NCBI GenBank assembly: GCA_028275925.1 | Contig: JAPWTS010000001.1 | Span: 1 to 64,000, forward strand | DNA from: Thermofilales archaeon | GTDB taxonomy: Archaea > Thermoproteota > Thermoprotei > Thermofilales > Thermofilaceae | Length of the DNA stretch: 64,000 bases | Direction of reading: 5' to 3' | Shown here: positions 1 through 64,000 of the stretch, piece by piece | Position numbering within the stretch: position 1 is the first letter of the stretch | How the letters are laid out: each line of letters starts with the position of its first letter | Program-made: the position numbers and the translations under genes | The notes under the pieces: model-generated | The model's database searches: none | Told to the model about the DNA's origin: nothing | What the model saw: the letters and a program-made list of their open reading frames with translations, nothing else

Positions 1-759
1 GGTTTAGACCCCGAAGAGGTTCTCGCGATACTGAAGAAGCTGCACTCGTTCGGGCTGGTCCAGCGGTGGAGGGGCAGCTACACGGGCTACATACTCACCG
101 CGCGGGGATACGACTGCCTGGCTTTAAACGCGCTAGTGAAAAGAGGGGTTCTGGAGAGCGTTTCGGCATCACCCGTAGGTCGGGGCAAGGAATCGGACGT
201 CTACAAGGGGGTCACTCCAGCCGGTAGGCTGGTCGCGGTAAAGTTCCACCGGGTGGGTCGCACGTCGTTCAGGCAGACTAGGCGGTTGAGAGCTTACGTG
301 GGCGATAGGCGCCACATATCGTGGCTTTACCAGTCGAGGCTTGCGGCCAAGAGCGAGTACGAGGCGCTGAAAATCCTCTTTTCCGCTGGAGTATCCGTTC
401 CAGAGCCGGTGGACTGGAACCGCCACGTTGTCGTGTGCGAGTACATAGATGGTGTAGAGCTCAGCGAAATCCCACCTCTCAGCGACGCGATCTCGTTTAG
501 GGAGCAGCTATTGGAGGAAGTGGGGAAAGCCTACCGTGCCGGTGTAGTGCACGGGGATTTGAGCGAGTACAACGTGCTCGTCGCGGGGGATAAGCCAGTG
601 CTCTTCGACTGGCCGCAATGGGTCTCGAGCGCGCACCCCTCGGCGCTCTACTACCTGAAGAGGGACGTCGAAACGATACTGAAGTTCTTCAAGAGGAAGT
701 ACGGCCTAGATTATGATCTTCAGGCCACGCTAGAGCGCCTGCTGGGCGCAGCCACGTGA
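1..759 (+). CDS. rio2: Rio2 atypical serine/threonine kinase, 5' end cut by window edge
   Basis: Rio2 is an ATPase/kinase that acts in the cytoplasm in late maturation of the small ribosomal subunit. The frame is open from base 1. The first ~45 residues seen are the end of the Rio2 N-terminal winged-helix domain. The kinase fold follows, with a P-loop-like GRGKESDVYKG (~60-70 of the visible protein), the Lys in AVKFHRVG, the catalytic loop HGDLSEYNVLV (~183) and the metal-binding Asp of LFDWPQWV (~202). The GTG at 136 is an internal codon, not the start, because the winged-helix sequence continues in frame upstream of it. The N-terminus lies outside the window. The winged helix separates it from Rio1. 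Confidence 0.93.
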   Translation, partial: GLDPEEVLAILKKLHSFGLVQRWRGSYTGYILTARGYDCLALNALVKRGVLESVSASPVGRGKESDVYKGVTPAGRLVAVKFHRVGRTSFRQTRRLRAYVGDRRHISWLYQSRLAAKSEYEALKILFSAGVSVPEPVDWNRHVVVCEYIDGVELSEIPPLSDAISFREQLLEEVGKAYRAGVVHGDLSEYNVLVAGDKPVLFDWPQWVSSAHPSALYYLKRDVETILKFFKRKYGLDYDLQATLERLLGAAT

Positions 760-774
760 ACCACAACCAAAGCC

Positions 775-830
775 CTTAAAAACTTGATAGCGCGTCTCCC
801 CTGGAAAGACCCCGAGGGGAAGGAGGGGGG
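775..830 (+). promoter_or_regulatory. TATA box and strong Shine-Dalgarno for the DUF460 gene
   Basis: A TATA-like CTTAAAAAC lies at 775-783 and would place the transcript start near 805. A purine run GGAGGGGGG at 822-830 then sits 5 bases before an in-frame CTG at 836. No ATG, GTG or TTG occurs in the frame between the upstream stop (TAG at 788) and 917. The signals therefore point to a CTG start. Confidence 0.55.
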
Positions 831-835
831 TCGCG

Positions 836-2851
836 CTGTTTAGGAAAATCATAGGCGTCGACCTACTGCCGGGGGAGGCCCCTACTTCCACGAAAGCGCC
901 GCGCTTCGCTTACGTCGTGATGGTAGATGGGGCTGTGAAAGAGAGGGGTACGGCCACTTTGGCGGAACTGCTGGCGCTAGCGCAGAGGATGCGCGCGGAC
1001 GCGATCGCGATTGACAACGTGTACGAGCTCGCGCCCTCGCTCGAGGAGCTGCAAAGCCTATTGAACTCCTCCGTGCACACGCCGAGGCTGGTTCAAGTAA
1101 CGGCGATCGGCGACAAAGTGTACCAGCTGTCCTCTTTAGCCGCCTCGCTCGGCTTGGGGGGCGGGAAGCTGAGTCCCGAGCAGGCGGCGGAGGTATGCGC
1201 GCGGCTCTGCTTCATGGGGGTCGGCTCGGAGCTTGTGCTGTTCGAGAGGGGTGAGACGCGCGTTGTAGTCTCTAGGGGGCGCCAGCCGGTCCAGGGGGGA
1301 ATGAGCGCGGAACGGTACAGGAGGAACATAGAGGGTAGGATCCTGCTGAAAACGAAAGAAATTAAAAATATTTTAGATTCTAAAGGCATCGATTACGATA
1401 TGTTTATATCTAAAAGTGCTTACGGTATTGAGCGCAGTGTTTTCATCGTTTACGCGCCTCGCGAGGAGCTTTTCGGGCTCGTGAAACCCGTGCGCGACCA
1501 CGATATCCAAGTGCGCGTTGAGCTGGTCGAAAAGCGCGAGCCCTTCTTCGCGCCTCTCGCATCGCAGCCGAGAAGAGCGCGCAGCGAGCCCGAGTACTTG
1601 ATAGTGGGCATCGACCCGGGCGTAACCACAGGCGTGGCCGCGCTCACGCTCAACGGAGAGCTGAAAGCGCTTTTCTCCGCTAAGGAGCTGGGGCGCGGCC
1701 AAGTCGCTAGAATCCTCCTAGAGATGGGCACGCCGGTAATCGTAGCCACTGACGCGTCCCCGCCGCCCGAGTACGTTAAGAAGCTGGCCGCGATGCTCGA
1801 CGCCGCGCTCGTCGCCCCTCAGAAGCCGCTGACTGTAGAGGAGAAGAGGCGCCTAGTGAGCGAGTACGTGAGCTCCTCGGTTCAGCAGCTCAAGGTGAGG
1901 GACGCGCATCAGAGGGACGCTTTAGCGGCCGCCCTCAACGCCTACTCGCAGCTGCAGCCGAAACTCGCGGAGGCGCGCGAGAGGGTGCGCCGCCTGGGGC
2001 TCAGCATTCCGCTTGAAGAAGTAGAGGCTCTCGTAGCTAAGGGCTTCGCGATATGGGACGCTATAAGGCAGGTGTCCCGCGCATGCCTTGTACCAGAGCG
2101 CGAGCAGCGCATCCCCAGACCGACAGATAGAGCGAGTTCGGCTTTCGTAGAAAGCTTGATAGACAAGCTCAACGATGCTTACACACGGATACAAAAACTA
2201 GAGTTTGAAAGGGAAAAATTGTTAGAGAAAATCAAAATTTTGGAAGATCAATATGAGAAGCTTTTAAATGTGCAAGCATACGAAGTCAGGAAAGAGAAGG
2301 AAATAGAATCATTAAAAATTAAAATTGATATGATTTTAAAGGAAAATAATATGCTGAAAGAATATATTAAAAGAAAAGAGGATGAGCTTTCGGTGATGGA
2401 GGACGTAATGCTTAAAGTGGCGGCGGGGGAGGCGATTCTAGCACTTAGGTTCAGCACGCTCGATCGCGCGCTAAGCGCACCTCATGCTAGCGGCGTTGCC
2501 GTCGTTGGAACGCTTCGTCCAGAAGATTTAAAAAACTTTCTAGAAATAAGAAGTAAAAATAAAGTTAACTTGAAAGCGATAATATGCGAACAGGATTTCC
2601 CAGATAGCTTCGCCATAGAATTGGCTTCCTTTGACATAGCATTATTATCGTTAAGCGAAGTTAAACCTTTAGCGCGCGTGAAAGATGTGTACGTCTTTAA
2701 GCGAGAAGATATCGAGTGGGCAATATCTGAGAAGCTCAAGAGGCTGGAAGAAGCGGCAAAGGATCGAGTGAAAATAATCGTGAAGAACATACTGGAGGAT
2801 TATAGAAGCGACCGAAGGCGGTTAGCTAAATCTTACGATCGAACTGTATAA
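836..2851 (+). CDS. DUF460 protein with two RNase H/RuvC-like folds and a coiled coil; probable CTG start
   Basis: This belongs to the archaeal DUF460 family, predicted RNase H-fold nucleases with no settled function. From CTG 836 the protein is 671 aa. An N-terminal RNase H-like segment carries a GVDLLPGE strand (residues 7-14). A second one carries GIDPGVTTGVA (~258-268), the classic YqgF/RuvC first strand with its catalytic-type Asp. A Lys/Glu/Ile-rich coiled coil runs from ~435 to 528, followed by a C-terminal domain. The conventional starts at 917 (GTG) or 920 (ATG) would delete the first Asp strand, so they are probably wrong. The coiled-coil stretch (about 2150-2440) is far more AT-rich than the rest. 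It stands alone after rio2, with its own promoter. Confidence 0.8.
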   Translation: MFRKIIGVDLLPGEAPTSTKAPRFAYVVMVDGAVKERGTATLAELLALAQRMRADAIAIDNVYELAPSLEELQSLLNSSVHTPRLVQVTAIGDKVYQLSSLAASLGLGGGKLSPEQAAEVCARLCFMGVGSELVLFERGETRVVVSRGRQPVQGGMSAERYRRNIEGRILLKTKEIKNILDSKGIDYDMFISKSAYGIERSVFIVYAPREELFGLVKPVRDHDIQVRVELVEKREPFFAPLASQPRRARSEPEYLIVGIDPGVTTGVAALTLNGELKALFSAKELGRGQVARILLEMGTPVIVATDASPPPEYVKKLAAMLDAALVAPQKPLTVEEKRRLVSEYVSSSVQQLKVRDAHQRDALAAALNAYSQLQPKLAEARERVRRLGLSIPLEEVEALVAKGFAIWDAIRQVSRACLVPEREQRIPRPTDRASSAFVESLIDKLNDAYTRIQKLEFEREKLLEKIKILEDQYEKLLNVQAYEVRKEKEIESLKIKIDMILKENNMLKEYIKRKEDELSVMEDVMLKVAAGEAILALRFSTLDRALSAPHASGVAVVGTLRPEDLKNFLEIRSKNKVNLKAIICEQDFPDSFAIELASFDIALLSLSEVKPLARVKDVYVFKREDIEWAISEKLKRLEEAAKDRVKIIVKNILEDYRSDRRRLAKSYDRTV

Positions 2852-2877
2852 ACCTGGCCAAGCGCTACGCGCCGCTC

Positions 2878-4101
2878 CTAGAAGATTTGCACCTTTCCTT
2901 CCACGAACTCTGAGAGCAACCTGTTGATGCCATCGAGCTGTTCGCGAACGATGCCTTCGATTTCGCCCTTGGCTCTGGCAAAGCTGCTTTCATCGGCTAC
3001 CACGCCTACGTAAGCCACAAGCGGGTCGTTGATCGGCCTGCCTATCTGGCTTAGCAGCTTGACGTACGCTTCCTCAACCCCCGTTTCCTCGACGATCTTA
3101 GCTGCCGCGCGGTGAGCGACGACGTTGTAGAGCTTGCCCACGTGGTTGACGGGGTTCTTGCCGGCCGCCGCTTCCATTGACATCGGGCGCATAGGGGTTA
3201 TCAGGCCGTTCACCCTGTTCCCGCGCCCCGTGGCTCCGTCGTCCCCGTGCTCGGCCGAGGTCCCCGTGACCACGAGGTAGTAACCGCTCTCGTCGAGCGC
3301 GCTCGGATCGTCGCCCGTGTTCACGTGGACGATCACCTCTTTGTCCGTGATCTTGGCCGCCAAGTCCTCTATCCTCCGCTTCACCTCCTCCTTCACGCTC
3401 AGGTACTCCTCCCTGCCGGCTATGAACTTGGAGACGAACGCTACAGCGACCGTGAGCTCGATTTTGGAGCCCGTCCTCACCGCCATGACTTTGACGTCCT
3501 CCCCCACCATCGGCAGCTCGCTTTTGACCTTCGGCGAGTTCAAGTAGCGCTCCACCTCGAGCACGAGGCGCTCCGTGTCGCTCAGCGGCGCGAAACCCAC
3601 CCCCAGCGACGTGTCGTTAGCGCCCGGGTACTCCTTCCTCCTCTTGAAGATCGCCACGAGGTCGGCGGACCCCTTACCTATCTTGTAGTCGACGATCACG
3701 TGCTTTTCAGGGTTCAAGAACCTGAAGTTGCTCCTTATCCACTCCTTCGACGCTTCCAGCACGATGGGACCTACCGGCACCGTCTCGGTGGCTCCGCCCT
3801 CCGTTCTAACTTCCGTCGTCGCTCTGCCGGCTACCAGGATGTATATCGGCGCTAGAACCTCCCCCCCGCCGAACTTGGGCCTCGACTGCCCACCTACCAC
3901 CAGCACTTTGTCGACGTTGTGGTGGAGCACCTCCCCGTACCTCTTCAGGTACTCCCTGCACAGGGCCCTGCTCACGGCTTCGGCTACCGCGTCGGCGATG
4001 TAGTCAGGGTGCCCGAGACCTTTCCTTTCCACAAACTCTACGTTCCTCCTCGCTATCGGTGGGGTTTCAAACCGTTCCACTACTATGCCGCCTCCCGCCA
4101 T
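2878..4101 (-). CDS. mat: Archaeal S-adenosylmethionine synthetase (MAT)
   Basis: It makes S-adenosylmethionine from methionine and ATP in the cytoplasm, supplying the methyltransferases of this window (TrmY, Pcm, Trm56). The 407 aa length and the N-terminal pattern [20 protein letters not shown] followed by GLGHPD match the archaeal MAT family, which diverges strongly from bacterial MetK. The glycine-rich [20 protein letters not shown] segment near residue 290 is also typical. A TATA-like CTTATAGAGG (about 4122-4131) lies ~25 bp before the ATG, so the transcript is nearly leaderless. It is a single gene, convergent with the DUF460 gene. Confidence 0.95.
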
Positions 4102-4176
4102 CGCGGGGGTCCGCGCGGATCCCTCTATAAGGCTACCTCCATTATTTCATCTATGCATCGATAATATTTGGGTTCG

Positions 4177-4428
4177 CTACACCAGCAACTTGCTTCCCTG
4201 CACAGCGATGTAAACGATATTACTGCCACGAATAAATATTCGCCCGTAGTTCACGAGGGGGTTTCCGTCCTCGCTCACTTGCACCGCCTTGCCGAGTATC
4301 AGGTTCATGGCGACATCTATCTCCTCCACGACGCCTCGGTACTCCGTTCCATCCTTCAGCTTAACTGAGACCTCCATCCCCAGTTCCTTAAGCTTCGACA
4401 GTACTTCAAGGGGTGCTCTCACGCTCAT
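4177..4428 (-). CDS. Sm-like archaeal protein (SmAP/LSm)
   Basis: This small RNA-binding protein of the Sm fold assembles into rings that bind U-rich RNA. The 83 aa include the Sm1 motif region (SVKLKDGTEYRGVVEEID with downstream MNLILGKA) and an Sm2-like end (IFIRGSNIVYIAV). The ATG at 4428 is preferred. A GTG three codons upstream (4437) is an alternative, and a TATA-like GTTTTTAGC (about 4469-4477) is compatible with both. It lies downstream of a divergent small zinc-finger gene and just upstream of mat on the same strand, each with its own promoter. Confidence 0.9.
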   Translation of the reverse strand: MSVRAPLEVLSKLKELGMEVSVKLKDGTEYRGVVEEIDVAMNLILGKAVQVSEDGNPLVNYGRIFIRGSNIVYIAVQGSKLLV

Positions 4429-4544
4429 ACACAGCACCGGTGCGTGGGAGGCTTCACATCGCGCGCTAAAAACTTAGCGTAAGCGGGTGCTCTAGCACGC
4501 CACTTAAGCGAGCGTTTATCTCCCCCTGAGATGCCGCGTTGTCC

Positions 4545-4706
4545 GTGGGCGAAGGGCCTCGGTGCAGCGTTTGCGGGGCCAGAAAACCTCTAGCAAAAAT
4601 AGGTGGCAAGTACTACTGCTACGAGTGCGGGAGTAAGCTCGTGAGGGAGCACATACTGTCGCTGCTTAAAGAGCTGGAGAAGAAGGGGCTGGTGCGGCAA
4701 GCGTAG
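4545..4706 (+). CDS. Small zinc-finger protein (53 aa)
   Basis: This short frame holds two CxxC pairs, CSVCGARKP and YYCYECGSK, about 20 residues apart (a zinc ribbon), followed by a charged helix. A TATA-like GTTTATC near 4513-4519 puts the transcript start at about 4540, so translation would be leaderless from GTG 4545; an in-frame TTG at 4539 is the alternative. An in-frame stop at 4527 rules out a longer protein. It converges with the eL13 gene 8 bp away. The family is not recognised; small zinc-ribbon proteins like this are common in archaea and are easily missed. Nucleic-acid binding is an inference from the fold only. Confidence 0.6.
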   Translation: MGEGPRCSVCGARKPLAKIGGKYYCYECGSKLVREHILSLLKELEKKGLVRQA

Positions 4707-4714
4707 CGACCCCT

Positions 4715-5182
4715 CTAATCCCCGCCCTTGTGGCGCATAGCTTCGTGTCGCTTGCGGAGCTCGCGCTCCCTCTGCTTCCTAGCCCACTTGTAGTTGTGGG
4801 TGTACCGGTACTTGACGCTGAGTAAGCCCCTCATTCTCCTTCCGGCCATCGTCTTCCCCTTAAACACGCGGCCCCTGTCCGGTTTTACCGCGATTACCTT
4901 AGGAAGCTTCGGCGCTGGGAGCGGCACCTCCCCGCGCACTAGAGCGCTAAGCCACTCCCTTAACCTCTCAATGTTGTGCTGGTGAACGCTCTTCCGGCGC
5001 TCGTCAACGTATACGCCGAGCAACCTAGCCTCCTCCACCGTGAGCCCCACAGCCTCCACTTCTCCTACCGAATACCCTCTTCCCACCTTCGTCGGCCTAG
5101 GGGCTACGCCTCCGAACCGTCTCAGCAGCGGGACTTTGACTATCGGCGGGGGAGGGCCCTGTTCGGCCGCCATGGCGCTCAC
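4715..5182 (-). CDS. rpl13e: Large ribosomal subunit protein eL13
   Basis: eL13 is a large-subunit ribosomal protein found in eukaryotes and part of the archaea, chiefly the TACK lineages. The family signature is clear: GRGYSVGEVEAVGLTVEEAR, then LGVYVDERRKSVHQHN (residues ~38-72). At 155 aa it is longer than the usual ~80-aa crenarchaeal form, with a basic Arg/Lys-rich C-terminal extension (~100-155). The GTG start at 5182 overlaps the stop of the upstream membrane-protein gene as GTGA, which indicates translational coupling. An ATG at 5173 is the alternative. Confidence 0.88.
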   Translation of the reverse strand: MSAMAAEQGPPPPIVKVPLLRRFGGVAPRPTKVGRGYSVGEVEAVGLTVEEARLLGVYVDERRKSVHQHNIERLREWLSALVRGEVPLPAPKLPKVIAVKPDRGRVFKGKTMAGRRMRGLLSVKYRYTHNYKWARKQRERELRKRHEAMRHKGGD

Positions 5183-5574
5183 TTCGCGGAGCCCTCCTTT
5201 TTAACCCTTTCCCGCGCGCTGAGCGCCTGAGCAACGCTCTCCCGAGCCTTCAGCGCGAGTAAACCCCCGGCTACGAGCGCGGTGAAAACGCCGAGCGCGC
5301 CAGCCGCCAGCAGCAGTCGGTGGGCTGAGCTGACGGAGTACTCGGTTAGCGCGCTACGGCCCGCGAGAAGCAGCGCTAGCGACAGCAGGCAGAGGGCTTC
5401 GTAGATCACGAGGGGGGCGAGGAGCAAGTAGACCAGGCTATCGGCGCGGGAAAGGGCGAAGATCGCGAGAGGGGGCAGCAGCGCGTTGACCACGTAGAGG
5501 GGTATCGCCTTCCTGACGAGCTCCTCCGCACGCTTCAGAGCCTGGGAGGCGCGCAGCACGCCGATGCGGCGCAC
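5179..5574 (-). CDS. Unknown small membrane protein, coupled to eL13
   Basis: No family is recognised. The 131 aa contain about four hydrophobic segments (residues ~25-45, 47-70, 84-110 with a break) and basic ends, so an integral membrane protein is expected. The gene overlaps the eL13 start by 4 bases and probably shares its mRNA. A TATA-like ACATTTATC (about 5583-5592) would favour the in-frame GTG at 5559 over the GTG at 5574, because the transcript start falls near 5562. Confidence 0.6.
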   Translation of the reverse strand: MRRIGVLRASQALKRAEELVRKAIPLYVVNALLPPLAIFALSRADSLVYLLLAPLVIYEALCLLSLALLLAGRSALTEYSVSSAHRLLLAAGALGVFTALVAGGLLALKARESVAQALSARERVKKEGSAK

Positions 5575-5639
5575 CGGGCGTGATAAATGTTTTCCATCCG
5601 CCGCGCGCTACCACTGGAGCGTGCGCGCGCACCCACATC

Positions 5640-5913
5640 TCGCCTCTCCCTAGTTGACTAGGGAGAGGCCCCCCTTCATAGCTGCCGCGGCGTCGCCGAC
5701 CGCGGCGCTCCAGAGCGTCACGGGGTCGTCCGCCGCCCCGCTCGGGGGGATCCGAGAGGGCGGCTTCACCCTCCCCTCTTCAGCCCCGCGCGCTGGGCCC
5801 CCTGAGGTACTCGCCGCTCGAGGCGGCTTTCCCCCAGGGGAACGGGCTTCGGAGCGCGCTCTGGCACTCTCATTGCGCTCGCTCCCGCCGCGCTCTCCAC
5901 ACGCGGCACGCTC
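5640..5913 (-). ncRNA. Candidate structured non-coding RNA of the R family (copy R1)
   Basis: The predicted transcript begins ~25 bp after the TATA-like box at 5931-5940, near 5913. It opens with a hairpin, arms GCCGCG and CGCGGC around a loop ending GGAGAG, and continues with GCGCAATGAGAG. Copy R4 begins in the same way (GCCGCG, CAGAGAG, CGCGG, then CACAATGAGG). A near-perfect 13-bp hairpin at 5642-5669 closes the unit. Conserved distance from promoter to hairpin in two diverged copies supports transcription. No match to RNase P or SRP RNA motifs was seen. Function unknown. Confidence 0.45.
5642..5669. terminator. Perfect 13-bp inverted repeat
   Basis: Arms GCCTCTCCCTAGT (5642-5654) and ACTAGGGAGAGGC (5657-5669) are separated by TG. 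It marks the distal end of element R1 and may be the 3' end or a processing site of the R1 RNA; the termination role is an inference. Confidence 0.5.
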
Positions 5914-6052
5914 GAAAGGCGAGCGGGAGGCTTTATAAATTCGACGTTAAGAAGCCCGGAAGTAATCTTTTCTAAACAGAAAGTTAAAGAAAAGAATGGA
6001 GAATACTCTAGCGGCTATAGAGAAGCACGCACGACCGCGCGCGCTGGCTCCG

Positions 6053-7600
6053 CTACTGGAGCGCAAGGAGCGCGCGTATCGGCCAGTAGGCGCCCAAAGC
6101 CCCCCGCGCGACCGCTTTCAACCTCTCACCTTGGTCCGGTTTGCGGATGAATACCACCCTTGCGGCTACCGCGACTCCCGCCGCGGCTGCGAGCGCGAGC
6201 CCTCCGGCTCCGTAACCCTCCCCCGCTGTTCCCCACAAGCTTCTGCCGAAGCTGTACACGAAAAAGAGCCCACTCGGATCCACGAGGAAGCGCGCGTAGC
6301 TCGCAGGCGAGGAAGGGGGGAGCACGTAGTACACGAGCACGCAGAGGAGCGCCACCACCGCAGCGGTTGAAGCGACGAAGGCGGCATCCACATTGGGCCG
6401 AACCCCCCAGGGGAACCGCCAAGCGTAATAGTCGGGTAGAGCCGCTGCCTCCGGCCTCGCAGAGTTCCTAGCCAGAGTGAGCGCCGCCGGGAGTACCAAC
6501 GCAACGACCGAGACGACCATCGCGCGACCGTCATCGGACAAGCTGGACCCCCATACCGCCATCAAAGCTAGGATGGAGGATAGAACCGGGTTCACGACGA
6601 TCGCGGCTAAGCGGGGGTTCAGGCCAAACCACTCTACCGTATAAAACCACGCCAGCCACACTGCGCTCGGCACGAGAGGGTTGGGAGAGAGGAGAGGGGT
6701 TAAGAGACCCCCTTCCGACCGCACCACCGCGAGGAGCGAGAGGAACGAGGTCACGACCGCGACCAACGTCACGTACACAGCCCACTGCGGTCCCGCAAGC
6801 GCCGCAAAGCTCATGAGCAAAAGGAGAATGCCACTCATTACCGCCGCTAGGCTTACGAAGACGCCCCGATACGCTTCGGCCCCACCCGCCGCGTGGAGCA
6901 AGAACGCTGCCACCGCAGTAGCCGTCAGCACGCCGATCTGCACGCCAACCTCGAGGCTGACCACCACCTCTCCGAGAGAGCGCGAGAGCAGTAGCAGGGG
7001 GAGGTGGGCGATTATCGTAGAAGCCGTCGCTAGCGCACTGTGCGCCGTGAGGAGCGCCGCGAAAAGAGAGTAACCTAAACCGAGCCGCGCGTCCGCGAAC
7101 GCCGCCAGAGCCCCGAGGGGGGCTCCCACCGCTAGGTCGAGCAACCCCACTTCTAACGCGGGTGCGACAGACGGGCGCACAGCCTCCAACCCCTTCCACA
7201 GCGGGGATGCTAAGCGCGCGAAGCCGTCCATCAACAGCGCTTGGCCCACAGTTAAAGCCAGGGACGCGAGCAGCAAAGGCGCGAGCGGCGCTTGAGCGCT
7301 GAGCCCTTGCGGCAAGGTTTCAGGGAGCATGTGGAGGAGGCTGGCGGCGGGATCCCCTGTGGCTAAGAGGTACAGCGCTGTAACCGCGCTGCGCAGGCTG
7401 GCGGCGGTGACCGCTGATACGGTGCTGAGGGCTAGCGCCGAAGCCCAGTACTTGCTGCGCGGTTTGAGAAGGGCGCTGCCGACGCTCAGCACCGAGATGA
7501 TGAGCGGTTGGAGCAGCGAGCCTAAGAGCGGGCGACCCGCAAAGAGCCCGATGCCGCTACCGAGCAGCGCTCCAGCCAGCAGGGCTAGCAGGTCCCTCAT
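6053..7600 (-). CDS. Unknown polytopic membrane protein (515 aa)
   Basis: No family is recognised. The protein is very rich in Ala, Leu and Val, with roughly 12-14 hydrophobic segments spread over its whole length and a short basic tail (IRKPDQGERLKA). It looks like an integral membrane protein, perhaps a transporter, but no transport signature was found. A TATA-like GTAAATAAATTGG (about 7630-7642) sits ~30 bp before the ATG. Its 3' end abuts element R1. It stands alone between R1 and the HIT gene. Confidence 0.7.
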   Translation of the reverse strand: MRDLLALLAGALLGSGIGLFAGRPLLGSLLQPLIISVLSVGSALLKPRSKYWASALALSTVSAVTAASLRSAVTALYLLATGDPAASLLHMLPETLPQGLSAQAPLAPLLLASLALTVGQALLMDGFARLASPLWKGLEAVRPSVAPALEVGLLDLAVGAPLGALAAFADARLGLGYSLFAALLTAHSALATASTIIAHLPLLLLSRSLGEVVVSLEVGVQIGVLTATAVAAFLLHAAGGAEAYRGVFVSLAAVMSGILLLLMSFAALAGPQWAVYVTLVAVVTSFLSLLAVVRSEGGLLTPLLSPNPLVPSAVWLAWFYTVEWFGLNPRLAAIVVNPVLSSILALMAVWGSSLSDDGRAMVVSVVALVLPAALTLARNSARPEAAALPDYYAWRFPWGVRPNVDAAFVASTAAVVALLCVLVYYVLPPSSPASYARFLVDPSGLFFVYSFGRSLWGTAGEGYGAGGLALAAAAGVAVAARVVFIRKPDQGERLKAVARGALGAYWPIRALLALQ

Positions 7601-7645
7601 CGGCTGACATCGCAGGCTCTCGCGGTGCCAATTTATTTACCGCGT

Positions 7646-8149
7646 TTACGGACCTTTCAGCACATGCACGTGCTCCATCAGCCTCCTGTACGTGTCCTTC
7701 AGCGCCTCCGGTATCACTTTCGTGTTGGAGATCACAGGCATGAAGTTCGTGTCCCCATTCCACCTAGGCACTATGTGCACGTGAAGGTGCGTCTCCAAAC
7801 CAGCGCCGGCAACCCTCCCCAAGTTCACGCCCACGTTGAACCCGTCGGGCGATAACGCGAGCTTCAGCAGCGCGAGGCTTTTCCGGAGCAGCTCCGCCAG
7901 GCTGAGCAGCTCCTCCCTCGTGAGCTGCGAGAAATCCGCGACGTGGCGCGAGGGGGCTAGCAGCAAGTGCCCTGTGTTGTACGGGAACTTGTTCATGAGG
8001 AGCACTGTAAACGAGTCCTTGTAGAGCACGAGGTGTTCCTCGAGGTTCTCCGCCCTAACGGCGTCGCATATGAAGCACTCGCTGGAGTCCTTGCGCACCT
8101 TAGCGTACTCGATGTACTTCATGCGCCAGGGCGCCCACAGTACGTCCAT
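7646..8149 (-). CDS. HIT-family nucleotide hydrolase/phosphorylase
   Basis: HIT proteins hydrolyse or phosphorolyse nucleotide conjugates such as Ap4A or AMP-X. At 167 aa, the sequence shows the N-terminal LWAPWRMKYIE signature of the archaeal/bacterial branch, the MNKFPYNTGHLLLAPSRH strand (~52-69) and the catalytic triad HLHVHIVPRW (~120-129). The N-terminal C-x2-C pair (ECFICDA) may bind zinc together with other residues. The gene has its own TATA-like box (AAATTATTATC, about 8180-8190). The substrate cannot be told from sequence. Confidence 0.92.
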   Translation of the reverse strand: MDVLWAPWRMKYIEYAKVRKDSSECFICDAVRAENLEEHLVLYKDSFTVLLMNKFPYNTGHLLLAPSRHVADFSQLTREELLSLAELLRKSLALLKLALSPDGFNVGVNLGRVAGAGLETHLHVHIVPRWNGDTNFMPVISNTKVIPEALKDTYRRLMEHVHVLKGP

Positions 8150-8241
8150 CTCGACCCGCCCGCCGGGGGGCTCCTCGATAATAATTTTGCTGCCGCCGAG
8201 CGCTAAGCCTTAAATAGGCGCGAGCGCCAAGCCCGCGCGCT

Positions 8242-8841
8242 ATGGCTCAGAGGTTGACGCGCGAAGCGAGAGGCAAGTGGGAAGCCAAGGTGTGGTTCAG
8301 AGTGCTGGCGCCGAGAGCCTTCGGCTTCGCCGAAGTGGGAGCGATACCCGCGAACGACGCTAAGAGCGTGCTGGGGAGAACCCTGGAGATCAGCTTCTAC
8401 GACATAACGAAGGACATCTCGCAGCTCCCTACGAAGCTCAAGTTCCAGGTGGTGAAGGTTGATGGGAGTACGGCTTACACGCAACTCAAGCTGATCGAGC
8501 TGACCAGGGATTACATCAGGAGCCTCGTGAGGAGGGGTACGTCGAAGGTTGACACGATCGTGGACGTAACGACGGCGGACAACGTGAAGCTGAGGATAAT
8601 GTGCATGGTGGTCACGCAGAGCAGAGTTAAGACGAGCCAGAAGAAGGCCATACGGAAGATAGCCGCCGAGTACATAATTAAAAAAGCTTCGTCCACTAAC
8701 TTTAACGACCTGATCCAAGAGATAGTATTGGGTAAAATGGCATCCGAAATAGAAAGCTTAGTGAAAAAGATATACCCTCCGAGGAAGGTAGAGATAAGGA
8801 AAGTGAAAGTATTGACCAGCCCCTTCGAAATTCCACTATAA
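8242..8841 (+). CDS. rps3ae: Small ribosomal subunit protein eS1 (S3Ae)
   Basis: This small-subunit protein lies near the mRNA exit. At 199 aa, it shows the family pattern WFRVLAPRAFGFAEVG near the N-terminus, SFYDITKDISQLPTKLKF (~47-65) and YIRSLVRRGTSKVD (~90-103). A TATA-like CTTAAATAGG at 8208-8217 puts the transcript start just before the ATG at 8242, so it is probably leaderless. It is divergent from the HIT gene and convergent with the next unknown gene. Confidence 0.96.
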   Translation: MAQRLTREARGKWEAKVWFRVLAPRAFGFAEVGAIPANDAKSVLGRTLEISFYDITKDISQLPTKLKFQVVKVDGSTAYTQLKLIELTRDYIRSLVRRGTSKVDTIVDVTTADNVKLRIMCMVVTQSRVKTSQKKAIRKIAAEYIIKKASSTNFNDLIQEIVLGKMASEIESLVKKIYPPRKVEIRKVKVLTSPFEIPL

Positions 8842-8848
8842 TCGATCT

Positions 8849-9340
8849 TCACGCACCGCTAGAGCTTAAAGCTAGCCGAGCGAGGACGGGCACCACGACT
8901 TCCCTGGCGAGGCGGCGCACACGATCTGGATCTGGGGTCTCGCCGGAGGCGATGAAGCTTAGGGCGAAGTAACCCGCAGCCACGCGCTCCACAAGCAGCG
9001 GCAACACCTCAGTGGATCTGACGGCGATGAAACCTTCCGCCACGAACACGTCGTCGGATACTTTCAGCGCGCCGCGCCCGCTTGGCGCGCTCCTCTCATC
9101 GAAAATCGCGACTACGTACACGGCGGGAGTGCTCAAACCGCGCTTGGCAGCCTGCGCTTCGAGCTCTTCCAGTACCTTTCTGACCCATTCCGTGAGCGTT
9201 TTCTCGCTCTTTAAACGCGCGGAACCCACGCTTTTCGAGGCTGCAGCAACGCCTCTTCTAGCTTCCTCTACGCTCGACCCGCACAGCCTCGGCGGCAAGC
9301 GCCTCGAGCGACAGAGAAGAGTCACCCAACTTGGCAGCAA
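8849..9340 (-). CDS. Unknown protein, overlapping the upstream winged-helix gene
   Basis: No family is recognised. The protein has an Ala/Glu/Arg-rich helical region (~45-75) and a mixed alpha/beta C-terminal half. The frame opens at TTG 9340, giving an 83-base overlap with the upstream gene. Later in-frame starts are GTG 9325 and TTG 9298, and no Shine-Dalgarno site decides between them, so the true N-terminus is uncertain. It probably shares an operon with the winged-helix gene. Confidence 0.5.
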   Translation of the reverse strand: MLPSWVTLLCRSRRLPPRLCGSSVEEARRGVAAASKSVGSARLKSEKTLTEWVRKVLEELEAQAAKRGLSTPAVYVVAIFDERSAPSGRGALKVSDDVFVAEGFIAVRSTEVLPLLVERVAAGYFALSFIASGETPDPDRVRRLAREVVVPVLARLALSSSGA

Positions 9341-9623
9341 GCCAGAGGGGGCTCTCCTTGTTCACCGCGTACTTGACCCCATGGGATGAGCGCGAGATCC
9401 TTCGCACTAAACCTTTCTCGTTGAGCTGCTCTATGACCTCCTTTATCAGCGTTAGGACAACAGGGTGCGTGGGGAGGCCGGCGAGCACCGCTATCTTTTT
9501 CGCGTTAAAAGTAAGCATTGAGCCCTTTGTCGCCCTGATCATCTTGGCGAGCGTCACCAGGACGGTGCGCTGCAACCTTTCGTAGTCCTTGTATATCTCG
9601 GGGCTGAAACGCTGAGACGCCAC
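9258..9623 (-). CDS. Winged-helix DNA-binding protein
   Basis: The 121-aa protein has a plausible helix-turn-helix core, SMLTFNAKKIAVLAGLPTH, a recognition-type helix (VVLTLIKEVIEQLNEKG) and a wing-like LVRRISRSSHGVKYAVN. It resembles crenarchaeal MarR/ArsR-like regulators or chromatin-associated wHTH proteins. Regulator status is inferred from the fold. It precedes and overlaps the unknown gene at 8849-9340. Confidence 0.65.
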   Translation of the reverse strand: MASQRFSPEIYKDYERLQRTVLVTLAKMIRATKGSMLTFNAKKIAVLAGLPTHPVVLTLIKEVIEQLNEKGLVRRISRSSHGVKYAVNKESPLWLAAKLGDSSLSLEALAAEAVRVERRGS

Positions 9624-9778
9624 GTTTACTCGCTTCGCGCCGAGGAATTATGCGGGAGCCGCGCACAACGTAAGAGTATAACCAATGTAGCTTCCCGGTA
9701 CTGCGAGAGTAGCGCGCCGCTCTCTCCTCCCCAACGAAAACTTTAAAAGAGCTCCGAGGCGCATGCCGCGCGTACGGG

Positions 9779-11341
9779 ATGGAAGAGCGGATCTACGTAC
9801 CGGATGTCTCCTGCATCGTGAGCGGTGCCCTACGGAGGGCGATCGAAGAGGGTAAACTCTCCGGGAGAGTAGCCATCCACTCAGCTCTGGTTTCCTACTT
9901 CGAGAGACTCGCGAAGGAGGGGGTTTACAGGGGTTTCGTCGGCTTGAGGGAGCTCGGCAGATTGAGGGATGTTGCTTCGAAGACCCGCGCGATCGAGCTG
10001 GAGTACGTCAAGGATATACCGGAAGGTTACAGGTGGTCCAAAGACGCCAGCGTCGATGAGCTTCTAAGGGAGCTAGCTTACGACGCGGGCGCGGTTCTCG
10101 TAACATCGGACCGGATCAACGCAGATGCAGCGCGCGCGATCGGCGTCGAAGTGATGTTTCTAGAACCCAGCAAAGGAGAGTTTATTCTAAAGAACTTCTT
10201 TACGAGCGAAACCCTCTCGATACACCTGAAGGAGGGGGCGAAACCGTACGCTAAAGTTGGAAGGCCCGGTAGGTGGAAGTTCGTAGCCATTAGGGAGGAG
10301 CCCCTCACTCGAGAGGAGCTCGAGGAGATCGCGAACGAAATAATGGAGTACGCTAAGTCCAACGGTAACTCCTTCATAGAGAGCGAGCGCCCGGGCTCCA
10401 CGATACTGCAGATCGAAAACTTCAGGATAGTAATCACGAGACCCCCGCTCTCGGACGGCATAGAGATCACCGCCGTGCGCCCCATCGTCAGGCTCCAGCT
10501 GGAAGACTACAACCTGCCGCCGAAGCTGCTCCAGCGCCTCGAGAAGCAGGCTGAAGGGATACTCATCGCCGGCGCTCCCGGCATGGGCAAAACAACGTTC
10601 GCCCAAGCGCTCGCTGAGTACTACCGGAGGAAAGGCAAGATCATCAAGACCATCGAATCGCCGAGAGACATGCAGCTACCGCCCGACGTAACCCAGTACT
10701 CTAAGAGCTACGCTACTTCCGAGGAGCTCCACGACGTGCTGCTGCTTTCGAGACCCGACTACACGTTCTTTGACGAGATGAGGGATACGAGGGACTTCGA
10801 GCTCTACGCTGACCTTAGGCTGGCTGGAGTCGGCATGGTGGGTGTGGTCCACGCGACTAGCCCCATCGACGCTATTCAACGGTTCATAGGTAGGGTGGAG
10901 CTCGGGATGATCCCTTCGATCGTGGACACCGTGATATTCATCGAGAACGGCGAAGTCAAGAAAGTTTACGAGCTTGAAACGGTAGTGAAAGTGCCTCACG
11001 GCCTGCGCGAAGCCGAGCTGGCGCGCCCAGTCGTTGTTGTTAGAGACTTCATGACCGGGGAACCCGAGTACGAGCTTTACGTGTTCGGAGAGAGGACGTT
11101 CGTGGTACCCATTAAGAGAGCGGCGCCGATCGGCGAGGAGCGGATCAAAGCGCGCCTCGAAACTCTGCTGCGCAAGTACCTCCCCGACAGCGGCGTCGAA
11201 ATAATCGTAGAGGAGGACAGGGCGGTGGTTCTGGTGGATGAGGAATACTACAATTACGTCGTCGGCAAGCCGCGGCGCAAGCTAGAAAGGCTGGCTCGAC
11301 GCCTAGGGTTTAACGTGGAAATACGCCCCAAGTTCGAGTAG
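9779..11341 (+). CDS. PIN-domain AAA+/VirB11-like ATPase (PINA family)
   Basis: The 520-aa protein has the three-part layout of archaeal PINA. A PIN domain spans 1-140 (VPDVSCIVSG with the first Asp, TSDRINADAARAIG with later acidic residues). A secretion-ATPase-like domain follows, with Walker A GAPGMGKTTFAQ (~264) and Walker B YTFFDEMRD (~327). A KH-like C-terminal domain completes it. In Sulfolobus, PINA promotes Holliday junction migration together with Hjc and Hjm; the same role here is inferred from family membership. A TATA-like CTTTAAAAG (about 9740-9748) lies ~30 bp before the ATG. It is a single gene. Confidence 0.88.
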   Translation: MEERIYVPDVSCIVSGALRRAIEEGKLSGRVAIHSALVSYFERLAKEGVYRGFVGLRELGRLRDVASKTRAIELEYVKDIPEGYRWSKDASVDELLRELAYDAGAVLVTSDRINADAARAIGVEVMFLEPSKGEFILKNFFTSETLSIHLKEGAKPYAKVGRPGRWKFVAIREEPLTREELEEIANEIMEYAKSNGNSFIESERPGSTILQIENFRIVITRPPLSDGIEITAVRPIVRLQLEDYNLPPKLLQRLEKQAEGILIAGAPGMGKTTFAQALAEYYRRKGKIIKTIESPRDMQLPPDVTQYSKSYATSEELHDVLLLSRPDYTFFDEMRDTRDFELYADLRLAGVGMVGVVHATSPIDAIQRFIGRVELGMIPSIVDTVIFIENGEVKKVYELETVVKVPHGLREAELARPVVVVRDFMTGEPEYELYVFGERTFVVPIKRAAPIGEERIKARLETLLRKYLPDSGVEIIVEEDRAVVLVDEEYYNYVVGKPRRKLERLARRLGFNVEIRPKFE

Positions 11342-11577
11342 CGCGCTGGAACTCGCGCACTAGTTGCCAACCCTCCCCAGCAACGCCTGTATCCGCGCGC
11401 TAGCTCTTCTCCGTTTGCGCGCTTTATTAACAGCAGTGCGCCAGCGCGCGTCGTCTATTCTTTGTCGCTCCCCGTTCCTTCGCTTGCCAACCCGTATAAT
11501 CGTAAACCTTTTACCATCATCTCTTTTCACTCCTTTAAGCGTGCGCTAGGGCGAGCCGCATCACGCGCGCTAACTTT

Positions 11578-12177
11578 CTACACTACTGGTGCGCGATCTA
11601 GAACCGCGTGGACGTACGTGATGCAGTGCTCTGTGAAGTAAGGCGTTGGACCTAGGCTCAGCCAGCGGACGCCGAGGTCTTTCAACCACTGCTCTACGCT
11701 GCGCTCCACTCCTTTGTGATCCCCTAGGATGAACGCGGCTGGTTCGCCGAGCTCCACCTGCGAAATATCTACGCCGTGCTCGTGCATGTAGAAGATTCGC
11801 GTGGGACCCAGCGAGGATAGCAGGCGCAGGACCAGCCGCTTAAAGTCGCATTCCACGATGCTCGCGCCGGGAACGCTCATCCCGCGCGCTAGCGCGCGCA
11901 GAACTTCGCCCACTTGAGCTTCGCTGGCGAGCGCGCGTCCCGGCACCTCCCACCCCCTGAACTCCACCGTAACGGGCTTCGTCGATCCCTCTAGTACAGC
12001 GTAGAACACCGTGTCGGGCCTTGGACCGCGCCTCGTCGAGAGGGCTGCGATCGCAGCGCGCGCCACCACATCGAGCCGCCCGTACGATGCCAAAGCTTTA
12101 ATGTTCAGATCCGGCTTCACGAACGCGGAAGAAGCTTTAACGACGAACACTCTGGAAAGTCCGGAATAACTTCTCAT
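11578..12177 (-). CDS. trmY: tRNA pseudouridine-54 N1-methyltransferase TrmY
   Basis: TrmY makes N1-methylpseudouridine at position 54 of archaeal tRNA using SAM. The 199-aa sequence has the SPOUT C-terminal knot, FILGDHKGVE (~150-159), WLSLGPTPYFTEHCI (~174-188) and a C-terminal HAVLD, as in the DUF358/TrmY family. It lies just downstream of eS26 on the same strand, 85 bp apart. The 236-bp region beyond its stop (11342-11577) holds no gene that could be supported. Confidence 0.92.
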   Translation of the reverse strand: MRSYSGLSRVFVVKASSAFVKPDLNIKALASYGRLDVVARAAIAALSTRRGPRPDTVFYAVLEGSTKPVTVEFRGWEVPGRALASEAQVGEVLRALARGMSVPGASIVECDFKRLVLRLLSSLGPTRIFYMHEHGVDISQVELGEPAAFILGDHKGVERSVEQWLKDLGVRWLSLGPTPYFTEHCITYVHAVLDRAPVV

Positions 12178-12262
12178 CTGCGCGAAGCGCAGGCCAAAAC
12201 GCTATCTAGCGACACCCTCCGGCAACGAAAAGCCTCGGTGCCGCGCACGGCGCCACAGGCGT

Positions 12263-12559
12263 TTAAGCGCCGAGCGGCGCCTTCTTCTTCCTCTCCTCTT
12301 CAGGGCGTATCTTGATTATCCCTCTGTAGACCGCGCAACGTATGCAGAGGTACTTCGTGACCTCGTAAGTGGGGATTATCGCCCCCCTGCTTCGCAGCTC
12401 GCTCGCCAGCTGAGGGTCTATCGGAGCGTACCGCTTCGTCACTTTCACGGCTTTCGAGCGCGGGATCAGCGCTCCGCACTCGTCGCACTGCACCATCGCT
12501 TCCTTTCCTTTATCTCCCTTGTGCCTACCGCGGCTCTTCCTCTTCTTGGGCACGTCCAT
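12263..12559 (-). CDS. rps26e: Small ribosomal subunit protein eS26
   Basis: eS26 is a zinc-binding small-subunit protein shared by eukaryotes and the TACK archaea but missing from most Euryarchaeota, so it supports the lineage assignment. The 98 aa carry CDECGALIPRSKAVK (~25) and CIRCAVYRGIIKIR (~72), the two CxxC halves of the zinc site, with the basic N-terminus KKRKSRGRHKGDKGK. It is divergent from the small zinc-finger gene at 12669. Confidence 0.95.
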   Translation of the reverse strand: MDVPKKRKSRGRHKGDKGKEAMVQCDECGALIPRSKAVKVTKRYAPIDPQLASELRSRGAIIPTYEVTKYLCIRCAVYRGIIKIRPEEERKKKAPLGA

Positions 12560-12668
12560 CGCTGGCTGGCGCCGGCTATTTAAACTAAGCGTAGCTCCGA
12601 GCCTGAAGCTGCGGTGGCCGAGGCTCTGCGCGAAACGTTCATAAAAGGCTCGGGGTTCGGCCCCGAGT

Positions 12669-12845
12669 ATGGTACACGTACCGAAGCTGCTGATGGTAGG
12701 AAGGTGCGTGCGGTGCGGTAAGAGACTCTACCGGGGGGATGAAATGTACCGCTGCCCTAAATGCGACGTGCTGTACTGCCCCATCTGCTACAAGAAGCTG
12801 CACGGCCGCTGCCAAATCTGCCTCACGCAGCTTGAACCCGCTTAG
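12669..12845 (+). CDS. Small zinc-binding protein (58 aa), four CxxC pairs
   Basis: This short frame has cysteine pairs CVRC, CPKC, CPIC and CQIC, in the spacing of a double zinc ribbon or RING-like fold. A TATA-like TTCATAAAAG (about 12639-12647) predicts a transcript start at about 12667, so translation is leaderless from the ATG at 12669. Its last codons overlap the end of the convergent PAPS-reductase-like gene by 23 bases. The family is not recognised. Cysteine content (8 of 58) and promoter fit make it a confident gene despite its size. Confidence 0.7.
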   Translation: MVHVPKLLMVGRCVRCGKRLYRGDEMYRCPKCDVLYCPICYKKLHGRCQICLTQLEPA

Positions 12846-14745
12846 CGCGGTGCGAGCTTAAGGCCTCTTCTAAAACCTGCGCACGCACGGCGTATTCGGC
12901 CACTGGGCACACGGCGTTGCACATCCCGCAGTGCGCGCAGGCCGCGAGGTCAACCCGGAATCTCCCGCCGGTAACCTTTACCGCGCCCTTGGGGCACCAC
13001 AGCTCGCACGAGCCGCACCCCACGCAGTAAGCGGCTCTGATAACCGCTCTAGCGATGCCGTCGGCCCGCTCAGCGTTCCTTACCGAAACCCTAAGAACTC
13101 CTCCTGCCCCTTCGACTTTCACAGGCGCGCCGTTCAGCTTGAGCCCACCCTCGCTCACCTCCACGGTACCTAGCGAAGATAGAGCTTCAGCTAAACCCTC
13201 CGGGCTCAGAGCCCCGCCGAAGCCTTTCAGCTCGACTCGTACCTCGCCGTCTTCGGTCTCAACGGAGAAGCGCGGCCCACGCGAAACGACCGAGGCTTCT
13301 TGCCCGGAAAACCTCTGCGCAACGCGCTTGATGTCGCCGGGAACCGCGAGCCACCGCCACAGCCCCAGCTTAACCCAAGCCTCGCCCAGACCCGCCTTCT
13401 CGGAGAACGCTCGCAAGTAACTCTCCCACCTAGCCCAGAGCTCTGGGTGCTGCTCCCTCACAGCCTCAGCTTCGCCCATCTCGATGGCGGGGCACAGCCA
13501 GCACCCGAGCCTGTCGAACCCCCTGAAGTAGAGCGGGTTAACCGGTAGACGCTCCTTGAAGATGTAGAGCCAGACCTCCAGCGCCGACCAAGAGTGGATG
13601 GGGGCAGCGACAACGACGTCGGGGAGCCACTTGTTCCTGTACACGCGCGGGCTCCTAGCCCTGCTCGCGGACTCCGCCCTGCGCTGACCGACGATGCTGA
13701 GCGCGCCGCCGGCGAAGCGCTCCCTCACGGCTTTAGCCGTCGGCACGAGCTTCGCTACCTTGCAGCACCATCGGTAGTCCCTAGCGGGCGGCCCCATAAC
13801 CTCCAGCCCCCTCCAGAAGGCATCGCCGGCGGACGCGACAATGAGCTCCGACCCGCTGCTCTGGGCTACGCGCTTCACGTAATCGACCGTTTCGGGGAGC
13901 TCTAACCCGGTGTCATTGAATAGTAAAGTCACTTTCCCGAAGGCTTTCTGCGACAACCAGAACGCGACTAAGCTGTCCTTCCCGCCGCTGAAGGAGACGA
14001 CAGGCGGGAGCTTGTACTTCCCCGCAACATTTTTCAAGAAATCCACAGCTTCCTGCTCCAAGATCGCGAGCCTCGCCTCATTAGCCCTAACGGCGTCCAA
14101 CCACGACGGGTTAGCGGCGTTCCACTCGAAACTTTTCGCCTTCCAGCTCTTCAGCACCCTAACCCTCTTTCTTTTCGTGTAAACCCCGACGCCTTCATAG
14201 CCGCTCGTCGTGCCTATCGCCACGAACTTCTCGGAACCCCTCCGCGGCAGATTCGCTTCTAGGAGATCCTCGGCGTGGAGCTCGAAACCTCTCTTTAGAA
14301 TTTCTACGTCCGCTACCGCGTAGTAGCCAACCTTGCTTTTCAGGATCGCTGAAACGCCGTAGTAGACCGGCTTAAACCTCCACGAGCCGCGCACCAAATC
14401 GTAGTAGCGATGGCCGATTACGTAACCGTCGATTATCACCTCATCGGCCGAGTCTACGTAGGGCACCTTGTTGAGCAGCACGATCCTGCGCCGGGGGTAG
14501 GGGCACCCAGCGTCGAGCTCGCTTTCTATAAGCTTCCACAGCTGGACGTGCTCGAGGCCCAGCGCCGGCCTAGCGTCTGCTGGCGGCGTGAGCTTGACCG
14601 GACGCCCCTCACCGCCGCAGACTCCGCAGACCCTGGTCAGAAGGGGCACGTTGCAGCGATCGCACCAGTAGAGGGGTTTGCTGGCTTTGCGGAGGATTTC
14701 GAAAGCCCGTTTCCCAGCGCCGCGCTTCACGGTCAGGGAGCTCAA
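12823..14745 (-). CDS. Modular PAPS-reductase-like protein: zinc ribbon, PUA-like domain, PP-loop, two [4Fe-4S] sites
   Basis: The 640-aa protein has four parts. An N-terminal zinc ribbon spans CDRCNVPLL to CGVCGG (~28-44). A PUA-like region follows (~95-190). The PP-loop adenylate-alpha-hydrolase domain has SFSGGKDSLVAF (~246) and YRWCCKVAKLVP (~317). The C-terminal ferredoxin-like domain has two CxxCxxCxxxCP motifs (CVGCGSCELWCP, CAHCGMCNAVCP). The family is annotated as PAPS/APS reductase. The PUA-like domain also makes an RNA substrate such as tRNA thiolation possible, and sequence cannot decide. It has a TTG start, with GGAGG six bases upstream. Confidence 0.85.
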   Translation of the reverse strand: MSSLTVKRGAGKRAFEILRKASKPLYWCDRCNVPLLTRVCGVCGGEGRPVKLTPPADARPALGLEHVQLWKLIESELDAGCPYPRRRIVLLNKVPYVDSADEVIIDGYVIGHRYYDLVRGSWRFKPVYYGVSAILKSKVGYYAVADVEILKRGFELHAEDLLEANLPRRGSEKFVAIGTTSGYEGVGVYTKRKRVRVLKSWKAKSFEWNAANPSWLDAVRANEARLAILEQEAVDFLKNVAGKYKLPPVVSFSGGKDSLVAFWLSQKAFGKVTLLFNDTGLELPETVDYVKRVAQSSGSELIVASAGDAFWRGLEVMGPPARDYRWCCKVAKLVPTAKAVRERFAGGALSIVGQRRAESASRARSPRVYRNKWLPDVVVAAPIHSWSALEVWLYIFKERLPVNPLYFRGFDRLGCWLCPAIEMGEAEAVREQHPELWARWESYLRAFSEKAGLGEAWVKLGLWRWLAVPGDIKRVAQRFSGQEASVVSRGPRFSVETEDGEVRVELKGFGGALSPEGLAEALSSLGTVEVSEGGLKLNGAPVKVEGAGGVLRVSVRNAERADGIARAVIRAAYCVGCGSCELWCPKGAVKVTGGRFRVDLAACAHCGMCNAVCPVAEYAVRAQVLEEALSSHRAKRVQAA

Positions 14746-14822
14746 GGGCCTCCGCTCACACGTCGCGGCGCGAAACCCTCGTCATCCCACAGGCGCAACG
14801 GTTTTTCACCTAAAAACCTTTC

Positions 14823-15539
14823 TCAGCGGAGCTTGCTGAAGTAAGCTGCGATCTCGTCCTGCGCTAGTACCCTGAACTCTTGGTCCTTAACGGTCACGAT
14901 GCCCATCTCCACCTTCATCGGAGACGTCAAACCTCCCTCAATGCACTTATCCAGCACCTTGAGCGAGAGCGTTACAGCTTCTTCAAGCGTTAGGTCGTCC
15001 CTGTAGCTCTTCTCCAAGATCTCGGTCGCGGTCTGCGAGTTCGCCCCGATAGCCGCTGCCTTGTAGCCCATGTAGCTGCCTCCGGGATCCGTCATGATGA
15101 GGTGGGGCCCGCGCCGATCCACGCCCGCGATCAGGAAGGCTACCCCGAAAGGTCTCACGCCGCCGTGCTGGGTGTACACCTGCTTTATGTCGCATATCCT
15201 CTTCGCCAGGAGCTCAACGGGTATCCGCTCACCGTACGTGAGCCTGTACACCTGGGCGTAAACTCTAGCGTCGTCTATTAGGACGCGGGCGTCGCCGAAG
15301 AGGCCCGAAAACGCCAAGCCCACGTGGTCGTCAATCCTCTTTATTTTCTCGGCGCTTTCAGCTAGAATGGACGGCCAGCGCTTCTCCGCCGCCAGCACGA
15401 CACCTTCGCGCGTTTTTATGCCGAGAGTTATCGAACCCTTTTTCACGGCTTCGTGCGCGTATTCGACCTGGAACAACCGACCGTCGGGGCTAAACAGCGC
15501 TACAGCCCTATCGTAACCGACACCCGGGGGCGTGAACAC
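14823..15539 (-). CDS. psmA: 20S proteasome alpha subunit
   Basis: It forms the outer, gate-bearing rings of the archaeal 20S proteasome. The 238 aa include GVGYDRAVALFSPDGRLFQV and EYAHEAVKKG, the alpha-type N-terminal signature, and no catalytic N-terminal Thr. The start codon is GTG. It is the last gene of the eL15-RNA-binding protein-Rnp3-Rnp2-psmA set. In many archaea SBDS and the exosome genes rrp4, rrp41 and rrp42 follow psmA; here a PAPS-reductase-like gene lies downstream instead. Confidence 0.96.
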   Translation of the reverse strand: MFTPPGVGYDRAVALFSPDGRLFQVEYAHEAVKKGSITLGIKTREGVVLAAEKRWPSILAESAEKIKRIDDHVGLAFSGLFGDARVLIDDARVYAQVYRLTYGERIPVELLAKRICDIKQVYTQHGGVRPFGVAFLIAGVDRRGPHLIMTDPGGSYMGYKAAAIGANSQTATEILEKSYRDDLTLEEAVTLSLKVLDKCIEGGLTSPMKVEMGIVTVKDQEFRVLAQDEIAAYFSKLR

Positions 15540-15617
15540 AGACTTTCACCACCAGGTACACGACGCCGCAGTTTTAAAGAGTTTGCGCGCGCTGCCCACC
15601 TACCGAGGCCCCTCTCG

Positions 15618-15944
15618 CTAGCGAAGCTCAGCCGACGCCCCCGGGAGGGAGGAGCATATGGCCCGCGCCTTACGCAGCGTCCCAGCGACTTTGACGACCC
15701 TCGCCAGAGGCTCTTTGTAGGCCGCGAGCGCAGCTCTAAAGAGCAGCAACCCTTCGCGCTTAACCCTAACCACGGCCAGCCCCTTATCCGCGCGCACGTA
15801 GACGACAGCGGGCTCCACCCGCGCGAGCCCTAGCACGCCGCCCAGCCTCATCACGGCAGCCGCGAGCTTGCTTTCGAGAAGGTTAGCGTCCGCATCAGCA
15901 ACCTTTACGATGACGTACCTGAACACGGGCCTTCTAGCGGTCAT
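15618..15944 (-). CDS. rnp2: RNase P protein component 2 (Pop5 homologue)
   Basis: This protein subunit of archaeal RNase P pairs with Rnp3 (Rpp30) to activate the catalytic RNA for 5' maturation of tRNA. At 108 aa, RYVIVKVADADANLLESKL and VYVRADKGLAVVRVKREG match the Pop5 ferredoxin-like fold. Its start overlaps the end of rnp3 by 11 bases, which supports joint translation with its partner. Confidence 0.87.
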   Translation of the reverse strand: MTARRPVFRYVIVKVADADANLLESKLAAAVMRLGGVLGLARVEPAVVYVRADKGLAVVRVKREGLLLFRAALAAYKEPLARVVKVAGTLRKARAICSSLPGASAELR

Positions 15945-16674
15945 CGCCGCCCACTCTCAATACCCTAACTCCGCGGACCGGCACCGCTCCCGCCAGCTTA
16001 TCGCGGCACTCGGCCACGAGGCGGGCGGCGTTCGCGGACACCGCGTCAAGCGCTGCATCGTAGCTCAACCCCATCAGGCTCAGCAGTGAGGCCATCGAGC
16101 GGGGATCGCGGAGCGCGCTAGGGCTTGTCGCACCGGACGAAAGTATGAGCGCGTGCACCATCTTCTTCCTCCCCAGAAGCTCCATTACGCCGGAGTAGTA
16201 CGCCAGCGCCTTAGCGCTCGCTAGCGGGTCTTCCGCCTGTAGGGGCGCTACCAGCACTTCAACCGCTTTACCGTACTCCCGTATGTACGCTAGGTCACCC
16301 CTTAGCAAGCGGGAGCCCGGGAGCAGCGTGATCACGTCCACCCTGGCGTCCCTGCACGCGAACGCGGTCAGCTTGCGGTCGAGCGCGTACACGGATACCA
16401 CTTCGACGCGCCTCCTGAACTTCCGGAGAATCTTTTTGAGTGAACCCTCCCTCATCGGCTCGTCGACCGTGATCCTGGAAATCACGTCGATGCCCTCCGC
16501 TTCGCCTTCCGCTTTGAGAAACCTCAAAGCCTCTAGCGACGCTGCGGGATCGGAGATTAAGCGCTTGACGCTGACGGAAGCTCCAACCCCCGAAAAGCCC
16601 AGTTCCCTTAGTAAGCGTAGGCTCTCGCGCGTTAAAACCTCGGCGGAAACTAGGAGGTCGATGAAAGCCCGCAT
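15934..16674 (-). CDS. rnp3: RNase P protein component 3 (Rpp30 homologue)
   Basis: The TIM-barrel-like Rpp30 subunit of RNase P is the structural partner of Rnp2. The 246 aa begin MRAFIDLLV and have the FSGVGASVSVKRL strand and the RKFRRRVEVVSVYALDRKL region expected for the family. The gene lies 6 bp after the RNA-binding protein gene and overlaps rnp2. Confidence 0.87.
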   Translation of the reverse strand: MRAFIDLLVSAEVLTRESLRLLRELGFSGVGASVSVKRLISDPAASLEALRFLKAEGEAEGIDVISRITVDEPMREGSLKKILRKFRRRVEVVSVYALDRKLTAFACRDARVDVITLLPGSRLLRGDLAYIREYGKAVEVLVAPLQAEDPLASAKALAYYSGVMELLGRKKMVHALILSSGATSPSALRDPRSMASLLSLMGLSYDAALDAVSANAARLVAECRDKLAGAVPVRGVRVLRVGGDDR

Positions 16675-16680
16675 GATCGC

Positions 16681-17130
16681 TCAGAGCAGCTCCTTCAGGC
16701 TTTTGTTGCTTTGCAGGGCTTGCCGAGCCTGGGGGCTCAGCTTGACCCTCACCCTAATTACGTCGTCACCGTCGTACACCCTGACTTCGCCCAGGTACGC
16801 CCGCTGCTTGTCGAGCCTCAGGTAAAGGTGCCCTGAGGGGTCGAGCCGGTGCCTCAGCGTCCTCTCCAGCGCCAGCAGGTCGCCGGGCGGCAAGGCGGCG
16901 AGCAAATGCTTAAGCAGGGTCTCGGCCAGCTCCGGCTTCTCTATCTTCACTTTCAGGACGAAGATGGGGTTTCCATAGTGACCTTCGAGCATCGAAACGC
17001 TGAGAAAATCTTCCAGTTCCGCTCGAATCTTTTCAGGGAGAACGTTCATTAGCGCAACCTTCACTTTTTCGAGGTCTTCCGTAGCGTGGCAGAAGGCGCT
17101 CACTTCAGCGTTGAGCGCTACTTTGCTCAT
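16681..17130 (-). CDS. Exosome-associated RNA-binding protein (PF01877/DUF54 family)
   Basis: This is a small archaeal protein family of predicted RNA-binding domains, routinely encoded with RNase P and exosome genes. The 149 aa include [20 protein letters not shown], the [18 protein letters not shown] segment and [20 protein letters not shown], all typical of the family. Its start overlaps the end of eL15 by 26 bases. A role in RNA processing is inferred from context and family. Confidence 0.85.
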
Positions 17131-17650
17131 CGAGCTTCCTCTTAAGCTTCTCGAGAACCTTCTTAACCTTATCCGAGTGGTCCACCTTCCTGCGGACGCC
17201 GCAGACCCAGTTCCTCTCTGGGTCGTTCTTAACGCACGGGTGGTGCGGGTCCACCATGACGACTTCGTACCACTCGTACATCCCGTCCTCTCCCACCCAG
17301 TAGGATCCCAGTACGACCAGGTTAGGGTACTTCTTCGCCGCGCGCTCCTCAGCTATGAGCTGGGAGCTCTTGTGCGGAGCGTAGCCGTGCACGCCCATCC
17401 TCTTCGGTCTCCTGCCCGAGCTGGGTCTGGGCCTGTTCAACCCGCCTTTCCTTACTCGAACCCTCACCACGACGAAACCCGGCTTGGCCTTGTAGCCGAG
17501 CGCCCTGGCCCTGTTTATGCGCGTGGGTCTCTCAACCCTCACTATCGACGGCTGCTTCCTCCACTCCATTAGCCGCTTCCTGTAGAGCTCGGCGAGCGGC
17601 CCTTTATCGGGGCGCTTCCACAGCTCAGCCACGTACTTGTAGTATCCCAT
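17105..17650 (-). CDS. rpl15e: Large ribosomal subunit protein eL15
   Basis: eL15 is a large-subunit rRNA-binding protein. The 181 aa show [14 protein letters not shown] at the N-terminus, [20 protein letters not shown] (~42-61), the basic [19 protein letters not shown] stretch and [20 protein letters not shown]. It heads the cluster that continues with the exosome-linked RNA-binding protein, RNase P proteins and proteasome alpha. Confidence 0.96.
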
Positions 17651-17679
17651 ACGTAGGGCCGCCTACCTCGCTCTCCCAC

Positions 17680-18633
17680 TTAAGCTTTTTGCGCGCGCCC
17701 TCCGGAAAGCTCAGCGAGCAGCTTCTCCGCCAGGAGTTCGCTGATGCGCTCCCCCGCCTCCCTCGTCTGCGCCCCTATGTGGGGGGTCGCTATGACGCGC
17801 GGGTGCCTAATCAGCTCCCACTCCCACTCTTCGCGCGGGGGCTCGTGGTAGTGCACGTCGACCGCCGCCCCCTCCAGCACGCCGCTGTTCAGCGCCTCGA
17901 GCAAGGCCCTACCTTCGACGATCCACGCTCTCGACGTGTTGACCAGGTACGAGCCCTTCGGCAGCAGCCGGATGTTGGCGGAGTTGATCAAGTGGTGCGT
18001 CTCAGCCGTGTAGGGGATGTGGAGGGTTACGAGCTCGCTCCTCCTAAGCAGCTCCTCGAGGCTGCTGGCGGCGTGGGCCCCGATCCTCGCGGCCTCCCTC
18101 TCCAGCAGCTGGCGGTTGCGGCGGTAGGCGATCACACGGGCTCCCAGGGCGACGAGCTTCTCCGCCACTAGCGTGCCTACGTTGCCGAGACCCACAACTC
18201 CCACCGTCATCCCCGCCAGCTCGCGGCCGACGAACACCTTCTTGTCCCAGCGGCCGGCCCTCAGGCTTTCAACCGCCTGAGGTATCGACCTCAGGAGGGA
18301 GAGCATCAACGCCAGAGTGAGCTCAGCCACGGCGTTGGCCACGGCTTCCGGAACGTTCACCACCTTGACGCCCCTCCTCGCCGCCGCTTCCACGTCTACG
18401 TTATCGAGACCCGCCCCAGCGCGCGCCACGACCTTAAGCCTGGGGGAAGCCTCTATCACTTCCGCGGTGACCTTCGTCGCGCTCCTGACGACGATCGCGT
18501 CGTAGCCCTTCGCGAGCTCTTTGAGCACCTCCGGCGGCGGGCTGTTCGCGAAATCGACCGCCAAACCCCTTTCTCTCAACAGCTCCACGAAACGCCCCGG
18601 TACGGGGTCGCAAACGAGCACGCGCGCGCTCAC
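17680..18633 (-). CDS. serA: D-2-hydroxyacid dehydrogenase, probably D-3-phosphoglycerate dehydrogenase
   Basis: It is an NAD-dependent enzyme, probably for the first step of serine synthesis. The 317 aa hold the Rossmann motif [16 protein letters not shown], the substrate Arg in [11 protein letters not shown], the catalytic Glu region YHEPP and the catalytic His in ATPHIGAQT. There is no C-terminal ACT domain, so it is the short form. The start is set at GTG 18633: a TATA-like GGATATTTC (about 18656-18664) lies ~25 bp upstream, and the 18 upstream codons in frame lack family character. Another 2-hydroxyacid substrate (glyoxylate, for example) cannot be excluded. Confidence 0.85.
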
Positions 18634-18728
18634 GGTCTTACGCGCCCCACACCGCGAAATATCCGTTTCGGCTCGCGCGGCCCTCACGGCACCGGCTCCG
18701 CGCCGCCAAACCCGCGGCGAAGCGCGCG

Positions 18729-19514
18729 CTAAAGCTGAGGGAAGTAGGCGCGCACCTGGTTAACGAAGGATCCGTAGACCCCGCTGGCAACTACCCAGAT
18801 CACGGCGCACAGCGCGATCGCGCTCACGGCTATCGCAACGTAATCCCTTGCCCTCAGCGAGAGGTCAACGTAGGGTTCAACCTTTTTAGCGGCCCCAAAG
18901 CCCCTCGCCTCAAGCGCTTCAGCTACCATGATGCTTCTCCTGAGCTCGTACACTATCAGGGGGACGAGGAGGTACGTGTAGTTCCTCACCCTTTCTTTTA
19001 AGCCCCCTTTCTCGAGCTCAAACCCCCTGCTCTTCAGCGCGTCAGCGACCGTCTGCAGGTCCCTCGCGAGCGAGGGCACGAACCGCAGGGACATCGTGAA
19101 CATCATGCTGTACTCTCGCGGTACGCCGGACACCTCCAACGCGGCGGCGAGCTCGTCTGCCGTGGTTGTCAGGAAGAAGATGGAGAAGGCGGTCGTTAAG
19201 CAGAGGAAGCGGAGCGTCATCGCCGCGGCGACGAACAGCCTGTCCGCTGGGAGGGTTAAGAAGTTCAGCGCGAAAATGAGGAGCAGGAGGGTCGAGAGCC
19301 CTGCCAGCGAGCGCGCCCATTCTCGGAGCGACTTCGCGACAGCTAGCAGCGCCGCCTCCACAGCCAGCAAAGCGGATAGGCTGACGGCGTCGCTCAACGC
19401 CAGCGACGCGGCGCTCAACGCTACAAGCATGACGAACTTGGCTCGAGGGTCTAGCGCGTGCAGCGGGGTTCTCTTGCGCCTAAACCTGAAAATGTCTAGA
19501 ACCCGCGCGCTCAC
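18729..19514 (-). CDS. ecfT: ECF transporter transmembrane component (EcfT)
   Basis: It is the scaffold membrane protein of an energy-coupling factor ABC importer. The sequence (~261 aa) has about five membrane segments and two A-R-G-type coupling motifs, LKSRGFELEK and LEARGFGAAK, which dock on the ATPases. The start GTG 19514 overlaps the stop of the ATPase gene as GTGA. It forms the operon ecfA-ecfA-ecfT. No substrate-binding S component is encoded nearby, so the vitamin or metal carried is unknown. This suggests a group II system with S components elsewhere. Confidence 0.88.
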   Translation of the reverse strand: MSARVLDIFRFRRKRTPLHALDPRAKFVMLVALSAASLALSDAVSLSALLAVEAALLAVAKSLREWARSLAGLSTLLLLIFALNFLTLPADRLFVAAAMTLRFLCLTTAFSIFFLTTTADELAAALEVSGVPREYSMMFTMSLRFVPSLARDLQTVADALKSRGFELEKGGLKERVRNYTYLLVPLIVYELRRSIMVAEALEARGFGAAKKVEPYVDLSLRARDYVAIAVSAIALCAVIWVVASGVYGSFVNQVRAYFPQL

Positions 19515-20353
19515 GGTCCCACCCACCGGTGGTTCAAGAGATCCAAGAGCTCGAGGTAGAAGGAACCCGGCAGCAGAGGCTTGCTGGGCAGCTTCAGGCC
19601 TTCGGCCTCCAGTAGCGCGGCGGCGGCGGGGATTTGAGGCATCGTGAGACGGGCTCGCTTGAGGGCCTCGGCGTCCGTCAACACTTCGCCGGCCGGTCCT
19701 TCGCGTATGACACGCCCGTCCACCATGAGCGCCACCCTGTCGGCGACCTGGGCTGCGAACTCGACGTCATGCGTAACCACCACCACGCCCTTACCCTGCC
19801 TCTTCAGCCCGAATATCAGCCTCGAGATCTTCGACTTGTTGAAGAAGTCCTGCCCCGCTGTCGGCTCGTCCAACACCAGCACATCGGGGTTGTAGCTTAC
19901 GACCGCCGCTATCGCCAGCCTCTTCCTCTCGCCCACGCTCAAGCTGTAGGGGGACCTCCCCCTGTAGCGGTCCAGCTCGAATAGCTTGAGAACGCGCTCG
20001 CAGATCGCGCGCGCCTCGTCGGGAGGGTAGCCCATGTTCCTGAGCGTGAAGAGGATCTCGCCTTCAACGCTCTCCGCGAAAAGCTGGTGATCCGGGTTCT
20101 GGAAAATCACGCCCACGCGCCTAGCGAGTTGGGCCACGCTCGCCTCGCGCGTGTCAACGCCGAAGACCAGCACCCTTCCGCGCTCCGGCTTCAGCAAGCC
20201 CACGAAGTGCTTGATGAGGGTAGTCTTGCCGGCCCCGTTCTCGCCCATGATAGCTAGGACCTCTCCAGTCCTTACGGTCAGCGTAACTCCCTTGAGCACG
20301 GGCAAGCCTTCGTAGGAGAAATAAACGTCCTCTACGAGTATCGCGTCGCCCAC
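19511..20353 (-). CDS. ecfA: ECF transporter ATP-binding protein (second EcfA)
   Basis: This is one of two ABC ATPases of the ECF importer. The 280 aa have Walker A GENGAGKTTLIKHF (~35-48), the Q-loop VIFQNPDHQLF, signature SLSVGERKRLAIAA, Walker B VLVLDEPTAGQD and the switch His in VVVTHDVEF. LSVGE replaces LSGGQ, so the signature is degenerate, as often seen in one member of an EcfA pair. Its GTG start lies 22 bases inside the upstream ATPase gene. Confidence 0.92.
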   Translation of the reverse strand: MGDAILVEDVYFSYEGLPVLKGVTLTVRTGEVLAIMGENGAGKTTLIKHFVGLLKPERGRVLVFGVDTREASVAQLARRVGVIFQNPDHQLFAESVEGEILFTLRNMGYPPDEARAICERVLKLFELDRYRGRSPYSLSVGERKRLAIAAVVSYNPDVLVLDEPTAGQDFFNKSKISRLIFGLKRQGKGVVVVTHDVEFAAQVADRVALMVDGRVIREGPAGEVLTDAEALKRARLTMPQIPAAAALLEAEGLKLPSKPLLPGSFYLELLDLLNHRWVGP

Positions 20354-21177
20354 CTCCCGATCACCGCCCTCGCGAGCTCCTCCGAAGTGAGGGGGATGCT
20401 ACCTTCGGCGAGCCCCCTGCGCTTCAGCAGCAGGTGCGTCACCACGACCGGCGGGTACCCCACGATGCTTCCGGTTCTTAGGAGCACGTCGCGCGGCGCG
20501 CCGTCGGCTACGATCCTCCCGTCGAGCATTACGACCATGCGAGTGGCGAACTTCAGCGCCAGCTCTAGCCGGTGCTCGACGACCAGCGCTAGCACCCCTT
20601 TCTCGCTCGTCAGCCGCTTTACGAGCGATAGGATCTCGAGCGCGCTGAGGGGGTCTAGGTTCGCTGTGGGCTCGTCGAGGGCTAGGATTTCCGGCTCCAG
20701 CGCCATCACCGATGCGATAGCGACCTTCTGCTGCTGCCCGCCGCTCAGCTCGTAGGGCGCCCTATCCTTGATGCTCTCGAGGTTGAACTCCTTGAGCACC
20801 TCCCTCACCCTCCTCCTCACTTCAGCCCGCGGTAATCCCAAGTTCTCCAACCCGAAGGCTATCTCCCTCTCCACGCTCGAGAGAAACAACTGGTTCTCGG
20901 GGTCCTGGAACACCATGCCAACGTGCCTAGCTAAAACGTGCGTCGGTGTGCTCCTTACGTCCAAGCCGGCGACCCGCGCTTCGCCCTCGAAATCCCCCTC
21001 GTAGAAGTGGGGCACCAGCCCGTTCAGCACGCGGAGCAGCGTGCTCTTGCCGCAGCCCGAGGGGCCCACCAGCAGCACGAACTCCCCTCGTTCAGCTGAT
21101 AGCGATGCGCCGTCCAGCGCGTAGCGGTCGCTGCCCGCGTACCTAAAGCGGACGCCCTTCAACTCCACCAGCGCCAC
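20332..21177 (-). CDS. ecfA: ECF transporter ATP-binding protein (first EcfA)
   Basis: It is the first gene of the ECF operon. Walker A GPSGCGKSTLLRVLNG, VFQDPENQLF, signature YELSGGQQQKVAIA, Walker B ILALDEPTANLDP and the His of LVVEHRLEL are all intact. The start GTG 21177 is chosen because a TATA-like GTTTAAAAG (about 21206-21214) lies ~30 bp upstream. The in-frame ATG at 21231 would lie upstream of that promoter and adds a tail without family character. Confidence 0.92.
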   Translation of the reverse strand: MALVELKGVRFRYAGSDRYALDGASLSAERGEFVLLVGPSGCGKSTLLRVLNGLVPHFYEGDFEGEARVAGLDVRSTPTHVLARHVGMVFQDPENQLFLSSVEREIAFGLENLGLPRAEVRRRVREVLKEFNLESIKDRAPYELSGGQQQKVAIASVMALEPEILALDEPTANLDPLSALEILSLVKRLTSEKGVLALVVEHRLELALKFATRMVVMLDGRIVADGAPRDVLLRTGSIVGYPPVVVTHLLLKRRGLAEGSIPLTSEELARAVIGRWATRYS

Positions 21178-21231
21178 TCGGCAGCACCCGGAACCCCCAG
21201 CTACACCACTTTTAAACGTGAAGCTGCTCAT

Positions 21232-22449
21232 CTAGCGCCCCGCCACTATTTTCACCACCATCCGATGCGTAAGAGGGGTTTCCGCGCCTAAGCGCTTCCG
21301 GCTTCTTACGTCTACGGCCGCTATGAACTTCTCGCCGAGCTCGCTGTGGATAGCGTACGCCAAGTCGCGCACGGTGGATCCCTCCCTCATCAGGTACACG
21401 TCGGGGAGCACCCTACCCTCGCTGTCCGACAGCTTCTGCTCGTCCGCCACAGGGAAAACCGCGACGTACCTCAGGACGCCGAACACGGCCGCGTTGAGCA
21501 CCTCTTGAACGCCCGTGCTGCCGTAAACCTTCAGAACCCTTTTCCTGATGTACTCGAGCGCTTCAACCTGCTTCTCCGTGAGCTTCCCGGCAACTTCGAA
21601 GTCCCGATCGCCCGGCAGGTACTTTATCAGACCAGCGGCCGCCGCCCTTCTTAAGGCGAGCTCGGCCTCGGCCGACGTCGGTATGACTACGTAGCGACCC
21701 TTGAGAGCTTCCCTCATCCTGTCGATGTTCGGCTTAGCGGTCGGCAGATCCGCCTTGTTGGCCGCCACTACCATGGGCTTCGCTCTAGCCCTCAACTCTC
21801 GGACGAAGAGCAGGAGATCCTCGCTGGACCAGGATGTCGGCCGCTTCCCCTGCAGACCGGCCGCTTCGATAGCGTCCCGCACGGCGCCGCGGGATACCTC
21901 AAGCCCGCTCAACCTCTTGTACAACTCCTCGTCGATCTTCGAGCCGGTGGCCTCCACCGTCATCGCGAAACGCTTCCAATCCTTCTCGAGCATCCCGTAG
22001 ATCCACATGTCGAGCTCCCTTTCTAGAAAAGCCACGTCCTCTAGCGGATCGTGAGATCCCGGCTCCACAGGTCTCCCCTCGCTGTCAGTGCTCCCCGACG
22101 CGTCGACAACGTGGATGAGCGCGTCCGCCCGCCTGAGGTGATCCAGGAACCGGTTGCCTAATCCCCTCCCCTGCCACGCGTCAGGCACCAGGCCGGCTAC
22201 GTCGATGAGCTCGACCGGCGCGAACCGCCACCCATCAATGCACAGAGAGTTCACGGGGTTGTCCTTCACACCAAACTCCTTGCACACGCACTCGAACCTG
22301 ACGTAACCCACACCCACGTTAGGCTCTATCGTCGTGAAAGGGTAGGGGGCTATCTTGACGTTCTGGAGCGTCGCCGCAGCGAAGAAGGTGCTCTTCCCCG
22401 TGTTGGGTTTTCCCACGATACCGAGCTGGACGCCGGAGAGGCTCGGCAT
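21232..22449 (-). CDS. OBG/YchF-type GTPase with C-terminal TGS domain (Ygr210-like)
   Basis: This is a TRAFAC-class GTPase of the archaeal/eukaryotic YchF-Ygr210 branch, probably ribosome-associated. The 405 aa have G1 GIVGKPNTGKSTFF (9-22), G2 region YPFTTIEPNVG, G3 DVAGLVPDA, G4 NKAD (~228) and a C-terminal TGS-type domain (~320-405) with VYLMREGSTVRDLAYAIHSE. It is divergent from the flavoprotein gene at 22504. Confidence 0.93.
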   Translation of the reverse strand: MPSLSGVQLGIVGKPNTGKSTFFAAATLQNVKIAPYPFTTIEPNVGVGYVRFECVCKEFGVKDNPVNSLCIDGWRFAPVELIDVAGLVPDAWQGRGLGNRFLDHLRRADALIHVVDASGSTDSEGRPVEPGSHDPLEDVAFLERELDMWIYGMLEKDWKRFAMTVEATGSKIDEELYKRLSGLEVSRGAVRDAIEAAGLQGKRPTSWSSEDLLLFVRELRARAKPMVVAANKADLPTAKPNIDRMREALKGRYVVIPTSAEAELALRRAAAAGLIKYLPGDRDFEVAGKLTEKQVEALEYIRKRVLKVYGSTGVQEVLNAAVFGVLRYVAVFPVADEQKLSDSEGRVLPDVYLMREGSTVRDLAYAIHSELGEKFIAAVDVRSRKRLGAETPLTHRMVVKIVAGR

Positions 22450-22503
22450 ACCTCCAGTTCCCGACCGTGGAACGGATTTATACTTTCGTGCGAGCTGAGC
22501 CGC

Positions 22504-23778
22504 GTGGTGCTAGTAATAGTAGGCGGCGACTTGGGGGCCTGCTACGCCGCTCACGAGTACCGGAAGCTCGTGCGGCGGGAAGAGGTGATCCTGGTGACCG
22601 ACAGCGCCTACGTCGGTTACGCGCGCACGCTGCTCCCTTACTACGCGGCTGGCCTGGTGAAGAGCCCGGTCTTACTTAGCGAAGAATTGCTATCGGTAGC
22701 AGACCTGGTTAAAGTGGTCCAAGCTAGCTCTTTCGAGCTAACAGAAAGCGGAGAAGCGAAGATCGGGGGAAAGTACTACGCTAACCCCCGCCTGCTCTTT
22801 TCGCTCTGGCCGGCGCTGCGCGAACAGGGAGCGATCGACTTGCTGACCCCGGAGGACGCCGAACTGCTGCGCGAGAGAGTGGACGAAGGCCGAAGCGTCA
22901 CCGTAGCCGGCGGCTGCGCAGCGCTTCCGGTGGTAGACGCCATGCTGCGAGCCGGAGTGAAGGTGCAGCTCGTCTGGAGCTGCGAAAGCTTCGACGACGA
23001 CATCGCTCGCCTAATGCTTCAGGACCTGGAGAGGTTGGGCGTCAAAACGGTACCTGAAATCCCGCGCCCCGAGCGGGGCGAGGTGGTCGTCAACTACGGG
23101 TGGGGGCGCGCGCTCGGCCCCCCGCAGCTGGGGCTGGGGGGCGCTGGGGTCAGGGTCGACCGCAACTGCAAGGTCCTCGGGTGCGCGCGCGACGTGTACG
23201 CGCTGGGGCTCGCGACCGAGGTTGTGGAGCCTGAGGGGCTGGCGCACCGCGTGGGGAGCGAGGAGGAGGTTATCCTGCAGGCGCTCAACTTCGCTTCCTC
23301 GGCTGTGGACGCCAGCACGCCGGCTGTGAGGAGGTACGCTGTCGCTAGGGTCGGCGAGAGAGTGTACGCCTCGCTGGGCCTCACCCAGAGGGAGGCGGAG
23401 GGGTTGGGCATCGACTGCTCCGCCACGAGAGTTAGAGGGTGGGGGGTGTACAGGGACATTGTAGTGAAAGCCGTCGCGTCGAGGGAGGGGGCGCTGCTGG
23501 GAGTTCAGGTGGTAGCCCGCGCCGAGCTCTCCCCGGTAATCGGGTTGCTGTACTTCGCTGTCGCGGCGAGGGCCAACCTCAGCGAAATCTCGAGGGTTTT
23601 GAGCCCGCTCAACCCCTCAGAGCCTTCGCTGGGAGACCCCTTCGGCAAAGCCTTCAAAGCGCTCTACAGGAAAGCGGCGCTGAGACCAGAAGCTAAGCGG
23701 GCTCAACGCGCGCCCTTGCACCCCAACGACCGCGCGCTAACGCCTAAATGGCCCTGCCGCGGAGGTGTAGCGGTATGA
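22504..23778 (+). CDS. Pyridine nucleotide-disulphide oxidoreductase-like flavoprotein
   Basis: The 424-aa protein has a two-dinucleotide-domain fold. An FAD-type strand VLVIVGGDLGACYAAHEYRK opens it, and a second nucleotide-binding strand SVTVAGGCAALPVVDAMLRA lies near 135. The first glycine motif GGDLGA departs from the usual GxGxxG. No redox-active CxxxxC pair was seen, so it resembles the NADH-oxidase/CoA-disulphide branch only in part. The last ~40 residues are basic and unlike the family. A TATA-like GATTTATAC (about 22473-22481) predicts a leaderless GTG start. The stop overlaps the next ATG. Confidence 0.7.
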   Translation: MVLVIVGGDLGACYAAHEYRKLVRREEVILVTDSAYVGYARTLLPYYAAGLVKSPVLLSEELLSVADLVKVVQASSFELTESGEAKIGGKYYANPRLLFSLWPALREQGAIDLLTPEDAELLRERVDEGRSVTVAGGCAALPVVDAMLRAGVKVQLVWSCESFDDDIARLMLQDLERLGVKTVPEIPRPERGEVVVNYGWGRALGPPQLGLGGAGVRVDRNCKVLGCARDVYALGLATEVVEPEGLAHRVGSEEEVILQALNFASSAVDASTPAVRRYAVARVGERVYASLGLTQREAEGLGIDCSATRVRGWGVYRDIVVKAVASREGALLGVQVVARAELSPVIGLLYFAVAARANLSEISRVLSPLNPSEPSLGDPFGKAFKALYRKAALRPEAKRAQRAPLHPNDRALTPKWPCRGGVAV

Positions 23779-24479
23779 TAGCCGCGCTCAGCGACGTGCA
23801 CGGCCCCCGCTACATCGGGTACCTCCGAGCCTCGCTGGAGACGCTGAAAAGCGCTAAGCTACTGCTGCTGGCTGGCGATATAGTCGACAAAGGAGAGCCC
23901 GAGCACGTTAAGCTGGTCATGAAAACCGTTCGCGAAGCCTACGCTGGCGCGGTGATCGCTGTTTTCGGCAACGAGGAGTACGATGAAAGGAAAGAGCAGA
24001 TTAAGGGAGCGGATGAGAGCGTTCTCTGGCTGGACGACGAGTACACGACGGTGGAGGTCGACGGTCTCGACGTGGCGATCGTGGGGACGAGAGGGGTCCT
24101 CGACAAGCCCACGCGCTGGCAGGAACGCCACATCCCCGGTATCAGGGAACTGTACTCGAAGAGGCTGGAAAAGCTCGGCGAACTGCTGAACCGCGCGGCC
24201 GAAAGCTCCGATAGGGTCATCCTGGTAACCCACTACGCCCCTATCGGCCCAACGCTCGAGGGGGAGGACCCGAAGATATGGAGCCAGATGGGTTCTAGGC
24301 TGCTTACGCAATTAATCCTCAGGAAACGCGTCGATGTAGTGGTGCACGGCCACGCTCACAACAGCTTAAGGGTTCGAGCCCAGCTTGGGGCGGCTAAAGT
24401 GTACAACGTCGCCCTTCCGGCCGTTCGAGCCGTTACTCAAGTGGTTATTACCAAAGCTGGTTTAGATGCGTTTTTGTAA
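23775..24479 (+). CDS. Calcineurin-like metallophosphoesterase
   Basis: The 234-aa protein shows the metal-site motifs SDVHGPRY, LAGDIVDKGE, FGNEEYDE, VTHYAPIG and VVHGHAHN, in that order. The GD-x-D and GH-x-H signatures are intact. The start is the ATG at 23775, which overlaps the upstream stop as ATGA and has GGAGGTG at 23761-23767, so translation is probably coupled to the flavoprotein. It may act on nucleotides, nucleic acids or phosphoproteins; the substrate is unknown. Confidence 0.88.
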   Translation: MIAALSDVHGPRYIGYLRASLETLKSAKLLLLAGDIVDKGEPEHVKLVMKTVREAYAGAVIAVFGNEEYDERKEQIKGADESVLWLDDEYTTVEVDGLDVAIVGTRGVLDKPTRWQERHIPGIRELYSKRLEKLGELLNRAAESSDRVILVTHYAPIGPTLEGEDPKIWSQMGSRLLTQLILRKRVDVVVHGHAHNSLRVRAQLGAAKVYNVALPAVRAVTQVVITKAGLDAFL

Positions 24480-24483
24480 TTCA

Positions 24484-24873
24484 TTAACTAATACTCGCTT
24501 TTATTTCTCCTAAACACTCTTCTTTCTTTTTCTTAGACTTTTTCTTGATATAGTATTTTTCAATAAAATCCTTTGGTAAAAATTCCTGCTCAACAACGTC
24601 CACTATCGGTATTACTATGAATTTACTATCGTTAACGTAGCTTTCGCTAACTTGCACTTCGCCTGTGAACGTGTTGAAGAGGAAGTATTTTCCCTTAAAA
24701 GCCTCCTCCGCCTCGTAGTAGTAAATCGCCAAGGAGTCGTACGCTGGAAACGGTATGTAAAAAATGCTTTTAGAATCCGTATTCAAGCGGTGCACCAGCA
24801 GGACCTGTGTCGCCACCGCTACGTTCACGAGGTCTGTTACGCTCTTGACTTTAACCATGTACGGTTTGGACAC
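24484..24873 (-). CDS. Unknown protein from an AT-rich gene
   Basis: No family is recognised. The protein (~129 aa) is beta-rich with many aromatic residues (FYIPFPAYDSLAIYYYEAEE) and ends in a Lys-rich tail (YYIKKKSKKKKEECLGE). The gene is markedly AT-rich against its GC-rich surroundings. A TATA-like CCTTATAGG (about 24908-24916) favours the GTG at 24873 or the ATG at 24858; the in-frame ATG at 24909 would overlap that box. It is convergent with the phosphoesterase gene, 4 bp apart. Confidence 0.6.
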   Translation of the reverse strand: MSKPYMVKVKSVTDLVNVAVATQVLLVHRLNTDSKSIFYIPFPAYDSLAIYYYEAEEAFKGKYFLFNTFTGEVQVSESYVNDSKFIVIPIVDVVEQEFLPKDFIEKYYIKKKSKKKKEECLGEIKASIS

Positions 24874-24952
24874 CCTCGATCCCTTCGCCTGAGAGTTGGA
24901 AAGGCGCACCTATAAGGTTAGCGATGCGGAAAAAGCTTCGATGCGGCGATGG

Positions 24953-25055
24953 CGCCGGGGCCGGGATTCGAACCCGGGCGCCCCGAGAGGGGCAGCGGAT
25001 CTCCATTGCGGCCCTCGCGGGCGTCCGCCGCCTTAGTCCGCTCGGCCACCCCGGC
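24953..25055 (-). tRNA. tRNA-Ser(GGA) with a 17-nt intron
   Basis: Acceptor GCCGGGG pairs with CCCCGGC, followed by discriminator G and an encoded CCA (24950-24952). A long variable arm (CCCC-TCTC-GGGG) and T-arm GGTTCGAATCC mark a serine tRNA. The anticodon stem GCGGA/TCCGC encloses loop CTGGAGA only if 17 nt are removed just before U33. The intron is therefore at a non-canonical position (31/32 or 32/33), and the spliced tRNA is 86 nt. A TATA-like CTTTTATAGG (about 25080-25089) lies upstream. Confidence 0.92.
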
Positions 25056-25114
25056 TTGCTTTAGCTGTTCGAGGACTACCTATAAAAGTTGCGCAGCTTA
25101 AGCTGTCGCGCGCT

Positions 25115-26104
25115 TCAGGGGGTCTGCTTCCTTCGCGCTCCGCGCCAGAGGCTGGGGTAGACGCCGGGCTTCATGAGAACAGCCTCCGGTTGCACCGCAA
25201 CGCCTTTTTTAGCGCTGACCATCTGCTCGCTCCTCATGAGCGCTCTCCCTATCGCGACGAGCTCGTCCTTTTTCGTGAAGATCGCGACGGCATCCCCCAC
25301 CTTTATGCCCGCGTCAACCCTCAGTATGCCGGGGACCGCCAGCGCCGCCCCACGCGCTATCGCGTCGACCGCGCTATCGCGCACAACGACGCGGGGTAGG
25401 TGCTCGACAGCCCGCTCGACCGGTATAACGACCCGCCTCAGGAGGCTCTCGTCCCCATCCTCCCTCCAGAAGGCGAAAGCGTCAACGACGTCCTGCAAGG
25501 TCACCGCCGTGTCCTCCCTCAAGCTGCCGCTCCTGACCCTCCTCAACTCCTGCATATGGGCGCCGACCCCTAGAATCACCCCCACGTCGTGACAGAACTT
25601 CCTCACGTAAGTGCCGGCTTCGCACCACATCCAGAAAAGCACGTCTCTCCCGGAAATCTCCAGTACCTTCACGTCGTATATCCTCCTAACTCTCAGCTCG
25701 CGCTTAACCGCAGAGCGGAGAGGGGGCCTCTGGTAAACCGGGCCCTTGAATAAGCCGACCACCCTCCTCACCTCTTCCTCCGGCACATCGCCGTGAAGCC
25801 GCATAACCCCGACGTACTCCTTATCCTCTGTCAGGAGATAGGGCAGCACCTTCACAGCCCGGTTGAGCAGTATGGGCAAAACCCCCGTGACTTTAGGGTC
25901 CAGCGTCCCACCGTGCGCGACCCTCTCTAGACCGGTTAACCGCTTTATCCACGCGACCACCTCGTGGCTCGAAGGCCCCGCCGGCTTGTCCAAGTTTATG
26001 ACTCCGTACTCCAGCAGCTCCTCCGCTGTTCGCTCCTCCGGCCTCTTGCCGTAGTTGGAGGGGGGTTCGTCGTCCCTGACGAGAACCTCTCTGGCACGCG
26101 ACAC
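25115..26104 (-). CDS. cbf5: tRNA/rRNA pseudouridine synthase Cbf5
   Basis: Cbf5 is the catalytic subunit of the archaeal H/ACA guide RNP, working with Nop10 (encoded at 51.8 kb), Gar1 and L7Ae. The 329 aa have INLDKPAGPSSHEVVAWIKR, the catalytic Asp in HGGTLDPKVTGVLP (~83-96) and a C-terminal PUA domain (~245-320, with VDAGIKVGDAVAIFTKKDEL). It lies downstream of eL14 on the same strand, the usual archaeal pairing, and next to tRNA-Ser. Confidence 0.96.
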   Translation of the reverse strand: MSRAREVLVRDDEPPSNYGKRPEERTAEELLEYGVINLDKPAGPSSHEVVAWIKRLTGLERVAHGGTLDPKVTGVLPILLNRAVKVLPYLLTEDKEYVGVMRLHGDVPEEEVRRVVGLFKGPVYQRPPLRSAVKRELRVRRIYDVKVLEISGRDVLFWMWCEAGTYVRKFCHDVGVILGVGAHMQELRRVRSGSLREDTAVTLQDVVDAFAFWREDGDESLLRRVVIPVERAVEHLPRVVVRDSAVDAIARGAALAVPGILRVDAGIKVGDAVAIFTKKDELVAIGRALMRSEQMVSAKKGVAVQPEAVLMKPGVYPSLWRGARRKQTP

Positions 26105-26160
26105 GCCAGCACCCGTCCTCGTCGGCTAGAAGGATAGGATAACTCTTTCGCGGCGCGCGC

Positions 26161-26451
26161 TCACGCCTGGAGTAGAGGCTTGAGGGGCTTGCGCATCTCC
26201 TCCAGCAGGCCAGCCTGCTCCAATGCTTTAAGCACCTCCTCGTCGCTAGCCCCCTTCGGTATATCGACCTTGTGCGGCAGGGGCTCCAGGTGCTTCACGT
26301 TCGCGCGCCTCCTCTTCACGCCCGTAAGAGCTTTCGGCCCCGTGACGACCACGAAGTTGTCGTCCACTATGTCGACGACCACACACTTCCTCCCGGCTTC
26401 GCGCCCAGCGATTTTGACGCAAACCCTCCCCACGTCGAAGACCCTGGGCAT
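26161..26451 (-). CDS. rpl14e: Large ribosomal subunit protein eL14
   Basis: The family pattern [20 protein letters not shown], then [15 protein letters not shown] and [19 protein letters not shown], is complete. The ATG at 26451 (96 aa) is chosen over an upstream in-frame start at 26493, because a TATA-like CTTTATAAG (about 26478-26486) lies ~30 bp before it. It is cotranscribed in all likelihood with cbf5, 56 bp downstream, and divergent from pcm. Confidence 0.93.
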
Positions 26452-26561
26452 AGATGGTCGCCGCCCCTTCGCGGGGGCCCTTATAAAGCGCACGCGCCAA
26501 CCACCGGCGAACAGTGTGCGAAAGCGCTTTTTAGGCGAGGGAGCCCTCGAGCCGTGGGATC

Positions 26562-27224
26562 GTGGAGGGGGCTAGGCGTCGTCTGGTGGAGCTTCTGAAG
26601 CTCCAAGGGGTGGTGGTCAGCGAAGAGGTGGAGAGGGCTATGCTCCGAGTCCCTCGCGAGGAGTTCGTGCCCCCCGAGTACCGGGACGAAGCCTACGAGG
26701 ACCACCCCCTGCCGATACCCGAGGGGCAGACGATATCGGCGCCGCACATGTGCGCGATCATGTGCGAGGCAGCCGAGATCAAGAGGGGGGATTCGGTGCT
26801 CGAGATCGGCACGGGGAGCGGCTACCACGCAGCTCTCTGCGCGGAGATCGTGTCCCCCACGGGCGAGCCGCTAGAAGGGCTCGTGGTGACCGTGGAGGTG
26901 ATCGCGAAGCTGGCGCGCTTCGCTAAGGAGAACCTGAAGCGCGCCGGCTACTACGATAGGGTGCACTTAATCGTGGCCGACGGCAGCGCGGGGGCGCCCG
27001 TGAGGGCGACCTTCGATAAAATTCTCGTGACGGCAGCCGCGCCACGCGTCCCCCCGCCCCTACTGGAGCAGCTTAAGGAGGGCGGCATCCTAGTGATACC
27101 AGTCGGCCCCCGCTGGCAGCAGCTGCTCGTGAAGGTGAAAAAGGAGAAAGGGGAGCTCGTCCGCGAGCCCGTGACCTACTGCGTATTCGTCGCCTTGAGG
27201 GGGCGCTACGGGCACGAGGAATGA
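26562..27224 (+). CDS. pcm: Protein-L-isoaspartate O-methyltransferase
   Basis: It repairs isoaspartyl residues in aged proteins using SAM. The 220 aa show [35 protein letters not shown], the SAM motif [18 protein letters not shown] (~79-96), [11 protein letters not shown] and [17 protein letters not shown]-like CTTTTTAGG (about 26527-26535) predicts a near-leaderless GTG start. The stop overlaps the next ATG (ATGA), so DUF371 and THEP1 are probably in the same operon. Confidence 0.94.
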
Positions 27225-27730
27225 TCGCGTGGGACGTCGTAAGAGCCAGGGGGCACCCGCTGGTGAAGGCTCTGCACCGGTCTACGTTCGAGATAACCAC
27301 CGAGAGCCACTTGACAGCGCGGGGTGATTGCATCATAGGGGTTGGCGCCGACAAATCGGCGCGCACCCTAGCGCCCAGCTTCCGCTCGCTGGCGTCGCGG
27401 GACGACGCGCGCGTGGTGATAGCCCTAAGGAGCGGCGGCGTCTCGGAGATCGTGCGCGCGTGGGGGAGCTCGCTGCTAACGTTCGAGGACCCGAAGTCGA
27501 TCGTCGTGCGCCGCAGCAGCTACGTAGACTCGCGCACGGTCGCCGTGAGGAGCGATAAAGCCGCTGCCGACATCAGCAGGGAGCTTGTAAGCAACCTGAG
27601 GCGCGGCGCCCCCCTGCTGGCGATCTTGGTCGCGTGCCGCGGCTGCAGCGACGATGAGGCTATCGCGTCGACCTTGAGGCTGCTGGAGCGCTTAAGCAAA
27701 ATATTAGGGGCTGCGGAGGGAGTCACGTGA
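27221..27730 (+). CDS. DUF371 family protein
   Basis: This is a conserved archaeal family of unknown function. The hallmark N-terminus is present: VRARGHPLVKALHRSTFEIT, then HLTARGDCIIGVGADK (residues ~8-48). At 169 aa it has the usual length. It is embedded in a pcm-DUF371-THEP1 chain with 4-base overlaps on both sides, which suggests tightly coupled expression. No function is assigned. Confidence 0.87.
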   Translation: MIAWDVVRARGHPLVKALHRSTFEITTESHLTARGDCIIGVGADKSARTLAPSFRSLASRDDARVVIALRSGGVSEIVRAWGSSLLTFEDPKSIVVRRSSYVDSRTVAVRSDKAAADISRELVSNLRRGAPLLAILVACRGCSDDEAIASTLRLLERLSKILGAAEGVT

Positions 27731-28290
27731 TCGCCAAGAACGTGCTCGTGACCGGTAGGCCCGGGATCGGCAAAACCACGGCTGTCCTGCGGGCTGTCGA
27801 GGAGTTGAGGAAGGCCGGTTTGCGCGTCGGGGGCTTCGTATCGCGCGAGGAGAGGAAGGGGGGCGTGCGTACGGGGTTCGTGATAGTTGACCTGGAAACG
27901 TCGGAGGAGGCGTACCTAGCGCGCGTGGGGGAGGGGGGCCCGAGGATCGGCAAGTACGTGGTGCTGGTGGGCGAGCTGGAGAGGGTGGGCGTGGCAGCGA
28001 TCAGGCGCGCCCTGCAGAGCGCGCAAGTCATCGCCATCGACGAGATAGGGCCTATGGAGCTGCTCTCCCAGAGCTTCAAGCAGGCTGTCACCGACGCCCT
28101 TAACTCCCCCAAGCCTGTCGTAGCGACGATACACGTTAGAGCCCGGGAAGACCCCTTCGGTAGGAGCGTGCTATCGCGAAAAGACATCGCGCTTCTCGAA
28201 GTAAACCTGTCGAACAGGGAGCGAATACCGGGCGAGATCGCGCGCCTGGTACTGGCGTACATAAACGCCTCCGGCGAGAAAGCGCAATGA
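27727..28290 (+). CDS. Nucleoside-triphosphatase, THEP1 family
   Basis: THEP1 proteins are small P-loop NTPases/kinases known from hyperthermophiles. The 187 aa have Walker A VTGRPGIGKTTAV (~8-20), the Arg/Gly-rich VGGFVSREERKGGVRTGF (~36-53) and Walker B VIAIDEIGPMEL (~100-111), with ATIHVRAREDPF near the C-terminus. The physiological substrate is not known. It is the last gene of the pcm-DUF371-THEP1 group. Confidence 0.9.
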   Translation: MIAKNVLVTGRPGIGKTTAVLRAVEELRKAGLRVGGFVSREERKGGVRTGFVIVDLETSEEAYLARVGEGGPRIGKYVVLVGELERVGVAAIRRALQSAQVIAIDEIGPMELLSQSFKQAVTDALNSPKPVVATIHVRAREDPFGRSVLSRKDIALLEVNLSNRERIPGEIARLVLAYINASGEKAQ

Positions 28291-28343
28291 AACCTACCGA
28301 CCACGCAACGTCCCTTAAAAGGGTCCGATTACACTCTCGAAAC

Positions 28344-29822
28344 GTGGATTACGCTGACCCCCCTTTCCGCACGATCCTCGTGGCGAATAGGGGAGAGATA
28401 GCGGTGCGGGTTATCAGGACGGCTAAGGCGATGGGGATCAGGACGGTCGCCGTGTACTCGGAGGCGGACAGGTCGTCGCTGCACGCGCTGGTCGCCGACG
28501 AGGCGGTGTACATAGGGGGCCCCGAGCCTAGGGACAGCTACCTCAACATCGAAGCCGTGATCGGGGCCGCGAAGAAAACGGGGGCCGAAGCCGTTCACCC
28601 GGGTTACGGCTTCCTGGCCCAGCGCGCCGACTTCGTCGAGCGGCTCGAGGAGGAGGGCATCACGTTCATCGGCCCGCCGGCCCGCATACAGAGGCTTGTG
28701 GGGGATAAGCTGGGCGCGCGCAGGTTCTTCCAGGGAGCGGGGGTCGAGGTCGTGCCGGGCACGTTTACGGCCGTGGAGGCGAAGGATGCTCCCAGCATCG
28801 CCGAGGAGCTGGGCTACCCCGTCATCGTGAAGCCGGCTGGCGGGGGAGGGGGTATCGGGATGCGGATAGCGTGGAGCGAGGAAGAGCTGGTGAAAGCCAT
28901 GCGCGACGCGAGCGAGCTCGCCGGTAAAGCTTTCGGGAGGCTGGAGGTGTACCTCGAAAAGTACCTGCCCAAGGCACGCCACATAGAGGTCCAAGTGATC
29001 GGCGACGGCCGCGGAGGCGTTCTCCACCTTTTCGAAAGGGAGTGCTCCGTGCAGCGGCGCTTCCAGAAGGTCGTGGAGGAGGCTCCATCCCCCGCCCTCG
29101 ACGACGAGAGGAGGGAACGCCTCCTGTCGATCGCTCTGAAAGCCGCTAAAGCTTGCGAGTACGTGAACGCCGGCACCTTCGAGTTCCTCTACGACCCGTC
29201 GACCGACAAGTTTTACCTTCTGGAGGTGAACTCGCGAATCCAGGTCGAGCACCCAGTCACCGAGATGATCACGGGGATCGACATAGTCCGAGAGCAGATA
29301 CTGGTGGCCGCCGGCGAGGGCACGAGCTTCAAGCAGGAGGAGGTCGAGCTCCGCGGCCACGCGATAGAGGCGCGCGTGTACGCTGAAGACCCCCTTAACG
29401 GCTTCGCCCCGTCGCCGGGCGTGCTGAAAGCGTACCGCCCGCCCGAGGGACCCTGGGTGCGCGTTGACTCAGGCTACTACGCCGGATCCGAGGTGCCCAT
29501 GTACTACGACCCGCTGCTGATGAAGATCGTGTGCTGGGGGGCTACGAGGGAGGAGGCGAGGAGGAGGTTGGTGGCCGCGATCGAGGAAACCGTGGTGGAG
29601 GGGGTGGCGACGAACCTCGCGCTCCTCCACCTGGTGCTTAACAGCGAACCCTTCGTCAGCGGCGACTACAACACCAGGATCCTAGAGGATTGGGGTCTGC
29701 TCGACAAGCTGGGCGAGTACACCTACCGGAGAGCGGCGGTAGGTAGACCCGCGAAGGAGGCGAGCCCAGCGCCTAAAGCGGTTGAAGCGTGGAAGCTCGC
29801 CGCCCGCTTCTACGGCGCATGA
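28344..29822 (+). CDS. accC: Biotin carboxylase subunit of an acyl-CoA or pyruvate carboxylase
   Basis: It carboxylates biotin on a carrier protein using ATP and bicarbonate. The ~492 aa have ILVANRGEIAVRVIRTAKAM at the start, ATP-grasp motifs PVIVKPAGGGGGIGMRIA, the catalytic FERECSVQRRFQKVVEEAPS (~230) and VNSRIQVEHPVTEMITG. The start GTG 28344 is chosen because a TATA-like CTTAAAAGG (about 28314-28322) lies ~25 bp upstream. There is no BCCP domain, and no biotin carrier, carboxyltransferase or biotin ligase gene lies in the window. The final acceptor (acetyl/propionyl-CoA or pyruvate) cannot be decided. Confidence 0.92.
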   Translation: MDYADPPFRTILVANRGEIAVRVIRTAKAMGIRTVAVYSEADRSSLHALVADEAVYIGGPEPRDSYLNIEAVIGAAKKTGAEAVHPGYGFLAQRADFVERLEEEGITFIGPPARIQRLVGDKLGARRFFQGAGVEVVPGTFTAVEAKDAPSIAEELGYPVIVKPAGGGGGIGMRIAWSEEELVKAMRDASELAGKAFGRLEVYLEKYLPKARHIEVQVIGDGRGGVLHLFERECSVQRRFQKVVEEAPSPALDDERRERLLSIALKAAKACEYVNAGTFEFLYDPSTDKFYLLEVNSRIQVEHPVTEMITGIDIVREQILVAAGEGTSFKQEEVELRGHAIEARVYAEDPLNGFAPSPGVLKAYRPPEGPWVRVDSGYYAGSEVPMYYDPLLMKIVCWGATREEARRRLVAAIEETVVEGVATNLALLHLVLNSEPFVSGDYNTRILEDWGLLDKLGEYTYRRAAVGRPAKEASPAPKAVEAWKLAARFYGA

Positions 29823-30400
29823 GCACGCGGTTTGACGCCGAGAAAGCGAAAGCCCTGGAAGCCCTATTCCGCGCTCTGGAGCAGGGCACCGTGGACCCGG
29901 ACATCGTCCCTCTGCTCGCCCTGCTGAACGCGAAGCGCTGCTACTATACGACCAGCAGCTGCAGCGGCAGGGTGCAGCTGGCCGCGACGAGGCTGCCGGG
30001 CGAAAAGCGCCGCATGGTGGTGCTCGCCAAGTGGCACAGGCCGGTCGAGAGCTGGGAGCTGGCTCGAGCGGTGTCCTCCGCGGAAGGCTACAGCGATCTC
30101 TGGCTCTCCGTGCAAGGCCCAATACTGCACGTAGTCTGCAGAGACCAAACGTCGGCGCTCAGCATCCTCTCGGCAGCGCGCAGAGCCGGGCTCAAGCACA
30201 GCGGGATCCTCTGGATCGGGCGGCGGGTGGTAGTGGAGATCACCGCTTCCGACAGGGTCGAAACCCCCATCCGCCTAGCCGGGGTTCATCTGCTCAGCGC
30301 CGAGCACTATGATCTGCTCGTGGAGCGGGTTAACGCGGTGCTGCTTAGGGCGAAGGAGCGGTTAGTGCGGCTAGAAATGGAGGTATCGAAGATGCCGTAA
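29819..30400 (+). CDS. taw3: tRNA-Phe wybutosine-synthesis methyltransferase Taw3
   Basis: Taw3 (Tyw3-like) methylates the wyosine precursor at position 37 of tRNA-Phe. The 193 aa contain the family hallmark TTSSCSGRVQL (~44-54) and conserved AKWHRPVES and GPILHVVCRD segments. The ATG at 29819 overlaps the stop of accC as ATGA. The in-frame ATG 30 bases upstream lies inside accC and is not needed. Confidence 0.9.
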   Translation: MSTRFDAEKAKALEALFRALEQGTVDPDIVPLLALLNAKRCYYTTSSCSGRVQLAATRLPGEKRRMVVLAKWHRPVESWELARAVSSAEGYSDLWLSVQGPILHVVCRDQTSALSILSAARRAGLKHSGILWIGRRVVVEITASDRVETPIRLAGVHLLSAEHYDLLVERVNAVLLRAKERLVRLEMEVSKMP

Positions 30401-30423
30401 CGCTCGCGCGCCCGCATCCCCGC

Positions 30424-30700
30424 CCCTCCTGAGGGGGCGCTCCCGCCTCGTGGCAGGATCCTCCTCGCCCGCCTCGCGGCGGGTTCACCCGTCACGGCTC
30501 GGCCCGCGCGCAGGGCCCTTCAGGGGACGGGCTGCGATGGCGGAACCCCACCCCCATCGGGAACAGGGCTTGTGCCAGCGAGCCCTTTAAAAATTTGATG
30601 TTGAGAAGACTGGAAATTATTTTTCTAACCGAAAAGTTAAAGAAATGAACGAAGAATATGCAAGCATGCTATAGAGAATGCATCAGCAGCTATAGGGAAG
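30424..30700 (-). repeat. Dispersed element R2
   Basis: This is the second R-family element, in the same orientation as R1. The AT-rich block (about 30700-30585) carries the shared core (on the plus strand CTAACCGAAAAGTTAAAGAA) and ends in a TATA-like ATTTTTAAAGGG on the minus strand. The GC-rich block (30555-30424) matches R3 without gaps over ~130 bp with about five mismatches. Compared with R1, the ~60 nt after the promoter seem to be missing, joining the box to the middle of the unit. On the minus strand the block folds into several hairpins (CGATGG/CCATCG, GGCCC/GGGCC, CCGCC/GGCGG, CGCCCC/GGGGCG). It lies between taw3 and rpoN. Confidence 0.75.
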
Positions 30701-30816
30701 GCGCCGGCGGAGCTAGGCTGCGAAATTGCGAAAAAAGCACGCGCCCCTCCGCTCTCCCTGTAGTCGCGCGCTAGGGGGTGGGGAAGCCTTAAAAGCGCGC
30801 AGGGGGCAGGCGCTTT

Positions 30817-31020
30817 GTGATAATCCCGATCAGGTGCTTCACGTGCGGAGCGCTGATCGCCGATAAATGGTCGAAGTTCGCGGAGAGGGTTGCGAAGGGG
30901 GAGGACCCCGCCAAGGTGCTGGACGACCTCGGTGTGAGAAGGTACTGCTGCCGTCGCATGTTCCTCTCCCACGTCGATTTGATAGATATCGTAATCAAAT
31001 ACGAAGTTTACACGCAATGA
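30817..31020 (+). CDS. rpoN: RNA polymerase subunit N (Rpb10)
   Basis: This small zinc-binding subunit contacts RpoD and RpoL in the RNAP assembly platform. The 67 aa include [16 protein letters not shown] and the [14 protein letters not shown] box that completes the zinc site. A TATA-like CTTAAAAGC (about 30788-30796) predicts a leaderless GTG start. In most archaea rpoN sits downstream of uS9 on the same strand; here it is inverted and convergent with uS9. Confidence 0.96.
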
Positions 31021-31035
31021 TCGAAATTCTAATTC

Positions 31036-31440
31036 TTAACGGTAGCTCTTTTGGCGCTTGGCTCTAGCAGACCTCCCTCCGGGCTTCTTGGGCTCCGCCT
31101 GCCTAGGGTCTTCGACTAGCAGGTGCCGGTCGTACTTGCGGTACAGCTCCTTCAAAGCTTCAGACCCTGTCCACTCGACGAGCGCCCTCGCGATAGCCGT
31201 CCTTATGGCTGACGCTTGACCCATGATCCCCCCTCCCTGAGCTTCAGCGTAAATGTCCACCTTGCTCACGATCTCTTCGCCCGCCAGGTATATCGGTTCG
31301 TAGATTTTAAGCCGCACAAGCTCCGGCTCGAGCACTTCCAGCGGCACGCCGTTTACGAATACCCTGCCCTTCCCCTCCTTCACGACAACTCTCGCTCTAG
31401 CCGTCTTCCTCCTAGCGCTGGCTATAACCACCTTAACCAT
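31036..31440 (-). CDS. rps9: Small ribosomal subunit protein uS9
   Basis: uS9 is a small-subunit protein whose C-terminal tail reaches the P-site. The 134 aa have ASARRKTARARVVVKEGKGR, AEAQGGGIMGQASAIRTAIA and the basic end GGRSARAKRQKSYR. It is the last gene of the rpoD-eL18-uL13-uS9 chain; its start overlaps the end of uL13 by 8 bases. It converges with rpoN 15 bp away. Confidence 0.96.
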   Translation of the reverse strand: MVKVVIASARRKTARARVVVKEGKGRVFVNGVPLEVLEPELVRLKIYEPIYLAGEEIVSKVDIYAEAQGGGIMGQASAIRTAIARALVEWTGSEALKELYRKYDRHLLVEDPRQAEPKKPGGRSARAKRQKSYR

Positions 31441-31882
31441 AATTCCACCCGCCCACCGCAGCCGAAAGCTCAGCTAAAGTGACGTACTGAACCTTGACGT
31501 TCTGCAGCCTAGCCTCCTCGGGAACCAGCTTCTCTACATTCGCGTACTCGGGGGGTACGCCCACGTAAACCCTCAACCGCTTAAGCGCGCTCCTCCCTTT
31601 AGGTTTTTTGTACGGTAGCATGTTCCTGATCATCCTCCTCAGGATCGCGTCGGGGCGCCTCGGGATCTTCGGCCCCTTCTTCTCCGGATTGTAATGCGTC
31701 CTCCACTCGCTGACCCTTTTCATGTACCACTCGACGACGCGCTGCCTTTTCCCGGTGATGATGGCTTTCTCGGCGTTGACGACCACCACCGCGTTGCCTC
31801 GCAGCAAGAGTTTGGCGACTACACTCGCTAACCGGCCTGCCACGAGGCCTGAGGCGTCCACGACGATCGGTTTACTCTGCAT
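31433..31882 (-). CDS. rpl13: Large ribosomal subunit protein uL13
   Basis: The 149 aa start KPIVVDASGLVAGRLASVVA and contain GKRQRVVEWYMKRVSEWRTH and AILRRMIRNMLPYKKPKGR, all typical of archaeal uL13. The ATG at 31882 is preferred to the in-frame start four codons upstream. It lies between eL18 and uS9 in the conserved order. Confidence 0.95.
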   Translation of the reverse strand: MQSKPIVVDASGLVAGRLASVVAKLLLRGNAVVVVNAEKAIITGKRQRVVEWYMKRVSEWRTHYNPEKKGPKIPRRPDAILRRMIRNMLPYKKPKGRSALKRLRVYVGVPPEYANVEKLVPEEARLQNVKVQYVTLAELSAAVGGWNYG

Positions 31883-31934
31883 CGCGAACCTCACCGCGGC
31901 TCGGGACGCGCCACCTATAAGTTTTTCCAGCTAC

Positions 31935-32300
31935 TCAGCCCACAAGGATCTTGATTCCGCTGCCGCGCGGGTTCCGCTCTACCAGCTGGGGTATCGTCAG
32001 CACTTCGCCGCCAGCGGCTAGGATCTTCTCCCTGGCCTTCTTCGAAAAGGCGAAAGCTGCGACGATTACTTTGTGGGTGAGCGCACCGCTCCCTAGGACT
32101 TTGCCTGGAACGACCACCGTGTCGCCCTCCGCAGTGTAGCGGTTGATCTTGCTCAGGTTGATCTCAGGACGCATCCTCGTGGGTCTCTCGAGCAACTCCG
32201 CCACCCTCCGCCATATAGGCGCTTTGTTTTCTCGAGCTTTCTTCCTGAGGTAGTGTATCAGCCGCCTTAAGTGGACGTTCGTGGGACCCGTCCTCTTCAT
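31935..32300 (-). CDS. rpl18e: Large ribosomal subunit protein eL18
   Basis: The sequence (~121 aa) begins [20 protein letters not shown] and shows [20 protein letters not shown] and [20 protein letters not shown], the eL18/uL15-like family pattern. The ATG at 32300 is chosen by family length; nine extra in-frame codons upstream lack conservation. It follows rpoD at 47 bp. Confidence 0.94.
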
Positions 32301-32347
32301 GGCCGACCCTCGCCCCCAAACGCGCAAATAAATCTTGCCGCCGCCGG

Positions 32348-33223
32348 CTAGGCTCGGCCCCCGCCGAGAGCGTTGAGGCTGGCCTCGACGGTGTTGATCA
32401 ACCGGTCGAGGCGCTTGAGGAGGCGCCGCATAGCCACCTCCACCACCTTGCTCACCGGCAGCACGCCAAGGCCTTCAATGCTAAAAATGAAACTCGTGTC
32501 GTCCCAGGAAACCCTCACTACGTCGGGGCACGCTTCCTCGCACGCCCTGCACATTGCGCACTCTTCTAGCTTCTCCTCGACAACCTCCAGCGCTCCGCCG
32601 CGCCACCGGAGAACCCCCTTCGGGCACACCTCAGCGCACTTCCTGCACTCCTCCCCGCACTCCCTCTTAAGGACCGTTACTTTCGGGTAGTACTTGTAAG
32701 CGACCGCGGACACGGGCTGCCACTTAGCGTGCTCCTTCCCCGTCCCCATCTTCGCGTAAGCTTCAAGCACCACCTTCTGGCCGGGGGCCAGCTTAACGAT
32801 GGGTATGATGTCCGAGACCGGCTTCACCTCGGCGTACGCGAGAGAGCTGAACTCTCCGGTAAAACCAGCGAATTTCAAGTGACCTGAATACACGGTCATT
32901 TGCCTATCAGCTTCAACCTCTAAAGTAAAAGACGCAACGCAATCATCTCTCCTACCTTCTTCGAAGCAGCTGAGCAGCGCTTCGTAAGTTTCCACATCAA
33001 CCTTAAGCGGTATCAGAGCCAGGCGGTGAGCGAGGACCTCATCGAAAAGCACCGAGGAGTTTTCGACCACCACCACTTCGTCTATCGCCAGCGTCGGCAC
33101 GTCCGACATCAGCGCGCGCCTCAGGGCGTTCGCTACAGCCGGCGTAACCCCCTTCAGTACCATGCTGCACTCGTTTTCCCCCAACTTTTGTATCGCAATG
33201 CTCGGAGCCTGCACACCTCTCAC
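32348..33223 (-). CDS. rpoD: RNA polymerase subunit D with two [4Fe-4S] motifs
   Basis: This is the archaeal counterpart of bacterial alpha and eukaryotic Rpb3. The sequence (~291 aa) has the dimerisation region [19 protein letters not shown] and an inserted ferredoxin-like domain with two complete cysteine sets, [13 protein letters not shown] and [12 protein letters not shown], so two iron-sulphur clusters are expected. A TATA-like GTTTATTATAG (about 33244-33254) places the transcript start on the GTG at 33223; GTG 33214 is the alternative. The longer in-frame extension to 33352 would cross the promoter and a hairpin and is rejected. S13, S4 and S11 genes, often found upstream of rpoD, are absent. 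Confidence 0.93.
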
Positions 33224-33294
33224 CCCGCCCCGCTCGCGAACCCTATAATAAACGTTCACCACCAGGGGGCAGGCACCTGAACGCACCGTTTCGG

Positions 33295-33318
33295 GCAGTT
33301 TAGCTGCGACTAAACTGC
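33295..33318. terminator. 9-bp hairpin between uS12 and rpoD
   Basis: Perfect arms GCAGTTTAG and CTAAACTGC surround a 6-base loop. It lies ~100 bp after the uS12 stop and ~45 bp before the rpoD TATA-like box. It is therefore a candidate end for the upstream RNAP operon or a barrier between the two transcription units. A role is inferred only from position. Confidence 0.35.
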
Positions 33319-33420
33319 AGCATCTCCGATCTTGAGCCCCCTGATGGTGCACCCTTCAGCAGCAGGCGCGCTTCAAGGGGGTGCGAGGAATTCTTCAAGC
33401 TCTCGATCGAGACCTCGACG

Positions 33421-33864
33421 CTACCTCTGCGGTTTCTGCGCTCTACCTCTCAGTAACTCCTTAAGGGGGACACCGTTGACTTTAATCACTTTGAAGCGGA
33501 CGCCCGGTAGGTCGCCGTACGCTCTTCCCTCAGGCCCGCCGATCCTCTCGATGACCACCTCGTCGTGCTCGTTCACGAAAAGGAGGGCGCCGTCGCCCGG
33601 GAGGAATGCTGTCACGACCTTACCGTTTTTGATCAGCTGCACCCGCACGCACTTGCGGACCGCGCTGTTGGGTTGCCTGCTCTCGACGCCCACCTTTTCG
33701 AGCACGATGCCCCTCGCCATCGGCGCCCCTTCGAGGGGGTCGAACCTCTCCCTCAGCCTGAGCATTCTGCTCTTGTACTCTGCATCGCTCCACCTGAACT
33801 TCTGCCTCTTCTTCTTCAACCTCCTAGCCGCGAACAGACCTTTGGGGGACTTGGAGCCCGGCAT
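33421..33864 (-). CDS. rps12: Small ribosomal subunit protein uS12
   Basis: uS12 is a decoding-centre protein. The 147 aa include [20 protein letters not shown] and [20 protein letters not shown], the loops next to the A-site. It ends the rpoH-rpoB-rpoA1-rpoA2-eL30-nusA-uS12 gene string. uS7 and EF-1A, which usually follow in archaea, are not here. Confidence 0.96.
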
Positions 33865-33988
33865 GCTGGGAGGGCCTTCTTCCTTCGCTTAAAAGCTTTA
33901 GCGCCATCATCCTGCGCCGCCTTACCGGCGGACGCGGCGCTATCGGGGGATCCACAAGCTAGCGCGGATGGACGATTTCGACCGCGCG

Positions 33989-34423
33989 CTACTTGAGCAC
34001 GACGTCTGCGCCGTAGTACCTTTTCGCCAGCAGCCTGGCTCTCTTTATTGTGCGCCCACCTCTCCCTATCGCAAGGCCTTTCTGCTCGGTGGGGACCTCC
34101 ACCACGACGACCTTCTCTCCACCGTCGCGTTCGAGTACTTCGATCGATTTCACTCTAGCCGGGAACAGCGCCGCTTGGATCAAGCCCTCGAGCGTGCTTG
34201 CTTCCTCAACGATATCCACATCTTTACCGAGGAGTTTTCGAAGCAACTTCACGTTTGCGCCGTTGCTCCCTATCGCTTTTCCCGCCATCCCCTGCCCCAC
34301 TAGGAATATGATCCTGTTGTTTTCCTCGTCGATTACGCAGTCGCGAGCTTCCACCTGCGTAACAGCTTCGAAGAGCGACATGTACTGCATCTCGGTTTCA
34401 GTCAGCTTGATCCCGGCCATCAA
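33989..34423 (-). CDS. nusA: NusA-like KH-domain RNA-binding protein
   Basis: Archaeal NusA-like protein consists only of the two KH domains of bacterial NusA. The 144 aa have IIFLVGQGMAGKAIGSNGAN (first GxxG) and QKGLAIGRGGRTIKRARLLA (second GxxG). The start overlaps the eL30 stop by 4 bases. A role in transcription or rRNA folding is inferred from family and context. Confidence 0.93.
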   Translation of the reverse strand: MMAGIKLTETEMQYMSLFEAVTQVEARDCVIDEENNRIIFLVGQGMAGKAIGSNGANVKLLRKLLGKDVDIVEEASTLEGLIQAALFPARVKSIEVLERDGGEKVVVVEVPTEQKGLAIGRGGRTIKRARLLAKRYYGADVVLK

Positions 34424-34725
34424 GCTTCACCCTTAGCCAAATCTAAGATCCCGCTTTCGCCAGGATCCAGTATTGTCAGTACGGACACCATGAATGGCTT
34501 GCCGCAGGCTGCCCCCAGGTCCCACGAAGTCCCCGGGAACTCTAGCAGCGGGGTACCGGAAACCTTGCAGTACTTCGCGACGTCCCTTCTAATCTCGCTA
34601 GGGGCATTGGAAGCTATGAGCACCAGCTTCGCCCTGCCGTTCACTATCGCTTTCAACGACTCTCTGAAGCCCATCGCCACTTTCCCCGTCCTCACCGCCG
34701 TTTGGATTTCCCTTACCAAATCCAT
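34420..34725 (-). CDS. rpl30e: Large ribosomal subunit protein eL30
   Basis: This L7Ae-fold ribosomal protein binds kink-turn RNA. The 101 aa show REIQTAVRTGKVAMGFRES, VLIASNAPSEIRRDVAKYC and LEFPGTSWDLGAACGKPFMV. A TATA-like GTTTAAGGG lies near 34800, 128 bp being free between rpoA2 and this gene, so eL30-nusA-uS12 may have their own promoter besides read-through. Confidence 0.94.
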   Translation of the reverse strand: MDLVREIQTAVRTGKVAMGFRESLKAIVNGRAKLVLIASNAPSEIRRDVAKYCKVSGTPLLEFPGTSWDLGAACGKPFMVSVLTILDPGESGILDLAKGEA

Positions 34726-34853
34726 GCTACCACCCTCGCCCCATCCACGTTTTCGGCGTCCTAACGTTGCGCACGACGTTTAGGGGCGGGGATCCCCTCC
34801 CTTAAACTTAGCGCGCTTAGCAGAAAGTAAGCGCGCGTACAGCTAGGCGCGCG

Positions 34854-36062
34854 CTACTTTTGAGTCTGGGACGCGCTGCCGCTTCCCACTTCCGTGAGCA
34901 TCATCAACTTGACCATCCCGGTGCCCAGCGGCACTACCCGGGAGCCCACGATCACGTTCTCAACCACGCCCTTGAGCTCGTCGACCTCGCCCCTCACGGC
35001 GGCGTCCACGAGGTGTTTCACGGTGACCTCGAAAGCGGCGCGAGCCAGTACGCTCGGCTTCTCGCCGGCGACGCCGTGCCTTCCCACCTGCCTGATCCTC
35101 CCCGTCATCGTCATCGCGTCCGCCACCAGCATTATGTGCCGGATGTCCACGTCGAGACCTTGCTCGTCCAATACCCTTTTCATTTCCCTTATGATCAGCG
35201 CCCTCGCCGCCTCGATCCCTAGGACTTCCGCCACCTCGTAGATGTTGTTGCTGATGGTCCTCCTGTGATCGACGCCTTCGATGCTCAGTGCTGCCACGAG
35301 GTTGGAGCCCTCCGTTATTATCTTGTACTCGCCCAGCTTCTCGTCGTAGCGCACGATCGCTCTCTTTATCCCTTTGACGCCGCGCACCCTCAGCGCCCTG
35401 ACCCTATCGTACATGCGCCTCAGCTTGACGGCGTCGTCCAGCCCCGTCCTGAAGACGACGGTTAGACCGTCCAGCTCCACGCTCCCCTTCTTCCCCTTAA
35501 TCCGGTTGAGCGCTTTGACGACGTCTTCCGGCTTTACGCCCCTGTTCTCAAGCATCTCGGGGTCCAGCTCTATTATTATCGCGTAGTCCACGTAGTCTAT
35601 AGTGATCGCGCGGGACACGTTCTCGATCGTCGTCAGCTCCAGCTCCCTTGCAACCTCCAGCGCCTTCTCCCTGCTGCGCGCGTACTCCCCCTCCAGGTAG
35701 ACCTCCATTATCGGCGTGGCCACCGTTTTCCTCGCGTCAACAATCTCGATGAGCCTGGGGAGCCCCAAGGTTACGTTGAGCTCCCTCACGCCCGCGAAGT
35801 GGAACGTCCTCAGCGTCATCTGCGTGCTGGGCTCCCCTATCGATTGGGCGGCGACCATCCCAACCGCTTCCCCCGGCTCGACCAGGCTCCTCATGTACTC
35901 GAGCACGACCCGGTCGACGACCTTCCGAGCTTCGTCCACCGTCAACCCGGCTTCGACCACCTTCCTGACCACCTCCTCCGCAAGCCTCTCGGGTAGGACG
36001 TGCGCGTACGGCTCGAGCAGCGCCCTAGCGACCTCTACGGTAACTTTCTCGGCCACGCTCAA
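34854..36062 (-). CDS. rpoA2: RNA polymerase subunit A'' (RpoA2)
   Basis: It is the C-terminal third of the largest RNAP subunit, encoded separately in archaea. The 402 aa carry [20 protein letters not shown] and [11 protein letters not shown] (trigger loop and bridge-helix-proximal region), and [20 protein letters not shown] near the C-terminus. The ATG overlaps the rpoA1 stop by 4 bases. No intein was seen. Confidence 0.97.
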
Positions 36063-38719
36063 CCACCCCTTTCCGCTATCACTTCCTTTATCACTTCGTC
36101 CACGTTGACTGGCTCGCCGTGGTCGCTTTTGGCGGGATCTACGCCGTCCTCGCCGTAGCGGAACTGAACTATGAAGCCCTCGGAGGTTCTCACGCTTCCG
36201 TCGTACGCGACGTGGAAGTCCTGGAGGGCGTTCGCCAGCCTCCTGTACATGTAGCCGCTCTGCGCCGTCCTCACCGCGGTATCCACCAGGCCTTCCCTGC
36301 CGGCCATCGCGTGGAAGAAGAACTCCGTCGGCTTCAACCCCTTCTTAAAGCACGAGTAGACGAAGCCCCTTGCGCGGGGGCCGATGTCGCCCCACTTGAA
36401 GTGCGGTAGAACCCTGCCGGTGAACCCCCTCTTTATGCGCTCGCCCCGGAGCGACTGCTGCCCTAGCACCGCCACCATCTGCGTGATGTTCAGCATGTTG
36501 GCTCGCGCCCCCGTCCTCGCCATGATTACGGCCTCCTTCAGCATGCCGAGTATCCGGCCGGCCGCCTCTCCGGCCCGGTCTCGCGCTCTCGACAGCACCT
36601 CCAGGATCCTCTGCTCAAGCGTGTCCTCGAGAGTCCTGCCGGGGAGCGGCTCGAGCTCCCCCCTCTCGGCTTTCTTGACAAGCTCTTCCACCTCCTTCTC
36701 CGCCGCGCTCATTATCGCGGCAACCTCCCTCTCGACCGTGGGGGGTACGTCGAGGCTGTCTAACCCCATCGTGAAGCCGTAGAGGTCCAAGTACGCGATG
36801 AAGACCTTGTAAAGGCCGTCGAGGAGCTCCCTCCCGGCGTCGCTGCCGTAGCGCCTAACGTACTCGTGGAGGAGCGTGCGCGGAACCTGCGAAGCCACGG
36901 TGTTCTTGTCTAGGGCGCCGACCATCAGCTCGCCGTTCCTCACGACGACGTAGGCGTCGTACGGGCACAGCTCCTTCACGCACGTTCCGCACTTGCGGCA
37001 GATAGACGCTTTCCCCTCGAAGTTGAAATCCTTGCGCAGGAGCAGGCCGACCAGCTGCTTGCCCGTCCAGTAGGGGCCCGGTTTCAGTACAGCCGGTTCC
37101 GGCAACCCTCCCTCGTAGCCAGCTTCCATCACCAGCTGCGCGAACCTCTTCCTATCTAGCAGCGTGCCTTTCTTCGTCAGTAGGTAGGCGCCAGTCACGT
37201 AGTCGTGCAAACCCCCTATAATCGGCGCCCCATAGCGCGGCGAGAGTATCTGCTCCTGGACAAGCATCAGGGTAGCCGCCTCAGCCCTAGCCTCCTCGCT
37301 CTGAGGCACGTGGAGGTTCATCTCGTCGCCGTCGAAGTCCGCGTTGTACGGCGGGCAGACGAGGAGGTTTAACCGGAACGTCCTGTAGGGTAGGACCTTC
37401 ACCCTGTGGGCCATTATGGACATCCTGTGCAGCGACGGTTGCCGGTTGAACAGAACGATGTCGCCGTCCCTCAGGTGCCTCTCCACGATGTAGCCGGGTT
37501 TCAGCGCCTCGGCTATCGCGTCGCGATCCTTCACGAACCGCAAGTCGATCCTAGCGCCGTCGGGCCTCACGATGTAGTTCGCACCGGGGTACTCGAGGGG
37601 CCCCCTCCTCACAAGCTCCCTCATCTCCTCCAGGTTCCACGGAGTGACCTTCTCGGGCACGACCAGAACCTTCGCCACCTCGATGGGGACCCCCACTTCG
37701 TTGATGCTCAACCTCGGGTCCGGCGACACGACCGTCCGGGCGGAGAAGTCGACCCTCTTCCCAGCCAGGCTCCCGCGGAAACGCCCTTCCTTACCCCTCA
37801 GCCTTTGAGCGATCGTCCGCAGGGGGCGCCCCGACCTGTGCCTCGCTGGCGGGATCCCCGGTAGCTCGTTGTCGAACAGCGTGGCGACGTGGTACTGCAG
37901 GAGGCTCCAGAGGTCGTCTATCACCAGCTGGGGCGCTCCCTCCTCTATACTCTCCTTAAGCCTCTGGTTGATGCGCAGCAGGTCCACCAGTTTGTGGGTG
38001 ATGTCGTCTTCCGAGCGCATCCCCGTCTCGAGGGTTATCGTCGGCCTGACGGTGATGGGGGGGACCGGCAGCACCGTGAGGACCATCCATTCGGGCCTGG
38101 CGCTCTGAGGGTCTAGGCCCAGAGCTTCGAGGTCTTTGTCGGGGATCCGCTCCAGGCGGTCCCGTATTTCGGTGGGCCTCAACGTGACCGCGCCACCTTC
38201 CCTTTCCTCGTAGAAGGTGTACGGCTTCTCGAAGCGTATCTTGTACTGCTGAGCTTGGCAGTGTGGGCACACCGTGACCTTGGCGGCCTTCTTGGCCACG
38301 CTCTCGCCGTACTTGTACTTCAGCAGGGGCCACCGCGCTTCCAAGCGCTTGGCCATCCTGCGGGCCTTCTCTATCTCCTCTTCAGGCAGCAGCAGCCTTC
38401 CGCAAACCCTGCACGTGGCCCTCAGCAGCATGTGGATGTGCTTAGCGAAGAGCGGGTGCACGACGGGCCTCGCCAGCTCCACGTGGCCGAAGTGCCCTGG
38501 GCACAGCGAGACGTAGTTGCCGCACGTTTCGCAGCGCACACCCGGCTCGACGGTCCCTAACCTGCGGTCCATAGGGCCGCCTCTAATCGGCATGCCCTCC
38601 TCGTCGTACGTTTCGGGTATGACTATCTGGGTGACCGATAGCGCTCTGATTAGGTCCGGGGACAGGACGCCGAACTTTACACCCCCGATTGTTTTCGTCT
38701 CCTCAAACTGGAACGCCAT
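36059..38719 (-). CDS. rpoA1: RNA polymerase subunit A' (RpoA1)
   Basis: It is the N-terminal two-thirds of the largest subunit. The 886 aa have the zinc site [17 protein letters not shown] (~60-76), the second zinc region [13 protein letters not shown] and the catalytic Mg motif [14 protein letters not shown] (~458). A cysteine-rich [15 protein letters not shown] (~571) matches a zinc site seen in crenarchaeal A'. It is continuous and intein-free. It lies in rpoH-rpoB-rpoA1-rpoA2 with minimal spacing. Confidence 0.98.
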
Positions 38720-41700
38720 CTAAACCACCTCCTCGATCTTATCCTTCAATATAAGCCTAGGCGCGATGCCCAAGCTCACGAGCTCCTGGAGGAGCAGCTT
38801 GAACGCGTACGACACGTAGACGGGGTGCAAGTCCCCTTTCTCCCTGCAGACGGGGCACACGAGCTCGTTCCTCCTCGCATCGTACCAGCCTAAGAAGCCG
38901 CAGTTGTTGCACACGAAGATCAGTGTCTTGTCCGAGGATTCGAACAGCCTCTCTCTAAGGAGTATCGAGGCTCCATGGCCGACGAGGCAGTCCTTCTCCA
39001 TCTCGCCAAACCTGAGACCGCCCTCCCTGGCTCTCCCCTCGGTCGGCTGCCTGGTCAGTATCTGCACCCTCCCCCTAGCCCTAGCATGGATCTTGTCAGC
39101 GACCATGTGGTGCAGCTTCTGGTAGTAAACGACGCCGATGAACACCTCCGCTTCCAGCCGCTCGCCGGTGATGCCGTTGTAAAGGACCTCCTTCCCGTCG
39201 CTCCTGAAGCCCAGCTTGAGCAGCATCTGCCTGAGCTGCTCCTCCGGCGTCCCCTCGAAAGCCGTCGCATCGACGAACACCCCGGATAGCGCCGCTACCT
39301 TGCCCGCGATCGACTCGAGGAGCTGCCCGACGGTCATCCGCGACGGGATGGCGTGCGGGTTGATCAGCACGTCCGGGATGATGCCCTCCTCGGTAAACGG
39401 CATGTCCTCGGCCGGCAGGATCACGCCGATGACGCCCTTCTGCCCGTGGCGCGACGCGAACTTGTCCCCGAGCTCCGGTATGCGGGGGTCTCTCACTCTG
39501 ACTTTGACTAGCCGGTTGCCCTCTGCGTCCTCGGTGAGCACTACTCGGTCCACGTAACCGGATTCGCTCGGCCTCACGCTCACGGACGTGTCCCTCCTCC
39601 GCGTGCCTGCCCTGTACTCGAAGAAGCTGCTCAGGAAGCGCGGCGGGCTCGTCTTGCCGATGATCACCTCGCCGCCCTTGACCTCCGACTCGGGGAACGC
39701 TAGCCCATCCCTCACGTCCAACTTCACGTAGGCTTCCCGCGACCTGTAACCCAGCACGTCTTCGGGGGGCACCTCGAAGCGGTCTTCCTGCCCACCGGGG
39801 TACTTCGTCTCGACCGCCTCATAGGTCCTGAAGAACGTTGACCGGGCGAGACCCCGCTCGATGGCGGCTTTGTTGATGACGATCGCGTCCTGTATGTTGT
39901 AGCCCCCTCCCGTCAGCACCGCTACCACCATGTTCTGGCCGAACGGCCTTCCGTCGAGGTTTATGAGGTCGAATATCTTCGTGCGCACGAGCGGCTTCTG
40001 CGGGTAGTGGAGCAGGTGCATCCTCGGGTCCATCCTGTGCAGGAAATTCGCTGTCGAGAAGCCCAGCGCCTGCTTCGCCATAGCGGCTTCGTAGCTGTTG
40101 CGCGGAGACTGGTTGTACTCGGGGTACGGGATCACCGACGCGACGACCCCCAGGATCGCTGCCGGAGAGATCTCCATGTGGGTCGTCTCCTCGGTTACGC
40201 TGTCCACGCTCTCCGCTATCAAAGCGTTCTCCTCCTCCTCAGCGTCGAGGTACTCGACGATCCCCCGCTTAACCAAGTCGCTCCACGCCCACTCCCCGTT
40301 CTTCAGCTTCTCTATGTGCCACGGTTTGAGCTTGAGCTGGCCTTTCTCCACGACGAGGAGCGGCCGCCTGATCCTGCCGCCGTCGCAGTTCACGTACACC
40401 TCGTCGATCTTCTCGGTCTTGTAGCGCGCCACGTTGACTTCGTGAGGTATCTTACCCTGCCTCCTCAGCTCGCGAATGACCCTCGCGAGCTCGTCGCCGT
40501 TCTCGTGAATCCCTATCAGCCTCATGTTCAGGAAGACCTTCGTCCCCTTCAAGCCCTTCTCCCTAGCCTCTCTGATCGGTACCACGCCCAGCTTCTCCAC
40601 CAGAATCCTCCTCACTTCCTCTTCGTCCACCCCGATGGATACGGTGGCTAGGAGCGCTAAGTTCTTCACCAACCCGCAGTTCTGCCCCTCAGGGCTCTCC
40701 ACAGGGCACAGCATGCCCCAGTGGGTGGCGTGCAGCTCCCTAGCTTCGAAGTGCGGCTGAGTTCTGCTCAGCGGCGAGACAACCCTCCTCAAGTGGCTGA
40801 TCGTAGCCAGGTAGTTGGTCCGATCCAGGATCTGGCTTACGCCGGTTCTGCCGCCGGGCCAGTTGCCGGTCGCTAGCGCGCTCCTCAGCTTGTCCGTGAT
40901 CACGTCGGCCCTCGCCAGCGTGTAGAGGTTCACCTCCCTGCTCTTGCTCCTGTTCTTCTCGAGCTGGTACGCTAGGTCCCTGACGAACTGCCTGAACGCC
41001 TGCCGGTAGACTACAGCTATTAGGTCGCCGGCGAGCTTGAACCTCTTGTTCGCCAGATGATCTTTGTCGTCGGGAACCCGCCTCCCGATGGCAAGCTCCA
41101 GTAGCTTCTCCACCATCTGCCCGAGGAAGTAAGCCTTGTCGACGCGGTTCTCGGGCTTGGTGCCGATGTGCGGGAGGAAGTACTGGTCGAGCACCTGCTG
41201 AGCCCGCTCCAGCCTCACGTTCCTCGGCTGGCCCACGGCTACGCGTGCCCCTATGTAATCCAGCGCGTCTTCGACCGTTGGAGCAATCCTGCTCTGCTCG
41301 ATCAACGTGGGGTAGAGCTCGTTCAGAATCTCCGGGTCGTCGGTTATCGCGTTAACGATCTCCCTGTCGCTTTCGAGACCTAGCGCGCGCATCATGACGA
41401 CGAGGGGGATCCGCGACGGTACGGAGGGGAACGTGACGTAGATCTGCCCGTCCTTCGTCCTCTCCACCGTTATGGGGATCCTGTAAGCCGCCGTGGACGA
41501 GAACACTTTGGCGACGTGCGTGACGGAGCCCCCGCTAGGGCCGTAGTCGACGAGGACTCTGTTGACGGCTAGATCCTCCTGAACGACGAGCACGCGCTCC
41601 GAGCCGTTGACGATGAAGTACCCGCCGGGATCGTCGGGGTCCTCCCCCACTTTCACCTGCTCCTCCTCACTCATCTTAGAGAGAGGGCACTTCGAGGATT

Positions 41701-42079
41701 TCACCATTATGGGCAGATCCCCGATGTAAACGTTGGCTCGATCCTTCTCCTCCCCCTCTTCAACCAGCGTCATCTCGAGGAACATCGGAGCCGCGTACGT
41801 CAGGTTGCGGATTCTAGCCTCCATAGGCAGTATCGAGCTTTCGGAGCCATCCGCCTCCTTAACGCGGGGGGTCCCTACCGTCAACTTGCCTAGCACGACC
41901 TTTAAGCCCGGTATCCCGCACTCCACGACTTTCATGTCGTTCACTATTTCCTGGATCGTGCTCTCCAAGAATTTGTTGAACGAATCTAAATGCTGCCTCA
42001 CCAAACCGTGCTCCTTGATGAAGGCCTTAATCAGCACCCAAGCATCCTCCCTAGAGTACCTCCAGCCCTCCTCCCCCAT
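38720..42079 (-). CDS. rpoB: RNA polymerase subunit B (RpoB, unsplit)
   Basis: It is the second-largest RNAP subunit, 1119 aa in one piece (some Euryarchaeota split it). It shows EDLAVNRVLVDYGPSGG, HWGMLCPVESPEGQNCGLVK (~450), GYNIQDAIVINKAAIERG, DKFASRHGQKGVIG (~865-878) and a C-terminal zinc site CNNCGFLGWYD with CPVCREKG. It starts 3 bp after the rpoH stop. Confidence 0.98.
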   Translation of the reverse strand: MGEEGWRYSREDAWVLIKAFIKEHGLVRQHLDSFNKFLESTIQEIVNDMKVVECGIPGLKVVLGKLTVGTPRVKEADGSESSILPMEARIRNLTYAAPMFLEMTLVEEGEEKDRANVYIGDLPIMVKSSKCPLSKMSEEEQVKVGEDPDDPGGYFIVNGSERVLVVQEDLAVNRVLVDYGPSGGSVTHVAKVFSSTAAYRIPITVERTKDGQIYVTFPSVPSRIPLVVMMRALGLESDREIVNAITDDPEILNELYPTLIEQSRIAPTVEDALDYIGARVAVGQPRNVRLERAQQVLDQYFLPHIGTKPENRVDKAYFLGQMVEKLLELAIGRRVPDDKDHLANKRFKLAGDLIAVVYRQAFRQFVRDLAYQLEKNRSKSREVNLYTLARADVITDKLRSALATGNWPGGRTGVSQILDRTNYLATISHLRRVVSPLSRTQPHFEARELHATHWGMLCPVESPEGQNCGLVKNLALLATVSIGVDEEEVRRILVEKLGVVPIREAREKGLKGTKVFLNMRLIGIHENGDELARVIRELRRQGKIPHEVNVARYKTEKIDEVYVNCDGGRIRRPLLVVEKGQLKLKPWHIEKLKNGEWAWSDLVKRGIVEYLDAEEEENALIAESVDSVTEETTHMEISPAAILGVVASVIPYPEYNQSPRNSYEAAMAKQALGFSTANFLHRMDPRMHLLHYPQKPLVRTKIFDLINLDGRPFGQNMVVAVLTGGGYNIQDAIVINKAAIERGLARSTFFRTYEAVETKYPGGQEDRFEVPPEDVLGYRSREAYVKLDVRDGLAFPESEVKGGEVIIGKTSPPRFLSSFFEYRAGTRRRDTSVSVRPSESGYVDRVVLTEDAEGNRLVKVRVRDPRIPELGDKFASRHGQKGVIGVILPAEDMPFTEEGIIPDVLINPHAIPSRMTVGQLLESIAGKVAALSGVFVDATAFEGTPEEQLRQMLLKLGFRSDGKEVLYNGITGERLEAEVFIGVVYYQKLHHMVADKIHARARGRVQILTRQPTEGRAREGGLRFGEMEKDCLVGHGASILLRERLFESSDKTLIFVCNNCGFLGWYDARRNELVCPVCREKGDLHPVYVSYAFKLLLQELVSLGIAPRLILKDKIEEVV

Positions 42080-42082
42080 CCC

Positions 42083-42334
42083 TCACCCCCTCACCACGTA
42101 CCTGAAAGCCACAGCGACGCCAGCCGTCGGGCTCTTCCTCAGAATCATCACGACATCGCCAGGCTTGGCTCCTAAAGCTTTAGCGACGGGGTCTGAAGCG
42201 AGCATCCACGGTAGCTGCATCTTCGAAATGCCCATTCTCTTAAGTATCCTCTTCGCTTCCTCCTCGCTGAGGAGTATGTGCTGCGGAACAAGCTCGTGCT
42301 CCAGAATGTTCACCTTACGTGCGCGCGAGCTCAT
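42083..42334 (-). CDS. rpoH: RNA polymerase subunit H (Rpb5 C-terminal homologue)
   Basis: The 83 aa begin NILEHELVPQHILLSEEEAK and contain QLPWMLASDPVAKALGAKPG and a VVMILRKSPTAGVAVAFRYVV end, the complete archaeal RpoH. A TATA-like GTTTATATAGG (about 42355-42365) predicts a near-leaderless ATG and serves as promoter for the whole RNAP operon. Confidence 0.97.
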   Translation of the reverse strand: MSSRARKVNILEHELVPQHILLSEEEAKRILKRMGISKMQLPWMLASDPVAKALGAKPGDVVMILRKSPTAGVAVAFRYVVRG

Positions 42335-42440
42335 AACCTCTCGTGCGGCGAGTACAACCTATATAAACTTTGAGCCTAGAGCCGCGCGCTGCAGCCCGGC
42401 ACGGCGAGCGGTTTCGCGATTCACCGTCGGTTCATGAAAC

Positions 42441-42460
42441 AGAGAGATAAAAAGGTTGTT
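42441..42460 (-). terminator. T-rich run after the PEP synthase gene
   Basis: On the minus strand a pyrimidine-rich AACAACCTTTTTATCTC follows the ppsA stop by ~30 bases, in the form used for archaeal intrinsic termination. It sits between ppsA and the rpoH promoter. No clear hairpin precedes it. Confidence 0.35.
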
Positions 42461-42484
42461 TGAAAATGGGTCGCTAGGCGCGCT

Positions 42485-44971
42485 CTAGACCTCGTCTACG
42501 CGGCGTGCCCAGACGTTGGGCAGGCCCTTCCTGGCTCTGCGCATAGGCCAGCCTAAGTCCTCGTCGTAGTGCTCAATTCCGAGCGCCTTCTCTATCAGCA
42601 TCCTCCTCTCTATCGCGGCCACGAGTTCGCGCGTCCTAACCACCACGTCGGGGTTCACGCTGACGCTGTCGATACCCTGCCTGACGAGGAACTCGGTGAA
42701 CTCGGGGTACACGGAGGGTGCCTGACCGCAGATGCTCACCGTCCTGTACCCGTACGGCGAGTTGTGCGCCTTCTCGATGAGCATCGCTATGGCGGTCTTC
42801 ACCGCGGGGTCGCGCTCGTCGAAGTACCTGGGGTCGATCTTCGGCAGTATGGCGCTGTCCCTGTCGGTACCCAGCGTGAGCTGGGTCAGGTCGTTGCTAC
42901 CTATGCTGAAACCGTCGAAGTACCTGGAGAACTCCTCAGCGAGGAATATTATGCTCGGCACCTCTGCCATAGCCCAGATCTTGAAGTCGCGACCGCTCTC
43001 CAGGCCCTCCTCGGCTAGGAGCTTGATGAACCTCTCCGCCTCCCAGAGAGTCCTCACGAAGGGCGCCATGACCCACACGTTGCCGAGACCCATTTCGTCT
43101 CTAACCTTCTTGATCGCCTTGACCTCCAGCCTGAACGCCTTCTCGTACTGCGGGCTGATGTACCTGCTGACGCCGCGCCAGCCGAGCATCGGGTTGTCCT
43201 CGTGCGGCTCGTACTTCTCGCCTCCCCTCAGCTGCCTGTACTCGTTGGTCTTGAAGTCGCTGAACCTCACGACGACGGGTCTCGGGTAGACCTCCCTCGC
43301 GACCATCGCTATGCCCTCAGCGAGCTTGTTCACGAGCACGTCGCCCCTCCCCGTCTCGAGCAGGTACAGCGGGTGGTCGCCGACGTAGCTGGCCATGATG
43401 AACTCGATGCGCATTAGGCCGATGCCGTCGAACGGCAGGTTCCTGTACTCAGCGATTTTCTCGGGTACGCCCAAGTTCATGTAAATCTTTGTGGCCGTGA
43501 TGGGCTTGATCACGATCTCCAGCGGAGCGGCTGCTGCAGCTGCCGCAGCCGGCTTCTCCTCCTTCCTGCCGAGCAGGTCCTCCACGTAGCCTTCGTAGAC
43601 TACACCGGCCCTCGCGTCCACCGTGTAGTCCTTGCCGGTCTGCATAACCTTCGTGGCTTCCCGCGTTCCGACGATGCACGGGATCCCCAGCTCCCTGCTG
43701 ACGATAGCGGCGTGGGCCGTCATCCCCCCCTCATCGGTCACGATGGCCGATGCGAGCCTCATGTAGGGCACCCAGTCGGGGTCCGTCATCCTCGTGACGA
43801 GGATGTCGCCCTTCTGCATCAGCTTCTTCGCGTCCTCCAGCGTTAGGCACACCTTAGCGACGCCGTACGCAACCCCGGGGCTCGCCGCCAGCCCTTTGAC
43901 AACCGCTTTGGCCTCGGCGAGCCGGACCGCGGCCTTCGCTTCGGCAGGCTTGGCCTCCGCCTGCTTCGCGCTCCACACGGTTTCGGGCCTCGCTTGGACG
44001 ATGAACACGTTCTCCGGGAACTTGAGGTCCCTGTCGATCGCCCACTCGATGTCCATGGCCCTACCGTAGTGCTCCTCTATGCGGACAGCCAGCTCGGCCA
44101 GCTTGCGCGCTTCGTCGTCGCTCAAGCACGGCGCCGTCCTCCGCTCAGGCTCCACTTCCCGCTCCACGTTGCGCCCGGTCACCGGGTCGCGCACGATCTC
44201 CCTGGTCTTCTCCGAGATCCTCCTCTCCAGTATCTGCAGCGTGTTCTTGTCCACCACCCACTCATCCGGCGTCACCTTACCGGCGACGACGGACTCCCCC
44301 AGGCCCCAAGACCCCTCAATGACTATCTTGTCCCGCTCGCCCGTCACCGGGTGGATGGTGAACATCACGCCCGCGGACCTCGAGTTCACCATCTTCTGCA
44401 CCGCGACGCTGATCAACACTTTCTCGTGCGCGAAGCCCTTGCTCTCCCTGTAGAATATCGCCCTAGGCGTGAAGAGGCTGGACCAGCACTTCTTCACCTT
44501 ATCCACCACATCGTCCTCGCCTATCACGTTCAGGTACGTCTCCTGCTGCCCAGCGAAGCTGGCGTCTGGGAGATCCTCGGCGGTGGCGCTGCTCCTCACC
44601 GCCACGAACTCCTTGTCTTTGCCGAGCCGCTTGCACAGCTCCCTGTAAGCCCTACGGATCTCTTCCTCGATGTCTTTGGGCATAGGGGTCTTTTCGATTA
44701 GCGCGCGGATCTCCTCGCTAACTTCGATGTAGTCCTGAGGAGCCGAGGCGCCCGGCTTCACCCTCTCCTTCAGGATCCTGTATATTTCGTCCTTGATCCC
44801 CGTCTCCTCGATGAAGCGCTTGTACGCGTAGGCGGTCACAGCGAAACCCGGAGGCACCGGGATGCCGGCCCTCAGCATCTCGCCGAGGTTCGCGTTCTTA
44901 CCACCAACCAGCGGGACATCCTCCTTAGTCAGCTCCTCGAACCAGAGTATTATGGCCCTTTCCTTGCTCAT
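42485..44971 (-). CDS. ppsA: Phosphoenolpyruvate synthase
   Basis: It converts pyruvate and ATP to PEP, AMP and phosphate, feeding gluconeogenesis. The 828 aa start with the ATP-binding half (PLVGGKNANLGEMLRAGIPV, VRSSATAEDLPDASFAGQQE). The phosphohistidine swivel domain has GGMTAHAAIVSRELGIPCIV (catalytic His ~424), followed by an Ala-rich linker (~475-485) and the PEP-binding barrel with GSNDLTQLTLGTDRD and SICGQAPS. A TATA-like GCCTATAAAC (about 44996-45005) lies ~25-30 bp before the ATG. Confidence 0.96.
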   Translation of the reverse strand: MSKERAIILWFEELTKEDVPLVGGKNANLGEMLRAGIPVPPGFAVTAYAYKRFIEETGIKDEIYRILKERVKPGASAPQDYIEVSEEIRALIEKTPMPKDIEEEIRRAYRELCKRLGKDKEFVAVRSSATAEDLPDASFAGQQETYLNVIGEDDVVDKVKKCWSSLFTPRAIFYRESKGFAHEKVLISVAVQKMVNSRSAGVMFTIHPVTGERDKIVIEGSWGLGESVVAGKVTPDEWVVDKNTLQILERRISEKTREIVRDPVTGRNVEREVEPERRTAPCLSDDEARKLAELAVRIEEHYGRAMDIEWAIDRDLKFPENVFIVQARPETVWSAKQAEAKPAEAKAAVRLAEAKAVVKGLAASPGVAYGVAKVCLTLEDAKKLMQKGDILVTRMTDPDWVPYMRLASAIVTDEGGMTAHAAIVSRELGIPCIVGTREATKVMQTGKDYTVDARAGVVYEGYVEDLLGRKEEKPAAAAAAAAPLEIVIKPITATKIYMNLGVPEKIAEYRNLPFDGIGLMRIEFIMASYVGDHPLYLLETGRGDVLVNKLAEGIAMVAREVYPRPVVVRFSDFKTNEYRQLRGGEKYEPHEDNPMLGWRGVSRYISPQYEKAFRLEVKAIKKVRDEMGLGNVWVMAPFVRTLWEAERFIKLLAEEGLESGRDFKIWAMAEVPSIIFLAEEFSRYFDGFSIGSNDLTQLTLGTDRDSAILPKIDPRYFDERDPAVKTAIAMLIEKAHNSPYGYRTVSICGQAPSVYPEFTEFLVRQGIDSVSVNPDVVVRTRELVAAIERRMLIEKALGIEHYDEDLGWPMRRARKGLPNVWARRVDEV

Positions 44972-45059
44972 GCTCCCGGAGGGGTTGCAGCCGCTCAGTT
45001 TATAGGCTTAGCGCCACGCGCAACAGCGCTTTTATGAGCCCTCGAGCACAACGTTGTTG

Positions 45060-45124
45060 AGGTGATGAGTGCCCGCGAAACGGAGCCCGCACGCGGCGAT
45101 GAGGATTACCGAACCGGCTGAGGC
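45060..45124 (+). ncRNA. C/D box guide sRNA
   Basis: It has box C GTGATGA (45062-45068), a D'-like CGGA (45081-45084), box C' GCGATGA (45096-45102) and box D CTGA (45118-45121), with 12-15 nt guide stretches before D' and D and short GG/CC flanks. A TATA-like CTTTTATG (about 45030-45037) puts the transcript start ~25 bp downstream, right at the 5' end. L7Ae, Nop5 and fibrillarin would assemble on it for 2'-O-methylation. The guide before D is GGATTACCGAACCGG. D' is degenerate, so the D guide is the safer one. The target is not identified. Confidence 0.72.
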
Positions 45125-45126
45125 CT

Positions 45127-45444
45127 TCACGCGCGACGCATCTGCTTGTACATGAGCTTGAGCTCCCTCTCCGCTCTCGCCCTAAGCGCCTCGCTCAGGT
45201 AGCCGCCTTCCAGGTTGAGGCGCCTAATCGTGGAAACCGCGATCACGTGCGAGCATATCCCGCGCTCTTTGAACCCGTTGCAAGTGCACACGAGCTTGTC
45301 GCCCTCGACCTTGACCAAGTGCCTATTTTTCCTCCCGATCACGTAGTATAGGACGTCGCTTATCTTCACCACCCGGCCTTCGTGCATTAGCCACGCTGCT
45401 TTCGCAACAAGCCTACTCATGAAGTCGCCGCTTACGTCGCTCAC
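45127..45444 (-). CDS. SWIM zinc-finger protein
   Basis: The 105-aa protein is little more than a SWIM domain: VVKISDVLYYVIGRKNRHLV then KLVCTCNGFKERGICSHVIA, giving the CxC...CxH zinc site at ~52-64, and a C-terminal basic helix. SWIM domains bind DNA or proteins, and archaeal ones sometimes accompany recombination genes. It lies 52 bp downstream of aIF2-beta. Starts GTG 45444 and ATG 45420 are both possible. Confidence 0.85.
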   Translation of the reverse strand: MSDVSGDFMSRLVAKAAWLMHEGRVVKISDVLYYVIGRKNRHLVKVEGDKLVCTCNGFKERGICSHVIAVSTIRRLNLEGGYLSEALRARAERELKLMYKQMRRA

Positions 45445-45496
45445 ACCGCTTTGTCGAGTCCATCCGTTAAAGCTTTTGCGCGCAGCGGGTATCGAG

Positions 45497-45916
45497 CTAA
45501 AACGGTTTAACGGGTGTGGTCGCGCCGCACGCCGTGCACCTGAGCTGCATAAGCTTCCTCTCCTCCCTTATGAGTATTGTGTCGGGGCTCCCGCACACGG
45601 GGCAGTTAACGTAGTTTTTCACGAACACGTCGATCAGATCCTTTACGATTTTCCTCGCCGCCACGCCGTATATGACCGCTGCGTCCCCCTCGATGTTGCC
45701 GGACGCGCCCAGCTCCTTCAGGAGGAAGCGCAACACCAGCCGGGGATCCCTGTTCAGGGTATCGCAGATCCGCTTGAAGTTCGTGATGAACGTTCTCTTG
45801 CCCACCGTGACGACCTCGGGGGGTTCGACCTCCAGCCTCTCCCTCCTGATCCTCCTCGGTGGAAGCAGCTTGTACGCGCGCTCCAGCAAAGCCTCGTAGC
45901 TCAAGTCTCCGGACAC
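45497..45916 (-). CDS. eif2b: Translation initiation factor aIF2 beta
   Basis: It is part of the ternary complex delivering initiator tRNA, together with aIF2-alpha (51.0 kb here) and gamma. The 139 aa have KRTFITNFKRICDTLNRDP, LGASGNIEGDAAVIYGV and the C4 zinc ribbon CPVCGSPDTI...LRCTACGA. GTG start. Its upstream region is shared with element R3. Confidence 0.95.
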   Translation of the reverse strand: MSGDLSYEALLERAYKLLPPRRIRRERLEVEPPEVVTVGKRTFITNFKRICDTLNRDPRLVLRFLLKELGASGNIEGDAAVIYGVAARKIVKDLIDVFVKNYVNCPVCGSPDTILIREERKLMQLRCTACGATTPVKPF

Positions 45917-46003
45917 GAGCGCGGGTAGCGGGACGGGCTACTTAAACGCGCCGCCAAAACCGGCGATTGTCGGCGTGCTCAAGAACCTCAGGACGCGCGC
46001 CGA

Positions 46004-46345
46004 CCCTCCTGAGGGGGCGCTCCCGCCTCGTGGCAGGATCCTCCTCGCCCGCCTCGCGGCGGGTTCACCCGCCACGGCTCGGCCCGCGCGCAGGGCCCTT
46101 CAGGGGGCGAGCCGCGATGGCGGAACCCCACCCCCTCGGGAATCGAGCTGGGAAACGGCGCTCACCGGGCAAGGGATCACGAGCTTGGGAACCCAAGGCT
46201 CCGGCTCCCTTATCGCGTCCGATAATGCTGTGCCGTTTCCGGCGCGGTGCCAGGTCTAAGGGCGAACCTGAGTTTACAAATTCAATGTCAAAAGTCTTTA
46301 AAATAACATCCTTAACAAAAAGTCAAACAAAAACGATAAAGAGCA
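46004..46345 (-). repeat. Dispersed element R3
   Basis: This is the third R-family element, in the same orientation as R1 and R2. The AT-rich block (about 46345-46272, plus-strand TTTACAAATTCAATGTC onward) is the most diverged of the four. A ~125-bp stretch (46147-46271), not seen in R2, separates it from the GC-rich block 46004-46136. That block matches R2 30424-30556 at a constant offset of 15,580 bp with about five differences. It fills the ~500-bp gap between aIF2-beta and TFS. Frames across it translate to low-complexity Arg/Pro/Gly and are not credible genes. Confidence 0.72.
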
Positions 46346-46414
46346 CCGCGCGAAGCTCGAGTGTTGAGGGGCAGTAAGGAATATAACAGGAGACCGCTCG
46401 CGCGCGAGGAGAGC

Positions 46415-46750
46415 ATGGAGTACTGCCCCAAATGCGGGAGCCTAATGCTGCCCCAGAAGAGGGGGGAGGGAACCGTGCTCAAATGCCCCAAGTGCGGCTA
46501 CGAAAAGGCTGTGTCCAACCCCGGAGCGTACAAGGTCACGCGCGTTACCAAGCGCAGCCCCGAGGACTCGATCCTCGTGATCGACCGCGAGATCAAGGTT
46601 GAAGTGCTTCCCAAGACGAAGGTGGAGTGCCCCCGCTGCGGTCACACCGAGGCATACTACTGGGAGGTTCAGACGCGCGCCGGCGACGAGCCGGCTACCA
46701 GGTTCTTCAAGTGCACAAAGTGCGGTTACGTTTGGCGCGAGTACCAGTGA
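46415..46750 (+). CDS. tfs: Transcription factor S (TFIIS-like cleavage factor)
   Basis: TFS reactivates backtracked RNA polymerase by stimulating transcript cleavage. The 111 aa have an N-terminal zinc ribbon CPKCGSLMLPQK...CPKCGYEK and a C-terminal ribbon CPRCGHTEA...CTKCGYVWREY, with the catalytic acidic pair in RAGDEPATRFF (~91-92). The ATG at 46415 is preferred: a TATA-like GAATATAAC (about 46379-46387) lies ~30 bp upstream. PCNA and primase genes follow on the same strand. Confidence 0.94.
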   Translation: MEYCPKCGSLMLPQKRGEGTVLKCPKCGYEKAVSNPGAYKVTRVTKRSPEDSILVIDREIKVEVLPKTKVECPRCGHTEAYYWEVQTRAGDEPATRFFKCTKCGYVWREYQ

Positions 46751-46859
46751 CATCGGTTGGTCGGAGGCTGAGCGATAGAGCTGGGGAGAACGCTTCGGCC
46801 TGCGAGCCCTCGCACGCTAGCTATAAATAGCTCGATCGAGAGTGCATCTGGGATGCAAT

Positions 46860-47609
46860 ATGCCGCTGAAGTTCGAGTTCCCCGACGCGAGGGATTGGCG
46901 CTACTTAATAGAGAGCTTGCAGACGGTGATTGAGGAGGCTAACTTCATAGCTGACGCCGAGGGGCTGAGGTTGCGCGCTTTAGACCCTTCGCGGATAGCG
47001 ATGGTCGACCTCTATATGCCGCGCGAAGTGTTCGAGTTGTACGAGATAGACGAGGAGCGCGTGCGGATAGGCGTGAATTTCGACGACCTGAACAAGATCC
47101 TGAAGCGGGCTAAGGCAAAGGACAAGATACTTTTCCAGGTCGAAGGGGGACGCTTGAGAGTAACGCTGGCGGGCAAGGCGGAGAGAACCTTTTCGCTGCC
47201 GTTGATCGATGTCGTCGGCGAGGAGCTGCCGCTGCCTAAGGTGACCTTCGATGTGACAGCCAAGATGGTTTCTGATACGCTGAGGGACGCGCTTAAGGAC
47301 GCCGAGATGATCAGCGATACGGCGCGGTTTGTCGGCGAAGAAAAAGAGCTGAAGATAGTGGCGAAAAGCGATAAGGGAGAGCTGGAAGCGAGGTTCTCGC
47401 TGGAGAGCGGTTCCCTGCTGGAGTACGAAGTCAAGCAGCCCTCCACCTCGAGCTACAGCCTCGAGTACCTGGAGGACATAGTCAGCAAAGCCTACAGGAT
47501 AAGCGACCTCGTAACGCTCGAGTTCTCCACGAACAAGCCGCTCTCGCTGACCTTCGACATAGCCGGCGGCGGGGTCCTCCGCTACTTCCTGGCGCCAAGG
47601 ATGGAGTAG
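46860..47609 (+). CDS. pcn: DNA polymerase sliding clamp (PCNA)
   Basis: This ring-shaped processivity factor is used for replication and repair. The 249 aa start MPLKFEFPDARDWRYLIESL; AEGLRLRALDPSRIAMVDLY (~39-58) and the C-terminal end GGGVLRYFLAPRME fit PCNA. The ATG at 46860 fits a TATA-like CTATAAATAG (about 46820-46829). In-frame GTG 46842 would lie before the expected transcript start. Thermoproteota often have two or three PCNA paralogues; only one is in this window. It is directly followed by priL. Confidence 0.95.
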   Translation: MPLKFEFPDARDWRYLIESLQTVIEEANFIADAEGLRLRALDPSRIAMVDLYMPREVFELYEIDEERVRIGVNFDDLNKILKRAKAKDKILFQVEGGRLRVTLAGKAERTFSLPLIDVVGEELPLPKVTFDVTAKMVSDTLRDALKDAEMISDTARFVGEEKELKIVAKSDKGELEARFSLESGSLLEYEVKQPSTSSYSLEYLEDIVSKAYRISDLVTLEFSTNKPLSLTFDIAGGGVLRYFLAPRME

Positions 47610-47617
47610 GAAGAGCC

Positions 47618-48748
47618 TTGAAGACCGAGCTGCTGCTCACTACCGAGGATCTGCGCAAGTACCCGTTTGTCTCGAAAGCCTTCGAGCGAGTAAGGAGCTT
47701 GAACCTGACTTTAGCTGACCTCGCGAGCCACCCCTTGAGGAATGTCATCGAACGCGCTGCAGCTTACGTTAAAGCGGCGGTAAACGGCTCAGAGCCCCCT
47801 CCCCCTTCGGACGATAGCGAGGAGGAGGTCTTAGCGTTCGCCGTCGCGTTGATTCTGCTCAAAGCAGTGGGCGATCGATCGCTGACGCGTAAGCTCGCCG
47901 TGATCTTCTCAAGGAGGGTTGGCAGGTTCCTAGCCGGAGAAGATTTGAGCAAGCTCGTGTACGTGCTGTCGGAGCTGGGAGTTAAGGCGAGGGTCCTTCA
48001 GGCGAAGGTTCACGGGTACCCTGTCGCGGTCCACGTGCTCAGCTACCTCGAGAGCACCCCCGAGAGGGCGGGGCACTGGAAGCTCGTCCACAGGCTCGTC
48101 GAGAGGGGGTGGGTTTACGTGAGCAAGCTCGAGGCAGCAAGGCTCGGCGAGGAGGCTTTGAAGAAGTTTATAGAGAGAAAGGTTGAGGAAATAAAACTCG
48201 ACGAGGTTTCGATGCCCGATGCCGTGTACAGGCTGGTGGAGGGTTTGAGTGCCGAGTGGGGAGCGCGCATCAAAGAGCTCAGGGAGAGGTGGGCGCCCGA
48301 GGGGTTGGAGGCTAGCGAGGACGCGTTCCCGCCGTGCATCAAAGCCATCGTGGAGGACTTGAAGGCTGGCAAGAACGTGCCCCACAGCGCCAGGTTCGCA
48401 CTAGCCTCCTTCCTGCTGAGCATCGGGATGAGCGTCGACGAGGTTCTCGAGGTGTTCAGGGCAGCGCCCGACTTCAACGAAAAGATAGCGAGGTACCAGG
48501 TGGAGCACATAGCCGGGATGAGGGGTTCGGGGAAGAAGTATACGCCCTACAAGTGCGACAACATGCGGACGCTTGGGTTGTGCGTAGCGGAGTGCGGGGT
48601 CAAGCACCCCCTCCAGTACTACTGGAAGGCGTTGCGCAGGCAAAAGGCGCCGAGCGCTGCCCGTGGCTCGAGAGCCAGAAGGGGTCCCGCTGAAGCCCCG
48701 CATCTCGTAGAGGGGGATTCTAATGGGCCAAGCACCCGACCCGGTTAA
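47618..48748 (+). CDS. priL: DNA primase large subunit PriL
   Basis: It is the regulatory, iron-sulphur subunit of archaeal/eukaryotic-type primase. The 376 aa have the N-terminal helical domain and a C-terminal half with four conserved cysteines: PPCIKAIVEDL (~239) and YKCDNMRTLGLCVAECGVK (~313-326), the [4Fe-4S] ligands. The start is TTG at 47618, eight bases after the pcn stop. The last ~25 residues are basic and variable and overlap priS by 26 bases. Confidence 0.93.
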   Translation: MKTELLLTTEDLRKYPFVSKAFERVRSLNLTLADLASHPLRNVIERAAAYVKAAVNGSEPPPPSDDSEEEVLAFAVALILLKAVGDRSLTRKLAVIFSRRVGRFLAGEDLSKLVYVLSELGVKARVLQAKVHGYPVAVHVLSYLESTPERAGHWKLVHRLVERGWVYVSKLEAARLGEEALKKFIERKVEEIKLDEVSMPDAVYRLVEGLSAEWGARIKELRERWAPEGLEASEDAFPPCIKAIVEDLKAGKNVPHSARFALASFLLSIGMSVDEVLEVFRAAPDFNEKIARYQVEHIAGMRGSGKKYTPYKCDNMRTLGLCVAECGVKHPLQYYWKALRRQKAPSAARGSRARRGPAEAPHLVEGDSNGPSTRPG

Positions 48749-49844
48749 GGTGGGTAGAAAGTACTTTGAGTGGTACTACAGAAGCGCCGACCCCCGCGAT
48801 TTCTCCGTAACGTCCCTCCCCAGCAGGGAGTTTGCGTTCTCGTACTTCGGCGAAGAGGGCATGCGCCGCCACATTTCGTTCGGCGGGCTCGAGGAACTCG
48901 CGGAGCACCTCCGAACCGCCATCCCGCGCCACGCGTTCTACTCGACCGCGTACTACCGCGACCCCGGGGCGAAGGACATGGAAGAGAAGGGCTGGCTGGG
49001 CGCCGACCTGGTCTTCGATATCGATGTGGACCACGTCGAAACCCCCTGCAAGGAGCTCCACGATAAGTGGATCTGTAAATCCTGCGGCGCCTCAGGCTGG
49101 GGGAGCGTAGAAAGGTGTCCCCGCTGCGGCAGCGAGGCAATCGAACGGCACACGTGGGTGTGCGAAACCTGCATTAACGTAGCGCGCGACGAGGTCCTAA
49201 AGCTGGTGGACTTCCTCGAGATGGACTTCGGGTTTTCCCGCCACGAGCTCCTCGTCACGTTCTCCGGGCACAGAGGGTTCCACGTACACTTGGAATCGCC
49301 AGAGGTTAGAGAGCTGAGCCAGGACTCGAGGAGGGAGATAGTAGACTACGTCAAGGGCTTAGGCCTCGACGCGCGCTTCCTTACGGCGAAGACGCGGGGC
49401 GGCTACAAGCTGCGCTACGAGGCGCCGCTCGGCTGGTACGGGCGGTTGGCACGCTGGGCGCTGATCAAGGTCGGGTCGGAGAACCCCGTGCTCAGCTTGA
49501 GCGAGTGGCGATCGATAGTAGAGGAGAGCGTTACGAGAGAAGCCGCGGCCGTGGACGAAAAGGTGACCATAGACACGAAGAGGCTCATACGCTTACCCAA
49601 CAGCCTCCACGGTAAAACGGGGTTGAAAGTTGCCCCCTTCAGTGTCGACGAGCTAGAGAATACCAGCATCATAGACCGCGCTAAAGTGTTCACGGAAGGG
49701 GAAGTCGCGGTGCGGCTGGAAGAGGGGCCTAAGCGGGTGTTAGACGTAGACCTTGGGTCGGGAGGGGTTCTCACGCTGCCGACCTACGCGGCCCTCTACC
49801 TGCTGCTCAATGGGGCTAAGCTGCTCAAGTTCGAGCAGCGCTAG
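48723..49844 (+). CDS. priS: DNA primase small (catalytic) subunit PriS
   Basis: It synthesises primers for DNA replication. The 373 aa have the catalytic acids LVFDIDVDHVE (~98-108), zinc-binding cysteines CKSCGASGWGSVERCPRCG (~117-135) and the nucleotide-binding SGHRGFHVHLE (~179-189), with the third Asp farther on in the family. The ATG at 48723 lies within the end of priL. A Shine-Dalgarno-like GGGGG run precedes it. Confidence 0.96.
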   Translation: MGQAPDPVKVGRKYFEWYYRSADPRDFSVTSLPSREFAFSYFGEEGMRRHISFGGLEELAEHLRTAIPRHAFYSTAYYRDPGAKDMEEKGWLGADLVFDIDVDHVETPCKELHDKWICKSCGASGWGSVERCPRCGSEAIERHTWVCETCINVARDEVLKLVDFLEMDFGFSRHELLVTFSGHRGFHVHLESPEVRELSQDSRREIVDYVKGLGLDARFLTAKTRGGYKLRYEAPLGWYGRLARWALIKVGSENPVLSLSEWRSIVEESVTREAAAVDEKVTIDTKRLIRLPNSLHGKTGLKVAPFSVDELENTSIIDRAKVFTEGEVAVRLEEGPKRVLDVDLGSGGVLTLPTYAALYLLLNGAKLLKFEQR

Positions 49845-49889
49845 CGCAAAGCCAATATATCCTCGCGCCTGCCAAGCAAGCAGACACTT

Positions 49890-50438
49890 GTGTCCACGTT
49901 AGCTGAGCTGGAGAGCGCGCTAAGGAGAGAGCTCGCATCGGACGAGCTTTTGGACCTAGAGGAGGATTTCTACTCAAAGGCTCGCAAACTGTTAAACGAT
50001 ATCAGGCGGGCGCAAAGCGAATCCGCTGGAGCGTCGCGCGTTATCGAGGAAAGAATACGCGAAACTATAGAAAAACTTTTCCTATTCCGCTTGAAGAAGG
50101 AATTAGAACATTTACTACGATATGGAGAAATTCCAAAAAAATCTATACCCCAAGAGGAACGGCAAGTCCTGATTAGTATAAACAAAATTCTTTCTGCTAT
50201 AACGCAAACTCCTATAAAAGAGGGGAAAACCTCAGGCGAAGGCCGCGCGCCGAAAAGCGGTTCTCCAACCAAGTTATCTTTAGTGGTTTTTAGGAAACCT
50301 TACTCTAAAATACTATTGTCCGAAAAGGGGGTCCTGGGACCCTTCGCGCCCGGCGACGTCGCGATTGTACCCGAGGCGGTGGCTAACGAGCTGAAGAGGT
50401 CGCAAGTTCTCGAAGTGATCGCGGATTTCGAGACGTGA
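49890..50438 (+). CDS. gins15: GINS complex subunit Gins15 (Gins51)
   Basis: It is a component of the CMG helicase (with MCM and GAN/Cdc45-like protein). The 182 aa follow the Gins15 plan: helical A-domain first (~1-95), then a linker, then the small B-domain at the C-terminus ([20 protein letters not shown], ~146-165). The GTG start fits a TATA-like CAATATATC (about 49853-49861). The linker region 50090-50320 is conspicuously AT-rich. It lies next to primase genes, as in many Thermoproteota. Confidence 0.85.
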
Positions 50439-50520
50439 GACGTGCGGCACGGCTAAAGCGGAGACGAGAGACGCGCGTAACGGTTTTAAAGAGCCGCGTA
50501 GGCAGCTTCGAGGTGGTCGC

Positions 50521-50805
50521 ATGAAGTTCCCCAGAGAAGTGCGCACTTACTGCCCGCGCTGCAAAACCTACACGGTGCACCAGGCGTCGCTCTACAAGCC
50601 TGGTAAGAGGCGCACTTTAGCGCAAGGGCAGCGCAGGTACCTTAGGAAGCTGAAGGGGTACGGTTCGAAGAGGAAGCCCGAGCAGAAGGAGTTCGCGAAA
50701 ACCACCGAGAAGCAGGTTGTCAAGCTGAAGTGCACGGTTTGCGGTTACACTCGACACAAGTGCCTCGGAAGGATGAAGAAGTTAGAGATCGTCGAGAGGG
50801 TGTAG
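50521..50805 (+). CDS. rpl44e: Large ribosomal subunit protein eL42 (L44e)
   Basis: It is a zinc-binding protein near the E-site. The 94 aa have [20 protein letters not shown], the GGQ-like basic [20 protein letters not shown] and [25 protein letters not shown]-like GGTTTTAAAG (about 50478-50487) and a GAGGTGG ribosome-binding site precede the ATG. It starts an operon with eS27, aIF2-alpha and Nop10. Confidence 0.96.
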
Positions 50806-50808
50806 CGC

Positions 50809-51015
50809 ATGCCCCGCTTCAGCAGGGTACTGGTACCGAAACCGCGGAGCCGGTTCCTCCTCGTGCGCTGCCCAGACTGCGGCAACGAGCAGGTCGTGTT
50901 CAGCCATGCCGCGCTGACCGTCACGTGCCGCATCTGCGGGCGGGTTCTGGCCAGGCCTACCGGTGGCAAAGCCAAAATAGAGGGCGCCGTAATAAAAGCG
51001 CTGGACGAGCAGTAG
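50809..51015 (+). CDS. rps27e: Small ribosomal subunit protein eS27
   Basis: The 68 aa hold the C4 zinc ribbon [20 protein letters not shown] then [15 protein letters not shown], complete for the family. It starts 3 bp after eL42 and precedes aIF2-alpha. Confidence 0.96.
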
Positions 51016-51024
51016 GGTGCTGCT

Positions 51025-51822
51025 ATGCCCGTTGGACGCAGGCTACCGAGACCGCTCGAGCTGGTCGTGGGGACGGTAGTCAGGATAGAGGACCACGGCG
51101 CTTACGTTACGCTGGACGAGTACGGTGGCCTGGAGGCGTACGTCCCGCTGAACGAGGTCTCGCACTCCTGGTTCAAGAGCATCAGGGAGGTCCTAAAGGT
51201 GGGTCAAAAGAGGGTGTTCAAGGTAATAAGGGTAGACCCCCGCCGCAACCACGTTGACGTATCCCTGAAGCGCGTGAGCGAGCGCGAAGCTAAAACGAAG
51301 ATGCTGGAATGGAAGAGGCTTCAGCGGGCCCTCAAGCTGGTGGAGCTCGCCGCCGAGAAGCTGGGCAGGAGCGTGGAAGAGGCGATGGCGGAAGCTGCCA
51401 AGCTTGAGGCGCGTTACGGCGAGCTCTTTGCGGGCTTCGAGGCTGCCGCGAGGGAGGGGAGAGGGGCGCTGGAGAAAGCCGGCGTCCGAGAACCGTGGTT
51501 ATCGGCGTTCTACGAACTCGCCAAAAGCCACGTAAAGCTGCCGAAGGTGAAGCTGAGCGCTGTAATCTCCGTGATGTGCCCGCACGGCGACGGGGTGGAG
51601 CGGCTGCTTAAGGTTCTCTCCGCGTGGGAGGAGACAATAAGCAAATACCCAACGCTCGACATCCGCTTCTACACCGTGGGAGCTCCCAAGTACAAGCTGG
51701 ACGTGGAGGCTTACGAGCCCAAAACAGCCGAAGCGTTCCTCGAAGAGGTAGCTAAGGCGATCGCCGCGAAAGCCGGCGAGGTAGGGTGCCAGTATTCCTT
51801 CGAGCGGGTTAAAGGCGAGTGA
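51025..51822 (+). CDS. eif2a: Translation initiation factor aIF2 alpha
   Basis: It is the alpha subunit of the initiator tRNA complex. The 265 aa have an N-terminal S1/OB domain (VVGTVVRIEDHGAYVTLDEY, GLEAYVPLNEVSHSW), a helical middle domain and an alpha/beta C-terminal domain (~185-265). The VSLKRVSEREA turn closes the S1 domain. The order eL42-eS27-aIF2alpha-Nop10 is the standard archaeal arrangement. Confidence 0.96.
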   Translation: MPVGRRLPRPLELVVGTVVRIEDHGAYVTLDEYGGLEAYVPLNEVSHSWFKSIREVLKVGQKRVFKVIRVDPRRNHVDVSLKRVSEREAKTKMLEWKRLQRALKLVELAAEKLGRSVEEAMAEAAKLEARYGELFAGFEAAAREGRGALEKAGVREPWLSAFYELAKSHVKLPKVKLSAVISVMCPHGDGVERLLKVLSAWEETISKYPTLDIRFYTVGAPKYKLDVEAYEPKTAEAFLEEVAKAIAAKAGEVGCQYSFERVKGE

Positions 51823-51826
51823 AGCC

Positions 51827-52123
51827 ATGGTCTCGAGGTGGCTGCTGAGGAAGTGCGTGCAGTGCGGCGCGTACACTCTGAGGAGGGACCGCTGCCCCTA
51901 CTGCGGGGGGCCCGTGCGCGTACCCCACCCCCCTAAGTTCTCGCCCGAAGACAAGTACGGGAAGTACAGGAGGATCATCAGGAAACAGCTGCTGGCTAGC
52001 GGCCAGGCAGCGCGAACCCCGGGAACCGCCGCTAGCGAGAGCTCAAAGAGCGAAGAGGAGATCCCTCACGATGAGAACCCCGCGAAAGCTGTTCAGCCAC
52101 CAGAAGGGTACTCCACCTTGTAG
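51827..52123 (+). CDS. nop10: H/ACA RNP protein Nop10 with an acidic C-terminal tail
   Basis: Nop10 binds Cbf5 (25.1 kb) in the pseudouridylation RNP. Residues 1-62 hold the family fold: CVQCGAYTLRRDRCPYCGGP zinc ribbon, then HPPKFSPEDKYGKYRRIIRK. The following ~36 residues are Ser/Glu/Pro-rich, unlike the ~60-aa family length. The tail overlaps the convergent aglB gene by 31 bases, so the extension may be a chance read-through added after loss of a stop codon. Confidence 0.92.
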   Translation: MVSRWLLRKCVQCGAYTLRRDRCPYCGGPVRVPHPPKFSPEDKYGKYRRIIRKQLLASGQAARTPGTAASESSKSEEEIPHDENPAKAVQPPEGYSTL

Positions 52124-54273
52124 ACGAGAACCCAAGCGTTCGGCTTTGAAGCGAATACCAGCTTGAAGTGGCGTGGTTGCGGGATGTCGGGGCTCGGCCC
52201 CTGGTAGTTTTGGATGGTGGTCCCGAAGGGAAGCTTTTCGAAGATGAAAAAGCTCCTGCCCGGGATCTTCGCGAACAGCAGGCGGTACAGCGTCGCGTTG
52301 CGAGCCTCGGGGGTATCGGCTGGCACCAAGACCGGGAACCCATCGACGTAGCCGACCGCCAAGTACTTGTCCGGGTTTTCCCCGATCCAGCGCGCCATCT
52401 GGTAGCTCTTCGCGAGGTCTCCGCCCAACCCCCCGTACGCCGGAGAGTAGTAAACGTAGATGCCCAGGTACGGCAGCTGCGCCTTGAGGAAGGGTTCGTA
52501 GACCACCACGTAGGACACGTTGAGCTCCTTGAATATCCTCAGCGCTTCCTCCTCGCTGGAGAGGAACGCCCTTGCGACGCGCTGGATCTGCTTCGTGTCG
52601 ATCGTCGCGTTGTCGCACGTGCTGTTCCTCCTCGTGTTGACCGATATCCAGTAGCCGTAGTCCCACCAGGTCGCGATCACGGACCTCTCGGGCACGTTCG
52701 CTTTTATCCACTCCAAAGCCGAAAGCCAGTCCGTGTACTGGTAGTCGTAGTCGAGCACGGGCACCGAAGAGGATAGGATGAGCGCCGGCTGGTGCGTTGC
52801 GGCTACGGAGCTCTGCCTGGCGATAGCGAGCAGCGGCAAGACCGCCACGACGATCAGCGGGATCGCGAGGATCTCCGGCGCAAGCGCCTCGCCCCTCCTG
52901 CCCCTTGCTGCGGAGGCCCTGGGCGCGAGCAGAGCGCCGAACACTTCCGACATCCCGTGCGCCGCGAGCAGCGCAACGGCTGGAGCCATCGCGAGCGTCA
53001 ACCTGGCCATCGACGCGGCAGCGTAAGCGGAGCTCAGCCAGAGCAGCGCCATCAGCGTGTCCTCGAACCGCTTCCTGTACCTGTACCCGCAGAGCAGCGC
53101 CCCGAACGCCGACAGCGGGAGCAGCGGGCCGTAGTCCTGGTAGATGGACGCCCACGTCGGGACTGCGTGCTCGGCCACCGTCGTGACACCGACCTCGCGC
53201 CACACGGGGACGAGGACGGCTAGGATCCTCCCCGGCAAGGACAGCAGCAGCCCGCTGTACCACCCGGCCACCAGCGCTGCCGCCGTTAGCGCGACCGCGA
53301 CAGCGACCCACTTCCTCTCAACCCGCAGCGCCACGCGCCTTGAGGGCATAGCGTGCGCCAGCACGAGCACCGAAGCCGCGATCGCGGACCACGGCACCAC
53401 AGACGCCAGCGAGGCGAAGGCGAAGGCGGGCCCGAAGCGCGGCATCGTGGCTATAGCTGCGTCCACCGGGACGATGAAGAGGAGGAAAGCCTTGGCAACG
53501 TTAGCGGCCTCGGGGTTGAAGATCAGCCACGCGAGGACCGCCAGGGAAACTAGGTTCCACGGGTAGATGAAGCCGCCCCAAGCCAGCACTACCGGGACCA
53601 TCGCTACGCCCGACAGCAGGGCGCGCGCCGCCGAGTTCCTCCTAACCGCTTGGACGAGCAGCGTGAGCGAGAGGAGCATGAAGGGGATCGCGACCCCCTC
53701 GTGCTTCGCGCCGAGGTTCGTCCTGTATATGAACGGCCAGCTGCACGCCATGAACACGGACGCGAGCGTCCCTACGCTCTCGTCCCATATCTCCTTGCCG
53801 AGAAGGTACGCGAAGAGGCTGGCGGTGGCGGCCCCGACCGCCGGGATGAACGCGTGAACCGTGTAGAGATCCACCTCGAAGCCCAAGGCTTTCAGCAGCG
53901 TGTAGGTTGCAGCCGAGAAGAGGGGGGCACCGATCTGGCTTGACGCCCTCAAGTCTCTGCCATAGGGGGCCCAGAAAAGGGTGTCCCTTTCGCCCCTGTT
54001 GAACCACCAGCTGTACCACCAAGCCAAGCCTTGCAGCAGGTTGCCGTTACCCTTCTCCAGCAGCTTCTCGGCCAGGTAGTACTCGTAGAACGGGTCGAAC
54101 TCGTTCAGGTAGATTCCCCACCGCATTGGCGCGAGCCTAAGCAGCAGCGCCAGCGCCACGCTTAGGGCAACGACCGCGTACGCTATGAAGCGGGGGTTGG
54201 AGGCGAGCTCGAGCGCCGCAGCGGCGAACTTCCCCGCCGCGCGCCTAGCGGCATCCCACGCTCGAGGTGCCAC
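52093..54273 (-). CDS. aglB: Oligosaccharyltransferase AglB (STT3)
   Basis: It transfers a lipid-linked glycan to Asn in secreted proteins such as the S-layer. The 726 aa have ~13 membrane segments, then a soluble C-terminal domain. Metal/substrate motifs are NEFDPFYEYYLAEK (~57) and NLGAKHEGVAIPFM (~187), and the catalytic-site sequon-binding motif WWDYGYWISVN is near 535. The C-terminal domain is short, as in crenarchaeal/compact AglB. It is convergent with nop10. Confidence 0.95.
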   Translation of the reverse strand: MAPRAWDAARRAAGKFAAAALELASNPRFIAYAVVALSVALALLLRLAPMRWGIYLNEFDPFYEYYLAEKLLEKGNGNLLQGLAWWYSWWFNRGERDTLFWAPYGRDLRASSQIGAPLFSAATYTLLKALGFEVDLYTVHAFIPAVGAATASLFAYLLGKEIWDESVGTLASVFMACSWPFIYRTNLGAKHEGVAIPFMLLSLTLLVQAVRRNSAARALLSGVAMVPVVLAWGGFIYPWNLVSLAVLAWLIFNPEAANVAKAFLLFIVPVDAAIATMPRFGPAFAFASLASVVPWSAIAASVLVLAHAMPSRRVALRVERKWVAVAVALTAAALVAGWYSGLLLSLPGRILAVLVPVWREVGVTTVAEHAVPTWASIYQDYGPLLPLSAFGALLCGYRYRKRFEDTLMALLWLSSAYAAASMARLTLAMAPAVALLAAHGMSEVFGALLAPRASAARGRRGEALAPEILAIPLIVVAVLPLLAIARQSSVAATHQPALILSSSVPVLDYDYQYTDWLSALEWIKANVPERSVIATWWDYGYWISVNTRRNSTCDNATIDTKQIQRVARAFLSSEEEALRIFKELNVSYVVVYEPFLKAQLPYLGIYVYYSPAYGGLGGDLAKSYQMARWIGENPDKYLAVGYVDGFPVLVPADTPEARNATLYRLLFAKIPGRSFFIFEKLPFGTTIQNYQGPSPDIPQPRHFKLVFASKPNAWVLVYKVEYPSGG

Positions 54274-54313
54274 GCACGTCTCGCCGCGGGGAGGGATATA
54301 ACGCTTTTCGCCT

Positions 54314-54496
54314 TCAGCGGCTCGCGGGGGTTGAGCGCTTCCTAACGCTTACGCTCAAGCGCTTGGGTTCCGTGGACAACCGGTGCAAGCACCGCGGGCA
54401 CTTGTCACCGTACTTCGCTAGAACCCTCATGACGTCGATCGGCCGCTCCCCAGCGTAAAGCACGAAGGAGCACCGGCTGCAGACGACGTAGTACAT
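54314..54496 (-). CDS. Small zinc-ribbon protein (60 aa)
   Basis: Two cysteine pairs, VVCSRCSFVLYAG and DKCPRCLHRL, 28 residues apart, form a zinc ribbon, with a basic C-terminus RLSVSVRKRSTPASR. A GGAGGGG site lies 13 bases before the ATG, and a TATA-like TTTAAATAAAG (about 54519-54529) overlaps the end of the upstream RNase H-fold gene. It is a typical small crenarchaeal zinc protein; no function is assigned. Confidence 0.7.
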   Translation of the reverse strand: MYYVVCSRCSFVLYAGERPIDVMRVLAKYGDKCPRCLHRLSTEPKRLSVSVRKRSTPASR

Positions 54497-54519
54497 AGCC
54501 TGCTCTCTCCCCTCCAGCT

Positions 54520-55113
54520 TTATTTAACCGTATCGTTCGCCGGCGCGGCTGGGCTCAACGCGATCTTGAGAGCCGCCAGCTCGTGCGGGGACAGCTTCCC
54601 CACGAAGCTGAAGTCCCCCAGGAGGACGCTGACCCTCGCCTCGTCCTCGTCCACTAGCTCGACTTGAACCCCCTCGCGCCGCAGCTCGGCGGCTACCCGC
54701 TTGGCGTCGGGGGGGTTCTGCCCCGCGTAGCCCAACCGCACTCGAAGGGGGAAGCCCAGCTCGCGCAGGTCCGCCACCAGCGAGCGCACCTCGGCAACGC
54801 TCCGTAGCACCCCGGTGTACGCCACCACCCCCTCGACCACGGCAGCAACGCCGATGTTCTTCTCGCCTAGGTCGACCCCGAGCGTGAGCGAGGTGGATCC
54901 GGTAAGGCGCGATGCCAGCCAGCACGCGAACGCGGCTTTAGGATGCCTTGAGGAGAGAATCCGGCGCGGCACTTCAACCCCTTCCACACCGAGCTCGACG
55001 AAGTCCGAGAGCCCCAGCTCGCGCAGGAGGCTGCACACCCGGTGCAGCGCGCGCGCCTCCCTCACGGCTAGGCGGAGGGGCTTCCGCCTCAGCTCGAGAG
55101 CGAGCGAGCGCAC
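54520..55113 (-). CDS. Predicted RNase H/RuvC-fold protein of unknown function
   Basis: From GTG 55113 the protein has 197 aa. A central strand SLTLGVDLGEKNIGVAAVVE (~92-111) is the RuvC/YqgF-type first beta strand with its Asp. The matching later parts are LRVRLGYAGQNPPDAKRVAA and VELVDEDEARVSVLLGDF, ending in ELAALKIALSP, like the last helix of a resolvase domain. The N-terminal ~85 residues are helical. It overlaps by 25 bases the upstream gene, whose product has a RecA-like fold. The 5' extension to 55293 lies inside that gene and is Gly/Arg/Pro-rich, so it is rejected. Nuclease function is inferred only from the fold. Confidence 0.68.
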   Translation of the reverse strand: MRSLALELRRKPLRLAVREARALHRVCSLLRELGLSDFVELGVEGVEVPRRILSSRHPKAAFACWLASRLTGSTSLTLGVDLGEKNIGVAAVVEGVVAYTGVLRSVAEVRSLVADLRELGFPLRVRLGYAGQNPPDAKRVAAELRREGVQVELVDEDEARVSVLLGDFSFVGKLSPHELAALKIALSPAAPANDTVK

Positions 55114-55712
55114 GCCCTCTCCACCTCCCCCGCATCGACCTCGGTCCTCCACAGCACGGTGAGAGGGTCGGCGAGGTCCCGCTCCTCCACCGTTAGAACG
55201 CTCTCGCTGACGGACGTGCGCAGGAGGCGGGGCCTCAACCGCCTCAGGTAGCGCAGCGCGAGCGGCCCCCCCGTCCTCGGATCCTCGCCGCACACGACGA
55301 TGGCTTTCCCGCCGCGCTCGGCGAACTCTCGGAGCAGTTCGATCTCCGTTAGCAGCATCCGCGCCACAACGCTCTCGCTGAGCGAGGCCCTGTAAGGTAC
55401 GAGGTTCGCGAGCAGCTCATCCACCACGATGGACCTCACGGCTCCGCGCTTCACCAACCCGGTGGCCTTTACCACTTCTAGCAGCTCGTCGTAGAAGGAC
55501 AGCGCGCGCCGGGCCGTCACCCATGCCGGTAGCACCTCCAAGCGGGCGTGCCGGCCGGCCCCTACGTACAAGCAAGGGCTGAAACGCGAGCACGCGAGGA
55601 GCGCGAGGCGCGTCCTCAGCGTGCCGGGCCCCCCGTAGATGGCCAGAGCCCCCCGCTCCTCGAGCATCCTCGCGATCAGCTCGAGGAGACCCGCGAGACT
55701 CCCCCGGCGCAT
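55089..55712 (-). CDS. RecA-fold-like protein with degenerate P-loop
   Basis: The 207 aa start like a small RecA/RadB-type ATPase: ERGALAIYGGPGTLRTRLAL (~19-38), where the Walker A position reads GGPGTLRT with no Lys, then a Walker B-like VRSIVVDELLANLVPY (~91-106) and AVERGG-type GGKAIVVCGEDPRT (~138). Loss of the P-loop Lys suggests a non-hydrolysing scaffold or a nucleotide sensor. It is transcribed before, and overlaps, the RNase H-fold gene. The family is not otherwise recognised. Confidence 0.65.
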   Translation of the reverse strand: MRRGSLAGLLELIARMLEERGALAIYGGPGTLRTRLALLACSRFSPCLYVGAGRHARLEVLPAWVTARRALSFYDELLEVVKATGLVKRGAVRSIVVDELLANLVPYRASLSESVVARMLLTEIELLREFAERGGKAIVVCGEDPRTGGPLALRYLRRLRPRLLRTSVSESVLTVEERDLADPLTVLWRTEVDAGEVERACARSLSS

Positions 55713-55718
55713 TCCCCG

Positions 55719-56090
55719 CTAGTAGCCCGTCTTCACGTAAGCGAGCGCGGCGACGAGGAGCGCCCCCACGATCAGCAGGACAGTGCCCGAGAGGACTCGG
55801 TACCTGGCCGCCGCCCTCGAACCCCTAGCGGCGTTGTACAGGGTGTAGGACCCCAGAACCATCATCGCGTACCCGAGGAAAACCAGCACCAGCTCCGTAA
55901 CGTTCTGCAGGTTCTGGCTCGGCACAGGCCCGATCCTCGACATCGCGGCGAGGAACTGGTTGGGGTCGTGCGACATCGTGTAAAGTATGTTGAACAAGCC
56001 GGATAGGAGGAGGAGCGCGGCCGCCACCGCCAGCGGCGCTAGGAGCTCCGGCCTCAGCAGCCTCTCCACCGCTTCAACGACCTTGGACAC
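55719..56090 (-). CDS. Unknown small membrane protein
   Basis: The 123 aa have three hydrophobic segments (LLAPLAVAAALLLLSGLFNI, LVLVFLGYAMMVLGSYTLY, VLLIVGALLVAALAYV) and a polar extracytoplasmic-type loop between the first two (~39-64). It begins the cluster that continues with the RecA-like, RNase H-like and zinc-ribbon genes, 6 bp from the RecA-like gene. No family is recognised. Confidence 0.65.
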   Translation of the reverse strand: MSKVVEAVERLLRPELLAPLAVAAALLLLSGLFNILYTMSHDPNQFLAAMSRIGPVPSQNLQNVTELVLVFLGYAMMVLGSYTLYNAARGSRAAARYRVLSGTVLLIVGALLVAALAYVKTGY

Positions 56091-56166
56091 GCGGTAGCTG
56101 CGCGCACTCCCCGATAAAAAGCTCTCGCGCCCAAGCCCGAAACCCAGCGGCTTCCAGAGCCTCGAG

Positions 56167-57021
56167 TCACGCCGCAGCAGCGAAAGCCAGCGTTCCCGTG
56201 AACATGGCGAGGAGCGTCGTTCGCCTCCCCTTCTCCGCCGTGGCTTTATCGCTGCGCAGGAGGAGGGTTGCGCTCACGTAGGCGAAGAGCGCGTCCGTCA
56301 CGGAAACCAACGCCGTGTAAGCTAGGAGCGCGCTCTCCTTGACGAGCGCCAGAGCGGCGACGCTGAGGGAGACGGCCGCCAGCAGCAGCGCGCTGGATAG
56401 CTTCGCCGCGTACGCGACGCCCTTCGTCGCGGCCACCGTGCGGACCCCCGCCCTAAGGTCCCCCTCTAAGTCGACGATCCCCTTCAGAACCTCCCTCCCT
56501 AGCGCCGCGAGGAAAGCCGTTAGAGTGAACAGGTAAGCTAGCAGCGGGATCCTCACCCCGCTCGCGACGGCCGCCCCGAAGAGGAAGGGCAGCGCGGTGT
56601 CCAGCGCCACCACCGCGTTGCCGGGGAAACCGGACTTCTTCAAGCGCGCGTTGTAAGCCATCCCGGTCAACACCGCGAGCGCCGCTATCAGGAAAGGCGC
56701 GGGGCCCAGCGCGGCAGCGAGAGCGCCGCCCAGCGCCAGGGAAAAGGCTCCGAGAGCGATCGCCTCCCTCAAGCTGACCTCGCCTTTTACAAGAGGCCTA
56801 TCGGGCGCGTTGACCCTGTCCTCTTCTAGGTTGAAGACGTCGTTGAACACGAAAAGCCCGACCTCGACCGCAACGGTGACGGCAGCCGCAAGCGCTAAGC
56901 GGTACATCTCCACGCTGAACCAGCCGCCGGCGCCCACCGCGCAGCCAACCGCTGTGGCGAAAGCCGCCATCACACCGTGCTCGATCCTCGCCAACCGGAG
57001 AAAGGCGCCGAGCTTCCCCAC
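56167..57021 (-). CDS. Digeranylgeranylglyceryl phosphate synthase (UbiA family)
   Basis: This membrane prenyltransferase adds the second geranylgeranyl chain in archaeal ether-lipid synthesis. The 284 aa have ~8-9 membrane segments and both Asp-rich sites: FNDVFNLEEDRVNAPDRPLV (~61-80) and LKGIVDLEGDLRAGVRTVA (~182-200). The start GTG 57021 is chosen because a TATA-like CTTTTATTG (about 57042-57050) lies ~25 bp before it. The longer frame would run through the tRNA gene. UbiA relatives with other prenyl acceptors are possible, but the archaeal lipid enzyme fits best. Mevalonate kinase is 2 kb away. Confidence 0.88.
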   Translation of the reverse strand: MGKLGAFLRLARIEHGVMAAFATAVGCAVGAGGWFSVEMYRLALAAAVTVAVEVGLFVFNDVFNLEEDRVNAPDRPLVKGEVSLREAIALGAFSLALGGALAAALGPAPFLIAALAVLTGMAYNARLKKSGFPGNAVVALDTALPFLFGAAVASGVRIPLLAYLFTLTAFLAALGREVLKGIVDLEGDLRAGVRTVAATKGVAYAAKLSSALLLAAVSLSVAALALVKESALLAYTALVSVTDALFAYVSATLLLRSDKATAEKGRRTTLLAMFTGTLAFAAAA

Positions 57022-57085
57022 GCGAAAGCCCGCGCGCGGGAACAATAAAAGCGCTGCGCAAATAGCGCGTTGCGCAGGAGCGTGG

Positions 57086-57215
57086 TGGGCCCGCCGGGAT
57101 TCGAACCCGGGACCTCGGTGGGGGCGAATCCCCCTCTCCCGCGCTCCCAGCCACGTAGCGCCTGTAAGGCTTGCGCCCCCCGCGGGTGGGCGCCCCACCG
57201 CTAGGCTACGGGCCG
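57086..57215 (-). tRNA. tRNA-Pro(GGG), probably with two introns and a C1-C72 mismatch
   Basis: The 3' half is clear: T-arm CCGGG-TTCGAAT-CCCGG, acceptor CGGGCCC, discriminator A and encoded CCA (57083-57085). The D-arm TAGCCTAGCGG is near the 5' end. The only loop with U33 and a good context is CTGGGAG, giving anticodon GGG (Pro) with stem GTGG/CCAC. That requires a canonical 37/38 intron of ~22 nt and another of ~35 nt in the 5' half before the anticodon stem. Position 1 is C, facing C72. A 12-base sequence (plus-strand GCTTGCGCCCCC) occurs both in the first intron and just before the gene. The identity rests on this reconstruction. Confidence 0.68.
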
Positions 57216-57233
57216 GTCGCTTGCGCCCCCGCC

Positions 57234-57272
57234 GGGGTTAAAAGTTTTGCTAGGGGAGGGGCGGGCTTCCCG
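57234..57272 (-). promoter_or_regulatory. tRNA-Pro promoter with shared upstream element
   Basis: On the plus strand GGGGTTAAAAGTTTTGCT is followed by GGGGAGGGGCGGGCTTCCC and GC. The TATA-like box on the minus strand (ACTTTTAACCCC) lies ~25 bp before the tRNA 5' end. Nearly the same ~40 bp precede tRNA-Gly at 60154-60195. Confidence 0.6.
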
Positions 57273-57609
57273 CGGGCTCGAGCAGCCTCCTTGTCACGGG
57301 TCCACCCCACCTCGGCTCTATCTTTCTCTTCTCGGCGAGCTCCCTCAGGGTGCTCCTCCACTCGAGAGAGTTCGGCGAGCTTCAGCACCGCGCGCGAGAG
57401 CCCTCCTCGACCTCTCCAGCAGCTCGTCGAGCATAGTTTGCACCGCGTCTGTGGTACCGCTTGCCCTCGGGCCCCGCCCCCCAGCCCTCGGGGGCTGGGG
57501 TGTGGCGCGCCGAGAGATTACAGCCCGCGATCGACGCGTGGAGCCCCAAGTCGCCATTCGCTTGAGCAGAAGAAAACAGTTTTTGGGCAGGCTTGCGCGC
57601 TCCTCCGCG
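57241..57609. other. Gene-poor stretch upstream of the GNAT gene
   Basis: Besides the tRNA-Pro promoter it holds a strong 9-bp hairpin (57479-57500, CCCCAGCCC and GGGCTGGGG around TCGG). On the minus strand there are short protein-like fragments in different frames (for example TMLDELLERSRRA, VLKLAELSRVEEH and STLRELAEKRKIEPRWGG). These may be a decayed gene. No intact gene is supported. Confidence 0.35.
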
Positions 57610-57903
57610 ATGGAGGTCGTCCACGAGCCTGAGCGGAGTAGGTTCGCTGTTCACCTGGCGCCCGGAGCCTACGCTTTCCTCAGGTACGAGATCCGAGGGA
57701 AGACGGTGTACATCAAGACCGTGTACACTCCACCCGAATTCAGGGGGAGGGGGGTGGCGACCCGCTTGATGGAGACCGCGCTCAAGTGGGTCGAGGAGAA
57801 TGGCTACAAGGTTGTCCCCGTGTGCAGCTTCGCGGCGAGCTTCTTCGAGAAGCACCCTGAGTGGCGCCGCCTGCTCGACGAGAGCGCGCTAGCGGAAGCT
57901 TAG
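57610..57903 (+). CDS. GNAT-like N-acetyltransferase (COG2388/YidJ type)
   Basis: This is a compact GNAT of 97 aa: FAVHLAPGAYAFLRYEIRGK, the acyl-CoA-binding TPPEFRGRGVATRLMETAL (~44-62) and GYKVVPVCSFAASFFEKHPE, the C-terminal signature of the small YidJ-like branch. The ATG at 57610 is the family start; long in-frame sequence upstream is Arg/Pro/Ser-rich and not coding. The substrate is unknown. Its end overlaps the convergent 2H phosphoesterase gene by 15 bases. Confidence 0.87.
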   Translation: MEVVHEPERSRFAVHLAPGAYAFLRYEIRGKTVYIKTVYTPPEFRGRGVATRLMETALKWVEENGYKVVPVCSFAASFFEKHPEWRRLLDESALAEA

Positions 57904-58404
57904 CCCGAGCACGGGCCTCACGCGGCCCGCTTCAGCCTCCATGAGGAGGAGCTCGCGGAGCTCTACGGTCTCGCTCACCGATCTGCTGGCTCTCACAGCC
58001 CGCGAAACGCTCCTGTACAGCTCGAGCGACGGTTTCAGCCTAGTGAAGGCGATGGAAACATGGGGCTTGAAGTCGCTGTACCTGTCGCGGTGCGCGCCGA
58101 GAGCTCTTAAGACCTCGGTTCGCAAGCGCTGGAGGGCGCCAACGCCCTCCGCGGTGGGCACCGCCGCCAGGTAGCGCGCCCTGCTCCTCGAGGGGAAGGC
58201 CTCGAGCCCCTTGAACGTCACCGTAAGCGGCCGGAGCGGGGGCAGCAACTCGAGCCTCTCGCGGAGCTCGCCGGCGCGCACGCGGTCGCCCAAGTACACG
58301 AGCGTGAGGTGCCTCTGCTCCGGCGGTATCGGGGTGAAACCCGGGGGAACGAACCTGTCGAACGCCCTGAGCGGAGCGAGGAAACCGACGAAGTACGTTG
58401 TCAC
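57889..58404 (-). CDS. thpR: RNA 2',3'-cyclic phosphodiesterase, 2H (LigT/ThpR) family
   Basis: It opens 2',3'-cyclic phosphates on RNA ends, possibly tRNA half-molecules from intron splicing. The 171 aa show both catalytic H-x-T/S motifs, EQRHLTLVYLGDR (~29-41) and FKPHVSIAFTRLK (~111-123). It starts 4 bases inside the upstream unknown gene, so the two are probably cotranscribed. Confidence 0.9.
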   Translation of the reverse strand: MTTYFVGFLAPLRAFDRFVPPGFTPIPPEQRHLTLVYLGDRVRAGELRERLELLPPLRPLTVTFKGLEAFPSRSRARYLAAVPTAEGVGALQRLRTEVLRALGAHRDRYSDFKPHVSIAFTRLKPSLELYRSVSRAVRASRSVSETVELRELLLMEAEAGRVRPVLGLSFR

Positions 58405-59000
58405 CGAATCACCAAGGGGAGCAGCCTCTCTTTGACCAGCTCGATCAGCTCTTCATCCGTCAGCTTGGAGTATGCCACCACGGAGAGGCGGTCGCTGACG
58501 CCGAGCAGAACCCCGCTCTCGTCCTCGAACACTGCGTACTTCACCTCGCTGAGCTGCGTGAGCTCCCTGTAAACGTCGGTGTCCGAGACCGCGTCCCCCG
58601 TGAGCATCACCCTCCTCAACCCGGGCACCCTCACCATGCCGAAGACCACCAGCTTCACAACGCGCCCCTCGCAGAGCCCGCTGATCCTGCGAGATGGCAC
58701 CTCGACCTCGCGCGCGTCGAGCCCCGCCGCCTCGGCTACCCCCGCTGCCACTCTGCGGGCGAGCTTTTTGCCGGCCGCCACGATCAGGTAGAGCTTCCCC
58801 TTGAAGCTGAACACCTCGAACACCACCGCGCGCCCGGCGAGCTCCGCAACGCCCCTCAGGCTCAGGCCGCCGCTCTCCGTCAAAGTAAGCTTAGCGCCGG
58901 CCGCCTCCGCGCCGGGCTTCAAGGCCTCGCGCAGCAGGGGCAGCTTGTCGGCCTCCCCCAGCTCGTAAACCTTGCAAGCGCTCGGCATCTCCTGCTCCAC
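58401..59000 (-). CDS. Unknown conserved-looking protein
   Basis: The 199-aa protein is not recognised. It has an alternating beta/alpha pattern: AVVFEVFSFKGKLYLIVAAG, VVKLVVFGMVRVPGLRRVML and YAVFEDESGVLLGVSDRLSV are strand-rich, and it ends in a helix (DEELIELVKERLLPL). It overlaps thpR by 4 bases and is divergent from mevalonate kinase. Confidence 0.6.
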   Translation of the reverse strand: MEQEMPSACKVYELGEADKLPLLREALKPGAEAAGAKLTLTESGGLSLRGVAELAGRAVVFEVFSFKGKLYLIVAAGKKLARRVAAGVAEAAGLDAREVEVPSRRISGLCEGRVVKLVVFGMVRVPGLRRVMLTGDAVSDTDVYRELTQLSEVKYAVFEDESGVLLGVSDRLSVVAYSKLTDEELIELVKERLLPLVIR

Positions 59001-59078
59001 CTTCGATACGCGCTAAATAAACGCATCCGTCGAAAAGCGCGCCAGCAAGGCTTAAGCTCCACCCTTCTCGAAACCCCC

Positions 59079-60035
59079 GTGAAAGCTTCCGCCAGCGCGC
59101 CGGGCAAGGTGATACTGGTCGGCGAGCACTTCGTCGTGGAGGGGAGCCCTGCTATCGCGGTCGCCGTGGACGTGAGAGCCCGCGCGACCGCCGAAGCGGC
59201 GGAGGGGGATCTCGTGACGATCTCTTCGCGCGAGCTGGGCGAAGCCTCGTTCGGACCCGGCGCCGGCGGGGGGCCGCTGTACCCGGTTTACGTGGCGGTC
59301 CAGGAGATCTTCAAGCGCGCCGGCCGGCGGGCGGGGCTCAGGCTAACAATCGAGTCCGACATACCCCCCGGCGCCGGCATGGGTTCCTCGGCCGCCGTGG
59401 CGGCGGCGGCTGCGGCGGCAACCGCCAGGCTACTCGGCCTGCCGCTGTCCCCCGATGAGATCGCGCAAGCCGCTCTAGCGGCCGAAACGATCGTCCACGG
59501 GAAGCCCAGCGGTATCGACCCCGCTGTGACATCGTACGGGGGCGCGATATACTTCAAGAGAGGCGCGAAGCCCGAGAGGATAAGCGCCGACTTCGGGCGC
59601 GTGCGCCTCGTACTCGCCGACAGCGGGATCCAGCGGTCGACGGGGGCGCTCGTCGCCAGAGTCCTCGAGACCAAGAGGAGGCACCCCGAGGTCCTCGAGC
59701 CGCTTTACAAGGCAGCGGCCAACCTGGCGGAGAAGGCGAGGAGCGCGCTCGAGAGGGGGGACTTCGCGACCGTGGGCGAGCTCATGAACATAAACCACGG
59801 GATGCTCAGCGCCCTAGGAGTCTCGAACGCGAAGCTCGAGGAGCTAGTGTACGCCGCGAGAGAAGCCGGGGCCCTAGGCGCGAAGATCACGGGGGCCGGG
59901 GGAGGGGGGATGATCGTGGCGCTCTGCTGGAGTGAGGACGCGGAGCGCGTAGCCCGAGCGCTGAGCGGCATCGCAGCGCGCACCATAGTAGCCCCAGTAA
60001 GCGAGAAGGGCGCGACCTCCACCCTAGAAGGCTAG
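59079..60035 (+). CDS. mvk: Mevalonate kinase
   Basis: This GHMP kinase of isoprenoid synthesis feeds archaeal lipids. The 318 aa have ASAPGKVILVGEHFVVEGSP (~4-23), the ATP loop PPGAGMGSSAAVAAA (~99-113), GKPSGIDPAVTSYGGAIYF with the catalytic Asp (~142-160) and KITGAGGGGMIVAL near the C-terminus. The GTG at 59079 starts the family sequence. A TATA-like GCTTAAGC (about 59050-59057) predicts a leaderless transcript. The very long in-frame extension upstream is noncoding shadow of the opposite gene. Confidence 0.94.
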   Translation: MKASASAPGKVILVGEHFVVEGSPAIAVAVDVRARATAEAAEGDLVTISSRELGEASFGPGAGGGPLYPVYVAVQEIFKRAGRRAGLRLTIESDIPPGAGMGSSAAVAAAAAAATARLLGLPLSPDEIAQAALAAETIVHGKPSGIDPAVTSYGGAIYFKRGAKPERISADFGRVRLVLADSGIQRSTGALVARVLETKRRHPEVLEPLYKAAANLAEKARSALERGDFATVGELMNINHGMLSALGVSNAKLEELVYAAREAGALGAKITGAGGGGMIVALCWSEDAERVARALSGIAARTIVAPVSEKGATSTLEG

Positions 60036-60040
60036 CGTGG

Positions 60041-60134
<94 letters not shown>

Positions 60135-60153
60135 CGAGGTGAGGGGTCAAAGG

Positions 60154-60195
60154 GGGGTTAAAGGTTTTGCTGTGCAGGGAGGGGCGGGCTTCTCG
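60154..60195 (-). promoter_or_regulatory. tRNA-Gly promoter with element shared with tRNA-Pro
   Basis: Plus-strand GGGGGTTAAAGGTTTTGCT, then GGGAGGGGCGGGCTTCTCGC, closely matches 57234-57272. The TATA-like box lies ~25 bp before the tRNA 5' end, so the precursor has almost no leader. Confidence 0.55.
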
Positions 60196-60266
60196 CAAGC
60201 TTTAGTCAGCCGCGCGGTAACCGCCCAGCGGGGTAACCGCTTGACGAGGGGGTGCTCGGGAGGTGG

Positions 60267-60399
60267 TGCCGGGGCCGGGATTTGAACCCGGGTTAACCGG
60301 ATTTTAGGCCCGCCGGGCATCCTATCCCCGGGCCGGACGATTATGAGTTTCGCCCGCAGCGCGCGTCCGGCGCCCTCGACCAGGCTAGGCGACCCCGGC
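60267..60399 (-). tRNA. tRNA-Met(CAT), elongator type, with two introns
   Basis: Removal of 18 nt just before U33 (or 31/32) and 39 nt at the canonical 37/38 site gives a perfect 76-nt tRNA: acceptor GCCGGGG/CCCCGGC, D-stem GCCT/GGGC, anticodon stem CCGGA/TCCGG with loop CTCATAA, and T-arm CCGGG/CCCGG. Discriminator A and CCA (60264-60266) are encoded. The acceptor differs from archaeal initiator tRNAs; elongator Met is likely, and Ile2 (CAT read as AUA) cannot be excluded. The TATA-like GGGTTTAAAGGG lies about 60420-60431. Confidence 0.92.
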
Positions 60400-60589
60400 T
60401 CGGCCGTAAAGCGGGTTGCCCCCTTTAAACCCTTCGCTGCGCGGCGTCGCTCAGCCGCGCGGATGGTGGGGTCGGTTTAACTAGGTTCAATCACGTGCTC
60501 ATCTGACCCTCTTCTCTTCATCCCTCGCGATCCTGCGAGCCAGTGCAATTAAGCTTTCACCGCGCGGCCGCTCCGCGCGCTTCGGCCAG

Positions 60590-61807
60590 CTAGAGCTCGA
60601 CTCGCGCCACTTGCGAGAGCACTTTCTCGCGGAGCTTCTGGGGCGGCTCAGGCTCCGCCTTCAGAACCCCTTTCTCCATGACCTTCTCCAGGAGCGGTTG
60701 CATGGGCTTGCCGCACTTCGGGCAGCTGGGCCGCGGCTCTCCCGCCAGCGTCACCAGGTCTGTGAGGCAGTCCCAGCACCGGTAGACCTGCTTCCGCCCG
60801 CTCAGCTTCCCCCTTTTGGCGATGGGTTTCCACTCGCCGTCCACCTTCACGGCTACGATGTCCATCGCGTAGTCGATGAAGGGCGCGTTGGCTATCGCCG
60901 ACCCCACGCCGAACACGTCGGCGCCGGCTTCGGCGAGCTTTGGTATAGTGTATTCGTCGAGCCCGCCTGAGACTACGATTCGCACGCCTCTAAAGCCGGC
61001 CGCCTCGAGCTTCCACTTGACCTCCCTGACGATCGCCGCCATGTCGCCCCTCCTGCTGCCGGGGGTGTCCAGCCTGACCCCCCACAGCTTGCTCCCGAGG
61101 AGCTTTGCCGCGGCCATCGACTCCTCCACTTCGTCCCAGAAGGTGTCAGCGAGCACTACGCGCGGGATCCCGGGCTCCACGTGCTTGTCGAAAGCCAGCC
61201 AAGCCAGCGTGTGGTCCCCTTTGACAGCCCTGAAGACGATCATGAGGCTGTGGGGCATGGTGCCGGAGGGGGTTATGCCGAGCAGCTCAGCTCCCTTGAC
61301 GCACGACACGCCGTCGCAGCCGCCGACGTACGCGTAGTAGTCCACGAAGGGGGCTATGGCGGGGTGGGTTCGGCGCGCGCCGAAGGACAGGACGAGCTTG
61401 TTGCCCGCGGCTTTTTTGACGCGCGCGGCCTTCGTGGCCACCCCGGACGCGGCGGCTAGGAAGCCTAGGAGCGCGGTCTCGTAGAGCGCGAACTCGCCGT
61501 ACGGGCCTTCGATCGCCATCACGGGTATCCTGTAGCCCCTCGCGTCGTTCTGGCGCACCAGCGTTCCTTCGGGCAGCGAGTAGACGTCGACGCCCTTGCC
61601 CTCCAGCAGCTTGAGAACCTCCCTCAAGCCGGCGTACACAGCCCAGCCGTAGCCGCTGGGGAGCGCGCTGATCGTGATTTCAGCGTGAACTTCAACGCGA
61701 TCGAGCCCCTCGCCTTTCAGCACCTTCAGCGTCCGCTCGAAGTACACGTCCGTGGTTCTCGCGCCCCTCACGTCTTCCGGCGTCGCCCACAGGAAGGGCT
61801 CTTCCAT
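60590..61807 (-). CDS. Nicotinate phosphoribosyltransferase
   Basis: It makes nicotinate mononucleotide for NAD salvage. The 405 aa show TTDVYFERTLKVLKGEGLD, the SFGARRTHPAIAPFVD substrate region (~141-156), RLDTPGSRRGD (~245) and the phosphate-binding VSGGLDEYTIPKLAEAGADV and FGVGSAIANAPF. A C-terminal zinc-ribbon-like CWDCLTDLV...CPKCGKPM (~345-370) is typical of archaeal forms. The 190 bp before the tRNA-Met promoter (60413-60589) hold no supported gene. Confidence 0.92.
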   Translation of the reverse strand: MEEPFLWATPEDVRGARTTDVYFERTLKVLKGEGLDRVEVHAEITISALPSGYGWAVYAGLREVLKLLEGKGVDVYSLPEGTLVRQNDARGYRIPVMAIEGPYGEFALYETALLGFLAAASGVATKAARVKKAAGNKLVLSFGARRTHPAIAPFVDYYAYVGGCDGVSCVKGAELLGITPSGTMPHSLMIVFRAVKGDHTLAWLAFDKHVEPGIPRVVLADTFWDEVEESMAAAKLLGSKLWGVRLDTPGSRRGDMAAIVREVKWKLEAAGFRGVRIVVSGGLDEYTIPKLAEAGADVFGVGSAIANAPFIDYAMDIVAVKVDGEWKPIAKRGKLSGRKQVYRCWDCLTDLVTLAGEPRPSCPKCGKPMQPLLEKVMEKGVLKAEPEPPQKLREKVLSQVARVEL

Positions 61808-61854
61808 CGTCGCGCCTCACGGACGAGGATTCTTGGGTTTTTCGCGCTGCTCGA

Positions 61855-62136
61855 TCAAGTGGCACCCGGCGAATCGAACCCCGCGCCGGCCGCGCGCGTT
61901 CCGCGGAGGAAGCTTTGGTTCAGGTAGAGCAGCACCCTCCTACCGTTCCGCTCCTCCCTGACCAACCCCAGGCGCTGGAGTATGAGCAGGTGCCCCGAGA
62001 GGGTGCCCGCTCCCACCCCAAGCTCGCGCGCGAGCTGCCTGATGCTAATCCCTGGGTTCTCCATCAGTATCAGCACGATCCTCCTCCTGATCGGGTTGCT
62101 GAGCGCTTCTCTAACGCTCAGTATCTTGCTCGGCAC
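61855..62136 (-). CDS. ArsR-like winged-helix transcription regulator
   Basis: The 93-aa protein is nearly all winged helix: LSNPIRRRIVLILMENPGIS, IRQLARELGVGAGTLSGHLL (recognition helix) and GLVREERNGRRVLLYLN (wing). No metal-binding cysteines are present. A TATA-like GATATATGG (about 62158-62166) predicts a leaderless GTG start. It is adjacent to element R4, which is transcribed away from it. Confidence 0.8.
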   Translation of the reverse strand: MPSKILSVREALSNPIRRRIVLILMENPGISIRQLARELGVGAGTLSGHLLILQRLGLVREERNGRRVLLYLNQSFLRGTRAAGAGFDSPGAT

Positions 62137-62239
62137 CGGGGGAGCGCGCGCACGCGCGCCATATATCCTTTACGCGCTAACGCGCCTCTTCTTCAGCTTA
62201 AAGTTTTAGCGCTGGCACGTGGTTATTCTCTTTCCGCGT

Positions 62240-62640
62240 TCTCTGCCATCTCCACATCCTTCGTCTGCCTAGTTCTGCAAGGGTATTCTCTGTAGCTGAG
62301 AATATTCTTTATCTTTTCTCTAACTTTCTGGTTCAAAAAATTTTCTTTCGGTCTACTCTGGGAAAAGATTTTAAAAGCCCCCTGCCTTACTTTTCAGCCC
62401 GTGCCGCGCAGAGAGCGCGGTAAGAGCGCACACAATGAGGGGCTGGGGCGGCCCTCGAGCTCGGTACTCGCTGGCGAGTTGGCGGGGAGACGCTCAGCGC
62501 GCCGCCCCGCTGCCCGTGCACCCCCGTGGGCCCGCCGGAGCAGTGATAGGCGGGCCAGAGGGGGCAGAAGAGCGCGGGCCTACCCGCGCGGGCGCGCGCA
62601 CCGGGAGAGGCTTCCAGAACCTTGCTAAAAACCTTTTGTA
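62240..62640 (+). repeat. Dispersed element R4, inverted relative to R1-R3
   Basis: This is the fourth R-family element, on the plus strand. The AT-rich block (about 62240-62376) has the shared TTTTCTCTAACTTTCTGGTT core, repeated TATTCTC-like words and a TATA-like GATTTTAAAAGCC (62368-62380). Its reverse complement aligns with R1 along ~75 bp. The GC-rich block then runs to a CCTTTT stretch near 62632. It lies in a 566-bp gap between the ArsR-like gene and tfe; no credible frame was found. Confidence 0.75.
62397..62640 (+). ncRNA. Candidate structured non-coding RNA of the R family (copy R4)
   Basis: The predicted start (~25 bp after TTTTAAAA at 62369-62376) opens with GCCCGTGCCGCG, and a CCGCG-CAGAGAG-CGCGG hairpin, then CACAATGAGG, as in R1. 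Further hairpins include GAGGGGC/GCCCTC-type pairing and GGGCCCGCC/GGCGGGCC. The unit ends in CTTGCTAAAAACCTTTTG near 62640, a possible terminator. No match to RNase P or SRP motifs was seen. Confidence 0.45.
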
Positions 62641-62702
62641 GCGGTGCGACTCGGGAACTGCTGCTACGGAAAGTTGCTGCGGCGTCCACTGGTGAGAGGT
62701 GG

Positions 62703-63206
62703 CTACTCGAACTTTATGCTTTCCAGCAGCTTGATTGCCTTTTCTAACTTTTCTGTCACCAGACTACCATCTAAAGCTTCAAGGTCCGTCCCGCAGTAGG
62801 GGCATCTGAACATGTTGTCGGCAACCTCGTCGAAGGAGAACCTCGTTCCGCAGGAGGGGCAGTAGAAGAAGCTGTTGCTTTTCTCGAACTCGAGCCTGCG
62901 TTTCAGCACCTCTACCGCTTTCCTCCTGCGCTCCTCGAGGACCCTGGTGGGGTATTCGTCGGTGAGCCTCCAGTAGTAGAGGTACCAGCCTTGCTCCTCG
63001 TCGCGCACGCGCCTGTACTTCACGAGCCTAGACTCGTAAAGCTCGTTGAGAACCCTCCTTATGGTGCCGATCTCGATCCCGAGGGCTTGGGAGAGTTGCT
63101 CGTCGGTGGCTTCGCCGACCTTGATTAACCTTTCGATTATCCTACCCGCTACTTCACCGTGAATTTTCCTGGCTAATATAGCCAGGACTTGGTCCTTTTC
63201 ACTCAC
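62703..63206 (-). CDS. tfe: Transcription factor E alpha (TFE)
   Basis: TFE helps RNA polymerase open promoters. The 167 aa have the winged-helix domain ([20 protein letters not shown], ~43-62), the [17 protein letters not shown] linker helix and the zinc ribbon [14 protein letters not shown]...[11 protein letters not shown] (~114-139). Its start overlaps trm56 by 8 bases, so the two are coupled. Confidence 0.95.
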
Positions 63207-63738
63207 GCAACCTCACCACGCGCTTCCCTCTCGGGGAGGGTATCACCCTCAGCTTGGCTCCCTCAAATTCTTTCAGTAGCTCAGCCCCCTTAAATAGTCT
63301 ATCCAGGAAGACGGCGAGCGCGGACACCTCGCTGTGCGGCTGGTTGCCTATCGCTACGTTGAAATCGGCCATTTCGTACACGTCTCTCGGGACCTTTTCC
63401 GCCCCCACTACCACCAGGATGTCTTTCCCGCTGCTCCGTATGCGCTCGAGCACGTCGCTACCCTCGATGTTCTCCCCGTACATCGTCAGGTGCACCACCA
63501 GGCCGCCGTCCTCTTTCCACTTCCTTATCACCGCCCTGTACGAGGGGGCGGTTTCAACGGAGAAGGGGCCTCCCCACACGTCGACCACCTTCCTCAGGGT
63601 GTTCAGCACGCTCTCCTCCACCTCGCCCACGTATATTATCCCGCTCGCCCCGAAAGCCCTCGCGACAAGGCCCACGTGCGTTGATACCCTCTTATCCCTC
63701 CCCAGCCTGTGCCCGAGCCTCAGGACGACCACTCGCAT
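63199..63738 (-). CDS. trm56: tRNA 2'-O-methyltransferase Trm56
   Basis: It methylates the ribose of C56 in tRNA using SAM. The 179 aa show [20 protein letters not shown] (2-21), [14 protein letters not shown] (~88) and [20 protein letters not shown] (~110-129), then [20 protein letters not shown], the SPOUT knot of the family. The ATG at 63738 begins the conserved part; the in-frame start at 63813 adds a tail without family character. It is cotranscribed with tfe. Confidence 0.93.
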
Positions 63739-64000
63739 CGGGCTCGCCCTCACCGACCCCGTGAAGGTTTCGACCCGCTCCCGCCGCGTCCCACCCGGCC
63801 GCGTAGCCTTCAACTGCGCTCGGCGCCGCCGCCCATTTCGGGGCGCTGGCTAGCAGCTTCTCGAGGATCCTCTTCTTTAGGTCGTCGAGCCCGAACCCCT
63901 TCAGCGCCGACACGGGGACGACGTCCAGACCCTTGCTTCTAGCGACCGCCAACCTCCTCTCCAGCTCATCTCCGCCTCCCACCGCGTCCACTTTGTTCGC
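63692..64000 (-). CDS. C-terminal part of a TRAFAC GTPase, cut by window edge
   Basis: The frame is open to the last base. It starts with the G4 motif NKVDAV and continues to a G5-like [20 protein letters not shown], both at the C-terminal end of an Obg/HflX/EngB-type G domain. The final ~40 residues are Gly/Ala/Arg-rich and overlap the trm56 coding start by 47 bases. The exact GTPase family cannot be told from this fragment. Confidence 0.65.

Follow-up and report, generated by a model that had tools for sequence, protein, structure and literature searches.

The gene for DUF460 (COG2433), an uncharacterised archaeal protein, appears to be translated in the stretch studied here from a CTG codon at position 836, a conclusion that is well supported by sequence comparison, though without protein or ribosome data. 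Judged by sequence, near-cognate starts recur in DUF460 genes across several archaeal families and represent a conserved trait, not a one-off. We consider it probable that this near-cognate codon is under selection and that DUF460 output is set by the stringency of initiation, with feedback, as in infC, being the likeliest purpose. In the accessible part of a review (PMC7531240), archaea are said to start translation at AUG, GUG and UUG, and the retention of a normally rejected start from species to species points to control of archaeal translation through the start codon. A search of titles and abstracts in the open-licence literature on DUF460/COG2433 and archaeal non-AUG starts found no report of a near-cognate DUF460 start among the matches listed.

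The start region of the DUF460 gene

The window, that is, the whole stretch of DNA analysed, comprises the first 64 kb of its contig, from a genome of 1.95 Mb in 142 contigs with 95% completeness. The features around the start are as follows.

1..759, + strand: RIO2 kinase gene, its 5' end cut by the contig start (Pfam scan: RIO1 domain E 1.2e-51, Rio2_N E 5.4e-10)
775..782, + strand: AT-rich TATA-like stretch CTTAAAAA, read from the sequence, a possible promoter element by inference only
788..790, + strand: in-frame stop TAG, upstream bound of the DUF460 frame
822..831, + strand: Shine–Dalgarno (SD) region GGAGGGGGGT, best pairing GGGGGGU at 825-831 with a pairing energy of -14.5 kcal/mol
836..838, + strand: CTG start codon, the only in-frame candidate, its column compared across relatives
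836..2851, + strand: DUF460 (COG2433) coding sequence, 671 residues (Pfam scan; model mean pLDDT 89.1)
917..922, + strand: GTG and ATG (residues 28-29), the first ordinary start codons, rejected as start on alignment and model

The end of RIO2 (759) and CTG 836 are separated by 76 bases. After the TAG at 788-790, the DUF460 frame reads CGC GTC TCC CCT GGA AAG ACC CCG AGG GGA AGG AGG GGG GTC GCG, and from 836 it continues with CTG TTT AGG AAA ATC ATA GGC GTC GAC. ATG, GTG and TTG are absent in frame from that stop until GTG 917 and ATG 920, and CTG 836 is the sole NTG codon between the stop and the conserved strand, so that the original prediction of CTG 836 as the only plausible start, no ordinary codon lying between the stop and the Gly-x-Asp strand, is upheld. 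The predicted spacing of the SD is also recovered, since GGAGGGGGG occupies 822-830 and is followed by 5 bases and then the CTG. The putative transcript start that the original prediction puts ~30 bp before the CTG rests on the AT-rich stretch at 775-782. Folding of the RNA from 803 to 880 revealed no special hairpin (z 0.04).

G7 and D9, numbered from the CTG, are invariant in 64/64 aligned orthologue rows, and the strand that carries them is β-1 of a confident model. The N-terminal strand and its Asp are conserved, as had been claimed, and the check named with that claim, alignment of DUF460 relatives, finds the strand retained in those aligned. Such proteins would lose this invariant strand in automatic gene calling, as happens in the window, where the mechanical list of open reading frames (ORFs) chose GTG 917 as the gene start. 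Because the model begins with the Gly-x-Asp strand, which does not vary among the 64 aligned orthologues, neither GTG 917 nor ATG 920 is a credible start; either would remove the invariant G7 and D9, strand 1 and most of strand 2.

Start codons in relatives and control genes

The relatives were collected in several ways. A gene-order search gave a match in 26/27 genomes; a single-protein query of genome contigs gave none, and an alignment query, used instead, yielded 364 relatives, the best 80 of which entered the survey. With 59 more genomes out of 241 matching, the survey is a sample, not a census, except for two families that were searched in full (matches in 18/20 and 36/40 genomes; 30 loci kept from each). 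The start was readable in 261 of 277 loci, which came to 154 after merging identical ones and to 153 usable after one with too little upstream DNA was dropped. Of the 16 loci without a readable start, 14 are C-terminal pieces or unrelated coiled-coil matches (L028, L082, L293, L295, L297 and L300-L308); the other two, L084 and L085, were missed by the motif pattern although an ATG is present.

Within the genus, CTG TTT AGG is found again in two of the three other genomes (L003 and L004), without ATG, GTG or TTG, and the third (L005) has GTG. The L003 start reads stop, GTA, CTG, the upstream frame ending two codons before the CTG. Readthrough into DUF460 from the frame upstream is conceivable in L003, in which the two share a frame, but was rejected for the window, where RIO2 lies in a different frame. 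Elsewhere, the same column holds TTG in L006, ATG in L011 and ATA in L015; L013 has ATA there with GTG two codons earlier, and L211 has TTA with GTG at -8. In L007, L008 and L023, no ATG, GTG or TTG is found near the conserved start, and ATA, ATT and ATC, respectively, stand behind strong SDs.

Across the sample, ATG, GTG or TTG is present at codons -16 to -3 before the Gly-x-Asp in 118/153 orthologue starts, in some by chance, and the majority of relatives use one of these codons; all three are missing from that range in the remaining 35/153. Because the range was set after the data had been seen and a canonical codon would fall within it by chance about half the time (our own estimate), 35 is neither a clean lower nor a clean upper bound. 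At 20 of these 35 loci, the start is confined by an in-frame stop no more than 16 codons away, 8 of them without any ATG, GTG or TTG before the Gly and 12 with only one, at -1 or -2. These 12, together with the choice made by the plain ORF list, are what can be said for a protein that starts downstream, at GTG 917 or ATG 920 in the window and, among the relatives, in some cases at an ATG or GTG immediately ahead of the Gly-x-Asp. Such a start is nevertheless very improbable, as the other 8 boxed-in relatives lack even a codon at -1 or -2, and it would leave the in-frame near-cognate codon and its SD unexplained.

A strong SD, defined as -9 kcal/mol or better at a spacing of 4-9 to some in-frame codon, is present at 33 of the 35 loci. 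At SD spacing, 28/33 have a near-cognate codon in frame (CTG 14, ATA 5, ATC 4, ATT 3, ACG 2), whereas the counts in other frames are 3, 2, 3 and 2 of 32-33; the Fisher p of 4e-10 for 28 versus 3 of 33 is overstated, the sequences being related. Where a canonical codon exists, near-cognate codons occur in 16/77 loci in frame and in 9 and 18 of 78 out of frame. For seven of the 35 (L079, L098, L108, L193, L209, L289 and L337), the range tested contains no near-cognate codon; several of them have a canonical codon further upstream, and L108 has ATA at -13 with a strong SD, beyond the range tested. L193, L209 and L289 show neither an ordinary nor a near-cognate start codon at SD spacing, L289 having GTA in the start column.

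Conservation is seen best at the level of the codon in the family that contains Pyrodictium (f29; Pyrodictium and Pyrodictiaceae records), in which the start column of 18 distinct loci holds CTG 15 times, GTG twice and GTA once. CTG accounts for 17.5% of Leu codons in the DUF460 genes of this family, and among the 33 further columns in which Leu occurs at least 12 times, no single codon takes a share above 0.67. Since CTG fills 15/18 positions though it makes up 17% of Leu codons, the codon and not the amino acid is conserved; on codon usage alone, the column is not explained by a Leu residue and is explained by a putative start codon. The SD in this family is mostly GGGGTG at a near-constant distance from the start. 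It should be noted that some loci also have TTG at -5 or -6, and CTG is not the sole candidate in each. In the Staphylothermus-containing family (f16), one part has ATA, ATC or ATT, and other branches have plain ATG. Conservation of the codon cannot be demonstrated there because ATA, ATC and ATT also encode Ile, and ATG stands at -1 in 7/9 near-cognate loci; the support rests on SD spacing and on L191 and L210, which are without even that ATG. A further family (f25) has ACG in 2/8 loci, one of the two also with GTG at -11.

The same comparison disposes of a sequencing or assembly error in the window, which might have been suspected of a genome that, with 142 contigs and 95% completeness, looks like a metagenome assembly. 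Two further species and 15/18 loci of another family share the CTG at this column, and loci with CTG include one-contig genomes (G227 and G245). As a general explanation of the CTG, error is already refuted; since the assemblies of other species carry the codon at the same column, there is next to no chance that a wrong base produced it.

Whether start selection is simply loose across the lineage, DUF460 being one of many genes with odd starts, depends on other genes. In 20 Thermofilales stretches, a gene was flagged when its first canonical codon came 3 or more codons after the aligned region begins. DUF460 was flagged in 6/20, versus none among the genes that we take, from their sequences, to be MAT (0/19), RIO2 (0/18), eL13-like (0/18) and phosphoesterase (0/12) (p 8e-5). 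A canonical codon is in reach at 30/30 loci of aIF2-gamma and 29/29 of Kae1 with an N terminus (30 genomes), both weak controls, as their search ranges reach 40 codons, and aIF1 has an ordinary ATG start in all 15 genes parsed of 22. In the Kae1 gene of G002 (L223), the sole canonical codon at -16 to -3 is a GTG at -3 with a weak SD; in three other members of the genus, Kae1 has one at -7 to -9. Between stretches of two Pyrodictium-like genomes, 40/156 orthologous gene pairs were flagged, one of which was judged real. By our own reading, nearly all other flagged pairs either are not genes or start normally, with conserved DNA directly upstream of the start. The pair judged real is listed here.

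L345, from base 1305 down, - strand: guaA-like gene, presumably GMP synthase glutaminase (named from its sequence), with a boxed-in CTG, in one of the two Pyrodictium-like genomes
L355, from base 545 down, - strand: the same gene, with a boxed-in CTG, in the other

The guaA-like gene reads stop-GCC-CTG-CAG with an SD spacing of 7 and has no ordinary start before a conserved GFGGQY. In one Thermofilales genome, an ORF that we assume from its sequence to be TruD-like (L152, - strand, offset 11694 in the reverse complement) has no ATG, GTG or TTG before its conserved N-terminal stretch. Near-cognate starts are thus rare in these genomes, though not unique to DUF460. While both genes lend something to lineage-wide looseness, this account is unlikely in the face of 0/67 control genes from four groups in the Thermofilales stretches, of the canonical codons of aIF2-gamma and Kae1 (weak as these controls are) and of a single real case among the 40 flagged pairs.

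The SDs in front of the near-cognate DUF460 starts are strong. For control starts the median is -7.7 kcal/mol, with 18% at -12 or better and 6.4% of 235 at -14 or better, compared with -14.5 kcal/mol for the CTG of the window; the median for the 28 near-cognate starts is -12.4, after preselection at -9 or better.

Domains and gene neighbourhood

The protein matches the DUF460 profile PF04312 with 136.6 bits against a curated cut-off of 28 (E 5.7e-40). Its parts, including a C-terminal domain that follows the long helix in the model, are arranged as follows.

836..1220, + strand: N-terminal domain with RNase H-like layout and invariant G7 (854-856), D9 (860-862) and D60 (1013-1015), from model and alignment
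1199..1585, + strand: middle domain with an invariant Gly-Gly (GGMS at 1295-1306), from alignment, model and fold comparison
1592..1966, + strand: RuvC/Tex-like RNase H fold domain, overlapping Pfam DUF460 (VIA Z up to 12.0)
2138..2422, + strand: long coiled-coil-like helix, residues 435-529, from the model and PDB profile matches

In the model, the N-terminal secondary structure runs E4-10, E23-30, E33-41, H42-52 and E56-59. The name RNase H fold is inferred for this domain from the predicted layout, with no fold search of that part. For residues about 253-377, the modelled fold gives Z 10-12 to RuvC and Tex, and D260, D306 and D361 are invariant in 64 rows; a RuvC/Tex RNase H-like fold with acidic residues is thereby predicted, whereas there are no data on nuclease activity. 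This agrees with the available portion of an earlier account (PMC3985635), in which DUF460 is classed as an RNase H-like family that is confined to archaea, stands near Tex and is related to Holliday junction resolvases. Only one RNase H-like domain was detected there and more were suspected; the present analysis adds an N-terminal RNase H-like domain, an S10-like middle domain and the unusual start.

The middle domain, modelled alone with a pLDDT of 88, resembles domain 2 of bacterial-type release factors and uS10 (Z 7.0-9.3 over 70-96 of 129 residues), with the caution that Z below about 8 may reflect only a common arrangement. Among the 50 VIA rows listed for it, 48 are bacterial-type release factors or small-subunit ribosomal protein chains, the latter unnamed in the table and presumed by us to be uS10, and aeRF1 is absent. 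Foldseek, run with both models, returned nothing at E 0.001 or better, and when the profile of the whole protein was searched against PDB sequences, the top 60 of 763 rows all fell on the coiled-coil part.

A second likeness concerns the loop GG-x-S-x-x-R-[YF], which is followed by a long helix in DUF460 as in aeRF1/VLRF1, to judge from the accessible text of PMC6514570, in which a term search found no mention of DUF460 or COG2433. The Gly-Gly is invariant in 55 members, and the next residue is M in 41, S in 6, W in 5, A in 1 and T in 1, one member falling outside the GG-x-[ST] pattern. Profile matches are weak. With hhalign, the middle domain aligns to the GGQ loop of aRF1 with probability 40 over 31 columns, residues 1-250 give 28, and four other sets give 0.2-0.6 (the MAT and eL13 sets with 12 and 8 sequences and loose motifs); the acVLRF1 profile matches 18/55 members, at best with E 0.0022 and 18.7 bits against a cut-off of 27.1. 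DUF460 nevertheless has GGM, not GGQ, so that the criterion of the catalytic motif is not met; the match covers only about 31 residues, and the middle domain is of the bacterial release factor domain 2/uS10 type, unlike the RNase H fold of aeRF1. The likeness to the GGQ loop is therefore a lead, and membership of the release factors is not claimed because the Gln is missing.

RIO2 precedes DUF460 in the same orientation, at a distance of up to 1.4 kb, in 91/127 loci with at least 700 bases upstream (79/109 without duplicates), and this adjacency suggests a link of DUF460 to maturation of the small subunit. In the Pyrodictium-containing family, RIO2 is upstream in 0/18 loci, and 5/6 neighbours inspected are divergent. 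The linkage, together with the upstream frame that in L003 stops two codons short of the CTG, could also mean that ribosomes ending RIO2 reinitiate at the next near-cognate codon and thereby relax the choice of start. Such coupling is doubtful to a high degree, given that RIO2 is missing upstream in precisely the family in which CTG is most conserved, and that 76 bases intervene in the window. The RIO2 neighbour, the S10/release-factor-like middle domain and the RuvC/Tex-like domain fit a ribosome-linked role, by which this uncharacterised protein is placed in ribosome biology.

Initiation stringency and known systems

In bacteria, IF3 represses starts other than ATG, GTG and TTG, as well as its own ATT (E. 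coli) or ATC (Streptomyces) start, for feedback, as described in the available part of PMC5472188. For Sulfolobus, the accessible portions of PMC6237735 and PMC8211752 state that aIF1 promotes the discrimination against non-canonical starts. CTG, ATA, ATC, ATT and ACG all belong to the codons that initiation-fidelity factors refuse while accepting ATG, GTG and TTG. For DUF460, we propose that the 30S subunit would be held by the very strong SD and that initiator Met-tRNA, whose use is inferred, would decode a codon that differs from ATG by a single base, selection maintaining this kind of start in several Thermoproteota families. Given that fidelity factors reject this class of codons, DUF460 synthesis should follow the looseness of start selection: output of the protein would rise in proportion to the laxity with which small subunits choose their starts and would be shut off under stringent initiation, control by aIF1 being likewise an inference. 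The likeliest, and again inferred, purpose would be feedback, in which DUF460, probably a small-subunit factor, is produced at times when subunits are immature or without aIF1. The DUF460 leader could then be regarded as a natural reporter for aIF1-dependent fidelity.

The main rival accepts the same start and regards the near-cognate codon as a fixed brake, without feedback, that keeps a potentially harmful RNase H-fold nuclease scarce. No regulator is required for it, and the RuvC/Tex-like fold with its invariant acidic residues is in keeping with it; however, a weak SD would be a simpler brake, and the SD of the window is strong (-14.5 kcal/mol, against the control median of -7.7), a strong SD with a poor start being the combination expected for control. 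The brake remains a serious but less favoured possibility. The pcnB gene of E. coli, which encodes poly(A) polymerase, has an AUU start. It offers a parallel as an RNA-processing enzyme held down by a near-cognate start, and differs in that the near-cognate starts of DUF460 come with strong SDs, a feature superfluous in a simple brake.

Control by initiation stringency, the preferred reading, has precedents. In sigR of Streptomyces, a GTC start repressed by IF3 ties expression to the stringency of initiation, as reported in the part of PMC5472188 at hand and as proposed for DUF460; sigR differs in encoding a regulatory sigma factor, in being bacterial and in its codon, and the effect has been demonstrated experimentally for sigR and not for DUF460. 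The bacterial infC gene, which encodes IF3, is autoregulated and starts with AUU or AUC, resembles DUF460, on the information available from that source, in having a start other than AUG, GUG or UUG that is odd in different species and in belonging to the translation apparatus, which is inferred for DUF460. The infC-type criterion of an odd start conserved between species is met, with CTG in 15/18 loci of the Pyrodictium-containing family and near-cognate starts recurrent elsewhere, though not universal. In contrast, DUF460 is archaeal, has no IF3 or aIF1/SUI1 match in the Pfam scan, the aIF1 genes being separate, and has not been shown to be subject to feedback; its codon varies (CTG, ATA, ATC, ATT, ACG), and most relatives have ATG, GTG or TTG in reach. 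It is thus possible, and no more than a tentative extension, that DUF460 is the archaeal counterpart of infC in logic: a protein that would mature or police the small subunit with RIO2 and sense its own sufficiency through a near-cognate start that only loosely discriminating subunits, immature or poor in aIF1, accept, the trait being old in Thermoproteota and kept, lost and re-made by single-base changes.

What the first reader, a model, noticed from the sequence alone, without database searches (positions are those of the whole stretch)
5640..62640. Four-member family of dispersed, promoter-bearing, GC-rich non-coding elements (R1-R4)
Intergenic gaps at 5.64-6.04, 30.42-30.70, 46.00-46.35 and 62.24-62.64 kb contain related units. 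Each has an AT-rich block ending in a TATA-like box, then a GC-rich block full of hairpins. R4 is inverted and still keeps the order AT-block, TATA, GC-block, so the unit is oriented. In R1 and R4 the predicted transcript starts with the same hairpin followed by a CAATGAG word at the same distance from the box. No open frame of protein-like composition runs through them. Two diverged copies keeping promoter-to-hairpin spacing is what a paralogous RNA gene family would show. I know of no named archaeal RNA that matches.
Basis: partly seen in the sequence, partly recalled or inferred. Interest (0 to 1): 0.85.

Follow-up and report, generated by a model that had tools for sequence, protein, structure and literature searches.

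The report
Nuclease-less guide-RNA mobile elements
The four repeats are shortened copies of mobile DNA elements that normally encode a CRISPR-like nuclease (TnpB); they have lost the nuclease gene but kept its promoter and its guide-RNA segment, and they outnumber the nuclease-encoding copies among those examined, so this archaeal genome may hold many guide RNAs that depend on nucleases made elsewhere.

Summary
R1-R4 belong to a family of at least 43 leader-bearing copies in one 1.95-Mb archaeal draft genome (window = contig C32). In 17 copies the same leader, TATA box and 5'UTR drive a TnpB gene of one of three diverged groups. In 20 copies, including R1-R4, the gene is gone, leaving leader plus the RNA block that lies directly 3' of the tnpB stop codon in the full elements: the omegaRNA/right end. 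R1, R2/R3 and R4 carry three different omegaRNA types, each found behind its own TnpB type. The 'CAATGAG word' is the tnpB start codon. Right ends are sharp, have the subterminal hairpin typical of TnpB omegaRNAs, and are followed by unique DNA (the would-be guide). R2 and R3 are absent at orthologous sites of related genomes. No Y1 or serine transposase was found. Best reading: tnpB-less (PATE/MITE-like) derivatives of TnpB elements that can express an omegaRNA from their own promoter, probably for TnpB acting in trans. The anatomy is well supported; expression and trans use are inferred. New variant of a known kind.

The parts
5623..6036 (-). R1: tnpB-less element, omegaRNA of the group IIb TnpB type
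   Evidence: 3' block about 82% identical to the block behind TnpB genes L107 and L109; sharp 3' end at GATGTGGGTGCGCGCGC
5623..5846 (-). R1 omegaRNA/right-end block with a long perfect subterminal hairpin (GCCTCTCCCTAG..CTAGGGAGAGGC)
   Evidence: homology to L107/L109 blocks 3' of the tnpB stop
5871..5873 (-). R1 relic tnpB start codon (ATG of the 'CAATGAG word')
   Evidence: aligned with the GTG/ATG starts of intact tnpB copies
5932..5939 (-). R1 TATA box TTTATAAA
   Evidence: same position in nearly all copies
30405..30740 (-). R2: tnpB-less element, omegaRNA of the group IIa TnpB type; TATA lies directly in front of the omegaRNA
   Evidence: R2 block 84-85% identical to the blocks behind TnpB in L106 and L108; site empty in G001 and G007
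30405..30572 (-). R2 omegaRNA/right-end block
30586..30593 (-). R2 TATA box TTTTTAAA
45994..46345 (-). R3: tnpB-less element of the R2 type with a decayed leader, between genes that look like aIF2-beta and TFS
   Evidence: 96% identical to R2 over the omegaRNA; site empty in G001, G002, G003
45994..46144 (-). R3 omegaRNA block (3' tip damaged)
62222..62599 (+). R4: tnpB-less element, omegaRNA of the group III TnpB type (type A), with a further deletion of roughly 85 nt inside the omegaRNA
   Evidence: (3' 80 nt mostly 83-98% identical to other copies); covariance-model hit 62511-62599 E=8.9e-16
62369..62376 (+). R4 TATA box TTTTAAAA
62435..62437 (+). R4 relic tnpB start codon (ATG of the 'CAATGAG word')
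62475..62599 (+). R4 omegaRNA/right-end block, subterminal hairpin CGCGGG-CCTA-CCCGCG, terminus GGGCGCGCGC
62600..62619 (+). R4 predicted guide: about 16-20 nt of unique flank directly 3' of the right end
   Evidence: inference from the sharp boundary and the TnpB paradigm (PMC8612924)

Best explanation
R1-R4 are internally deleted, tnpB-less derivatives of IS200/IS605-superfamily (IS1341-like, TnpB-only) elements. Each keeps (1) the element's left end, which doubles as the tnpB promoter (repeated TTCTCTAT boxes, AT-rich block, TATA), (2) in R1, R4 and most others a structured 5'UTR and the tnpB start codon, and (3) the right end, which is the omegaRNA scaffold. Transcription from the retained promoter would run through the omegaRNA into the flanking DNA; the first 16-20 nt of flank would be the guide. 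Intact TnpB proteins encoded by other copies in the same genome (17 leader-bearing copies in three groups) would bind these omegaRNAs in trans and cut chromosome copies that lack the insertion, so that the short elements keep themselves in place using nucleases made by full-length ones. Shown by sequence: the anatomy, the TnpB link, the matching TnpB/omegaRNA types, the sharp right ends and two lineage-specific insertions. Inferred: transcription, processing, trans use and retention function. Unknown: which enzyme moves them.
For: Same leader, TATA and 5'UTR in front of TnpB genes and of tnpB-less copies: census of 43 copies = 17 TnpB-encoding (8 group I, 5 group II, 4 group III), 20 tnpB-less with an omegaRNA block (15 type A, 4 R2-type, 1 R1-type), 3 other, 3 cut by contig ends. 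3' blocks of R1, R2/R3 and R4 each lie directly behind the stop codon of a different TnpB type. TnpB identity: PF01385 and PF07282; the group III model (pLDDT 73) matches Cas12f/TnpB structures (Foldseek E 9e-10 to 2e-7, incl. TnpB 8iaz and 8h1j); D..E..D positions largely conserved in the 10-sequence group III alignment. The omegaRNA core is conserved behind the about 30% identical TnpBs of another genus, genomes G012 and G015. Right boundary: identity falls from 0.85 to 0.40 at the end, flanks about 0.34. Subterminal hairpin within about 10 nt of the scaffold end, the one consistently conserved feature of TnpB omegaRNAs (PMC10278001). RNA structure: 98.3% of cells paired, 12 two-sided changes versus 4.6 in shuffles. 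GCGCG near the left boundary in 22/43 copies versus 8% background, matching the GCGCGC right terminus. R2 and R3 sites empty in relatives. TnpB and its RNA supplied from separate plasmids form an active complex (PMC8612924), so trans use is possible.
Against: No expression data. R3's TATA and 3' tip are decayed and R4's omegaRNA lacks about 85 nt found in most copies, so some copies may be dead. Covariation within the genome is modest (3 pairs with two-sided changes, within the shuffled range for that measure). No Y1 TnpA or serine recombinase was found, so how tnpB-less copies spread is unexplained; the genome is a 95%-complete draft. TAM and guide were not tested. tnpB-less copies could be inert relics.
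Confidence: 0.8

Rival explanations
1. Inert PATE/MITE-like relics: the short copies spread (or arose by repeated deletion) purely as substrates of a transposase; promoter and omegaRNA are retained only because they are the left and right ends needed in cis for movement. No RNA function.
For: PATEs in haloarchaea arise from IS605-type elements by core deletion (PMC3119063). Left and right ends are what such a MITE must keep. Some copies are decayed (R3, R4).
Against: More is kept than ends: about 215 nt of structured omegaRNA, with identity 0.82-0.99 over several internal segments, against 0.72-0.77 in the 5'UTR, and the TATA box is kept in nearly all copies. In three R2-type copies (R2, L002, L004) the promoter sits directly in front of the omegaRNA.
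Confidence: 0.3
2. An independent family of regulatory RNA genes, unrelated to mobile elements.
For: Conserved promoter-to-hairpin spacing and structure.
Against: Same leader and same 3' blocks flank tnpB genes; the CAATGAG word is a start codon; right ends are sharp and two insertions are lineage-specific.
Confidence: 0.03
3. Host-exapted guide RNAs: some tnpB-less copies have been fixed as RNA-guided regulators or defence guides used with TnpB.
For: High conservation of omegaRNA segments; an orphan omegaRNA in genome G016 lies with a TATA-like AT block directly upstream of a gene for an HTH-type regulator.
Against: R3 is absent from all three same-genus genomes and R2 from the relatives where the site could be read, so no long-term vertical conservation; no guide with a second target is known.
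Confidence: 0.08

Closest known systems
TnpB-omegaRNA (reRNA) of IS200/IS605 elements, e.g. ISDra2 (PMC8612924, PMC10278001)
   Same: RNA scaffold at the right end of a TnpB element, subterminal hairpin close to the 3' end, unique flank as guide, TnpB-type proteins in the same genome
   Different: Here the omegaRNA is found without tnpB, directly behind the element's own promoter, in more copies than the TnpB genes examined; the terminus and left-flank motif are GCGCGC-like, unlike the TTGAT TAM of ISDra2; divergent TnpB groups II and III
PATEs of haloarchaea (palindrome-associated transposable elements; PMC3119063)
   Same: tnpB-less derivatives of IS605-type elements made by core deletion, no long terminal inverted repeats, palindromes near both ends, more numerous than intact elements
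   Different: Some PATEs were described as fused termini, down to 52 bp; here promoter, 5'UTR and a complete omegaRNA are retained in most copies, and three omegaRNA types share one left end
Stand-alone IscB omegaRNAs / HEARO RNA (RF02033)
   Same: orphan copies of an OMEGA guide RNA away from the nuclease gene (from general knowledge; the source paper could not be read)
   Different: IscB omegaRNA lies 5' of the gene (PMC9755519) and has its own Rfam family; no such family reached its gathering threshold here
IS1341-type (TnpB-only) elements of archaea
   Same: TnpB without TnpA, many diverged copies (as in Natronomonas, PMC3119063)
   Different: here accompanied by an abundant tnpB-less class with the same promoter

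Membership tests
IS200/IS605-superfamily TnpB elements (IS1341-type) | full-length relatives encode TnpB with RuvC and zinc-ribbon domains | tested here: met
   PF01385/PF07282 hits, Foldseek Cas12f/TnpB, largely conserved D/E/D
IS200/IS605 proper (or IS607) | Y1 TnpA (or IS607 serine TnpA) as mobilising enzyme | tested here: not met
   no PF01797 and no PF00239 in the own draft genome; no PF01797 in 19 of 20 relatives including the one-contig genomes G009 and G012. IS1341-type elements lack it by definition, so this bars 'IS605 proper', not 'IS1341-type'
IS200/IS605-superfamily TnpB elements (IS1341-type) | subterminal palindromes at both ends | tested here: met
   left GCTCC-GCT-GGAGC in many copies, lost in left-truncated ones; right-end hairpins in all three groups
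IS200/IS605-superfamily TnpB elements (IS1341-type) | fixed short target motif left of the element, related to the right terminus | tested here: inconclusive
   GCGCG near the left boundary in 22/43 copies vs 8% background; right terminus GCGCGC; left boundary is variable
TnpB omegaRNA | lies at the 3' end of tnpB and ends at the right end, with a hairpin within about 10 nt of the scaffold end | tested here: met
   also behind the TnpBs of G012 and G015
TnpB omegaRNA | co-purifies with TnpB and guides cleavage next to a TAM | not testable with these tools
   needs biochemistry
PATE (core-deleted IS605-type element) | shares both ends with a TnpB element, no coding core | tested here: met
PATE (core-deleted IS605-type element) | mobile as a unit | tested here: inconclusive
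   type-A copies share one derived hairpin-containing junction in place of tnpB, seen in most of them; R2 and R3 sites empty in relatives; no transposition seen
Independent paralogous RNA gene family | no relation to transposon ends | tested here: not met

The most novel reading that the evidence does not exclude
The genome runs a dispersed guide-RNA repertoire: a score or more of tnpB-less, independently promoted omegaRNAs of three types load the matching TnpB type in trans, so that TnpBs act as shared nucleases for many guides (a CRISPR-like many-guides-per-nuclease arrangement built from mobile elements without arrays), possibly with some guides exapted for regulation or defence.
Probability: 0.3. 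Interest if true: 0.78.

Novelty: new variant of a known kind. Interest (0 to 1): 0.52.

Why it matters
It links a family of 'mystery' archaeal non-coding repeats to TnpB, the ancestor of Cas12, and gives a natural system with several TnpB types and matching tnpB-less omegaRNA units in one genome, suited to ask whether omegaRNAs work in trans, how nuclease-less elements persist, and how TnpB elements spread in genomes without a detectable TnpA. The divergent groups II and III are TnpB relatives with an unusual GC-only flanking motif.

Tried and rejected
Rfam scan: only a tRNA reached gathering score. Leader search in 40 relatives: none outside the own genome; exact pattern scan of GTDB contigs gave 4 single-match contigs from unrelated organisms, not followed up and judged chance matches. 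Searched for mobilising enzymes: none found in the own genome (relatives). The 423-bp insert at the R2 site of G003 is not one of these elements: only a weak match outside the elements. RNAalifold covariation on the own-genome copies alone is weak because copies are too alike. A curated cross-genus structure was not built because the central stem is not alignable between genera. Whether the R1 and R4 sites are empty in relatives could not be decided: the flanking matches there are missing or not adjacent.
Full report
OBSERVATION. R2 and R3 share a near-identical GC block; R1 and R4 have other GC blocks; all four share the AT-rich leader and TATA (R3 decayed). Searching the own genome (1.95 Mb, 142 contigs, 95% complete) with R2 and R4 gave 41 and 61 places with E-values down to 1e-66 beyond the self-hits. 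43 distinct leader-bearing copies were read out of the fetched loci; further places were not fetched, so 43 is a lower bound.

WHAT FOLLOWS THE LEADER. In 17 of the 43 copies the leader, TATA and about 66-nt 5'UTR region lead into a gene starting, in most, GTG/ATG AGG... These genes are TnpB: group I has OrfB_IS605 and Cas12f1-like_TNB domains over the cut-offs; group II has the TNB zinc ribbon over the cut-off; group III has it below the cut-off in the member scanned. For group III a model from a 10-sequence alignment (pLDDT 73) matched Cas12f and TnpB cryo-EM structures (E 9e-10 for OsCas12f, 2.7e-8 for ISFba1 TnpB, 2e-7 for the TnpB-omegaRNA complex 8h1j). The CAATGAG word of R1 and R4 is the tnpB start codon region, at the same 66-nt offset from the TATA box.

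THE 3' BLOCKS. In the intact elements the DNA from just after the tnpB stop codon to the right end is homologous to the GC blocks of the short copies: the R1 block behind L107 and L109, the R2/R3 block behind L106 and L108, the R4 (type A) block behind L111-L116. So three TnpB types (IIb, IIa, III) have matching RNA blocks, and tnpB-less copies exist for each: 15 type A, 4 R2-type, 1 R1-type. In R2 and two sister copies (L002, L004) the deletion puts the TATA box directly in front of the RNA block. Most type-A short copies share a derived hairpin-containing junction in place of tnpB, which suggests that they spread as short units (inference).

ELEMENT ENDS. For 12 type-A short copies identity falls from 0.85 to 0.40 at the right end and flanks are at about 0.34. 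Right ends are GGGCGCGCGC, GGGATGYGGGNGCGCGCGC or CTGGATGGCGCGCGC in the groups, each shortly behind a hairpin. A subterminal hairpin within 10 nt of the scaffold end is the only feature found consistently in TnpB omegaRNAs (PMC10278001), and the guide is the flank directly 3' of it (PMC8612924). The left end is less sharp: copies begin at different places among repeated TTCTCTAT boxes, and 22 of 43 have GCGCG or CGCGC within 14 nt of the aligned start against 8% of random stretches. GCGCGCGC itself is over-represented in the window (25 vs 10 expected).

RNA STRUCTURE AND OUTSIDE EVIDENCE. On 18 type-A blocks the consensus fold has 98.3% of cells paired (slid controls 38-57%) and 12 two-sided changes against 4.6 in shuffles, but only 3 pairs carry them, which is within the shuffled range. 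A covariance model of the 3' 96 positions found 25 places in the own genome, none in three same-genus genomes, one strong match in another genus (G016, E 4.8e-12) and a weak one in G015. Genomes G012 and G015 of that genus hold about 30% identical TnpBs, and five loci inspected carry, behind the ORF, the same core (CCCCCGTG ... GGCCAGCAGGGGGCAGAAAAGGAGG with small differences). This is independent support that the block belongs to TnpB.

INSERTIONS. Joined flanks searched in relatives show the R3 site empty in all three same-genus genomes (59-135 bp between matches versus 451-517 here) and the R2 site empty in G001 and G007 (79-87 bp versus about 450 here). R2 and R3 are therefore lineage-specific. 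R1 and R4 sites could not be decided.

MOBILITY. No Y1 TnpA or serine recombinase was found in the own genome, and no Y1 TnpA in 19 of 20 relatives, including one-contig genomes, one of which (G012) has 11 TnpB matches. What moves these elements is open.

MECHANISM. Shown: promoter-like left end, TnpB start, omegaRNA right end, unique flank. Inferred: transcripts of the tnpB-less copies are omegaRNAs with a guide from the flank, loaded into TnpB made by other copies, protecting the short insertion from loss by cutting the empty allele. I put the anatomy and origin at about 0.95, and trans-active omegaRNA at about 0.6. The main rival is that the short copies are inert PATE-like relics as in Haloquadratum (PMC3119063).

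NOVELTY. TnpB omegaRNAs and core-deleted IS605-type elements are both known; retention of the complete promoter-plus-omegaRNA unit in parallel for three TnpB types, outnumbering the TnpB genes examined, is the new variant. The papers opened here did not describe it, but the literature search was limited to an open-access library.

Noticed in passing
L015 (G000:C107 about 1-1014, minus strand): The same leader, 5'UTR and start codons drive an ORF with a TFIIB-type zinc ribbon (PF08271, weak) that looks like a divergent TFB paralogue, while two regular TFBs lie elsewhere. Possible promoter capture or element-borne TFB.
   Followed up: partly
L020 and L078 (G000:C55 and C107): Two copies of a fourth, long (roughly 0.85-0.95 kb) apparently non-coding element with the same leader, 69% identical over 977 columns, without a recognised omegaRNA block.
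   Followed up: partly
L122 (G016:C11:25382-25482, minus): Orphan type-A omegaRNA in another genus, preceded by a TATA-like AT block and directly upstream of a gene for an HTH-type regulator.
   Followed up: partly
L123 (G015:C1:133894-134002): A short omegaRNA-like insertion without tnpB in or next to what looks like an M20-peptidase gene.
   Followed up: no
Genomes G012, G014, G015 (genus g7): Many TnpB copies of group III or related type (11, 6 and 25 matches); in G012, a one-contig genome, no Y1 TnpA was found.
   Followed up: partly
window, 25 sites: GCGCGCGC occurs 25 times against 10 expected from shuffles; it is the element terminus and apparent target motif.
   Followed up: partly
window 60041-60134 (-): tRNA gene of 94 bases by Rfam, long enough to hold an intron.
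   Followed up: no
full-length group I TnpB elements (L092, L095-L099, L101, L102): Eight group I TnpB genes share the leader; no tnpB-less derivative with a group I right end was seen, although groups II and III have many.
   Followed up: no
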